Below are positions 1-39,599 of a stretch of 39,599 nt of DNA, piece after piece. The stretch covers positions 1-39,599 of the forward strand of contig NZ_SCHN01000029.1 in the NCBI RefSeq assembly GCF_004120195.1. The letters run 5' to 3'. The stretch is from Enterovibrio baiacu. GTDB lineage: Bacteria; Pseudomonadota; Gammaproteobacteria; Enterobacterales; Vibrionaceae. Each line of letters starts with the position of its first letter. Positions within the stretch are counted from its first letter, which is position 1. Below the pieces are notes generated by a model that saw nothing but the letters and a program-made list of their open reading frames with translations, did no database searches and was not told the DNA's origin. The translations under genes were made by a program, and so were the position numbers.

Positions 1-3000
1 GGCATTGCATTGACCCAGAACAAGCAACAGAGTGTGCTCACTGATTACACCTATGCCCGCGGGGAAGTGGCGAGCCAGACCCGCTACACCCGTCTTGATG
101 CTAACGGTCAGGGTATCGTGGTGTCGGACGTGACGGTGTCGGCGTCGACTGATGCCAGTGGGCGCAGTGTGACCGTGGGGAATACGCCTGTGGTGAGTGA
201 CCTTGGCACCGGCATTACCCTCACGGTGCTGAATGCACACCATCAGGTGGTGTCGAGCGAGACCATCGATACGCAAAACGCCGCCAATGGCGGCACCTTG
301 TTGGCCAATGCTTTGGACGCCTTGGTCATGCCAGAAGAAGGCGGCAAGGTGGTGGTGACAGGCTCAGACGGTTGGGCCAACAACATCAGTGGCAGGGCCG
401 CGAACGCCCTGAAAGCACTCGGACTGAGTCACCCGTTGTTCACTGAGACAGCGCAAGAGCGCCGTGCCTCGGGCACCCTGTTGGTGGCGGTCAGCGAAGT
501 CAAAGACGGTCAATGGTCGCTGGTTGACCAAAGTGTGCGCGCCGCCGACGAGGCACTGACCTTGTCAGTGACGGGGACCGAGCATGTGCACATGACCTAC
601 GATGCCTTCGGGAACCTGCTGGGCACCCAGACCTTGAGCGGCAACCTTGCCACGGGCGAGGTGCGCGTGCTGTCTCAGACTCGCCAAGTGGTGGATGGGC
701 TCAACCGTGTTACCAGTGTGACGGACGCGGCGGGCAACACCGTCAGCACCCAATACCTGGACGCCAGCCGTCAGGTATTGGTGACCCAAGAAAGTGGTCT
801 GGTGACCGAACGCACCTTCAGTGTGCGCGGGGAGCTGTTGACCGAAAGCCAACAGGCGACGGGCGAAGAGACCCGCACCCGCGGGTTTGTGTATGACGCG
901 CGTGGCCAGTTGGTTGCAACGACTTACCCGAACGGCAGCCTGAGCGTGCAGCAGTACGATGCGGCAGGGCGTCTGTGGGTGACTGTGTCTGCCACCGGGC
1001 AAGTGACCGAGTACCGCCGCGACAGCGAAGGACGTGTGTTACAAGAAATCCGTTATGACAGTGCGCTGGACATGACAGCGTGGCTCGACAGCCAGAGCAA
1101 CACACTCTCGGTCACCGCCGACGATATCTTGTCTCAGGTCAGTGAGAAAACCACGCACCGTATTATCATTACCGAGTACGATGCCCGAGGCCGCCTGCAC
1201 CGTGTGATAGACGGGGAAGGGCGCGTGGCCGAGACTCAGTACGACCACCAAGACCGCCAAGTGGGTGTGTTGAGTTACACCGAGGGCGACAAGGCCAATG
1301 CGGTGTCAGCTACCCAGACGTATGATGCGGCAGGGCGTCTTGACAGCCAGACTGATGCCGACGGGTTCATCACGCGCCACGTATACGATGAGGCGGGACG
1401 CCTTATCGAGACCAAAACGTATCATGTGGCGAATGCTGCTGAGACCAGTGGCCTCGTTGACCGTGTCCAAACGTTTTATGATGCCAAAGGGCGTCAGCAA
1501 TACACGGTCAATGCTCAAGGCTTTGTGACCGAGACCCGCTACTTGGATGCGGGGCGTGAGGTGGCGACTTATCGCTATGCGAAATCCGTGACCCACCGCG
1601 ATGGGGGTATCACCAGCATCTTAAACAAAGCCGGGGATGCGCAGCTACTTAGCCGTGTGCGCAACGACAAGGCAGGGCGTCTTGTCAGCAGCATCAACCA
1701 ACACGGCATTGAAACCCGCTACCACTATGATGATGTCACGGGCTTGCTGCGCCAGCAAACGGCGGCGGCCAATACCGATGACAGCCGCAGCGTCTACCAC
1801 ACCTACACCGACTTTAACGAGCTTGAAGGCCAAGTGGCCCTCGCGGGCAAACAGGAATGGCAATCGCTGAATCTGACCGACCTTGTTACGCAGCAAGGCA
1901 GCCAGACCACCTACAACATCATGGGCTGGACAGAAAGCACCACCCACCCGGCGACCGGCACCACCCACTACGCGTATGACAACGCAGGGCGCTTGCTCTC
2001 GACCACCGACGCAAAAGGCAGTACCACGTCCACCACCTACAACGCCTTCGGGGAGACAGAGACCCGGACGGCCGGGGGCGAGCTCAAAGAGGCCTTCACT
2101 TATGACAACGCCGGGCGCCTTGCCCGCACCGTGGACGGGGAAGGCATCACGACCGCGTACCACTACAACCACCAAGGCCATGTCAGCCACACGGTGCGCC
2201 AGCACGTGTCGGATGCCTATCAAGCGTTCAACACCACGGAAGGAGAAGCCCGTGGTGACCTGATTGCCCGCTATGTGACCCAATACGGCTACGATGCCCG
2301 TGGCAATGTGATTGCCCAATCGGTGGCGAAAGACACCCGCGAAGGCAGCAGCCTCACCGGGGGCGATACCCTGACTGACATTGTCCCGTCCGCCAAGCTC
2401 AAATACGTGTCCCAGTGGACGCGCAAGTACGACCATGCGGGCCGTGTTGTTGAAGAGACTGACGGTGTCGGGAGGGTGACCACCCAGACGTATGCAGAAT
2501 GGGGACGTAAACGCATTACCCGCTTGAGTGGCGCGCTGCAAGAGCGCATCGAGCTTGATGCCCTTGGCCGCACGTTGAAACAGGCGGACGCCAAGGGACT
2601 GGTGACCCACTATACCTATGATGACCATCTCAATGCTGTCGTTATGCTGACCCCAGGCGGGGTGCGGACGGTGACCGAAAGTAACGCCCACGGGGAAACG
2701 ACCATCGTCACCGACGGGGAAGGCAACGAACGCCATGTTCATTATGACCACCGAGGTCAGGTGACCCACACCGCCTTTAAGGCCGCGGGCAGCGACACAC
2801 TCGAGGTGCTCACCACCAACAGCTACGATACCCGCACCGGTCAGCTTGCCTTCACTGTTGACAGCGAAGGCGCCAAGACCGAATACCGCTACACAGCCAA
2901 CGGCCTGCAATGGAAAGTCATTCAACACGTGGATGACATCACGCTCACCACCGAATACGGCTATGACAGCCAACACCGCCGAGTCTGGACCAACAGCGAA

Positions 3001-6000
3001 GGGCGGGTGACCACGGTCCGCTACGACAGCCACAACCGCCAAATCCACACCGAGCTGGGCGGCATTGCCACCACCTACCAGTACGACGCCAACGGCCAGG
3101 TGCTTCGCAGTGTGGACGGCAAGGTCATCGACAGCACAGAGACTGCCCCTGCACGGGTTTTGGAAGAGCGTGTCACCGAATACGGCTATGACGCGCAGGG
3201 GAGCATGACCCACAAGGTGGTCAAGTCAGGGGCCGACTGGGACCAAACCCAGAGTGTGCGCACCACGGAATACCGCTACAACGACGCGGGGCAAGTCACG
3301 GAAAAAATCACCGGCAACGGGGCCGTGACCCGCTACACCTATGACGGCCGTGGCCGGGTGGTGCATGAGGTCAATGCCCTGCGTTATGTGACGGAATATA
3401 CCTATGACAACGCAGGCCAAGTGGTGAAAACCACACGCTATGCCAATGCCATAGACTTACCGCGCAAAATGACCGCATTCTTGATGGGGCAGGAAATCAA
3501 GAAAGTCGCGGACAGCACGCAAGACCGCGTCACCCGCACTCAATACGACAAAGACGGGCGTGTTACCTACGAAATCGACGGGGCGGGGTATGCGACGGGC
3601 TACACCTACAACGCCAACGGGCAGGTGACCCAGACCACGCAATACCATCAACCGACCACCGAAGCGGGTTGGAGCCAGACGTCCGCCGCCAACCGCACCA
3701 CCCACAGCCTGTATGACGGCAAAGGGCAACTGCGTTTTACCGTGAGCCCGAACGGGCAGGTGAGCGAGCGCCGCTACGACGGCGAAGGACGCGTCACCCA
3801 AACCTTGCGCTACGGCGAGACCGTTCACCTCACCGCAGCCCTGATGGACACAGAGGCGCTCAGTCAGCACCTTAAAACGCAGCTCGCTAACGACGTGCGC
3901 AGCGAGATGACCGTCTACGACACCCTCGGCCGCAAACGCTTTACGCTCGACGGTGACGGTTACCTTGTTGAATACCAATACAACCGCCACTCAGAGGTCG
4001 CGACCAAGAAAGCGTACGTCAACAACACCGCCATCAAAAACGCCATCATTACAGTGCGCGATGGCGACAGTGACATCAAAGACTACGCCGTGTTCCAGCA
4101 GGCGTTGGACAACCTGGGTGGGATTGAAGAGGCATCGGTTGAACTCAACGCCAAACTGACGGCGCTCAATACCCAACAGGCGCGCATAGACAGTCTTAAT
4201 GCAGAGCTTGCACAGCTTGAGCAGGACATTGCCAGCACCGATGCGGCTAACCATGCCCTGGGCGTGGACATTAATACCGCGGCGACCCGCATTGATAACC
4301 TGTACCTGGACGTCAAAGAAGAGGCGGCGTATCAAGAGAACCTCAAACAAGACATCCTCGAACTGCGTGCGGAGATAGAGACGAAAGAAGACGCACTGCG
4401 CGTGCAATACCATGAAGAGTTGTCGGCGGCGCAGACAGCGGCAGATACTGCCAGCGCTGCCTATGAAGTGGCCCTCACTCAAAAGGCTATCACTGACGCG
4501 GCGGTGCAGGCGTTGGTGACAGAGAGCATCATCACAGAGTTGATGCCAGAGACTCACGATGACTTTGCGTCGCAAAGCGGGGCGATAGCGCGCGCTACTG
4601 AGTCAAGTGTCCGTGCCGAGGCGGCACTGGCGGTTATTCATGATGCACGAAACACACTGGACGCGCGCTTTGCGAGTGAAACAGACGTCTCAGTCAAACA
4701 GGCGTTGGCATCGGCGTTAGCGCGTCTTGCCGATGTGGAAGCGGCTGTGCGACGCGACGGTGAAGCAAGCTTGACTCGCGCTTACACTGACGCCTCCAAC
4801 ACCCAGGCGGCAGCCACCTTGCTAGACGTACAGATGCGCCTGAACAACATGGAGGCACAGATAGCGCAGAACGCGTTTATCGCGTTGGGGTCTGTGGTGA
4901 ACGTGGATGTTGCACCGCAGGCAGGACAACGGGATGTAGAAGACACCCGTACGCTGGATGAGCTTAATGCGGCTCTCGAGTTAGCGCAGGCAGAGTATGG
5001 TATCGCGCAGGCCACGGCGACGCGGAGACAGGCTGATTTTAGTACTTATCTAAATAGCGGCGAGCTCTCAGAGTTGTCGGTTAGGCTCGCGCTACGTAGC
5101 CAAGTGTCTCTCCCTGTGACGAGTTCCTATCCGGCGCTCAGCGCATTGTTTGACTCGGGGTCTGTGGTGCACGGATATGCTGAACATTATGAAGATGTGT
5201 ATTACAGCTTGTTAGAAGAAGCTGGGTATCCAAACCAAGGATTATCCGAAGGGGTGCAGACACACATTGAACTGATGGCGGTGGAGCTAGAAGGCTCGTT
5301 GCAACACAGTTCCTTGGCCGACATGCTGTCTGAGCTTGACGACTACATTGCACGGTTGGACACGCTGGGTCAGATACGTTCGGAAATCCCCGCCCATTTT
5401 TGGTCACAACAAAGCCCTGAAGAACTCTGGCAGTCGCGACACCCCACTTATATCGATCCTGTCACAGGGGAAGAGCGATACCATCAGGAACCCGACTACA
5501 CCTTGGGCGAAGCATTGGGTGCAACCAATGTGAAGGTGCAAAGTGACGTTGATAGCTATGTCGCGTTAACCGAGCAAGGGTTGGAATTGCTTGCAGCGTA
5601 TCGTGAAAATCTCTCGTCAGTTGTGGAGGCAAAAAAAGCGCTTGATGCGGCCCAAGACGCAATGTTTGAGCTGCAGTTTCAGATCGAAATGAAAGAGCAA
5701 GAAGCGCAAACAGAAGCCCTGACCTTGTCACTGAGACAGGTGTCAGCTGAGCTTCAAGCCTTATCTACACAGATACGAGACCAACAGGCTCGGATCGCAT
5801 CAGACCCAAGTAACAATGTACTGCTCGATGAGTTAGCCGCGCTGGTGAGCGATCAGAACACCCTACTTACCCAACAGGCAGAGCTGTTGGTGCAGCTTCA
5901 GACCCACAATGTCCATGAGCTGTTAGCAGATGCCGCTTCTGTTGAAGCAGAGAATGGCAATGCCTCCATGATGACAACGGCGCAATGGGAAGAGGCGGTT

Positions 6001-9000
6001 GCCGTTGCTCGTCAGACTTACGAAGATGCGGTTGAGACCGAAAGCGAGAAAAATCATCGACTGTCGCTGCGCTACTTTGGAGAGTATGCCCAACCGGGGA
6101 TATTGCAGGATATTGAGGCTTTGTCGGCCAGTTACTTGCCGGCACTGAACTTTGATGAGGCGCAACAAGTCCTCAACGCTGCCCAGGCAACGCTGGATGT
6201 TGCCGACCCGCAGGAACTATACAGTTACCGACAGGAGAGCTCAGCGATTAAAGCTGAGATGGATAAGGTAGGAAACATTTCTAGTGAGGCTCATTCAGGC
6301 GTGGGTTTGTCTGGAGACACATCACGCTTTATCGGCGCAGTGTTCCCTTACCATCAAAGTCAGAACTATGGCTATTTACATGGTTACTACAGCCATTACA
6401 GAGCACATCTAAATGAACGCGTCTCTTCCGTGGTTGATTTTGACTCGTTTTCTGGTGATGTATCTCGCTTAAACACGTTGAAGAGACAGGTGGAATGGAG
6501 TGACAGTGATGTGGTCGAAGCAATAGCCTTGACCGAAAAGGTAATGACAAACTATTCCCTCATTTACGACGAACTGTCGACACTGGCAGACGATTTCTTG
6601 ACACTGGAAGAGGCGCAATCGCTACGGGAAAATAACCCTGGGAATACATATCAAGGTCTTGATGCAGTTGATTTCCCTTCGATGGAGGGGTATTCCACGC
6701 AGGAAATATTGGATGAAATATTGGCCGCTGTTGAAACTAATTCTCAGGGTTCGCGCAGCAATGTTTCTCGAGAGGTCTCAGATGTTCAGTCCCTTCAACG
6801 CTCCTTCCAGGAAATAGCAGACGCCAGACAGCGAGCCAAAATGTTGGCCCTGTTTGGTGGTGAAACCGCGAATTTTGATACTTTCGCAACACGGTATGCA
6901 AGGCCTTCTGGTGCCATGTATACGAGAGGTGATTATCCTCTTATCGGTGCACTTTTCCCCTATTGGCAGCACCAGCATTATGGTTTGCACTCCGGGTATG
7001 TGGAGTATTTCGAAACACGTGTCGAAGCGCAGTTGCAGGCAAGCGTTGATACTGAAGCCTTCGGCAATCATGCGTCAGGGTTGCGGGCACTGCTCAGTCA
7101 ATCCCAATGGACTGACAATGACATTGCACAGGGGTTGGCACTGACCGCACAGTGGGCGTCTGACTTAGAAAGCATTGACAGTGTGTTATCAACACTGCCT
7201 GAACACTTCCTCACGCTGGAGGAAGCTCAAGCATTGCGGGAGAGTAATCCCGGAAATACCTATGTTTCTGAAAGTGACTATCTACGTCCCATGGATTTGC
7301 CCTCATCAGAAGAGCATTCAACGCAAGAGCTATTGGATACAGCGCTTTCATGGGCTGCTTTAGATGCAGAGGTAAAGCGTAATGATATTGCGCAAAGACT
7401 GGCGTCGGTAGAGTCGATGCAGGCGTATTTTGAGGCCCTAGAACAAGACAGGCAGCGTACCCGATTACGTGTTTTATTTGGAGAAGGAACACGCTTTGAC
7501 GATTTCACTGCGCGCTATGAGCAGGTATTAGCGTCATTGTCACCAGAAGCTGCACCAACCAATGTGGCTGCAATGAATGAGGCGATTGCCTCGCACATTG
7601 GCCGCTTATCTGAAACGGCCAGCATGAGTACGGAAAATGCTGAACTGCTTCGCTACCGCGAAGACAATGCGGCGTTTATTCAGCGTCTCAATGAGATGAG
7701 AGAGGCCGTCACGGCCGTGCCCGCGCACTTTATGACGCTGGAGGAGGCAGAGACGCTTTGGCAGGGACGCACAAAAGTGGCTGACCCTGCCACGGGCGCT
7801 ATCTTAAGTGCAGAACAAGGGCTGACTGCAGCCAGAGCACAGGCTGCATCAGAGAGTGCGAGATATGTTGCCAAGCTGGATGACGCCCTCGAAGAGTTAC
7901 AATCAGTCCAAGAGGCCTTGGACAAGGCGTTGTTGGTCGAGGATGCTCAGACCCGCCTCAACAGTATTGAAGCCGATGCCTACCTCGCAAAAACCCAGCT
8001 GTCAGCAGCCGTGGCGGTGGACAAGCTGACCACGCAACGTGCAGGACTGGATGCGGCAATAGAAGCCGAAATGGCGGCGTTAAACACTGCGGCGCAAGCG
8101 CAGTCGACCTTGTTTACGGACCTGCAATACTTTTCCAGCGTCGCCCCAACCAATGGACATACCGCGAACAACAGACTTTATAACGAAATTTCATTCTTGA
8201 ATGAATATGAAAACGCGCTGTACACCTATTATACCGATGGCTCACGCGGGGTAACAGAACACTACCTGAATAAATTGGGGCAATCGGTTGATGGTAGAGC
8301 GAAGAGTATTCAGCAAGACTGGGATTCTCTCCGTGGCACTATGAGGTCGTATAGCTATGGTGTTGTGTTAAGCCTGCGTTCGAGCCCTATCACGCAGTCG
8401 AATATCAGCAGCTACATTAAAGCGAACCAGAAGCTCGAACAGGTGTTGGATGCGGCTGATATTATTACTGAGACTCTTGATTACGTGCCAGGTAGTTTGG
8501 CGCCACAAATTCCTTACAGCCCACGGTCGAGTTTTGCGTACGCGTTGGTACATAAAAATCCTGAACGCATTGATTTTAGAACGGGCGAGCCTTCAGGGCT
8601 ATCAATAGAAGACATTCGACAGGGTATCATTGCAAGTGGCGAGGCGATATCAGCGCACTTGGCAAGCTCGCTAGAAAGCACAATCGAAGGGGTTGCGACT
8701 CTGGGAGACAGGCTGCGTACCCTTGAGTACTTGTTGTCAGAGCGTGACAGAAGCGACCATGCCTTGGCGGGCTTACAGACCCGCATCGAAGAAGAAGCGC
8801 GGGCATTAGCACAAGCAGAACTTCAGGCAACCTCCAACAGCACGTTGCAAGACCTGCAGGCACTGGCAGCGTCCATCGAAGTGGTGCAATCCCAACTGGC
8901 GGAAGACACTTCCAACCTAACCCTGCAGGATGAACTCGCCGCGCTCATCCATCAGCAACAGGCCTTATTGGCCGAGCAACAATCAACCCTGACCGCGTTG

Positions 9001-12000
9001 ACAGACGATGGCGCGCAAGGTCTGCTGGTCACCAACTCCCTGCGTAATCTTGAAGAAGCAACTGCCACAAGAGCCCAGGCTGAGGAAGACGTCGAAGCTA
9101 ACAAGCAGCAGGTGGCAGACCTCAAGCAAGAAGTGGCTGTGCTGTCAGAAGAAATCGAAGCGCAGCTTTCAGCTATGGCCGATAAGCGCGCTGAGTATGA
9201 AGCCTTGGAAGAAGAGGCTGAGCGTCTGCGCCAGCAGGAAAATGAACTTAGGGATACCTTAGCCGGTGAAGAGTCCACGCAAGCTGATGCCTTGGCCGTT
9301 GAGGCTGCCAAAGTGGGCGCACTGACCTCGCTGTATACTCAGAAAACTATCCTGACATCTTCTCAGGTGGAGAGGGAGGCGATTGAGGTTAATAGCCAGA
9401 CCATCATTAGAAATGCGAGTGACTTAATCAGTACCAATGAGGCTGTGTTAACTCAACATGCCCAGGATATTACGAATAAAGAAAATGAGTTGGTTGCGGC
9501 GAATAAGGTATTGGAAAAAGCGAATAAGGCATTTTCCAATGCAAAGCTGGAACTTAGTCGCCAACTCGGCGGGCGCAATATTATTCGCTTTGGGAGTAGA
9601 GGTGTTGTTCATCGTAGGGGGAGTGTATTGGAGTCATCTGGCTTTAGTGCGTTAAACCTTCGGCCTGAGATAGGTAATAACTCCTTTAATTACTTCTACT
9701 ACTACAAGAGAACCGATAACTTTATTTTTGGACCCTTTGAGGTGCGCACGTTTTTGCCAAATGAATTCGAGGCACAATTTCAATCAATGTTTATGCGTAA
9801 GTTGCCATACGTTGATTCATCAAGTGCATCTTCATATGTCAGTTTCTCACGTTCCATATCCGGGGTAATCAATGAGCCAAATACCGTTGGCGCAAAGATT
9901 GGCGGGGTTAATGATTACATAAATTTATTAAGTTCAGTATACAGGAGTGCAAACCAGCTAAACCGAACAATTGATGGCCCTTACAAGGTTACGAAACAGG
10001 GCTCTTATGGCTTTTTGTGGTGGTCAGGTATAGAAGGTTATGATAGGAGATTCATTGAAAAATTGGACTCACTTTACAACCAGTCCAAAAACCAAATAAA
10101 AACCTGGGCCAGTAGGGCGATAAGTGGTCTTAAAACTATTAGAACCGCTTTGGTGAACTACCAAAATGCCATTAACGCCGTTAACACCGCCAAAGCCAAC
10201 ATCGCAGGCATAGAAGCCTGGCTAGACCCTTACCACACCAAACAGAACGAAATCGCCACCGCGGAGAAACAGATAGCCGATGCGCAGTTGGCACTGGATA
10301 CCGCCCAAGCGGCTATCACTGATGGTGAAGCGGCGCTTGCACGGGTGAATGTGGACATTGCTGAAGCGGAAGCGGCTTTGGCGACGTCGGTTGCTTCACG
10401 TAAAGAAGCGGAGGCGTCGGTGAGCGCCACCCGCTCGCTACTGGCACAGGCAGAAATTGACAAAGCGAACGCGGAAGGGTTGGTATTGGCCGCTCGCCAA
10501 GAAATCAACGTGGCCGGGGGGCATTACAATGCTGCGCAGGCCTCTCTTCTGGAAGCCACCACAGAGCTTGGCTCAGCCCAAAGCAACCTCAACGTCGCGA
10601 TGAACCTGCACCTGCAAGCAGAGCAATATATTCATGATGCTGACATGGCCAAACTGAGTGCGTCGGGCACCTTGTCCGATGCTGAGAAAGTGGTGCAGTT
10701 CAGCCAGTACCTGCTTAAACGCCAAATGAATGCAGAGACGGCCAGTAATGATACCTCGTATGAATATGATGACCGTGGTCAGCTTATTGGTGAAGTGTCC
10801 GCCTTGGTCAGCTATTCAGAGCGCGCAGAGCAAGGCGGTCTAACCCAATACATTGGTCGCCTACGGAGTGAACATCAGTACGACAGTCTCGGTAATGTGG
10901 TGGGCACCATCACGGCCAAGGGAACGGCGGATGAGACGTCCAATACCTTTGTTTACGATGTGGACGGCAATCAGACCCAGTCAATTGGGATTGCGGGCAG
11001 TACCGTCACGTTTGATGCCACTCATCAGGCTATCATCAACATCAACGCGGACGGGCAACGCCGCGACAACGTGTATGACGCAATGGGGCGCTTACGCTTT
11101 GAAGTGGATGAGCTGGGGTATGTGACCGAACACCGCTATGACGGTCTGAATCAAAAAGTGGCGCAACGGCGCTACGGCGCCGCCTTTGGTGGTGTGCGCA
11201 CCCCAGGTGAAGCCCTGACGGTAGAAACACTCGATGCCTTCACCGCGAGCGCGGGGGAATACCGTCTTCTTCGCTATGGCTATGACCAACGTGGCCAGAG
11301 TGTGTCTACCACGCAAAGCAGCTCGGTGGACACATTGTCTCGCGACACCCAAGTGGCGCTGAGCGCCTTTGGTGAGACCCTGTCTGTCACCGTGCGTGCA
11401 TCAAACGATGGCGTGATTGAATCCGACGTGACCACCCAAGCGCACCTTTATTCTGTGGCTGGGCAATTGTTGGCCACCCGTGACGCTGAACATTACGTTA
11501 CCCTATATGGCTATAACGGTCATGGGGAAGTGGTCACACAACGTGAACTGACCGCGCGTTACGACGGTGATTGGACGCTGGATGCGCTTAACGCTTGGCT
11601 AGCGGATGCTGACACCACAGCGCGCGAACAGAGCTTTAGCTACGATAACCGCGGTAACCGCCAACAAACGACTCTGCACAACGTTACCTACCACCGTCAT
11701 AATGGCGCCCTTGTCGAGGACGTCACCAACGACCTTATCACCACCACCTACCACGACCATGCAGGCCGTATGTACCTGACGGTGACAGAAGAAGGCACCA
11801 CTGACCCAGACAGCCACTTTACCGCGGCAGACCGGACCCTTCTCGAATACGATGCGCTAGGCCGTCTAGTCGCGAGCTGGGGTAAAACGCGTGAATACTT
11901 GGTTGATGGCTTAGAGCTTGGCTTTAAGGGCGCACTTCCTGAGAGACTCATCGCCAATCAGCGCACGGACTACTTCTATGACGCGCAAGGCAACCAGGTC

Positions 12001-15000
12001 GCGACCCGTGTCGATGGCCCGATTGGCCGGGTGACGCAACAGTACTTTGATGATGAAGGCCGTCTTATCGGCCGCCGGGATGCGGAAGGGAATTATACCG
12101 CCATCACAACGGATGCGATGAACCGTGTCATCAGTGAGCGTACCGAGGTCAACGGCAACGGCTATCAACATACCCGCGACGTGACGTACCACTATGACGT
12201 CACCGGCCGTCAGACAGGGACTACGGTCTCGGTCAACAATGCAGATGACATCATCGATACGGTTATCTATAACGCGTACGGTGAAGTGACGGCGAAGCAA
12301 CACAATGGCACGGTGCAAGAAAGCTACGGTTATGACGGCCTAGGCCGTGTCACACAGAACACCGTGAAAGGCGTGACCACCGGCTACCGCTACAACTGGC
12401 TAGACAAGGTCACGGCGGAAACCGTTGAAGGCACCCGTACCACCACACGTGCGTACGACCAAGTGGGGAATCTCACCCAAGAAACAGGCCCTGCCCAGGA
12501 CGTGAATGTGGCGACCTCGTTGCGCTCTGTGACCAAGATGGTCCATGACCGTTGGGGCAATGTGCTCACACAGACAGTCAATGGCCACACCCATACCCTT
12601 AGCTACAATCATGCTAATCAGGTGACTAAGCAGGTTGGCCCCAGTGTTGACGTGGTGCGTGCCGACGGCAGCATCGACACATCAACCCGCGTCATGACGC
12701 TGATGTATTACGACCGCCATGGCAATCGTATCGCGGTGCAAGATGGCAATGGCCACTGGCAGAAAAGTTACTACGACCTTACCGGTCAAAAACTGATGGA
12801 TGTGAATGGGGTTGGGGGAACAACCCATTACTACCACAATGCGTTCGGGGACGAGATAGCGCGCGTGAATGCTGCCGGTCAGGGGGAAGTGTTCACTTAT
12901 GACAATAACAGCCAGCTGCTGACCCGCGCCAAAGTGAGTAAGAGTAAAGGGTACTTGGAAGTGTATGCAACGTACGCCTATGACCAGGCAGGGCAGCGCT
13001 ACCATGAGCAGTGGCAGGGGGCGTCAGGCTATGAAATTTTCACCCGCTATGACGCGGCAGGACGGGTGCTGGAAACCCAAGGGGCAGGGCAACACAAGCG
13101 CTATACCTACGACAGCTTTGGCAACCGTAAAACCGAATCTTGGTTAGCGTCCGGTGCGATTAAAGCCACCAAAACCTCGCATTACGACACGCACGGCAGG
13201 TTGAAAACCCAAACGCTGTATAGCGGTGATTCGGTCAGCTATGGCTATGACGAATTTGGTCAGTTGAAAACGAAATCGGGTGCCATTACCCAAAACTACG
13301 ATTATTGGGACAACGGGTTACTGAAAACCCAAACGGCGGGCAGCAAAAAAGAGTCTTATGCCTATAACGCCAGCGGGCAGGAAACCACACGTACATTGAC
13401 GGACAATGGTCATAAGCTTGTAACGCGCACAGAGTGGGATGCGCTGGGGCGGATTCAAGGTGTGACGGCCAGTGAGATACAACAGACCGAGGCCATTGAT
13501 GAGTATGAGCGTGTATGGACAATCCATTACGACGAGGACGGTGACTCTTATCGCACCTGGGAGGACGTAAAGAAACCAGATGTGGTACATACGCTGGCTG
13601 ACTCGTCGGTACAGTACTTCTACGATGCCGTGGGTAACCGCCGTAAAGTGGTGACGTCGGGCGAGCAGTCCGGTACTCGCTGGTATCACTATGACGATGA
13701 CAATCGCACGGTGGGGTCGCATACCCGAAGCACAGATGTGGCGTTAAACAGCATCCAGGGACAGGCAGGTGACCGACGTATCACCTATAACGCGCTGGGC
13801 CAGAAAATCACCGAGCTGAGTTGGGAGACTGAGCAACGGGAAGTTGAATATACGGCCTTTGGTTTCAGCCGTTGGAGCGGTCAATATGAATTCACAGCGA
13901 AAAAGACACTGTCCGAGACGGTGAAAAATGAAACCCACCTAAGCTATGACAAAAACGGGCATATTGCCGGTATAAACGAATACGAATACGTCAACGGAAC
14001 ACGTTACAACACACGGGCAATGACGCAGACAAACAGCATGACGGGTCATGCTGAGCGTAGTACCGATGTGACACGCACTTATACGTATTCGCGCGACAAC
14101 ATAGAGACATCGCCGACGACCGCTGAACTGAAGTCAAGCAAAACGTCCACGACAGACATCTTGTATTCCGCAGATGGTCGCGCATACAGCCAAGTGGTCA
14201 ACACCACCGGTGAGCAAGAAGTTTCGGTGTGGATGGATTATCACTTCAGTGGGCAACTGGCGGTGCAGCGCACCTTCCACACGATCGATGGGCAATCGGT
14301 CGTCGATACCCAAACCTACGCCTATCAAGGCAGAGAAAACTTCCAGAAAGAGAGTATTACAGCGAACACAACTCGCCGGGTATACAGCAAAAACTTCACC
14401 CCAGGCACGACGACCTTCCATTACAACAACGTTGGGCATCTCACAAAGGTAACCAGCACCAAAGAGGAAAGTGAGCGACAAATACTGACGGACTTTAATG
14501 GTCAAATTGCGTTGCAAGTGGCGGACGGCAAACTCAGTGCTGAGCTGACCAATGGGGGTAACCCGTTAGCAAATATTGCAATAGACAGTGTGAATGCAGA
14601 CCTATTGAGTGACAGCGGGGCTAGCGCAGGCCAACAGCCGGGCACCTACACGGTCGCTGCCAACGACACCTTACAACGCATCTCGCAACTCGTTTACGGC
14701 GACAGTCGCTACTGGTATTTGATTGCCGATGCCAATGGCCTATCACCAACGGAGCCACTGATCGAAGGCAAGGTGCTGGTTATTCCTAACCAGCATACTC
14801 AAACCTTCAATGGTGCGGAGAGCTTCAAACCGTATAACGAAAGCGAGGTGCTGGGCAATGTAAACCCAGACCCGATTGCGCCGCCGCCACCGAAGAAGAG
14901 CTGTAACCCGATTGCACAGATAGTGATGGTAGTTATAGCAGTCGTAGTTGCTTATTACACAGGTGTATACATCGGTAATTTGGCTGGTTCTGCCGTTGTA

Positions 15001-16593
15001 GGTGGAGCTGTAGGTGGTGCAGCAGGCTCAGCTGCATCACAACTTGTAGGTATAGCTCTAGGGGAGGTTGAAAGTTTCTCATGGAAACAAGTAGCAACCG
15101 GTGCTTTGGCTGGCGCAGTTACGGCTGGGCTAAATACCGCTGGGGTTACAGGTTTTTCAAAAGCCGCGATTTCATACGGTGTTAACTATGCTGGTAGCAA
15201 AGTGTTGGGACAAGATGTTTCATTCAGTTGGGAAGGCCTTGTTGCATCAACGGTGGGCTCTTTGGTTGGAAGCTCTTTAGGAGGTGAGAGTGGTTATCTC
15301 AGTGACTGGGGATTAACAAATACTCTGGCTAATGACTACATCAGTGGGTTTGTAGGTAGCGCAACGACTTCTGTTTTACGAGGAGATTCATTCCGAGACA
15401 ATGCAGGGGCATTGGCAGTTGATGCGTTTGGGAATGTGTTGGGGAATGCAGTTGTTGGTGAAATTGAAAGACAGAACGCAAGTAACACAGCGGCTGCCAA
15501 GGTAATTGATAAACCAAGGGAAAGAACCCGAATAGGAGGAACAGCATCCACTAATGGCGTGGGTGTATATTTTGGTGGTGCGATAAACGACAGCTTTAGC
15601 TTTGAAGAAGAAGCCAAGCGTTATGGTGTAGAGATACTTTTGGACGACAGTGACGAGCCTCAAGCATTCGTCAACACAGAAGTACTTGAGCAACAAGCGG
15701 GTGAGATTTTTGATTCCGAGGTATATAGCCTTAAAGGGTATGAGAATTATCATGAAGCGGGGCTCCCTATCGAATCAACATGGGCTCCATCTAACGGTAT
15801 AGTCCTCAGCAGTGGCGCAATTGCCTATGGTGAAGATGGCTCGTATCAATCGAATGAAGGTTGGGTTAATGAAGGAAGACGCTATTTTAGAGACAATTAT
15901 CCAGTTTTAGGTCTGATGGTTGATATTGGTTTAGCTCCGCTAGATGCTATTGGTGGTGTTGTTGGTCTTACTGGAATCAATTCTCAAGATGGCGTGAAGT
16001 TCAATGCTTTTACTGGTTATTCAATGGGTATCAACGACCTGCAAACGGCAGCGATGGATATACTTACGTTTGGTGTGGCAACATTAGAAAGCCGAACTGC
16101 GAAGGCGACGATTGGCTTGGTTGATGATGTTATAGGTAACAACAATTTTGTTGATAAATTTCTAGTTGAAGTAGATCCTAATAAGTTCAATTATCTTTTT
16201 GGTCGAGCAAGAAAAGATGAACACAATACACCCAGAACAAAACAACTATATTTATACATGGAGCGATTAGGCGTGCATGACAATGCGAAAGGGCGCCAGT
16301 TGCTTGAAGACCATTTTAGATCAGTGGCTCAGCAAGAGGGAAACATAGTCACGACTTGGACAGATAAATTTGGGACGTTTGAGATTAGAGAGTCTATATT
16401 TTTCGGCCCATCAGGGAAGGCAGTAAAATTTGAAACTGGATTCATGGTTCATGAAAATGGAACCCGTAGGTTCACCTCAGCTATTCCCAAAGCAGATTGG
16501 AGGAAGTTTGGTAAAGGAGGTGTAGATAATCTTCGAAGTGATGGTGAGCCACCAGAATGGTGGCCACATAAAGTAGTTAATGATAAGAAATAA
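1..16593 (+). CDS. Giant Rhs/YD-repeat polymorphic toxin (5' end outside window)
   Basis: The frame is open from base 1 to the TAA at 16591-16593, so the gene starts upstream; the TTG at base 10 is only the first possible start codon in the window. Residues below count from base 10. YD repeats of the YDxxGR type fill about 190-1340 and again 3578-4760. Between them lies a mostly coiled-coil insert of about 2,200 residues. A LysM-like domain is at about 4878-4928, a hydrophobic segment at about 4968-4990, then a Gly/Ala-rich pretoxin stretch, and a probable toxin domain at about 5388-5527 that begins near NKFNYLFGRA. Rhs/YD proteins are known to form shells that enclose a C-terminal toxin. I found no DPxGL-type Rhs core terminus and no PAAR in the visible part. 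The small downstream gene is a probable immunity gene. The toxin activity is not assigned. Confidence 0.9.
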   Translation, partial: GIALTQNKQQSVLTDYTYARGEVASQTRYTRLDANGQGIVVSDVTVSASTDASGRSVTVGNTPVVSDLGTGITLTVLNAHHQVVSSETIDTQNAANGGTLLANALDALVMPEEGGKVVVTGSDGWANNISGRAANALKALGLSHPLFTETAQERRASGTLLVAVSEVKDGQWSLVDQSVRAADEALTLSVTGTEHVHMTYDAFGNLLGTQTLSGNLATGEVRVLSQTRQVVDGLNRVTSVTDAAGNTVSTQYLDASRQVLVTQESGLVTERTFSVRGELLTESQQATGEETRTRGFVYDARGQLVATTYPNGSLSVQQYDAAGRLWVTVSATGQVTEYRRDSEGRVLQEIRYDSALDMTAWLDSQSNTLSVTADDILSQVSEKTTHRIIITEYDARGRLHRVIDGEGRVAETQYDHQDRQVGVLSYTEGDKANAVSATQTYDAAGRLDSQTDADGFITRHVYDEAGRLIETKTYHVANAAETSGLVDRVQTFYDAKGRQQYTVNAQGFVTETRYLDAGREVATYRYAKSVTHRDGGITSILNKAGDAQLLSRVRNDKAGRLVSSINQHGIETRYHYDDVTGLLRQQTAAANTDDSRSVYHTYTDFNELEGQVALAGKQEWQSLNLTDLVTQQGSQTTYNIMGWTESTTHPATGTTHYAYDNAGRLLSTTDAKGSTTSTTYNAFGETETRTAGGELKEAFTYDNAGRLARTVDGEGITTAYHYNHQGHVSHTVRQHVSDAYQAFNTTEGEARGDLIARYVTQYGYDARGNVIAQSVAKDTREGSSLTGGDTLTDIVPSAKLKYVSQWTRKYDHAGRVVEETDGVGRVTTQTYAEWGRKRITRLSGALQERIELDALGRTLKQADAKGLVTHYTYDDHLNAVVMLTPGGVRTVTESNAHGETTIVTDGEGNERHVHYDHRGQVTHTAFKAAGSDTLEVLTTNSYDTRTGQLAFTVDSEGAKTEYRYTANGLQWKVIQHVDDITLTTEYGYDSQHRRVWTNSEGRVTTVRYDSHNRQIHTELGGIATTYQYDANGQVLRSVDGKVIDSTETAPARVLEERVTEYGYDAQGSMTHKVVKSGADWDQTQSVRTTEYRYNDAGQVTEKITGNGAVTRYTYDGRGRVVHEVNALRYVTEYTYDNAGQVVKTTRYANAIDLPRKMTAFLMGQEIKKVADSTQDRVTRTQYDKDGRVTYEIDGAGYATGYTYNANGQVTQTTQYHQPTTEAGWSQTSAANRTTHSLYDGKGQLRFTVSPNGQVSERRYDGEGRVTQTLRYGETVHLTAALMDTEALSQHLKTQLANDVRSEMTVYDTLGRKRFTLDGDGYLVEYQYNRHSEVATKKAYVNNTAIKNAIITVRDGDSDIKDYAVFQQALDNLGGIEEASVELNAKLTALNTQQARIDSLNAELAQLEQDIASTDAANHALGVDINTAATRIDNLYLDVKEEAAYQENLKQDILELRAEIETKEDALRVQYHEELSAAQTAADTASAAYEVALTQKAITDAAVQALVTESIITELMPETHDDFASQSGAIARATESSVRAEAALAVIHDARNTLDARFASETDVSVKQALASALARLADVEAAVRRDGEASLTRAYTDASNTQAAATLLDVQMRLNNMEAQIAQNAFIALGSVVNVDVAPQAGQRDVEDTRTLDELNAALELAQAEYGIAQATATRRQADFSTYLNSGELSELSVRLALRSQVSLPVTSSYPALSALFDSGSVVHGYAEHYEDVYYSLLEEAGYPNQGLSEGVQTHIELMAVELEGSLQHSSLADMLSELDDYIARLDTLGQIRSEIPAHFWSQQSPEELWQSRHPTYIDPVTGEERYHQEPDYTLGEALGATNVKVQSDVDSYVALTEQGLELLAAYRENLSSVVEAKKALDAAQDAMFELQFQIEMKEQEAQTEALTLSLRQVSAELQALSTQIRDQQARIASDPSNNVLLDELAALVSDQNTLLTQQAELLVQLQTHNVHELLADAASVEAENGNASMMTTAQWEEAVAVARQTYEDAVETESEKNHRLSLRYFGEYAQPGILQDIEALSASYLPALNFDEAQQVLNAAQATLDVADPQELYSYRQESSAIKAEMDKVGNISSEAHSGVGLSGDTSRFIGAVFPYHQSQNYGYLHGYYSHYRAHLNERVSSVVDFDSFSGDVSRLNTLKRQVEWSDSDVVEAIALTEKVMTNYSLIYDELSTLADDFLTLEEAQSLRENNPGNTYQGLDAVDFPSMEGYSTQEILDEILAAVETNSQGSRSNVSREVSDVQSLQRSFQEIADARQRAKMLALFGGETANFDTFATRYARPSGAMYTRGDYPLIGALFPYWQHQHYGLHSGYVEYFETRVEAQLQASVDTEAFGNHASGLRALLSQSQWTDNDIAQGLALTAQWASDLESIDSVLSTLPEHFLTLEEAQALRESNPGNTYVSESDYLRPMDLPSSEEHSTQELLDTALSWAALDAEVKRNDIAQRLASVESMQAYFEALEQDRQRTRLRVLFGEGTRFDDFTARYEQVLASLSPEAAPTNVAAMNEAIASHIGRLSETASMSTENAELLRYREDNAAFIQRLNEMREAVTAVPAHFMTLEEAETLWQGRTKVADPATGAILSAEQGLTAARAQAASESARYVAKLDDALEELQSVQEALDKALLVEDAQTRLNSIEADAYLAKTQLSAAVAVDKLTTQRAGLDAAIEAEMAALNTAAQAQSTLFTDLQYFSSVAPTNGHTANNRLYNEISFLNEYENALYTYYTDGSRGVTEHYLNKLGQSVDGRAKSIQQDWDSLRGTMRSYSYGVVLSLRSSPITQSNISSYIKANQKLEQVLDAADIITETLDYVPGSLAPQIPYSPRSSFAYALVHKNPERIDFRTGEPSGLSIEDIRQGIIASGEAISAHLASSLESTIEGVATLGDRLRTLEYLLSERDRSDHALAGLQTRIEEEARALAQAELQATSNSTLQDLQALAASIEVVQSQLAEDTSNLTLQDELAALIHQQQALLAEQQSTLTALTDDGAQGLLVTNSLRNLEEATATRAQAEEDVEANKQQVADLKQEVAVLSEEIEAQLSAMADKRAEYEALEEEAERLRQQENELRDTLAGEESTQADALAVEAAKVGALTSLYTQKTILTSSQVEREAIEVNSQTIIRNASDLISTNEAVLTQHAQDITNKENELVAANKVLEKANKAFSNAKLELSRQLGGRNIIRFGSRGVVHRRGSVLESSGFSALNLRPEIGNNSFNYFYYYKRTDNFIFGPFEVRTFLPNEFEAQFQSMFMRKLPYVDSSSASSYVSFSRSISGVINEPNTVGAKIGGVNDYINLLSSVYRSANQLNRTIDGPYKVTKQGSYGFLWWSGIEGYDRRFIEKLDSLYNQSKNQIKTWASRAISGLKTIRTALVNYQNAINAVNTAKANIAGIEAWLDPYHTKQNEIATAEKQIADAQLALDTAQAAITDGEAALARVNVDIAEAEAALATSVASRKEAEASVSATRSLLAQAEIDKANAEGLVLAARQEINVAGGHYNAAQASLLEATTELGSAQSNLNVAMNLHLQAEQYIHDADMAKLSASGTLSDAEKVVQFSQYLLKRQMNAETASNDTSYEYDDRGQLIGEVSALVSYSERAEQGGLTQYIGRLRSEHQYDSLGNVVGTITAKGTADETSNTFVYDVDGNQTQSIGIAGSTVTFDATHQAIININADGQRRDNVYDAMGRLRFEVDELGYVTEHRYDGLNQKVAQRRYGAAFGGVRTPGEALTVETLDAFTASAGEYRLLRYGYDQRGQSVSTTQSSSVDTLSRDTQVALSAFGETLSVTVRASNDGVIESDVTTQAHLYSVAGQLLATRDAEHYVTLYGYNGHGEVVTQRELTARYDGDWTLDALNAWLADADTTAREQSFSYDNRGNRQQTTLHNVTYHRHNGALVEDVTNDLITTTYHDHAGRMYLTVTEEGTTDPDSHFTAADRTLLEYDALGRLVASWGKTREYLVDGLELGFKGALPERLIANQRTDYFYDAQGNQVATRVDGPIGRVTQQYFDDEGRLIGRRDAEGNYTAITTDAMNRVISERTEVNGNGYQHTRDVTYHYDVTGRQTGTTVSVNNADDIIDTVIYNAYGEVTAKQHNGTVQESYGYDGLGRVTQNTVKGVTTGYRYNWLDKVTAETVEGTRTTTRAYDQVGNLTQETGPAQDVNVATSLRSVTKMVHDRWGNVLTQTVNGHTHTLSYNHANQVTKQVGPSVDVVRADGSIDTSTRVMTLMYYDRHGNRIAVQDGNGHWQKSYYDLTGQKLMDVNGVGGTTHYYHNAFGDEIARVNAAGQGEVFTYDNNSQLLTRAKVSKSKGYLEVYATYAYDQAGQRYHEQWQGASGYEIFTRYDAAGRVLETQGAGQHKRYTYDSFGNRKTESWLASGAIKATKTSHYDTHGRLKTQTLYSGDSVSYGYDEFGQLKTKSGAITQNYDYWDNGLLKTQTAGSKKESYAYNASGQETTRTLTDNGHKLVTRTEWDALGRIQGVTASEIQQTEAIDEYERVWTIHYDEDGDSYRTWEDVKKPDVVHTLADSSVQYFYDAVGNRRKVVTSGEQSGTRWYHYDDDNRTVGSHTRSTDVALNSIQGQAGDRRITYNALGQKITELSWETEQREVEYTAFGFSRWSGQYEFTAKKTLSETVKNETHLSYDKNGHIAGINEYEYVNGTRYNTRAMTQTNSMTGHAERSTDVTRTYTYSRDNIETSPTTAELKSSKTSTTDILYSADGRAYSQVVNTTGEQEVSVWMDYHFSGQLAVQRTFHTIDGQSVVDTQTYAYQGRENFQKESITANTTRRVYSKNFTPGTTTFHYNNVGHLTKVTSTKEESERQILTDFNGQIALQVADGKLSAELTNGGNPLANIAIDSVNADLLSDSGASAGQQPGTYTVAANDTLQRISQLVYGDSRYWYLIADANGLSPTEPLIEGKVLVIPNQHTQTFNGAESFKPYNESEVLGNVNPDPIAPPPPKKSCNPIAQIVMVVIAVVVAYYTGVYIGNLAGSAVVGGAVGGAAGSAASQLVGIALGEVESFSWKQVATGALAGAVTAGLNTAGVTGFSKAAISYGVNYAGSKVLGQDVSFSWEGLVASTVGSLVGSSLGGESGYLSDWGLTNTLANDYISGFVGSATTSVLRGDSFRDNAGALAVDAFGNVLGNAVVGEIERQNASNTAAAKVIDKPRERTRIGGTASTNGVGVYFGGAINDSFSFEEEAKRYGVEILLDDSDEPQAFVNTEVLEQQAGEIFDSEVYSLKGYENYHEAGLPIESTWAPSNGIVLSSGAIAYGEDGSYQSNEGWVNEGRRYFRDNYPVLGLMVDIGLAPLDAIGGVVGLTGINSQDGVKFNAFTGYSMGINDLQTAAMDILTFGVATLESRTAKATIGLVDDVIGNNNFVDKFLVEVDPNKFNYLFGRARKDEHNTPRTKQLYLYMERLGVHDNAKGRQLLEDHFRSVAQQEGNIVTTWTDKFGTFEIRESIFFGPSGKAVKFETGFMVHENGTRRFTSAIPKADWRKFGKGGVDNLRSDGEPPEWWPHKVVNDKK
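4100..10740 (+). other. Coiled-coil insert splitting the YD-repeat region
   Basis: This is a protein region inside the giant toxin, about residues 1365-3577. YDxxGR motifs stop and are replaced by Ala/Glu/Gln/Leu-rich heptad-like sequence with few prolines or glycines. It begins near the text ASVELNAKLTALN and ends just before YEYDDRGQL, where YD repeats resume. Several aromatic-rich, more globular islands interrupt it, at about 5095-5400, 6280-6650, 6850-7265, 8110-8620 and 9560-10180. I infer a long stalk or lever; no named domain was recognised. Confidence 0.8.
5095..7790 (+). repeat. Degenerate repeat module of about 200 residues inside the coiled-coil insert
   Basis: Four copies of a segment ending in a motif like PxHFLTLEEAxxLRxxNPGN are visible. 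The motifs start at bases 5389 (PAHFWSQQSPEELW), 6586 (ADDFLTLEEAQSLR), 7198 (PEHFLTLEEAQALR) and 7720 (PAHFMTLEEAETLW). Upstream of the first three is an aromatic module: SYPALSALFDSG near 5125, IGAVFPYHQSQNYG near 6331 and IGALFPYWQHQHYG near 6943. Spacings are 1197, 612 and 522 bases, consistent with a unit near 600 bases with one unit diverged or lost. A separate pair of similar coils (LLDELAALVSDQ and LQDELAALIHQQ) lies near 5820 and 8925. Confidence 0.75.
14641..14800 (+). other. LysM-like domain within the giant toxin
   Basis: The translated segment, about residues 4878-4930, starts GTYTVAANDTLQRISQLVYG and ends GKVLVIPN. This matches the LysM pattern (Y-V-x-x-x-D-T-L-x-x-I ... ANxL ... 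I-x-x-G-x-x-L-x-I-P). LysM domains bind N-acetylglucosamine polymers such as peptidoglycan or chitin. Here it lies between the last YD repeats and the hydrophobic segment. Whether it binds sugar in this setting is inference. Confidence 0.85.
16171..16590 (+). other. Predicted C-terminal toxin domain of the Rhs protein
   Basis: The last 140 or so residues follow the hydrophobic pretoxin region and begin near DPNKFNYLFGRARKDEHN. The segment is rich in His, Arg, Lys and Asp (HNTPRTKQL, RLGVHDNAKGRQLLEDHF, SIFFGPSGKAVKFETGF). It is clearly more AT-rich than the YD body. Both its position and its composition are those of an exchangeable toxin tip, and a small gene follows immediately. The fold resembles tips I have seen at the ends of other CdiA/Rhs proteins, but I cannot name the enzyme activity. 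Confidence 0.6.
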
Positions 16594-16602
16594 AGGAGTT
16601 TA

Positions 16603-16947
16603 ATGGTGGATATACCTGAGGAGTGGGAGCTCATAGATTTTTTTGGGTCTTCTAAATATAAGTCAAAACCGGAAGATGGTTTTCATTGTTATGAATTAAA
16701 TACAGAAGCCGGGTTAGCTTTTGAGTTTTCATTAAACATATTTCAAAGCTCAGTCCTAATGAGGCTTGAATTCAATCAGGAAGAGATAGTAAATATTTAC
16801 CAAGAGGCTGTTTTAAATCTGTGTATTGAAAATAGTCCTAAGGGTAAAACCTTAATTATTTCCTTTGATGAGGATGCGCTAAGTCGTTCTTTGATAGTTA
16901 GAATGGACCCAACAATACATGTAAGTTTGGAGGAAATGGTCGACTAG
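16603..16947 (+). CDS. Probable immunity protein for the Rhs toxin
   Basis: The gene encodes 114 residues and starts with ATG nine bases after the toxin stop codon, with a good ribosome binding site (AAGGAG) overlapping that stop. The product is acidic, soluble and has no signal peptide or membrane segment, as expected for a cytoplasmic immunity protein that blocks its cognate toxin. It matches no named family that I recognise. The call rests on position, size, charge and AT-rich composition shared with the toxin tip. It could alternatively be an unrelated small protein. Confidence 0.7.
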   Translation: MVDIPEEWELIDFFGSSKYKSKPEDGFHCYELNTEAGLAFEFSLNIFQSSVLMRLEFNQEEIVNIYQEAVLNLCIENSPKGKTLIISFDEDALSRSLIVRMDPTIHVSLEEMVD

Positions 16948-17044
16948 GTCGTGTGGTGACTTAAAAAACGGTTACTAAACAGAGGTATATATGGGCGCTC
17001 CCCGAACGTCAAGTCAATACGCTCTTGTCGTTTCGCGCGTAAAA

Positions 17045-17063
17045 ATAGAGACAGGCACTTTTA
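17045..17063 (+). repeat. Left member of an inverted pair flanking the RAYT gene
   Basis: The bases ATAGAGACAGGCACTTTTA are the reverse complement of TAAAAGTGCCTGTCTCTAT. A closely similar sequence in the opposite orientation lies at 18334-18350 (TTAAAGTGTCTGTCTAT). The pair encloses the transposase gene and may mark the ends of the original element. Confidence 0.5.
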
Positions 17064-17196
17064 GATAAAGATGATGACTAGTCTGTTAGTAAGTGACTGA
17101 TTTATTGTCTAACTTTAAGGAAAGGTGCTCAGAGTGGGTTGTTAGGAAGAGATTTTTTCAAATCACGCTAAATTTATAAGTTTCAGGCAGCACGAA

Positions 17197-17214
17197 AACA
17201 GGCGATGGCCTGTT
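17197..17214. repeat. Small hairpin beyond the 3' end of the RAYT gene
   Basis: AACAGGC-GATG-GCCTGTT forms a perfect 7-bp stem with a 4-base loop, 30 bases past the transposase stop codon. It could be a REP-like target structure for the transposase or a weak terminator; no long T-tract follows on either strand. Confidence 0.4.
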
Positions 17215-17243
17215 AGCTTTGTAAAGTTGTGCGAGGAGAAGGT

Positions 17244-18239
17244 TTAGCTATCAGGCAATCTGAACCCTGAAAGTCGCTTTCGGTTTAGGTGGGGCAGCGC
17301 GGTCTTAATGGCTTGGCTGCTGCCGACTAACCTGCCTCTTTCTACTTGGGTGCAGGCGTTCAGCCAATCGGCTTTGTCAAACCCCAACCTTGAAAGAATG
17401 GGTGGTAAAGTGCTGCGAATATAGCCGCGTTTGTCATTGCGTATCTGGCGCCCAGTCCAATCAACCAGATCCAAATAATCCAACAGGCGAAAAGGGATCC
17501 CATCAGGCATCTCTTCGCGCGGGTTGCCGGCAAACGGGAACAAATTCGGAGCTGTCATCTCATCACTTTTTATCGACTCAATTCTCGCTTTTACTGACGT
17601 ATGGTCAGACTGTTCGGGTGTATCCGCAATTGCCGCTCGCACAGGGTTTAGATCGACATAAGTCATCGCAGCCGCTAACGCTTTTTCGTCCAGCAGTGCC
17701 TGACTCTTAAATCGCCCTTCCCAGAAATGCCCTGTGCATTTGTCTTCACGGTTTGCTTCAGCTGCAATATGTTGATTGATAAGGCGCATAAACCAACTGA
17801 TTGACGTTAAACGCTTCCGCCAAACTTCAATGATAGCCAGACAACGTTCTGATTCTGCCTCTGATAGCTTGTCCCCTCGTATAAATCGCTGGATAAGCAA
17901 AGGACCTTGATGGAAAGCTAGCCAACGTTCAGCTATGTCAGTTGGAGATAACGTCTTAGCCTCGTCTGCGTTGATGTGTAGGACGACGTGATAGTGATTG
18001 TTCATGATGGCGTAGGCACAAACATCAATGCAAAAGGCTTGGGAGAGAGCTAATAACCGCTTCTCAATCCAACCTCGACGATGTTCATAGCACTTGTCAG
18101 TTGTTTCATCACGACCGCATAGAAAGGAGCGACGAACGCAACGCGAAACACAGTGATAGTAGGGTGTTGCGTCAATACTGATGAGAGAAGAACGCGCTTG
18201 AGCCATTGTTGGAAACTTTGATAAGCAATGATGGTGCAT
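17244..18239 (-). CDS. REP-associated (IS200/IS605-like, Y1) tyrosine transposase
   Basis: The 331-residue product has the features of the RAYT branch of Y1 HUH transposases: a start region ATPYYHCVSRCVRRSFLCG, the metal-binding HUH motif as H82-Y83-H84 in MNNHYHVVLH, GHFWEGRFKSQ, and the nucleophile tyrosine probably Y194 in TYVDLNPVRA. These enzymes cut single-stranded DNA at hairpin structures and are often domesticated single-copy genes. The start at 18239 has a TGAGGT site upstream; a second ATG twelve codons in is also possible and closer to the family's usual start. The gene runs against its neighbours and interrupts the space between the Rhs/immunity pair and the flagellar-type operon. 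It appears intact. Confidence 0.88.
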   Translation of the reverse strand: MHHHCLSKFPTMAQARSSLISIDATPYYHCVSRCVRRSFLCGRDETTDKCYEHRRGWIEKRLLALSQAFCIDVCAYAIMNNHYHVVLHINADEAKTLSPTDIAERWLAFHQGPLLIQRFIRGDKLSEAESERCLAIIEVWRKRLTSISWFMRLINQHIAAEANREDKCTGHFWEGRFKSQALLDEKALAAAMTYVDLNPVRAAIADTPEQSDHTSVKARIESIKSDEMTAPNLFPFAGNPREEMPDGIPFRLLDYLDLVDWTGRQIRNDKRGYIRSTLPPILSRLGFDKADWLNACTQVERGRLVGSSQAIKTALPHLNRKRLSGFRLPDS

Positions 18240-18244
18240 TGAAA

Positions 18245-18261
18245 GTACCTCAGCGAGATAC
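18245..18261. repeat. Imperfect hairpin just upstream of the RAYT start
   Basis: GTAcCTC-AGC-GAGaTAC is an imperfect palindrome with one mismatched pair, directly upstream of the transposase start codon. It is a candidate REP-like site for the adjacent enzyme, but such short palindromes can occur by chance. Confidence 0.3.
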
Positions 18262-18333
18262 CCCTTTCATCTTGACGTATTCAAGGTGGGCGGATGAGCA
18301 AGAAATGTTGAAACTGACATTTTTGTTGTTTTC

Positions 18334-18350
18334 TTAAAGTGTCTGTCTAT
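18334..18350 (+). repeat. Right member of an inverted pair flanking the RAYT gene
   Basis: TTAAAGTGTCTGTCTAT is an imperfect inverted copy of the sequence at 17045-17063. The pair gives a candidate element of about 1.3 kb that contains the transposase. I recall similar AAAGTGCCTGTCT sequences next to such genes in marine gammaproteobacteria, but I cannot check this here. Confidence 0.5.
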
Positions 18351-18394
18351 CTTGTTTCTTGTTTCTCTTATTCCCCTTTGCGGGCCCCCCCCGA

Positions 18395-18690
18395 GCATAG
18401 ATGCCAGAAGGGTTGCTTATTCGCTTGATGGATTATCTCGAACTTGTTGATTGGTCGGGGCGTCAATGCCTCGAAAGTAAACGCGACACATCGATGATGG
18501 TGGACCTGACATACTAAAACGTTTGGGGTTTGTTTCAGCGGAAAGGCTGAAGCATATGCGTGCGTTGAAAAGGGCCCAGTAGTCGGTACAGAGGTTTTCT
18601 TGAGAGCAGCTTTGGCAGCAGGTGTTTTAAACAAAACTCTGTGCCAGATAGATGCGGAAGATGAATGGATGAATAACAGGGCAGTACCAT
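18395..18690 (+). pseudogene. Decayed C-terminal fragment of a second RAYT transposase
   Basis: Plus-strand translation from 18401 gives MPEGLLIRLMDYLELVDWSG, which parallels MPDGIPFRLLDYLDLVDWTG in the intact transposase next door. From about 18517, in another frame, it gives LKRLGFVSAERLKHMR, which parallels LSRLGFDKADWLNA. From about 18569, after a further frame change, it gives GPVVGTEVFLRAAL, which parallels GRLVGSSQAIKTAL. The fragment therefore keeps the order of the C-terminal third but is broken by frameshifts and stop codons. It lies in the opposite orientation to the intact gene and starts right after a run of C residues at 18383-18392. It is not a recent copy, because the two differ at many residues. 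Confidence 0.75.
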
Positions 18691-19100
18691 TAAACATAAC
18701 CTGTGCGCTTGTTTTTGTCAGGATTGTGTCAAAAAACCTGTCGACTCATTGAAACATATCAGAAGTGTATTATTGTTTAAATACGGCTTTGCCTGATGCT
18801 GTGTCCCCCTAGTTGTAAGTCTATCCAAATCTATCGCTTGGTGATGAAAGTCATATAACAATGTAATGTATGGCTTTATTTACATCGAGATTCCCATTTC
18901 CGCTTTTTCCTTCTCTCATATATTTCTCTCTCTCACTATCTGTAATTCTGTTCAATCTGTTAAAAAAGCTGACATGCACTGAGAATAACTATTCTAAAAG
19001 AGATGAAATGCGTTAAGGTTTGTATAACCAAATTACAAAAGCCCTTCGTTCTGTAAGATAAGTCGGGCAAACAATAAAGCAGTCGGTTGGACAAAGAACT
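18691..19100. other. Spacer of about 400 bases upstream of the flagellar-type operon
   Basis: No convincing gene is present. The stretch is AT-rich with TTTCTCTC-type pyrimidine tracts near 18900-18950. The operon promoter should lie here or further upstream. The best I can offer is TTACAA (19033-19038) and TAAGAT (19054-19059) with a 15-base gap, both poor matches to a sigma-70 promoter. TAAGATAA at 19054-19061 also weakly resembles the -10 part of a FliA-type promoter, but I see no matching -35 at the usual distance. Confidence 0.4.
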
Positions 19101-19628
19101 ATGCAGTATCTTGAATTGTTTTCTACGGAAGAACTTTTAGCATTAGCAGCACTTGATCTAGAGAAAGAACAGCTTGATCAGGGCTTGCAAAAATTAAAAT
19201 ACCTCACAAAACAGAGTGTTGTTTCTGATGAGTTAGACTCAATGCTCGGTAGTGTATATGCCAAGCTTCGGTTGTTTGATTCTGCGGCAGAACATTACGC
19301 TCTTCTCTTAGATAGGACGCCTTCTCGCCTTCATGAAAGGTTTCAACTTGGGATGGTTTATCGAGAAATGAATGAACTCGAGAAAGCCGCCGAATGCTGG
19401 GACGTCGTGTTGAAAGAAGATGGCACTTATCCTCCAGTTTTGTTTCACAAGGCTCTATTGCATCTGACGATAGAAGACGTGTCTGAATCTAAAACGCTGC
19501 TAAACAAATTGATAGCGTCAGCAGACTCAGATAACTACTACGTTGAGCGTGCGCGCAATGTGCTTGAAGACATTAATTTGTCAGAGAGTGAGCCTAAGCC
19601 AACAACGTCTATCGACCAGGTTCACTAA
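19101..19628 (+). CDS. Small TPR-repeat protein, first gene of the operon
   Basis: The product has 175 residues, with no signal peptide or membrane segment, and consists of helical pairs of the TPR type (SMLGSVYAKLRLFDSAAEHY, RFQLGMVYREMNELEKAAEC). It is the first gene of the flagellar-type operon and is followed 10-16 bases later by a second TPR gene. Its architecture and one segment closely resemble the last gene of the same operon (38615-39226), where KFQLGVAYFFSNDIGNAE aligns with RFQLGMVYREMNELEKAA. In injectisome systems, small TPR proteins such as LcrH/SycD and YscG act as chaperones for translocators or needle subunits. A similar role for this protein is inference. The ribosome binding site is weak. 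Confidence 0.8.
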   Translation: MQYLELFSTEELLALAALDLEKEQLDQGLQKLKYLTKQSVVSDELDSMLGSVYAKLRLFDSAAEHYALLLDRTPSRLHERFQLGMVYREMNELEKAAECWDVVLKEDGTYPPVLFHKALLHLTIEDVSESKTLLNKLIASADSDNYYVERARNVLEDINLSESEPKPTTSIDQVH

Positions 19629-19638
19629 AGGTTCACGT

Positions 19639-20775
19639 TTGACTATGTCGATAGAGCGTATGCAGCAGTATTTGGCGCTCGACCCTGGTAACTCATTGTT
19701 AGCCTGTGATGTTGTTGAAGCATTGGCGAAAATGGGTGACTTCGAGGGGGCGAAGGAAGCATTAAATACAGCTCTCACACATAACAATAAAGATGCTCAT
19801 CTACTCAGTTGGAAAGGGCATATTTCTCTTGCGTTGAAAGACTATGATGAGGCTATCTCAGCCTACGGTGATTTGTTTTCTGAAGGTTATGACCAGTCAG
19901 GCTTGAAGATAAATTGCGCACTTGCTCATTTCCAAAAGAAAGCGTTTGCAGAGGCAAATGAGCTACTTGATGACATTGAAGGGCTCGACGTAAAAAATGG
20001 TTTGATGAAGGCAAGATGTTTAGCACACATGGAGCATATTCCTGAAGCCATTACGCTAACTCGAGATCTTTTGACTCAGTGTGACTCAACAGAAGAAGCA
20101 GATGTGCTTGGTGCTTTAAGTCTATTTTATGTTGACGATGCATTGTACGAAGAGGCTGATAAATACCAAGCGTTAGCGTTAGAGATCGATGCTGAACAAA
20201 CCGATGCTCTGGTGACTGCTGCCAGTTTGGCTCTTTATAGGCTCGATATGAACACTGCAGAGCAGAAAGTTTCTCGCTTGCTGTTGATGATGCCAACGAG
20301 TGGCCGAGTTTTGGCGATGAAAGCGCTCATCCATATGTATCGTCAAGAATTGGTAGAAGCGATTTCTACTTACGAGCTAGCATGCAAAGAAATGCCGGAT
20401 CATGTTGGTAGCCGAGTCAACCTCGCGTGGTGTTTTTTCGCGACGGGTGATTTGGATACTGCGGAGAAAACGTTTAATGAAGCGGTTGAAATAGAACATA
20501 ACTTTGCTGAGTGCCATGGTGGTTTAGCCGTTGTGAAAGCCTATCGTGAAGACTGGAGTGCTTCTAAGCAGTTAGCTAAGAAAGCGTTAAAACTTGATGC
20601 TCAATGTGCTTCTGCTCTTTTTGCGCGTTCGCTTTATCTAAAAGTGAAGGGGATGGATGAGCAAGCGGAGGCGATCATGAATAGTGTTATGTCTTTCCAA
20701 TCAGAGCTGGCTGAGCAAAACCTGAGTGAAACGATCACTCTTAACTTTTTAACCAAGCAAAAGCTAAATGGATAA
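19639..20775 (+). CDS. Large TPR-repeat protein preceding fliQ
   Basis: The product is about 376-378 residues of tandem TPR helices (roughly nine or ten units, for example EALAKMGDFEGAKEALNTAL, KGHISLALKDYDEAISAYGD, NLAWCFFATGDLDTAEKTF). It has no signal peptide or membrane segment, so it is probably cytoplasmic. I prefer the TTG at 19639, seven bases after an AAAGG site, or the in-frame ATG at 19645; the frame is open further upstream but would overlap the previous gene by about 90 bases. Its end overlaps the fliQ start by eight bases, which suggests translational coupling to the export gate. The role is unknown; a scaffold, chaperone or substrate-sorting protein would fit. Confidence 0.8.
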   Translation: MTMSIERMQQYLALDPGNSLLACDVVEALAKMGDFEGAKEALNTALTHNNKDAHLLSWKGHISLALKDYDEAISAYGDLFSEGYDQSGLKINCALAHFQKKAFAEANELLDDIEGLDVKNGLMKARCLAHMEHIPEAITLTRDLLTQCDSTEEADVLGALSLFYVDDALYEEADKYQALALEIDAEQTDALVTAASLALYRLDMNTAEQKVSRLLLMMPTSGRVLAMKALIHMYRQELVEAISTYELACKEMPDHVGSRVNLAWCFFATGDLDTAEKTFNEAVEIEHNFAECHGGLAVVKAYREDWSASKQLAKKALKLDAQCASALFARSLYLKVKGMDEQAEAIMNSVMSFQSELAEQNLSETITLNFLTKQKLNG

Positions 20776-21031
20776 AGACGCTGCGAGCTTTCTACTCAGT
20801 GAAATGATGAGTACAGCATTTCTTGTTTGTGGCCCTATTTTATTGGTGGCTCTCGTCGTTGGATTGGCAGTGAGTATTATTCAAGTAGTAACGCAAATAC
20901 AGGAAATGACATTAACCTTTGTTCCAAAAATGTTTGCTGTGGCGCTTATTATTATGGTGATGTCCGGTTGGATGCTTGGTGTATTAACAGAGTTTACCAT
21001 TTCGCTTTTTAAGTATGCTTCGAGTTTGTGA
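20768..21031 (+). CDS. fliQ: Flagellar-type export gate protein FliQ
   Basis: This 87-residue protein has two hydrophobic helices (about 15-40 and 52-78) and the conserved family core VGLAVSIIQVVTQIQEMTLT followed by FVPK. FliQ joins FliP and FliR in the helical export gate of the flagellar and injectisome type III apparatus in the inner membrane. Its length is normal (about 89). The start overlaps the TPR gene and its end overlaps fliR (GTGA). Its usual partner fliP is not upstream but at the far 3' end of the operon, an unusual arrangement. Confidence 0.95.
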   Translation: MDKDAASFLLSEMMSTAFLVCGPILLVALVVGLAVSIIQVVTQIQEMTLTFVPKMFAVALIIMVMSGWMLGVLTEFTISLFKYASSL

Positions 21032-21810
21032 TTGATAATGAAGTAGCCATTGACTGGCAAAACTATATTAGTGTCTTCTTTTTGATCCTCTGTAGGGTCA
21101 CACCTCCTCTTGTATTTAGGAGTATAAATCCACTTTCAATGTTGCCGCCTTATATAAAAGTATTGGTAACGATTGTTTTCTCTCTGGTTATTTTATTCAG
21201 AGTGGGTGATGACAATATGATTATGCGCGCTGTACAGCTAGATGGTACGGCATTGGCGGTAGCGTGTCTAATCGAGTTTGGAATTGGATTAATATTATGG
21301 TTTGCATTGCTTGCGACGTATGGCGCGATTTATACATTTTTGCGCGTGTTAGATATGCAAGTGGGCTTCAACCCCATGGGTATATTTAACCCGTCGATGA
21401 GCGAGTCTGATCCTATATTGACCCGCGTTGTCCTTGTGTTTGTTTTTCTGTTGTTTTTTATAACAGATATGCATTATTTTATTCTTCTTTCATTGACTCA
21501 ATCGTTAAGCGTTTTTCCAATTTTAAGTGGGTTTGGTGAGCCGGATTTGGATATGTTGATTGCACTGTTCTCTTCCCAGTTTATGCTTTGTTTGATTTTG
21601 GTTTTACCCATTATGGTTTCTATTTTTTGGGTTGATTTAGTGTTAGGCATGTGTAGCCGGGTTATGCCACAAGTGAACATATATTTTGTGGGTTTGCCGT
21701 TAAAAATTGCTGTGGCATTCATTATTCTAGGCCTTGCATCACGACATATCACTAATGTGTCTGAGGAGCTATTTGATAACGTCGTAAGGTATTGGCAGGC
21801 CTTGTACTGA
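21028..21810 (+). CDS. fliR: Flagellar-type export gate protein FliR
   Basis: The product has 260 residues and is almost wholly hydrophobic with about six membrane spans, the usual FliR size and pattern (RVTPPLVFRSINPLSMLPPY, QVGFNPMGIFNPSMSESDP, PIMVSIFWVDLVLGMCSRVM, QVNIYFVGLPLKI). It completes the FliPQR gate. It starts with GTG overlapping the fliQ stop codon by four bases, so the two are translationally coupled. The MPQVNIYFVGLPLKI segment is the strongest family signature. Confidence 0.95.
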   Translation: MIDNEVAIDWQNYISVFFLILCRVTPPLVFRSINPLSMLPPYIKVLVTIVFSLVILFRVGDDNMIMRAVQLDGTALAVACLIEFGIGLILWFALLATYGAIYTFLRVLDMQVGFNPMGIFNPSMSESDPILTRVVLVFVFLLFFITDMHYFILLSLTQSLSVFPILSGFGEPDLDMLIALFSSQFMLCLILVLPIMVSIFWVDLVLGMCSRVMPQVNIYFVGLPLKIAVAFIILGLASRHITNVSEELFDNVVRYWQALY

Positions 21811-21828
21811 CAAATTTATAGAAGGGGC

Positions 21829-22893
21829 ATGTCGTTGGCTACGGAAGAAAAAACAGAAAAAGCAACAGACTATAAACTCCGTAAAGCCAGAGAAAAAGGT
21901 CAAGTATCCAAGAGCATGGATGTAACATCCACAGCCAGTTTACTGGTGACGTTGATCATGGTTATGGCAATGATTTCCCATGTCGGTATCGTCGTTCTTG
22001 CAACGACATCGGACGTTTTTTTGTTGGCAGCGAATCTGGATGTGACCAGTAGTCTCGATTGGTTACTCAACAAACTTTTTAACGCCTACTTGTCGGCGTT
22101 AATGCCAGTTTTTCTCACCGCGATTATTTTTGGTGTACTCATCAACTTGCTACAAACTAAGGGCGTTTTCAGTTTTCATCCTTTAAAGCCAAATATTGGA
22201 AAGCTTAATCCTATTAAGGGACTAAAAAAACTCTTTTCGATAAAGTCGCTTTTTGAATTGGCAAAGAATATTCTTCGTTTAAGTTTTATCTCTGTTATGG
22301 CTTGGTATTTGTTTTATGACGAGGTTCTCTATATCCCAGATAATTCTGGGCTTTCAGCTTGGTTGATACTCGAAAGAACGCAGGTTTTATTTGGTAAGAC
22401 TGTGGCTCTTTTTATCCTGACTATTTTACCTTTCACTTTGTTTGATTTGATTTTTCAAAATTGGTCATTTGCAAAAGAAATGCGAATGACAAAGAAAGAA
22501 CTTAAAGATCAGTATAAAAGCCAAGATGGCGATCAGGAGATAAAGCAAAAAAGAAGGCAGCTCCAAAAAGAACTCGGTTCTAAAGTTGGTTCTCTCACCA
22601 ATGTGTCTAATGCGGATGTGGTTATTACCAATCCAACACATATTGCTATTGCACTAAAGTATGACGAAGAAACAATGACAGCGCCGAAAGTTATTTCTAA
22701 AGGGAAAGGGCCGATAGCAGAGGCAATAAAAGAAATAGCAAGAGAACATCGTATTCATACGAAAACGAACATTCCGCTAGCCAGAGCGATTTATAGAAAA
22801 ATCCGGATAGGAAGGGAGATTCCACCTGAGTTTTATGACGAGGTGTCGGAAATCTATAAGTGGTTATTGAAAAGTAAAAATGCCAATTTGTGA
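21829..22893 (+). CDS. flhB: Export switch protein FlhB with autocleavage NPTH motif
   Basis: The product has 354 residues: an N-terminal EEKTEKAT...RKAREKGQV signature, four membrane spans, and a cytoplasmic domain with the NPTH autocleavage site at about residues 268-271 (VVITNPTHIAIAL). In the family, cleavage between N and P is needed to switch substrate specificity from rod/hook to late substrates, so retention of the site suggests that a switch still exists here. A GAAGGGG site precedes ATG 21829 too closely; the TTG two codons later has better spacing, so the exact start is uncertain. It lies 18 bases after fliR. Confidence 0.96.
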   Translation: MSLATEEKTEKATDYKLRKAREKGQVSKSMDVTSTASLLVTLIMVMAMISHVGIVVLATTSDVFLLAANLDVTSSLDWLLNKLFNAYLSALMPVFLTAIIFGVLINLLQTKGVFSFHPLKPNIGKLNPIKGLKKLFSIKSLFELAKNILRLSFISVMAWYLFYDEVLYIPDNSGLSAWLILERTQVLFGKTVALFILTILPFTLFDLIFQNWSFAKEMRMTKKELKDQYKSQDGDQEIKQKRRQLQKELGSKVGSLTNVSNADVVITNPTHIAIALKYDEETMTAPKVISKGKGPIAEAIKEIAREHRIHTKTNIPLARAIYRKIRIGREIPPEFYDEVSEIYKWLLKSKNANL

Positions 22894-22907
22894 AGTAAGG
22901 TAGTCAT

Positions 22908-24929
22908 TTGTTTAAGCAGTATTTTCTAAAAGATTGGCATAGTAATTTATTCATCATCGGTGTTGTACTGATCTTGATGGTGATTTTTCTGCCGATTCCG
23001 CCGTCGTTGTTGGATTTTCTTCAAATCATCAACTTCAGTGTCGCTTTGCTCATTCTTTTGCTGACATTCAGTACAGATAAGCCACTGAGCTTTTCTACAT
23101 TTCCTTCCATTATATTGATTGCGACATTATTTCGGCTCGCGCTCAACATCTCTGCAACGCGACTTATTTTAGGCGAGGGTGATGCAGGGGAAGTGATAGG
23201 CGCTATTGGTGAGTTTGTTGTATCCGGCAACTATGTGATCGGGTTTATCGTTTTTATCATTCTTGTTGTTGTTCAGTATGTGGTTGTTACTAACGGTGCC
23301 CAGCGTGTGGCAGAGGTTGCTGCCAGATTTACGTTAGACAGTATGCCGGGCAAACAAATGGCCATTGATGCCGATATGAATATGGGTCTCATTGATGCGG
23401 AAGAAGCTCGGACGCGCCGCTCGAATATTGAAAGAGAAGCCAGTTTCTATGGTGCGATGGATGGTGCCACAAAGTTTGTAAAAGGTGATGCGATTGCAGG
23501 CATCATCATCATCCTGATCGACATTATCGGTGGTGTCACTATCGGCGTGATGCAACACGATCTTACGTGGGGTGAGTCTCTAACTAAGTATTCGTTGCTA
23601 ACAATTGGTGATGGCATTGTCACCCAGATACCATCGCTCATCATCGCAGTTGCGACAGGTATCATCATTACGCGCGCGGCGACTGACACTGAACTTAGCC
23701 GAGAGATAGGGCGTCAAATTTCCTCTCATCCTCGCACACTGATTTTGGTCACTCTTGCGTTAATAGGCGCACTATTTTTGGATGGTCTTCCTACCATTCC
23801 AATCCTTGTTGTCGCTGTCTTCTTTGCAGTTTGTGTTTGGTGGGCAATCAGAAGCAAAGAACATGAAACCGATATTGAGATTGAAAGCGCGGAGAAAGAA
23901 GATCTTGCGGACATCATCAAAGTGTATCCACTCGAGGTGCGACTGGGTGCGTCCCTCAAATCCCTAAGCACCTCGCATCAATGGAACCTAGGAAAACGTC
24001 TGGAAGCTTTGAAAAAGGTTGTTGCTAAAGAGTTTGGTTTTATTTGTCCAGAGATCAAATTTACCGAAGATGAATTGCTGAGGACTGATGATTATGAAAT
24101 CCATATTCATGGTTCTCGTGTTGGCAAAGGCACGTTAAAAACAGACAAGGTGCTGGCGATTGGCCATACCGACGTTCTTTCTCAACTTGAAGGTGAAACG
24201 ACCAAAGAGCCAGCCTATGGATTACCCGCTCTTTGGATCGATAGTGCTGCGCGGGACTTGGCACAAAGTCAATCCTGTACGCTTGTTGAGCCTGAAATGG
24301 TCGTTTTCACGCATATTTCTGAAACCGTGAAGAATAACCTTCATGAAATTATTTCCCGTAAAGATATCGAGCAGATCCTTATCTCTTTGAGGCAGGACAA
24401 GATATCAATCGTGGATGAGATCGTGCCTAACTTGCTCACGATCTCGGATATTCACCGTATCTGTCGCATGCTGCTGACTGAGAAAGTCAGCATCCGTTAT
24501 ATGGAGCTGATCCTCGAGACACTGGCCGAGCATGCGGCTCAGGAAAACAAAGACATTGATAAGTTAGTCGAGAAGGTACGCGAGCGCTTAGCGTTGCGAC
24601 TTTGTGAACGTTATCTCGATGAAAACGAACAGCTGAATGTTATCACTATGTCCCCTCAGCTGGAGGCCATGCTTAAACGTACGCTGCGTGGCGAGGCGTC
24701 AGGCGCATTCAACATAGATAGTGTACTGAAACAGCTGGTCTCTCACTGTGAAGAGATTCTTTCAAAAGGAATGGAACCCGTACTGCTATGTTCGGGAGCT
24801 ATCCGTTCGCCACTTAGGAAGATCACGGAGAGAGTGGTTCCTAAACTCGCGGTGATCTCAGCTCAGGAAGTCCGTGGTGTGAAATCAGTCCAAACTATTG
24901 GAAAGCTCACGTATGAGGAGAACGCGTAG
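22908..24929 (+). CDS. flhA: Export gate protein FlhA
   Basis: The product is 673 residues, close to the usual 690. An N-terminal membrane domain of about eight spans contains the FHIPEP family signature at about residues 133-160 (ARFTLDSMPGKQMAIDADMN), followed by a cytoplasmic domain from about 320 that includes EVRLG and RYMELILETLAEHA segments. FlhA forms the nonameric ring that accepts chaperone-substrate complexes and couples export to the proton motive force. It begins with TTG preceded by TAAGG, and ends overlapping the start of flgF (TAGTG). The complete cytoplasmic domain argues for active substrate recognition. Confidence 0.97.
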   Translation: MFKQYFLKDWHSNLFIIGVVLILMVIFLPIPPSLLDFLQIINFSVALLILLLTFSTDKPLSFSTFPSIILIATLFRLALNISATRLILGEGDAGEVIGAIGEFVVSGNYVIGFIVFIILVVVQYVVVTNGAQRVAEVAARFTLDSMPGKQMAIDADMNMGLIDAEEARTRRSNIEREASFYGAMDGATKFVKGDAIAGIIIILIDIIGGVTIGVMQHDLTWGESLTKYSLLTIGDGIVTQIPSLIIAVATGIIITRAATDTELSREIGRQISSHPRTLILVTLALIGALFLDGLPTIPILVVAVFFAVCVWWAIRSKEHETDIEIESAEKEDLADIIKVYPLEVRLGASLKSLSTSHQWNLGKRLEALKKVVAKEFGFICPEIKFTEDELLRTDDYEIHIHGSRVGKGTLKTDKVLAIGHTDVLSQLEGETTKEPAYGLPALWIDSAARDLAQSQSCTLVEPEMVVFTHISETVKNNLHEIISRKDIEQILISLRQDKISIVDEIVPNLLTISDIHRICRMLLTEKVSIRYMELILETLAEHAAQENKDIDKLVEKVRERLALRLCERYLDENEQLNVITMSPQLEAMLKRTLRGEASGAFNIDSVLKQLVSHCEEILSKGMEPVLLCSGAIRSPLRKITERVVPKLAVISAQEVRGVKSVQTIGKLTYEENA

Positions 24930-25600
24930 TGGAAAATGTGTCTGAAATTGTTGCTTCGTCGATCACCCGTAATTTAGATGCGTTGGAGCGAATTAGCAAC
25001 AATACGCAAAACGTGACAACCGTCGGGTTTAAATCGCGGTTACATGGTCAATCATCCGAAAGTACTTCAATGGCAACATCCATCGATATGTCTCAAGGCG
25101 AGTTAAGACAGACCAACCGTTCTCTTGATTTGGCAATTAATGGTTCAGCCTGGTTTGTGCTCAAACAAGGTGACAGCCTTTACCTTAGCAGGAATGGTCA
25201 GTTCCGCCTGACGGGAAATGGGCAGGTGATTGATGGTAAAGGGCGTATTTTGCAGGGCCAAAATGGTGATGTCTTTCTTGACTCTTCCAATGTTTCAATC
25301 TCTGGCAGTGGAGAAATTTCGGACCTTAACGGCGCGCTTGATCAACTATTACTGGTGTCTCCTTCCGCCATGACAAAGGGTCAATACATCGGCGGAGAAT
25401 GGCATGTTAATCCTTCTACCACATTGGACTTTGACGCTTCTAGTACGGTTCTCCAGGGATATTTAGAACAATCAAACGTTGATCCTTCAACAGAAGTTCT
25501 CGAAATGATGTCAGCGAGACGACATGTGGAAACGATGCAAAAAACAATCGTTGCTTATAACGAAACCCTCGGTAAAGCGATCTCAGAATTAGGTAAATAA
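24929..25600 (+). CDS. flgF: Proximal rod protein FlgF
   Basis: This 223-residue protein belongs to the FlgE/F/G family: N-terminal helix with ISNNTQNVTTVGFKS, the middle signature GELRQTNRSLDLAINGSAWF, and a C-terminal helix with QGYLEQSNVDPSTEVLEMM. FlgF forms part of the proximal rod across the periplasm. The start is GTG overlapping the flhA stop codon. The N-terminal ANxxTxGFK motif is somewhat altered (NNTQNVTTVGFK). It pairs with flgG immediately downstream, as in ordinary flagellar loci; assignment as FlgF rather than FlgG rests on order and divergence. Confidence 0.88.
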   Translation: MENVSEIVASSITRNLDALERISNNTQNVTTVGFKSRLHGQSSESTSMATSIDMSQGELRQTNRSLDLAINGSAWFVLKQGDSLYLSRNGQFRLTGNGQVIDGKGRILQGQNGDVFLDSSNVSISGSGEISDLNGALDQLLLVSPSAMTKGQYIGGEWHVNPSTTLDFDASSTVLQGYLEQSNVDPSTEVLEMMSARRHVETMQKTIVAYNETLGKAISELGK

Positions 25601-25601
25601 G

Positions 25602-26363
25602 ATGATTGATGCACTAGCAAATGCGGAGCTAGCGTTAAGAACGCACCAAAAGCATATCGACATGATTTCAAATAACGTGTCGAACATTAATACGCCGGGA
25701 TACAAAGCAAGTACACCGGTCTTCAATAGCCTTGTTTCTGAAGGTGCTAATCCAAACGCGGCAACATCAGCGACCAGTGGAAGTGGTGTTGAAATCAGCG
25801 ATGAAATCTATCGATTCGACAACGGTGAGTTTAAATTCACTGGCTCTTCGCTTGATCTCGCTATTCAAGGCAATGGCTTGCTTGAAGTCGAGCTAGATAA
25901 TGGAGACTACGCCTACACGCGAGTCACTTCTCTTAGAAAACTCGAAGATGGTTCTTTGGCCACAGTGCATGGGCACAAGCTAGCAGCAGGTATTGTTGTG
26001 CCACCAGATGTCTCTGAAATTCAGATTTCGAGTGATGGCATCGTTAACGGAGTGATTCAGGGAGAACCTGAACCTCTTGAATTAGGGCAGCTTGAACTCG
26101 CTTTATTTGATTCTTATGAGTCGTTGGAAGCGAGAGACGGTGGATTGTGGTACCGCACCGAGAGTGCAGGACAGATGCAGTATCTCTTACCAAGCGAAGA
26201 AGGTGCAGGAACGATTCTTCAGGGCTTCACTGAGATGTCTAACGTGAACATGATTGAAGAAATGGTCTCCTTAATGGCAGCTCAGCGCGCTTATCAACTT
26301 AACTCGCGTGTTATTCAAACCAGTGATCAGATCCTCGAAACCATCAATAACCTAACGCGGTAA
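25602..26363 (+). CDS. flgG: Distal rod protein FlgG
   Basis: The product has 253 residues, near the usual 260, with the N-terminal MISNNVSNINTPGYKAS motif, the GEFKFTGSSLDLAIQGNGLL signature and the C-terminal MSNVNMIEEMVSLMAAQRAY helix typical of FlgG. FlgG forms the distal rod through the peptidoglycan and outer-membrane ring zone. It starts one base after the flgF stop codon. Its full-length, well-conserved state suggests that a rod is still assembled. Confidence 0.93.
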   Translation: MIDALANAELALRTHQKHIDMISNNVSNINTPGYKASTPVFNSLVSEGANPNAATSATSGSGVEISDEIYRFDNGEFKFTGSSLDLAIQGNGLLEVELDNGDYAYTRVTSLRKLEDGSLATVHGHKLAAGIVVPPDVSEIQISSDGIVNGVIQGEPEPLELGQLELALFDSYESLEARDGGLWYRTESAGQMQYLLPSEEGAGTILQGFTEMSNVNMIEEMVSLMAAQRAYQLNSRVIQTSDQILETINNLTR

Positions 26364-27044
26364 ATGATAGTCACGATAAATAAAGTTGCAGTGGCTCTTT
26401 GGTTTATGTGTTTGCTCGGCGTGAGCAGTGTGCATGCAAATGAAGAAAACACGGATGCGACTCAATTCCTATCAGCACATCTGCTTTCAAAAGGCTTCAC
26501 TGACTTGGTGATTGGAGCGGTCGGTAAGAAAAATGGAGAGGCGCTTCAAAAGACGCGCTACTTCGCTGTGGAATGCACTTACAAGATTAATCGCTGCAGA
26601 GTGATGGGCGAAGACTCTGAGGGAAAACGCCTCTCTTCCTGGTTCCGTGTCTACAGTCAACAGCTAGGTTGGCAAGCGAAGAAGTCCATTCGTAAACATG
26701 CGCGCATCCAACAATCTGACTTTGAGTGGGTGATGACGGATGGCTTTTTATGCGCAAATAAGCTGGCTGGCAGAGACGAGATTGACACTGGAGTGATTGC
26801 TGCTCAGCGCATAAAGAAGGGCTCAACGCTGTGTGACTTACACATATTGAAATCAGACGGTATTGCAGCTGGGGATACAGTTTCTCTCACCTCTACCACT
26901 GAAATGCTTCAATTGATGATTGAAGTAAAGGCCCTGGACTCTGGCAATGTTGGAGACACTATCAGGGTGCGAATTCCAAGCTCAGGCAACATTCTTCAGG
27001 GCAAAGTGGTGTCTTCTGAACTGGTTGAATCGGAGATCAAGTAA
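26364..27044 (+). CDS. flgA: P-ring assembly chaperone FlgA
   Basis: The product has 226 residues: a signal peptide (hydrophobic stretch ending near SSVHAN, residue 26), then a region with two cysteines (VECTYKINRC), and a SAF-type C-terminal half with IRKHARIQQSDFEW, IAAQRIKKGSTLC and IRVRIPSSGNILQGKV. FlgA is a periplasmic chaperone that promotes polymerisation of FlgI into the P ring. It directly follows flgG and precedes flgH and flgI, which it would serve. The N-terminal domain is diverged, but the SAF half is clear. Confidence 0.88.
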   Translation: MIVTINKVAVALWFMCLLGVSSVHANEENTDATQFLSAHLLSKGFTDLVIGAVGKKNGEALQKTRYFAVECTYKINRCRVMGEDSEGKRLSSWFRVYSQQLGWQAKKSIRKHARIQQSDFEWVMTDGFLCANKLAGRDEIDTGVIAAQRIKKGSTLCDLHILKSDGIAAGDTVSLTSTTEMLQLMIEVKALDSGNVGDTIRVRIPSSGNILQGKVVSSELVESEIK

Positions 27045-27046
27045 AC

Positions 27047-27610
27047 ATGAGAGCAATATTACTGGCTTTGGGTCTTTTGCTATGTGCTAACGCTGCCCAC
27101 GCCATTGAATTTGATATTGATAGTTATACATCGACGTGGGCAGACCAAAGAGCTTCCTCTATTGGCGACATCGTCACTGTTTTGGTTCAAGAGAAAGCCA
27201 AAGCGGTTTCATCGGCTGGGATTGATGCGGACAACGCCCACAGTATTGGAATTTCAAGCAACTATAAAGGCAGCGCTTTCAATCTGGACGCGGGTTTAGA
27301 TAGCCGCATGAACAACGATGCCAGCACCGCTAGAAACGGTAGCATCAGCGCTACGATCACTACCCGTGTTATTGATATCGATGACTTTGGGCTTCTGAAA
27401 ATTGAGGGTACTCAGTTTGTGACTGTTAATGGCGAGGAGCAGAAGATTACGTTGAGCGGATTTGTGCGAGAAAAAGATCTATCGCCAGATAGTGCTGTTA
27501 TCTCTTCCAGAATCGAATCGGCGCGCATTGAATTGAGTGGGATAGGTGAAGTGAATGACAACAGAAAGCCAGGAATTATCCGCTCTCTTTTCAGATGGTT
27601 AGGGTTTTAA
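27047..27610 (+). CDS. flgH: L-ring-type protein FlgH, without obvious lipobox
   Basis: The 187-residue product has a signal peptide with a type I style end (AAHA, about residue 19) and the FlgH core: ASSIGDIVTVLVQEKAKAVS, ATITTRVIDIDDFGLLKIEG and a C-terminal VSSARI/RSLFRWLGF-like end. FlgH normally is an outer-membrane lipoprotein of about 230 residues that forms the L ring around the rod. Here the only cysteine near the signal peptide (residue 13, in LLLC) does not fit a lipobox, and the protein is shorter. It may form a non-lipidated ring or rely on partners for outer-membrane location. Confidence 0.88.
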   Translation: MRAILLALGLLLCANAAHAIEFDIDSYTSTWADQRASSIGDIVTVLVQEKAKAVSSAGIDADNAHSIGISSNYKGSAFNLDAGLDSRMNNDASTARNGSISATITTRVIDIDDFGLLKIEGTQFVTVNGEEQKITLSGFVREKDLSPDSAVISSRIESARIELSGIGEVNDNRKPGIIRSLFRWLGF

Positions 27611-28738
27611 ATGATGAAAACCAAATTTTTATTCTTTCTGCTTACATTGCTTGTCTCGCCACTCGTCTCCGCCGCAGAATCTTATGTTCGGCTCAAGGAT
27701 GTTGCCCGCGTTGAAGGGGATAGGGAAGACGCGCTCATTGGTTACGGTTTGGTTGTTGGTTTAGCTGGCAGCGGTGATTCCCGCAGAAGTAAGTCAACGA
27801 TTAGAAGTATTGCTAACACACTTGAGCATTTTGGTTTAGTCGTTTCTGATAGCGACGTAAATAGCCGTAATGTTGCTGCTGTTATCGTTACTGGTACGGT
27901 GGGCAGTTTCTCTGAAAAGGGAGACAAGATTGATGTGACTGTGTCAGCGTTAGGTGATGCTAGAAGCCTCGTAGGCGGAACATTGCTAATGACGCCACTT
28001 GAAGCTGCAGATGGAAGAAACTATGCCATCGCACAAGGCCAAATATCTGTCGGTGGCTATAAGTTTGAGCAGTTTGGCAACACACAACAAAAGAATCATC
28101 CTACCGTTGGTATCGTTCCTAAAGGCGGCTCAATAGAGCGGAGTAACATGGGAACGATGATTAATGAAAATGGCAGGATTGGCATTATTCTCCGCGAACC
28201 AGACTTCAACTCCGCCATTAACATTGCCGATGCAATCCGTGCCAATGGCTTTAACGCTGAAGCAGTTCATTCTGGGAAGGTCGAGGTTGTTGTTGGTAAC
28301 CAGAATTCTAGCAATGTTATACGAACCATCGCGCGTATCCAGTCTATCGATGTCCTCATCGACCAAAAAGCCGTCATAGTGGTCAATGAAAGAACAGGAA
28401 CGATAGTGTCTGGCGGTGATGTGAAAGTAAATGCGATGACGGTTGCTCATGGCAATTTAGAGCTGAGTATAAAAACTCAATATAATGTTAGCCAGCCGAA
28501 TAATACGATCATTGGACGAAATAATACAACTAATGGCCGAACTGTCGTGGTGCCAGATGTTGATATAAAGGTGAACGACAATAAGAAAAATATTGCCGTT
28601 AACTTTAGAAATGAAACGACCGTATTTTCTTTGGTCAAGGAATTGAGGCGTTTAGGCCTTTCTACGCGCGATATTATTGTTGTTTTACAAGCGGCTGATA
28701 AGGCGGGTGCTATTAATGCAGAGCTTGTTCTCCAATAA
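27611..28738 (+). CDS. flgI: P-ring protein FlgI
   Basis: This is a full-length FlgI of 375 residues. It has a signal peptide ending near VSAAES (residue 22), then the family core VRLKDVARVEGDREDALIGY, GLVVGLAGSGDSRRSKST, GDKIDVTVSALGDARSLVGG and a C-terminal ELRRLGLSTRDIIVVLQAAD segment. FlgI polymerises around the rod in the peptidoglycan layer. The start codon directly follows the flgH stop. A rod bushing is of use to a rotating rod but also helps the tube cross the cell wall, so its presence does not by itself show rotation. Confidence 0.96.
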   Translation: MMKTKFLFFLLTLLVSPLVSAAESYVRLKDVARVEGDREDALIGYGLVVGLAGSGDSRRSKSTIRSIANTLEHFGLVVSDSDVNSRNVAAVIVTGTVGSFSEKGDKIDVTVSALGDARSLVGGTLLMTPLEAADGRNYAIAQGQISVGGYKFEQFGNTQQKNHPTVGIVPKGGSIERSNMGTMINENGRIGIILREPDFNSAINIADAIRANGFNAEAVHSGKVEVVVGNQNSSNVIRTIARIQSIDVLIDQKAVIVVNERTGTIVSGGDVKVNAMTVAHGNLELSIKTQYNVSQPNNTIIGRNNTTNGRTVVVPDVDIKVNDNKKNIAVNFRNETTVFSLVKELRRLGLSTRDIIVVLQAADKAGAINAELVLQ

Positions 28739-28750
28739 AAGAGGTAAGAC

Positions 28751-29068
28751 ATGGAAGTTGAGTTGATTTTAAATAAAGTATCAAAAGCATTGGACAAAAT
28801 ATCTGTCGAATCAAGAGTGAATGCGTATAACCTTCTTGCTCAAAGGGCCAATAAGCCTCAGTTTTCAGTTTCTTTTAATGAGAGCTTTAATTTGGAGACT
28901 CTTTCTGCTTCATCTTTGGAAGATCACGTTGTACTGAAAGAAGAAGATTATTCAATTGATGAACTGCTGCTCAATGCCATCGATCTGTCGAGCCAGCAGG
29001 GTAAATTAATTTCAGTGACCAATGCGAGATTGCAGCTGGAAAGAATGGTGATTAAAGGAAGTGCGTAA
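28751..29068 (+). CDS. flgB: Diverged FlgB-like proximal rod protein
   Basis: The product is 105 residues, shorter than the usual 130 or so. It occupies the flgB slot, immediately before flgC and fliE, and its end overlaps flgC (TAATG). The N-terminal ALDKISVESRVNAYNLLAQRA takes the place of the conserved LRxxRQxLLxxNIANxxTPGY, with the NxANxxTPGY motif lost. The C-terminal helix (GKLISVTNARLQLERMVIKG) matches the C-terminal helical part of FlgB. The call rests on order, size and the C-terminal helix. A good ribosome binding site (AGAGGTA) precedes the ATG. Confidence 0.6.
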   Translation: MEVELILNKVSKALDKISVESRVNAYNLLAQRANKPQFSVSFNESFNLETLSASSLEDHVVLKEEDYSIDELLLNAIDLSSQQGKLISVTNARLQLERMVIKGSA

Positions 29069-29481
29069 TGAATGATCTCAGTACATACAACATCTTATCG
29101 ACATCGTTGAGCGCAGAAGGAAACCGCCTCGAAGCTGTTGCTTTCAACTTAGCCATGATCAATGAGACTTATAGCAGCAAATCTGACGTGCCCGGTGCGA
29201 AGTATATAAAAGTACAAAATTTTCCTGATATCAAAGAGGCTGTACTTGGTGGCAGTGTAGATGCGCCATCAGCTGAGATACGGAATAATTTCAACCGTGT
29301 GGATAGCGTATTAGATGTGAGTGGCTCTGAAACAATCACTAAGTTTAAAACCGCTATAAAGCTTGAAGAACAAATGATGTTTCTCAATGAAGCAACACGC
29401 GCTTATGAAGCCAGTATTCGTTTGTTTAATTTACAGAAAGAAATGAATGGAAGGGTACTTTCTTTAGGAGGGAACTCATAA
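29068..29481 (+). CDS. flgC: Proximal rod protein FlgC
   Basis: The product is 137 residues, normal for FlgC. The N-terminal helix LSAEGNRLEAVAFNLAMINE corresponds to the family's SALxAQxxRLNVVASNLANA, and the C-terminal FLNEATRAYEASIRLFNLQK to its amphipathic helix. FlgC stacks on FlgB in the proximal rod. The start overlaps the previous stop codon, and the end overlaps fliE (TAATG). The TPGY motif following the first helix is not preserved, as in the FlgB-like neighbour. Confidence 0.85.
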   Translation: MNDLSTYNILSTSLSAEGNRLEAVAFNLAMINETYSSKSDVPGAKYIKVQNFPDIKEAVLGGSVDAPSAEIRNNFNRVDSVLDVSGSETITKFKTAIKLEEQMMFLNEATRAYEASIRLFNLQKEMNGRVLSLGGNS

Positions 29482-29747
29482 TGAAAATAGACGCTATTCA
29501 GTCTGAAGTTGTTAACCTTCTTCAGATAACTAATGAAGTGCCAACAGTGAAGGTTGATGATAATAACTTTTCAGAGATGTTGAAAAGTATTGATTCTCGC
29601 ATTGATAAAATGGCGAAAGGTGAGCATGTCGAACTGCATTCTCTGTTAATCGATATTGAAAAGGCAAAGTTAAATATCGAGTACACAGTCAAAATGAAAG
29701 ATAGCATTATTGATGCATATAAAGAAGTAACAAGGATGCAGGTTTAG
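29481..29747 (+). CDS. fliE: Rod-MS-ring adaptor FliE
   Basis: The product is 88 residues and ends with the typical C-terminal FliE helix (VKMKDSIIDAYKEVTRMQV; the family commonly ends YQEIMRMQV). FliE is the first axial protein exported and joins the MS ring/export gate to the rod. A strong ribosome binding site (AGGAGGG at 29467-29473) precedes the start, which overlaps the flgC stop. Its length is slightly below the usual 100-110. Confidence 0.92.
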   Translation: MKIDAIQSEVVNLLQITNEVPTVKVDDNNFSEMLKSIDSRIDKMAKGEHVELHSLLIDIEKAKLNIEYTVKMKDSIIDAYKEVTRMQV

Positions 29748-29749
29748 AC

Positions 29750-31123
29750 ATGGAATTTAGTAAGAATGGGAAAATCTTACTGGTAGTAGGTTTTGTTTTT
29801 ATATTGGGTTTGGCTGCGTATTTAAGTGTCGCTTTCCTTAATAAAAATTATACACGAGTATTTACTGACCAAAGCTCCGAGAAATTAGCAAAAATTGTCG
29901 ATAGTCTTGAGCAAGCGGGAATTGCATTTGAGTATCCAGAGGCTGGTTCGGGTATTTTGATAGAAAATAAAACACTGTCGCAGGCTCGAATTCAACTTTC
30001 AAAAGATGCTGTCTTTGATAGTGAGGTTGTGGGGCTAGAGTTTTTCTCTGAGTCACAACATGCGATGTCTGATTTCTATCAAAAAGTGAACTACCAGCGC
30101 GCACTCCAAGGAGAATTAGAACGCTCTCTCATCCTGATAGAAGGTGTTAACTCTGCTCGCGTTCACCTTGCGATTCCAAGAGAAAAGTCTTTTTCGGTTA
30201 AGAAGGCCGACATTAAGGCTGCAGTCACGATTGAACTTACCCCACAAGGAAGAGCAAATGAAGGAGACATTGTCAGCGCGGTTGTAAGCCTAGTCGCCAA
30301 TGCAGTTCCAGAATTGACAGAAGAAAAAGTGTCAGTGTTGGACAGTCAGGGAAGGGCATTTACGAGTGCAGATGAAGGCATGTCTAGCGCCGGTGGAACT
30401 CGACAAAAAAGCGCAGTTGAGAGCAATGTTGAAGGCAAGATTAAGCGTCTACTTGCCCCATTTTATGGTAACGATGAGGTTGGTGTTTCCGCATGGGTTG
30501 AGGTAAACAACGATAAAGTCTCTGAACGTGCTCAAGGTTTAGATGCGTCTAAAGAACCTGCTGTTTTGAAACGCACTACTGAGACGATACAAGGTTCTAA
30601 AAGTAAATCGAAATCTACCGTGCTTAACGAAGAGTTTGGCTATCAAACACTAACGCGTGAAATCGAATATGAAAGTGGCAACATTAGTCGATTAACTGTC
30701 AGTGTATTGCTTCCGCGGAGTCATCATTTCAGTGAATCAGAGCTTATCGCACTCATCAAATCGGCTGTGGGTTTGGATGAAGCTCGAGGAGATAAGTTGT
30801 CGGTGTTGCAATATACACCTGAGACGAAATCCGACACTGCAATTTCAAACCAATCGATGGTTAATGCTGAGCAAATAGCAAACGCTGAACAAACTGAAAA
30901 GCAGGAGATCACTCCTCCGGTACAAACCGGAAATGAAGTTATCGATTGGTTTTCATCCAACGTATTTTATCTGTTTCTCGCGCTGTTAGCGTTATTAACG
31001 CTTTCTTTTGCCGCTTTTTTCTCGTATCGACAACGTACGACAGAAGAAGAAGTTAAACAGATTACGGCTGACCTGAAAGTATGGATTGAGGAGAGGAAAG
31101 TTGAGCAAAACCTTAATCTATAG
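29750..31123 (+). CDS. fliF: MS-ring protein FliF
   Basis: The product has 457 residues (about 550 in typical flagella), with membrane spans at about 9-30 and 400-424, and a YscJ/FliF ring-building domain (NYTRVFTDQSSEKLAKIVDS, ERSLILIEGVNSARVHLAIP, KAAVTIELTPQGR). FliF builds the inner-membrane ring that houses the export gate. The periplasmic second half is shorter than usual. The short cytoplasmic tail (EEVKQITADLKVWIEERKVE) is where FliG normally binds, and a FliG-like gene follows and overlaps. Confidence 0.96.
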   Translation: MEFSKNGKILLVVGFVFILGLAAYLSVAFLNKNYTRVFTDQSSEKLAKIVDSLEQAGIAFEYPEAGSGILIENKTLSQARIQLSKDAVFDSEVVGLEFFSESQHAMSDFYQKVNYQRALQGELERSLILIEGVNSARVHLAIPREKSFSVKKADIKAAVTIELTPQGRANEGDIVSAVVSLVANAVPELTEEKVSVLDSQGRAFTSADEGMSSAGGTRQKSAVESNVEGKIKRLLAPFYGNDEVGVSAWVEVNNDKVSERAQGLDASKEPAVLKRTTETIQGSKSKSKSTVLNEEFGYQTLTREIEYESGNISRLTVSVLLPRSHHFSESELIALIKSAVGLDEARGDKLSVLQYTPETKSDTAISNQSMVNAEQIANAEQTEKQEITPPVQTGNEVIDWFSSNVFYLFLALLALLTLSFAAFFSYRQRTTEEEVKQITADLKVWIEERKVEQNLNL

Positions 31124-31481
31124 TTTCTTGATGCTTAAATCTTCAGCAAAAGTTCGTGAAAAAGTACTCGCGCGTTTTAATGCAGAAGAGAAAGATCTGG
31201 TCATGAAGGAGCTTGAAGTCACACCTCTTTACTCTGCGGATCTCCTTCGATCTATGCAAAGCGCGATTGTGGAAGAAAGCAACAAACCTGCGCTTATTCA
31301 CAAACTAGAGAGCAAAGCTCCCGAAGAACCACAAAACAACAGGTCAACGTTGCTTGATTGGGTCATAAACAGCACTTGGCTCAGTATCAATGATAGAGAT
31401 GCTGCTTCAGAGTATCTGGATGGACTTGATAGCTTCGCGTTGAAAACCCTCACTGAATACGCAGAACTAGATAATGAATGA
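31101..31481 (+). CDS. fliG: Miniature FliG-like protein lacking the torque domain
   Basis: The gene occupies the fliG slot between fliF and fliH, but the product is only about 126 residues instead of about 330. The N-terminal segment LIYSFLMLKSSAKVREKVLA plus RFNAEEKDLVMKEL resembles the N-terminal FliG domain, which binds the FliF tail. The middle EHPQ motif and C-terminal charged torque helix have no counterpart. I chose TTG 31101, four bases after AGGAGAGG; an ATG at 31131 and an upstream TTG at 31086 are also in frame. It overlaps the fliF end. It could serve as a FliF-FliM adaptor, comparable in position to SctK of injectisomes. Confidence 0.6.
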   Translation: MSKTLIYSFLMLKSSAKVREKVLARFNAEEKDLVMKELEVTPLYSADLLRSMQSAIVEESNKPALIHKLESKAPEEPQNNRSTLLDWVINSTWLSINDRDAASEYLDGLDSFALKTLTEYAELDNE

Positions 31482-32142
31482 GTCTTCCCAAAATCAGCTC
31501 AACGTTCGTGAAGTTGACGGTGATAACATCAAAAGATTTATAGAAAAGAACTATGCTGATGCGCTCAAGCAAGCATTCAATGACCAAAAAGAAAAAGCCT
31601 ACGCCAAGGCTAAAGAAGAGCTTGAGTTAGAACTGCAATCGCGTGAGGAAGCTATTGCACTGCAGCAAAAAGAGTGCAATGCATTGTCTGAATCACTGAC
31701 GAAGGAAAAAAACGCGTTCATTGAAGAAAACCAGGCATTAAGTGAAGCTCTGTCGCAGTTCGCCGTATCAATCCAAACACTCAATAAAGCGATTGATGAT
31801 ACACACAAAGCGTGTGAAGCCGAAAAGCTGGCATTTGCTGCGATGTTGGTCAAAAAGGTATTTTCTCTTTCCTCATTACCTTCTCTTTTTGAAGATGAAC
31901 TGTCGAATTTATCTCAAGAAGCTCAAGGCGAGCGTGTGGCTTTGGATCTCTCGAGAGAAGATTATGGCAATGCCGCATTAAAACGCTATTTCGAGACGTT
32001 GAATTACGTTGTCGGTGTAAACAAATCGCTTAAGGCTGGCGAGATCAACCTGAAAACACCTTCGCTTTGTTATCACTTATCTGCTGAAGAAAAAATAAAG
32101 GTGATTAAGGCAAACCTGCAGGATAGTGTCGATGCAATTTGA
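31474..32142 (+). CDS. fliH: Export ATPase regulator FliH/SctL-type
   Basis: The product is 222 residues with a long charged coiled coil (about 40-120, for example KAKEELELELQSREEAIALQ) followed by a C-terminal domain with a LNYVVGVNKSLKAGEINLKT segment, the layout of FliH/SctL. FliH holds the FliI ATPase at the C ring and regulates it. It overlaps the FliG-like gene by eight bases and fliI at its end. The call rests mainly on order and coiled-coil architecture. Confidence 0.82.
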   Translation: MNESSQNQLNVREVDGDNIKRFIEKNYADALKQAFNDQKEKAYAKAKEELELELQSREEAIALQQKECNALSESLTKEKNAFIEENQALSEALSQFAVSIQTLNKAIDDTHKACEAEKLAFAAMLVKKVFSLSSLPSLFEDELSNLSQEAQGERVALDLSREDYGNAALKRYFETLNYVVGVNKSLKAGEINLKTPSLCYHLSAEEKIKVIKANLQDSVDAI

Positions 32143-33451
32143 GCAATTGCTTTCAGAGTTGACACTTGGAGTGAGTGACACTCACCTTTCAAGTGCTTTT
32201 GGAAAAGTCACCTCTATTAAAGGCGGATACATTCAATCAACGCATCACAACTGTTCGTTTGGTGAATCAGTTCGAGTTGGCAAAGCGGATAGAAGTATTG
32301 AATGCGAAGTGATCTCGGTGGATGAGAAATATTGTCTTCTTGCCCCGCTTAGAAGTATTGACGGTTTATCTATTAATGATCCTGTTTCTTTCAGCGGAAA
32401 GCGCCCTCAACTGACATTATTGCATCAACCCTTTGGGAAAGTCCTTGATGGGTTTGGAGATGTGGTATCGGATGAAGAATCGTCATTCGGCGAGAGCCAA
32501 ACATTATTTCAAGAGCCAGTATCACCCATTTATAAGGAAAGCCTTTCTGAGCAACTGACGACTGGTTCGCCGATCATCGATAACATTCTACCTTTGTGTA
32601 AAGGCCAGAAGGTTGGGGTGTTTGCGGGGTCAGGTGTGGGTAAATCTACCTTGTTGAACAAGCTCTACACCAATGTGGATGCGGATGTAAAAATCTACGT
32701 AATGATTGGTGAACGGAGCCGCGAAATCGTTGATTTTTACCAATCAGAAATGGCGTCGAAAGATCAAAACAAGAAAACCATTTTAATCGCGTCCAGTACG
32801 GAAGATTCACCCGTGCTCAAGAAACGAGCCGTATATATCGCGATGGCTTATGCTCGCCGCTTTTCTCAGGCGGGCAAATCAGTGGCTGTGGTGATTGACT
32901 CGATCACACGTTTGGCTCATGCCATGCGAGAGATTGGCATTTCTCGCGGTGAGTTACCTGTTGCGCGAGGCTACCCACCTTCCGTTTTTTCTGAGCTTTC
33001 TCGTTTAGTTGAGCTCGGGGGCAACTTCAAGAACCAAGGCAGTATTACCACCGTGATGTCCATTCTTGTTGATGGTGATGATGTCAATGAACCTATCTCT
33101 GACTACTTGAGAGGTGTATTGGATGGTCACTATGTGTTGGATCGGAAATTGGCAAACCTTGGTTACTACCCTTCTATCAATATTTTGAAGAGTCGCTCTC
33201 GCACAATGGGGGATGTATTCAATCGCACTGAGCTCGAGTTTGAGCGAAGAGTGAGAGAGATATACGGCGAATATCATGAGGTTGAGGATATTGTCAAAAC
33301 GGGGATCTATCAGAAGGGTTCAAATGCGGGTATAGACGAAGTGATTGATTTGAAGAAATCGCTTGATAATGAACTCTATACCTGGCCTGGAAGCGTAAGC
33401 AAAGCGCTAAGAGAGAAAGTTGATGCCTTTACCCAGAATCATCAAGATTAA
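32132..33451 (+). CDS. fliI: Type III export ATPase FliI
   Basis: The product has 439 residues with the Walker A motif GVFAGSGVGKSTLL at about 163-176, Walker B in VAVVIDSITRLAHAMREIG, and the conserved RGYPPSVFSELSRLVE and SILVDGDDVNEPISDYLRG segments. FliI is the hexameric ATPase that unfolds or releases substrates at the export gate. ATG 32132 is preceded by AGGA at a good distance; a GTG two codons earlier is in frame. It overlaps fliH and its end overlaps fliJ. All catalytic motifs appear intact. Confidence 0.97.
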   Translation: MQFEQLLSELTLGVSDTHLSSAFGKVTSIKGGYIQSTHHNCSFGESVRVGKADRSIECEVISVDEKYCLLAPLRSIDGLSINDPVSFSGKRPQLTLLHQPFGKVLDGFGDVVSDEESSFGESQTLFQEPVSPIYKESLSEQLTTGSPIIDNILPLCKGQKVGVFAGSGVGKSTLLNKLYTNVDADVKIYVMIGERSREIVDFYQSEMASKDQNKKTILIASSTEDSPVLKKRAVYIAMAYARRFSQAGKSVAVVIDSITRLAHAMREIGISRGELPVARGYPPSVFSELSRLVELGGNFKNQGSITTVMSILVDGDDVNEPISDYLRGVLDGHYVLDRKLANLGYYPSINILKSRSRTMGDVFNRTELEFERRVREIYGEYHEVEDIVKTGIYQKGSNAGIDEVIDLKKSLDNELYTWPGSVSKALREKVDAFTQNHQD

Positions 33452-33857
33452 GCGCTTACAGCAGGATGTTGAGATCCAGAAAAGGATGAAATCGCAGCAA
33501 TCCCTGTTAGAGAAACGTTCGAGTGTTGATGCCGAATTGAATGACCTAAAACAACACATTCCATTGCTAAGCGATATCTCGTCTGAATGCTATGCCAACC
33601 CGCGTTTACATGAGCTTTCGTTAGACCAGATTGATGAAGTCATGACGACCATCAACACGCTCGAAGCAGAGTCTAGTGATTTGGAAAAATTGATAGAAAG
33701 ATCACAAGAGAGACTCAGAAGAGAGAGGGCGATTAAAGAATCTCTCAAAGAACTGGAAAGCAAGGTTGAGCAAAGCCTTCAACCTTCTGTTTCTAGCGAA
33801 CAGGTTGACGAACTGGTAACGCAGCAGGCGGGGATGATTCAACATGGAAATTCATAG
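33423..33857 (+). CDS. fliJ: Export coiled-coil stalk protein FliJ
   Basis: The product has 144 residues and is nearly all charged helical coil (KIKRLQQDVEIQKRMKSQQS, LEKLIERSQERLRRERAIKE), as in FliJ/SctO, which projects into the FliI ring and contacts FlhA. The order fliH-fliI-fliJ-fliK supports the call. The ATG lies inside the end of fliI, and a TTG one codon earlier is also possible. The sequence itself is too low in complexity to identify it without context. Confidence 0.82.
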   Translation: MPLPRIIKIKRLQQDVEIQKRMKSQQSLLEKRSSVDAELNDLKQHIPLLSDISSECYANPRLHELSLDQIDEVMTTINTLEAESSDLEKLIERSQERLRRERAIKESLKELESKVEQSLQPSVSSEQVDELVTQQAGMIQHGNS

Positions 33858-34581
33858 CGATTTTGGAACATTGGTTGAGCCAGAAAGAAGAGATGTTGCA
33901 ACCAATAAAGACAATCATGACTCATTTAAGCAGTACTTAGAGCGGGAAACTGTCAGCGAACCTGAATTTACGGAAATAGAGGAATATGTATCTGATGACA
34001 TTTATATTTCTCTTCTTGAACAGGATTTTTCTAAGACACTGGATGAGAAAAATATTGATGTAAACGTTGAAATTGCAACGCTGCTTAATCAAGCATTCAT
34101 TCAAAGCGCTTTTGCCACTGGTCAGTACAAAACGATCTCATCTTCTGAATTTGACTCCGGCACTTTTTCACCAAATCTGGTGGGGACGAACACGCAAACG
34201 GCGGGTGTTAAAGACGGCAATATCACATGGGTAAAGAACGCATCTGCGATGTCATCAAATAGCATTCATCGATCGTTTACTGCTGGTGTTCACATTAACA
34301 CTGAACGCAACGTTGAAAATGCCAGCATCAATCGTTCCGAAACTCACAGACAACAGGTTTTGCTCCCATACAGACCTATCGATGATTACGCAAAGGTATT
34401 TATCAAAGTCGTCGAGCATGGCAAGAATCTAAAAATCATGTACAGGAATTTTGAAGATGTTGAAGGGGTATCTCTGAAACAACAGCTCTTCAATTCAGAT
34501 TCTTCTCTTCCACACGTTCCACTTTCATTGACAATTAATGGCAAAACGGAGGTATTCAATGGATATCCCGCCAGTAGGTAG
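33844..34581 (+). CDS. fliK: FliK-like hook-length control protein (by position)
   Basis: The product has 245 residues. It sits between fliJ and flgD, the classical fliK position. The N-terminal half is acidic, rich in Ser and Thr and looks poorly structured. The C-terminal half has mixed beta/helix character (KVFIKVVEHGKNLKIMYRNF), as in the globular FliK C domain, but the usual LRLxPExLGxVEV signature is not seen. FliK/SctP proteins measure the hook or needle and trigger the FlhB switch. Retention of such a gene with a cleavable FlhB would fit length control. It overlaps fliJ by 14 bases and flgD by about 23. Confidence 0.55.
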   Translation: MEIHSDFGTLVEPERRDVATNKDNHDSFKQYLERETVSEPEFTEIEEYVSDDIYISLLEQDFSKTLDEKNIDVNVEIATLLNQAFIQSAFATGQYKTISSSEFDSGTFSPNLVGTNTQTAGVKDGNITWVKNASAMSSNSIHRSFTAGVHINTERNVENASINRSETHRQQVLLPYRPIDDYAKVFIKVVEHGKNLKIMYRNFEDVEGVSLKQQLFNSDSSLPHVPLSLTINGKTEVFNGYPASR

Positions 34582-34987
34582 TGCTGCAACCCAAACCAGC
34601 CAACTCAATAATGCATTGGGGCAGGATGATTTTATTGAGCTGTTTTTGACCCAGTTAAGGGCGCAAGACCCTCTTGAACCTGTTAACAACCAAGACTTTC
34701 TTGCTCAAATGGCTCAATTTTCGTTGCTCGAGTCAAACCGAGTGGCAAATGAGGAATTGGCAAGCCTCCGCTCTCTTGTTGAAGCCAATCAAGGAATAGG
34801 TTTGATTGGCAAAGTGGCAGAGACCCAATCTGCTGGTCAATTGGTTGTTGGTGAGGTGATCTCGGTTGGCTTTAACACCACAGGCACCGTCGTGTCTATG
34901 AAGGTGACAGATGCGAGTGGTGAAGAATTTTTTCTGAACGAATTGCCCGTTTCCCAGCTTACCCGCGTTTACAACGAAGAAAATTAA
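34559..34987 (+). CDS. flgD: Short hook cap/scaffold protein FlgD
   Basis: ATG 34559 has a well-placed CGGAGG, giving 142 residues; the frame extends seven codons upstream. The N-terminal signature FIELFLTQLRAQDPLEPVNN followed by DFLAQMAQFSLLESN is that of FlgD. The second half, about 75 residues, contains a single small beta domain (IGLIGKVAETQSAGQLVVGE). Typical FlgD is 220-240 residues and has an extra Ig-like domain, so that domain is missing here. FlgD caps the growing hook; a short cap might reflect a hook of simpler form. Confidence 0.92.
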   Translation: MDIPPVGSAATQTSQLNNALGQDDFIELFLTQLRAQDPLEPVNNQDFLAQMAQFSLLESNRVANEELASLRSLVEANQGIGLIGKVAETQSAGQLVVGEVISVGFNTTGTVVSMKVTDASGEEFFLNELPVSQLTRVYNEEN

Positions 34988-34996
34988 GGAGCGGCT

Positions 34997-36139
34997 ATGT
35001 TTCAGTCTTTCTATAACGGCTTGTCGGGGATGAAAACAAGCTCAGAGGCTTTGGACATTGTCAGTGACAATGTGGCTAACATGCAAACGCCTGGCTTTAA
35101 GTCAAAAGAAGTCTTCTTTTCAAATGTTGAATCCGGCGACAAAGGGCTAGGAGCCCGTGTTGCATCTGAATCTGTTAAATATACTGATGGTGAGGTATCA
35201 CAAACGGGCAATGTTACGGACCTCTATTTAGATGGGCGTGCAATGTTTGTTTTGAGGGATGGCACGAACCAGTATTACACGCGAGCGGGCACTTTTACCC
35301 TGAATGATGACAATGTGCTGGTGGATCGTCTCTCTGGTTATGAAGTCGCGGGTATCGACAATCGTGGTGCTATAACAGACATCAAAATTGGTGACAAAGC
35401 CGCAATTGCTGCTGTGGCGAGCACAGAAGCAACATTGACGGGAGAAATATCCACCAAAGATCCCAACGTTTCATTAGAGGGGATGGGCTATTTTGATAGC
35501 GAGGGGGAGTATAAAGAGCTTTCTACGTTTTTAGAGTACAACGCCGATGACGAAACTTGGGGTGTCAGTATTACAGATATTGACGGTAACGAAGTTGGTC
35601 AGGGAACGCTGGAATTTGATTTAGCAGGCACACTTACAGTTGGAAGCAATGAGGTTGTTGCCACGCTTGAAGGTGGGCAACTTATTACGGTGAGCTTTGG
35701 TGAACCAGGGTCCCTGACAGGACTGACACTGCGAGAAGAAAACGAAACATCAACCCTAGAACTAACAGAAATCGACGGTTCGGCAGAATCACCGTATACA
35801 GAGCTCCGTTTTGAAGATGATGGCAATGTCGTTTTGATCTATGGCAACGGTGATGAAGCGTCAATTGGCAGGGTTGCGGTAGCTAAAGTCGACAACTTTG
35901 ATGATTTTAGTGTCAAAGATGGTCATCTTCTTGTTGCTGAAAAAAAACCGGAGATCACTGCAATAGGTCGAGGCGTAGACGCGAGCATTATCTCTGGCTC
36001 TCTTGAACTGTCTAATGTCGATCTGGCGGAGGAGTTCGGCGATATGATGGTTATTCAGAGAACTTATCAAGCGAGTTCTCGTGTAATGACGGTGTCCAAT
36101 CAGCTTCTCGAACAACTCTACAATAGTACGGGTGGTTAA
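34997..36139 (+). CDS. flgE: Hook protein FlgE
   Basis: The product has 380 residues. It starts MFQSFYNGLSGMKTSSEALD, with SDNVANMQTPGFKSKEVFFS as the family motif, and ends with SNVDLAEEFGDMMVIQRTYQ ASS, the FlgE C-terminal helix. Between them, an acidic Thr/Glu/Gly-rich region forms the surface domains. FlgE builds the curved hook. In this operon it is the most distal structural protein found; no junction, cap or filament gene follows. GGAGCGG upstream gives a good ribosome binding site. The stop codon overlaps the fliM start (TAATG). Confidence 0.94.
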   Translation: MFQSFYNGLSGMKTSSEALDIVSDNVANMQTPGFKSKEVFFSNVESGDKGLGARVASESVKYTDGEVSQTGNVTDLYLDGRAMFVLRDGTNQYYTRAGTFTLNDDNVLVDRLSGYEVAGIDNRGAITDIKIGDKAAIAAVASTEATLTGEISTKDPNVSLEGMGYFDSEGEYKELSTFLEYNADDETWGVSITDIDGNEVGQGTLEFDLAGTLTVGSNEVVATLEGGQLITVSFGEPGSLTGLTLREENETSTLELTEIDGSAESPYTELRFEDDGNVVLIYGNGDEASIGRVAVAKVDNFDDFSVKDGHLLVAEKKPEITAIGRGVDASIISGSLELSNVDLAEEFGDMMVIQRTYQASSRVMTVSNQLLEQLYNSTGG

Positions 36140-36855
36140 TGTCTGGCACCGAAATCATTCAACTAAGTAAAAAGCGATTTGTCTCATTCATCCTAGATGA
36201 AATGGTGTGTTGTTTTCCTTCCCTTTCCAACGAGACAGTAACCATCACTGAAGGCGTGAGCAGTGAAGCATTACGGCATTTCGAAGGAAGCATCCAAATC
36301 TCTTTAGGAAACGCCATTCGGTTCGATTTTGACCGCGCAATGGTTCAGAATCTGATGAAGTATTTCTTTGGTGATACTTATCAGCAACAAAACAGAGATT
36401 TTGAGGCTTTTTTTCTAAATAAGAAAATTAAGCAATGGTTCAGTGAGTCTGGTTTAGATAAGGATAGGAAGTTAGATGAAAAATCTGACTTCAAAGAGAT
36501 ATATCTCAATAGCGAGGATGGGGTTATTCATGTCTCAATTAACTCGGATTTTATTGAGACTATTAATCAAAAAATAGGTTTTTCAACCTCTCGGAAACTG
36601 TCGGTAAAAGAAGTTTCTGATAGTATAAAATCAATGTTAGTAACGTTAAATATAAAAATAAACAATGTAAGTTCGACGGTTGGTGTCTTGGGTAATATTG
36701 AACCGGGAATGAAAATAAAAACCAATCAGAAACTAGAAAATGGCTTGATGATCGAGCATCGAAGCACTGTTATATCAAAAAATACCTTCGTGACACTTGA
36801 AGAAGGTGGACCATTGTTAACTCTAGGAAGTGTGGAAAGTGACTACAGAAGTTGA
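36139..36855 (+). CDS. fliM: Short FliM-like C-ring protein
   Basis: The product is 238 residues (FliM usually about 330). The C-terminal part, about residues 165-225, resembles a SpoA domain (TLNIKINNVSSTVGVLGNIE ... TVISKNTFVTLEEGG). The N-terminus (MSGTEIIQLSKKRFVSFI) lacks the LSQDEIDALL motif that binds CheY-P, so chemotactic switching seems excluded. The middle domain is reduced and diverged. The order flgE-fliM-fliN-fliO supports the call. It overlaps fliN by about 17-26 bases. It could also be described as SctQ-like. Confidence 0.7.
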   Translation: MSGTEIIQLSKKRFVSFILDEMVCCFPSLSNETVTITEGVSSEALRHFEGSIQISLGNAIRFDFDRAMVQNLMKYFFGDTYQQQNRDFEAFFLNKKIKQWFSESGLDKDRKLDEKSDFKEIYLNSEDGVIHVSINSDFIETINQKIGFSTSRKLSVKEVSDSIKSMLVTLNIKINNVSSTVGVLGNIEPGMKIKTNQKLENGLMIEHRSTVISKNTFVTLEEGGPLLTLGSVESDYRS

Positions 36856-37087
36856 AAATAAACGTCTAAATACATTCTCTGATGTACCTGTTTCGTTAGA
36901 GGTTAAGATCGGCGACGTAGCGTGTACCCTTGGTGATATTATGAAGTTGTCTCCAGGGAGTGTTATTAGCACCAATGTAAAGCTGTATGAAAAGGTCGAA
37001 CTATTGATGGATGGTAAAACTATTGCTAAAGGGATTCTTGTTGAAGAGGACGGTTTCTTTGCTGTCGAAGTTGCTGAAGTAATCTAA
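36839..37087 (+). CDS. fliN: Short FliN-type C-ring protein (SpoA domain)
   Basis: The product is about 82-85 residues and consists of little more than one SpoA domain (DVPVSLEVKIGDVACTLGDI, MKLSPGSVISTNVKLYEKVE). FliN forms the base of the C ring, where it contacts FliH and receives substrates. GTG codons at 36830 and 36839 are both in frame; the second has AGGAAG at eight bases and is preferred. The N-terminal extension of usual FliN (about 137 residues) is missing. It overlaps fliM and its stop codon overlaps fliO (TAATG). Confidence 0.88.
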   Translation: MTTEVENKRLNTFSDVPVSLEVKIGDVACTLGDIMKLSPGSVISTNVKLYEKVELLMDGKTIAKGILVEEDGFFAVEVAEVI

Positions 37088-37365
37088 TGCCTTTTAAGCC
37101 GGAGACTAATGTTTTTAGTTTTGAATATATTATACTGATTTCGATACTTATTGTTGTATTTTTTATCGCAGTATATTTCAAGAAAAAAACATCTAAAGAC
37201 AATAAGATACTGAATGTTGAATCTAAAGTTGAAGTGCTAGATAAAATCTATCTTGATAACAAAACAAAACTTTTTGTTGTTAAGTGCCATGGTAATGAAT
37301 TCTTTGTAGTTAGTAACGCAAATTCAGTGTCGATTAGCGAAAAAATAGATAAAAAAGAAATATAA
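37087..37365 (+). CDS. fliO: Export gate assembly protein FliO
   Basis: The product has 92 residues: one membrane span at about 12-33 (FEYIILISILIVVFFIAVYF), a basic stretch, and a small cytoplasmic beta-rich domain (SKVEVLDKIYLDNKTKLFVV). This is the FliO layout. FliO helps assemble the FliP ring and is specific to flagellar systems, so it supports a flagellar, not injectisome, origin. It precedes fliP as usual. The region from here to 38620 is visibly more AT-rich than the start of the operon. Confidence 0.85.
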   Translation: MPFKPETNVFSFEYIILISILIVVFFIAVYFKKKTSKDNKILNVESKVEVLDKIYLDNKTKLFVVKCHGNEFFVVSNANSVSISEKIDKKEI

Positions 37366-37390
37366 ACTTCTTTGTATAAGTTAAATTTTT

Positions 37391-38032
37391 ATGGATATAG
37401 ATCTAACGCATCCAATAGTACAGTCATTTATCTTTGTTACAGCATCAGCATTTGTCCCTTTATTGCTTGTATCTGTGACCAGTTTTACTCGGTATTTGAT
37501 TGTTCTTTCACTACTTAGAACTGCATTAGGGTTACAACAAACGCCCCCAAATATAGTTGTTATTTCATTGGCACTTTTTATGAGTGTGTTTACAATGGCG
37601 CCTGTTTATATGGATATAAAGAGTGAGAGTTATGATAAATATAATGAAGGTATAGTCTCTCAGGATGTCGCTATAGATAACGGAGTATCAGCTTTTTCAG
37701 AGTACCTCACGAGTAAAACCACAGAAAAAGATTACTATTTCGTTAAAAGTCTAGGCCAGAGTGAGGACAATAGTGCTCAGAGTATTCTCCCTAATGAACT
37801 TGCTGTGCTCATACCTGCATTTATGCTGACGGAATTGAAGGCTGCGTTTCAGTTTGCTTTTATCATTTTTCTCCCATTTGTATTAATTGATTTGATCGTT
37901 GCGAGTGTGTTGATGGCGTTAGGTATGATTATGCTTCCGCCAATATCAATTTCACTTCCTGTTAAACTACTTGTTTTTGTTCTCATTGATGGTTGGACAC
38001 TATTAGTGGGTAGTTTAATTAGTGGATTTTAG
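37391..38032 (+). CDS. fliP: Export gate protein FliP
   Basis: The product has 213 residues with strong family signatures: TSFTRYLIVLSLLRTALGLQ followed by QTPPNIVVISLALFM, and AFMLTELKAAFQFAFIIFLP with MLPPISISLPVKLLVFVLID. FliP starts the FliPQR gate. Typical flagellar FliP has about 245 residues with a cleaved signal peptide; here the coding region begins almost directly at the first core helix, as in injectisome SctR. fliQ is not downstream but 17 kb upstream at the other end of the operon. The ribosome binding site is weak. Confidence 0.97.
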   Translation: MDIDLTHPIVQSFIFVTASAFVPLLLVSVTSFTRYLIVLSLLRTALGLQQTPPNIVVISLALFMSVFTMAPVYMDIKSESYDKYNEGIVSQDVAIDNGVSAFSEYLTSKTTEKDYYFVKSLGQSEDNSAQSILPNELAVLIPAFMLTELKAAFQFAFIIFLPFVLIDLIVASVLMALGMIMLPPISISLPVKLLVFVLIDGWTLLVGSLISGF

Positions 38033-38046
38033 CTGCATTTCTTAAT

Positions 38047-38622
38047 ATGAAAGACATAACCTATTCTTCATTAGTGCTAGAAATGCTGCCGTGGTGTGAA
38101 GTCATTGCGAAAGGCTTTTTGCGTAAGCACTACTATAACAAAGAAAATGAAATTGGCGACTACGTAAATAGTGGCGTTCTTGGTCTTTTTGATGCATATA
38201 GGAATTATGACTCGAATAAAGGTGAAGTGAAACCATATTGTTTTAGATACATGTATCTTGAAATGAATAGGGTTCTTATTAGTTCAAATTCATATCAGCT
38301 AAAGAAAATCAGCTTAGGTGAGTTTGGTGAGTCATTTGGTGATTTGTCGCTACCGCACTTTCCCAGTGAGAAACTCTACTGTGGATTAGATGGTTCTTTG
38401 ACAAGTCATTATGAATACTCTGATATATTGGCTGCGGAGAGTTTAATTGTTTCTCTCTGCGTAGACAGAAAGCGTGTTGTGATAGATCACTACTTTAGAG
38501 ACGTAAAAATTAAGGATATCGCATTCTACATGGGCAAAGACCCGTCGAGAGTGTCTCAAATTCATCGGTTGGCTATAAAAGAGTTACAGGACAAGGCGAG
38601 TGGTAGAGAAAAGAATGGATAA
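38047..38622 (+). CDS. FliA-like sigma factor (sigma-28 type)
   Basis: The product has 191 residues. Region 2 resembles that of sigma-70 family proteins (IGDYVNSGVLGLFDAYRNYD SNKGEVKPYCFRYMYLEM). Region 4 has the flagellar-type helix-turn-helix (IKDIAFYMGKDPSRVSQIHR LAIKEL), close to the SRVSQLHxxAIxxL of FliA. Region 3 appears reduced, and the protein is shorter than FliA (about 240). FliA normally directs late flagellar genes; no flagellin or anti-sigma FlgM gene is seen here, so the targets are unknown. It overlaps the last TPR gene by eight bases. Autoregulation of the operon or control of effector genes are both possible. Confidence 0.8.
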   Translation: MKDITYSSLVLEMLPWCEVIAKGFLRKHYYNKENEIGDYVNSGVLGLFDAYRNYDSNKGEVKPYCFRYMYLEMNRVLISSNSYQLKKISLGEFGESFGDLSLPHFPSEKLYCGLDGSLTSHYEYSDILAAESLIVSLCVDRKRVVIDHYFRDVKIKDIAFYMGKDPSRVSQIHRLAIKELQDKASGREKNG

Positions 38623-39226
38623 TGAACTCAGCTACGAAGAAATACTGCATTTGGCTGCATACGCGGTAAATAATGGTGATCTAGCAAATGCACTAACCCT
38701 ATGTAAAAAAATAGATATTGAAGCAACGCCAGATCAGCGATTAAACCTCATCCATGCAGCTATTTTAAATCAACTCGGTATGCATCAAGAATCGATTGGT
38801 ATCTATAATGTTGTTGTGGAAAAAGACCCTGATAATGAATTGGCTAAGTTTCAACTCGGTGTTGCTTACTTTTTCAGTAATGATATCGGTAATGCAGAAA
38901 CTTACTGGCAAGGGTTGGATTATTTCGCGCATTTTGCAGAGGGTTTTTTATCGGCGAAATCAGGTGACTTTGAACAAGCAATAAAACACCTTTCGCTGTT
39001 TATAGCCAATAATGAGCAATATCCTGCTTTGAATGGGGATGCTAGCAATTTGCTAAAAGCGTTTGAAGATAAATTGGCGCGTTCAAGTACTGAGCAAGAA
39101 CCTAGCAGTGTTGAAACTCTTGATACGAACGAGCGGATTGATAGCGAGCCAAGCCCGAATTCGACAGGTAGTACTGAGACAAGTCAAAAGAACGTCTCAG
39201 CGTTATTATCTATATACAAAGAGTAA
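38615..39226 (+). CDS. Small TPR-repeat protein, last gene of the operon
   Basis: ATG 38615 gives 203 residues (five more codons are open upstream to a GTG). About three or four TPR-like helical pairs (AAYAVNNGDLANALTLCKKI, KFQLGVAYFFSNDIGNAETY, FLSAKSGDFEQAIKHLSLFI) are followed by a Ser/Glu/Thr-rich tail of about 55 residues. It is soluble, with no signal peptide. It resembles the first gene of the operon in size, repeat layout and the KFQLGxxY segment. Overlap with the sigma factor gene suggests coupled translation; a chaperone or a regulator acting on the sigma factor (as FlgM does for FliA) are possible, with no direct support. Confidence 0.8.
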   Translation: MDNELSYEEILHLAAYAVNNGDLANALTLCKKIDIEATPDQRLNLIHAAILNQLGMHQESIGIYNVVVEKDPDNELAKFQLGVAYFFSNDIGNAETYWQGLDYFAHFAEGFLSAKSGDFEQAIKHLSLFIANNEQYPALNGDASNLLKAFEDKLARSSTEQEPSSVETLDTNERIDSEPSPNSTGSTETSQKNVSALLSIYKE

Positions 39227-39258
39227 CTGATTTATCCTAGTTTAAGGAAAAGGTGAGC
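39223..39258 (+). repeat. Short sequence shared with 17093-17130
   Basis: GTAACTGATTTAT, a variable gap, then TTTAAGGAAAAGGTG here parallel GTGACTGATTTAT, gap, TTTAAGGAAAGGTG at 17093-17128. One copy lies just after the last operon gene (sharing its stop codon), the other between the immunity gene and the RAYT gene. They are direct repeats 22.1 kb apart that bracket the flagellar-type operon. Matching is imperfect. Confidence 0.4.
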
Positions 39259-39297
39259 TATTAGCTGTGATGCAATAACTGATTTGTTTTCTTACTT

Positions 39298-39343
39298 AAA
39301 AGGCCCGTTAGTGTGATTTGATTCACACTAACGGGCCTTTTTT
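39298..39343. terminator. Strong bidirectional hairpin terminator
   Basis: AGGCCCGTTAGTGTGA (39301-39316) pairs perfectly with TCACACTAACGGGCCT (39323-39338), with a six-base loop TTTGAT. Flanking AAA and TTT extend the stem, and a T-run follows on the plus strand with A-residues on the other side. It ends the flagellar-type operon and shields the next Rhs gene from read-through. Confidence 0.92.
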
Positions 39344-39420
39344 CATTTTCCCGCTCAGTTTTTTCCGCGTTTCTCTCCATATACCCCCGTCACCCCATTC
39401 AATGTAAAAGGAAGCACAAC

Positions 39421-39599
39421 ATGGCAGTCATCATCGGCGGCGCAGGACTTGGTCAATTTGATGTTCACGGACAAGGCAGCGTGGGGTCAGCCAGTGGGCT
39501 GTCCGTCAATGCCTTTACGGGCAATGTCGTGGCGGGCGGGGCAGACCAACGCCTCATCAGTCAAGGGTTGGACCTGTCGCTGGCGCGCACCTACAACAG
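39421..39599 (+). CDS. N-terminus of a second Rhs/YD-repeat protein (cut by window end)
   Basis: An ATG six bases after AAAAGGAAG opens a frame to the window end. The first residues are MAVIIGGAGLGQFDVHGQGS, then SASGLSVNAFTGNVVAGGAD and LDLSLARTYN. The NxFTGN and LxLxRTYN patterns are typical of the start of Rhs/YD-repeat proteins, just before the repeats. The composition changes back to the high GC seen in the left-hand toxin. No PAAR or signal peptide is visible. This could be a full toxin gene similar to that at the left edge, which cannot be compared because its start is not in the window. Confidence 0.8.
   Translation, partial: MAVIIGGAGLGQFDVHGQGSVGSASGLSVNAFTGNVVAGGADQRLISQGLDLSLARTYN

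Follow-up and report, generated by a model that had tools for sequence, protein, structure and literature searches.

The question raised by this locus is what a flagellar-type operon serves when genes for filament, motor and chemotaxis are missing from it. The window, that is, the whole stretch of DNA analysed, comprises 39,599 nucleotides of an Enterovibrio baiacu contig (NZ_SCHN01000029.1), and the operon occupies positions 19101-39226 with 28 genes, all on the + strand and mostly overlapping or separated by a few bases: 24 of flagellar type, three encoding TPR proteins and one encoding a sigma factor. An earlier note, made from the letters of the DNA, had described 24 near-overlapping flagellar-type genes on one strand with TPR genes at both ends, and this layout was recovered here; the sigma factor (38047-38622), the terminator (39298-39341) and giant RHS genes on both sides come in addition to its list. 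The features of the operon are as follows:

19101..19628, +, TPR protein 1 (TPR models)
19645..20775, +, TPR protein 2 (TPR models, scan run from 19585; start set by homology to G008)
20768..21031, +, FliQ (PF01313, 1e-24)
21028..21810, +, FliR (PF01311, 3e-39)
21829..22893, +, FlhB (PF01312, 2e-105; NPTH motif present)
22908..24929, +, FlhA (PF00771, 2e-226; tree placement)
24929..25600, +, FlgF (PF06429, PF22692)
25602..26363, +, FlgG (PF06429, PF22692, PF00460)
26364..27044, +, FlgA, P-ring chaperone (PF13144)
27047..27610, +, FlgH, L ring (PF02107)
27611..28738, +, FlgI, P ring (PF02119)
28751..29068, +, FlgB-position protein (position only; no Pfam match)
29068..29481, +, FlgC (PF06429, 6e-4, below cut-off)
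29481..29747, +, FliE (PF02049)
29750..31123, +, FliF, MS ring (PF01514, PF08345)
31131..31481, +, FliG-position protein, 116 aa, far shorter than FliG (hhalign probability 47 to FliG columns 9-193)
31474..32142, +, FliH-position protein (position only; no specific Pfam match)
32126..33451, +, FliI, export ATPase (PF00006, PF18269)
33420..33857, +, FliJ/YscO-like protein (PF07321, 6e-5, below cut-off)
33844..34581, +, FliK-position protein (position only)
34562..34987, +, FlgD, hook cap (PF03963, scan run from 34538)
34997..36139, +, FlgE, hook (PF00460, PF06429)
36139..36855, +, FliM-like protein, 238 aa, without EIDALL-type CheY motif (Foldseek to FliM; hhalign probability 92.7)
36830..37087, +, FliN (PF01052)
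37087..37365, +, FliO (PF04347, 0.009, below cut-off)
37391..38032, +, FliP (PF00813, 4e-66)
38047..38622, +, sigma factor, FliA/WhiG-like (TIGR02937, 8e-10, and TIGR02479, 3e-9, both below cut-off)
38600..39226, +, TPR protein 3 (TPR models)
39298..39341, +, terminator with a 19-pair stem, strong, closing the operon

Judged by curated Pfam cut-offs, the full export gate of the earlier note stands for FliP, FliQ, FliR, FlhB and FlhA, with FliO weaker and below cut-off; its ATPase complex stands for FliI, FliJ (matched via the YscO model) falling below and FliH being labelled by position only. The rod is secure for FliE, FlgF and FlgG, with FlgC below cut-off and FlgB placed by position only, and the hook for FlgD and FlgE, FliK being likewise a positional label. 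The MS ring (FliF), P ring (FlgI) and L ring (FlgH) were borne out entirely, and, together with FlgA and FliN, these genes make up the 16 that reach the cut-off. FlhB retains an NPTH motif, which we take to be its cleavage motif. A search of the window for FliA-type promoters returned 41 loose matches against 28.7 expected, none of them directly before the operon or the downstream RHS gene (RHS2).

The same arrangement of core genes is found in Grimontia, Motilimonas, Legionella, Dyella, Rhodanobacter, Pleionea, Parendozoicomonas and Microbulbifer. A TPR2-type match opens many of the non-Legionella member operons; the Legionella loci have no sigma match and carry a TPR match at the operon end instead. 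Members were drawn from a FliF pattern scan with 476 confirmed matches, of which the best 80 were kept, a sample and not a census, and the 31 members considered below comprise 28 of 46 further syntenic or partly syntenic loci plus G000, G008 and G091. In the FlhA tree, all 45 of the 45 member rows fall into one group (SH-aLRT 99) and are separated from the ordinary flagellar FlhA that the same species possess, so that the distinct clade for which the earlier note had proposed to look is indeed present; the tree was built by a quick method, 13 of its 94 rows, all ordinary, were dropped, and its labels 'lateral' and 'distant' are provisional as to lateral flagella and injectisomes. G097, which has a 42% FlhA match, was not counted as a member, its short contig carrying, on our reading, FliD-, FlgK- and FlgL-like frames. 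A plasmid search for close FliF found none (23 records, all <60% identity).

The Legionella version has already been published, without an explanation, as a second putative flagellar system (PFS2), the fourth flagellar region of L. fallonii and L. micdadei, which, in the sections of PMC5655016 and PMC4256840 that deal with it, likewise consists of basal-body, secretion and hook genes, lacks flaA and fliD, and is left undecided between a type III secretion system and a second flagellum. L. worsleiensis and L. quateirensis, both among the species that PMC5655016 lists for PFS2 in those sections, are among the scan matches, and PFS2 and the present operon type have in common the core gene order and a single FlhA group, in a tree that covers neither L. 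fallonii nor L. micdadei. As described in the same sections, PFS2 differs in having no RHS partner (the term 'Rhs' is absent from the PMC4256840 text concerned) and no members outside Legionella.

The C ring, read earlier as reduced, is secure for FliN (Pfam), recognisable for FliM by structure and profile comparison, and weak and positional for FliG. The FliM-like protein has no Pfam match, and the top Foldseek matches of its predicted structure (mean pLDDT 70) are FliM structures (E 3e-5, probability 1.00, TM-score just 0.3). The EIDALL-type motif of FliM is its CheY-binding motif; such a motif was found in 0 of 38 member FliM-like proteins versus 10 of 11 ordinary FliM. The FliG-position protein is weakly FliG-like, and since its predicted structure has no relative in the PDB, 'FliG' remains a positional label. 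Of 41 member loci, 29 have a frame of 116-158 aa at this position, which falls short of half the normal length, and the remaining 12, where many starts are uncertain, one of 78-208 aa, versus 328-342 aa for ordinary flagellar FliG (17 loci), in a comparison confined to the operon loci and these ordinary loci. A full-length FliG with torque domain was not encountered at the FliG position of the operon.

Pfam searches of the 28 operon genes gave no match naming flagellin, FliD, FliS, FlgK, FlgL, FlgM, FlgN, FliL, Mot or Che, as the earlier note had maintained. Directly outside the window, the place to which that note had pointed for possible filament or motor genes, the contig extends for 7.4 kb as a single open RHS frame with some bases masked, and the rest of the contig is without a filament or motor gene. 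The whole-genome search that it had proposed for flagellin, Mot and a second flagellar set showed that contig C28 carries a flagellar cluster of the ordinary kind, whose three flagellin-family matches we read as two flagellins and FlgL, and that contig C12 has one MotB_plug match.

Flagellin-family matches over cut-off occur in 24 of the 31 member genomes, and in 22 of these all matches lie off the operon contig, draft contigs being possible neighbours all the same; in the other two the nearest is ~80 kb (G107) and ~120 kb (G111) from the operon, and G111 has a sub-cut-off match (23 bits) 17 kb upstream. Among 1,980 open frames from the fetched flanks and the window, G008 and G091 pieces, a flagellin, FlgK, FlgL, FliD or FliS query was never the best match. 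MotB_plug, the one domain on which the stator search relied, is absent from 6 of the 31 genomes, all among the seven without flagellin, while the seventh has no more than a stop-containing frame of 72 residues that scores below cut-off; in 6 of the seven, the operon FlhA is the sole FlhA. In Pleionea sediminis, a MotB_plug match 11 kb from the operon FlhA, accompanied by a MotA-like partner and a helicase-like gene, matches the Zorya defence protein ZorB, and the next nearest on operon contigs lie ~45 kb (G102) and ~65 kb (G119) away. No member genome was found with the operon beside flagellin and motAB, and members share the absence of filament and motor genes from the operon as well as the FliG and FliM reductions.

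These data bear on two other readings of the operon. The flagellin-family genes elsewhere in most member genomes would suit a second motile flagellum whose filament and stators come from the polar system, but seven genomes have no flagellin, six of them (G091, G106, G113, G116, G126 and G127) no MotB_plug match either, and the FliG-position protein does not reach the length of a full FliG; we consider such borrowing very improbable. No more credible is a decaying flagellum remnant, in keeping with which are the missing genes, the divergent FliG and FliM positions, and two member loci (L062 and L070) where FlhA and one other gene each lie in two frames, indicating that decay or sequencing error occurs. 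However, the operon frames in the window are intact, the FlhA matches of 31 of 31 members have no internal stop, different families keep one gene order, and the reductions are common to the members.

What, then, would such a machine export? The candidates lie on either side of it:

1..16593, +, RHS1, giant RHS/YD-repeat gene, candidate substrate (PF05593, TIGR01643; 5' end off contig, 5,530 residues present)
14566..15015, +, conserved RHS module (alignment A2, 13 rows; LysM PF01476)
16603..16947, +, putative immunity protein for the RHS1 tip (position only; no Pfam match)
39421..39599, +, start of RHS2, second giant RHS gene, running on to the contig end 7.4 kb further

Giant RHS genes also lie on both operon sides in G008 and G091, and the proteins measure ~3,800-7,800 residues. 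Of 31 members, 16 have YD-repeat genes next to the operon; the fetched flanks of the other 15, including all nine Legionellaceae, contain no RHS gene, a contig end truncating a flank in 6 of these, and one member, the MAG G105, has no RHS_repeat match anywhere. An N-terminal motif of one type is present in RHS2 and in 11 of the 18 YD frames that were inspected, the sources being Enterovibrio-type, Grimontia, Motilimonas, Dyella-type, Parendozoicomonas and Legionellaceae genomes; on our reading of the sequences, this common start appears to have no obvious Sec signal, and no PAAR domain was found in the two RHS N-terminal parts scanned. The conserved C-terminal module consists, in order, of LysM, a TFKPYN-like motif, a proline run, a Cys and a hydrophobic stretch, directly before a variable tip. 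The C-terminal ends differ, four tips having no Pfam family match, and one of three downstream genes scanned is of SUKH type, a SUKH/SMI1-family protein in the equivalent slot of G008.

The module accompanies the operon closely. Across three genome samples, it was found in 23 of 24 operon genomes versus 3 of 215 others, at a threshold of 85 bits that was chosen after the scores had been seen (lowest counted 88, highest uncounted 47), with two lower-scoring matches (81 and 65 bits) from targeted pieces outside the counts and G107, G111 and G123 outside the search. The individual samples gave 3/3 versus 2/97 for the relatives (Fisher p 6e-5), 9/10 versus 0/12 for Legionella (p 2e-5) and 11/11 versus 1/106 for the third (p 1e-14), p values that overstate the evidence because the genomes are kin. 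The module is not adjacent to the operon in Legionella, lying 1.9 Mb off on the same contig in G138 and on other contigs in the other eight genomes. In G104, the sole operon genome without the module, the giant YD frame leaves the contig before the module position; of the three genomes with a module and no operon, two have a frame without YD repeats, and the third is G186.

Because such machines co-occur with giant RHS genes across several families, the operon probably encodes a type III secretion system of flagellar origin that does not serve motility and is devoted to giant RHS polymorphic toxins, and it is this co-occurrence that favors the first of the two options of the earlier note, a dedicated secretion system or a hook-like appendage. 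Such a machine would comprise export gate, ATPase, MS ring, rod, P and L rings, hook and a C ring minus torque and chemotaxis parts, with the filament-class substrate swapped for RHS/YD-repeat toxins. The short motif conserved at its N terminus may recruit the RHS chain, which would then be threaded along the hook-basal body to be either displayed or set free outside the cell, the LysM/proline/hydrophobic module lying directly before an exchangeable, presumably toxic tip; the linked small genes would protect the producer cell, and the target would most likely be other bacteria. Counting against this reading is the size of these chains, which to our knowledge is far beyond that of any known type III substrate; the 15 members without an RHS gene in the fetched flanks, G105, the three genomes with a module and no operon, the split genes of L062 and L070 and the operon genomes that have a T6SS sheath gene also weigh against it. 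In a bolder version, to which we give somewhat less than even chances, these propeller-less hook-basal bodies would form a third type III lineage beside flagella and injectisomes, threading and displaying single-chain RHS toxins of up to ~7,800 residues by a GxGLG-type N-terminal signal, with the module keeping the tip in periplasm or envelope before contact is made, in the manner of CdiA. CdiA is known to pause its toxin.

An unlikely though not negligible alternative is a secretion system whose effectors are other, unrecognised proteins, aimed for instance at protists or animals, with the RHS genes as co-inherited island neighbours that have their own exit route. The patchy, island-like distribution of the operon (3 of 100 relatives carry it) and the 15 members without an RHS gene in the fetched flanks agree with this, but the Legionella module occurs only with the operon despite lying apart from it, the two N-terminal parts lack PAAR and the RHS start an obvious Sec signal, and no other convincingly shared family emerged when flank frames were clustered. 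This clustering was by single linkage with antisense frames included and was inspected by examples only; its third-widest cluster reaches 6 genomes, and three placed members of the two widest are antisense to operon or RHS genes. Alternatively, the gate might build only a hook-like surface appendage, an adhesin or scaffold that RHS proteins decorate or to which they are unrelated; the retained hook, rod and ring genes and the lack of a recognised late-class chaperone among the operon genes (Pfam) would fit, but such an appendage would not account for the RHS partnership or for the retention of NPTH in FlhB, and we regard it as improbable.

Compared with the dedicated RHS secretion system preferred here, the motile flagellum, polar or lateral, has a homologous export gate, rod, hook, and P and L rings; the operon differs in having no filament, motor or chemotaxis genes, a short FliG-position protein and a separate FlhA group. 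Injectisomes, including Myxococcales systems, likewise combine an export gate without motility genes with proposed protein delivery. However, they have a secretin ring, whereas the 28 operon genes gave no secretin match (Pfam) and include FlgH and FlgI instead. The flagellum-specific rod and hook genes FlgF, FlgG, FlgD and FlgE, plus FlgC below cut-off, and the rings are kept, features excluded by the definition of non-flagellar type III systems given in PMC3459982, in the part stating it. If the reading of the operon as an RHS exporter is correct, flagella gave rise to a toxin exporter that sits beside an ordinary flagellar set in most genomes studied, and giant RHS proteins gain an exit route from the cell other than T6SS. 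The flagellar basal bodies of Buchnera have also been proposed as an exporter. Likeness to them is by description rather than sequence, basal-body and export genes being kept in a small symbiont genome according to the relevant part of PMC8109811, and a Firmicutes flagellar-operon RNase is set apart, also by description, by another toxin fold, another phylum and apparently ordinary flagellar operons in the corresponding part of PMC3482391, a survey of polymorphic toxins.

For the Legionella system, these results propose an answer to the choice between secretion system and second flagellum, extend its kind over several gammaproteobacterial families and name a likely cargo; a literature search found no report of an RHS link to such flagellar systems. 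RHS effectors of T6SS likewise have a YD-repeat body, an exchangeable C-terminal end and an immunity-type neighbour gene (here in G008). The operon-linked proteins differ in their size, in the lack of PAAR in the parts scanned, and in occurring in genomes without a sheath gene: VipA is absent from 23 of 40 operon genomes and present in 17, and the genome of the window itself has one VipA match.

The draft genome comprises 5.37 Mb, and the window takes up the initial 39.6 kb of one of its contigs, which is 46,990 bases long. The flagellar-type operon recognised in the earlier note was borne out as 28 genes, all on the + strand, between 19101 and 39226:

Operon genes 1 to 7, + strand: TPR1, TPR2, FliQ, FliR, FlhB, FlhA, FlgF
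Operon genes 8 to 15, + strand: FlgG, FlgA, FlgH, FlgI, FlgB, FlgC, FliE, FliF
Operon genes 16 to 22, + strand: FliG-position protein, FliH, FliI, FliJ, FliK, FlgD, FlgE
Operon genes 23 to 28, + strand: FliM, FliN, FliO, FliP, sigma factor, TPR3
Directly after the operon: terminator with a 19-pair stem

Upstream, a small gene and one resembling a transposase separate the operon from the point where a giant RHS gene (RHS1) ends, and downstream a second giant RHS gene (RHS2) begins at 39421 and runs to the contig end. The transposase-like gene (17244-18239, − strand) gave a Y1/IS200-like match below the cut-off (PF01797, E 0.003), and similar frames occur in the flanks of the G100, G109, G118 and G123 operons and in Grimontia celer (G008).

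Contig C28 of the E. baiacu genome (G000) bears an ordinary flagellar cluster that includes three flagellin-family matches as well as a second FlhA and further genes of polar type, which makes the operon an additional set; the genome's one match to the stator model MotB_plug lies on C12. The operon FliF is 97% identical to a protein labelled Enterovibrio norvegicus, and G. celer is in the same genus. Operon-type FlhA was found in 3 of 100 relatives, own genome counted: G000, G. celer (94%) and G091 (52%), the last from another family of the order. G091 retains the core gene order, with giant RHS genes on both sides of the operon, and no flagellin, MotB_plug or FlhA besides the operon's was found in its genome. 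A FliF pattern scan, taking one genome per species, recovered member loci with the same core order in Grimontia, Motilimonas, many Legionella, Dyella, Rhodanobacter, Oleiagrimonas, Pleionea, Parendozoicomonas, Marinifaba and Microbulbifer; the Legionella loci gave no sigma match and had the TPR match at the operon end instead of the start. In the FlhA tree proposed in the earlier note (quick maximum-likelihood, 81 rows), all 45 operon-type rows formed a distinct group, set off by a single branch (SH-aLRT 99) from both the ordinary FlhA that the same species carry and the other sampled copies; the operon therefore does not duplicate the flagellum of its respective host. A foreign-looking flagellar cluster with FliD-, FlgK- and FlgL-like frames (L041, G097:C89:1-20000) is possibly contamination of G097.

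The same note had also suggested a genome-wide search for flagellin and motor genes. Flagellin was absent in 7 of 31 member genomes (G091, G101 (L. maceachernii), G106, G113, G116, G126 (Oleiagrimonas citrea) and G127), an absence that is weaker in G106, G113 and G127 because the first two are MAGs and the third is an uncultured isolate record. MotB_plug was absent in six of these seven, and all that remains in G101 is a match below the cut-off, within a 72-residue frame that contains a stop; in six of the seven the operon FlhA is the sole FlhA, G116 having a second, distant copy. Of the 24 genomes with flagellin-family genes, 22 have them on contigs other than the operon's; in the remaining two the distance to the operon is about 80 and 120 kb. 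G111 has a sub-cut-off flagellin-family match 17 kb upstream. In 29 of 41 member loci the frame at the FliG position encodes 116-158 residues, and in the remaining 12 it encodes 78-208 (ordinary FliG, 328-342 residues, n = 17), and its profile matches FliG columns 9-193 only, weakly. The FliM-like protein (222-275 residues, n = 38), whose model has FliM structures as first matches, matches FliM from about column 110 onward, and an EIDALL-type motif near its start was found in 0 of 38 members versus 10 of 11 ordinary FliM. In Pleionea sediminis, a MotA/MotB-like pair and a helicase-like gene lie upstream of the operon (L138:4063-10941); the MotB-like protein matches PADLOC ZorB, and this is probably a Zorya-like defence locus.

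Giant YD-repeat genes adjoin the operon in 16 of 31 members. G000, G. celer, G091, Dyella choica (G109) and D. ginsengisoli (G118) have them on both sides, the other eleven on a single side (the G114 frame is cut by a contig end). The N-terminal motif M-x-x-I/V/F-x-G-x-GLG, or one near it, was found at 12 starts, namely RHS2 and 11 of 18 YD frames examined; six of the remaining seven lack such a start in the piece available and one starts like a Sec signal peptide. A conserved module (LysM, TFKPYN-like stretch, proline run, cysteine, hydrophobic stretch; 13 copies aligned) precedes a variable tip. Between the Enterovibrio-type and Grimontia proteins the module is 84% identical while the ends differ, as in polymorphic toxins; a SUKH-family gene follows the Grimontia copy, and four tips matched no Pfam family. 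Inserts also vary: those of the window copies include helical stretches that weakly resemble SMC, and G091 has Ig-like domains. Further module copies lie at C5:1423-1854 and C5:529938-530354 of G000, whose assembly may have been broken by repeated RHS genes. In Parendozoicomonas (L225), a YD frame with the N-terminal motif overlaps a second that is in another reading frame (11015-14902 and 1-11241, − strand), and the pair looks like a split RHS gene. A P. sediminis YD-repeat protein with a Sec-signal-like start and no module match (L226:5132-10252) represents a different RHS class.

A module profile was searched alongside FlhA in three genome sets. The module occurred in 3/3 operon genomes versus 2/97 others among the relatives, in 9/10 versus 0/12 in the genus of L. 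maceachernii (22 genomes), and in 11/11 versus 1/106 in the family of D. ginsengisoli (117 genomes, evenly drawn from a larger group), summing to 23/24 versus 3/215 (Fisher p about 1e-27, kinship ignored). In the Legionella set module and operon are not adjacent: in G138 they share a contig at a distance of 1.9 Mb, and each of the other eight genomes has them on separate contigs. Targeted pieces added Motilimonas, Rhodanobacter A1T4 and P. sediminis, with weaker matches in L. quinlivanii and a Legionellaceae MAG. In G104, which has the operon and no module, a giant YD frame runs off its contig. Counting against a partnership, no YD repeats were found in member genome G105, and three operon-free genomes carry the module, two on frames without YD repeats; these frames (L181 in G093, L182 in G082) are possibly orphan tip cassettes.

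Of 40 operon genomes, 23 lack the T6SS sheath protein VipA, although G000 has it, and neither of two RHS N-terminal parts that were scanned showed a PAAR domain. The general route can therefore not be T6SS. The simplest reading would be that the RHS proteins are exported by the machine whose genes they travel with, their N-terminal motif being a candidate export signal. These results support the earlier suggestion of a dedicated secretion system and identify, by association, its likely RHS cargo, with export and target as proposals. The operon does not fit non-flagellar T3SS as defined in the available text of PMC3459982 (clusters that include a secretin and lack three genes specific to flagella). 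According to the available parts of the Legionella reports, L. fallonii and L. micdadei have a fourth flagellar region (PMC4256840); PMC5655016 terms it a second putative flagellar system, notes that flaA and fliD are missing, and leaves undecided whether it is a T3SS. Among the secretion routes of polymorphic toxins, the accessible portion of PMC3482391 does not name a flagellum-derived one for RHS, and asks whether the flagellum delivers an RNase encoded beside Firmicutes flagellar operons. Large Myxococcus Rhs proteins carry signal sequences (PMC10433427, in the portion available), a route that differs from the one proposed here. No report of the RHS link was found in the literature searched, most subscription papers and bioRxiv lying outside its coverage.

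Clustering of 1,980 flank frames revealed no other convincing widely shared family. The broadest two clusters, spanning 6 and 4 lineage groups, consist of short frames, of which the three members placed are antisense to operon or RHS genes, and the next cluster reaches 6 genomes. A 124-residue protein near the G091 operon (L040:18913-19287) has opposite-strand matches upstream of three Dyella operons (G109, G114, G124).
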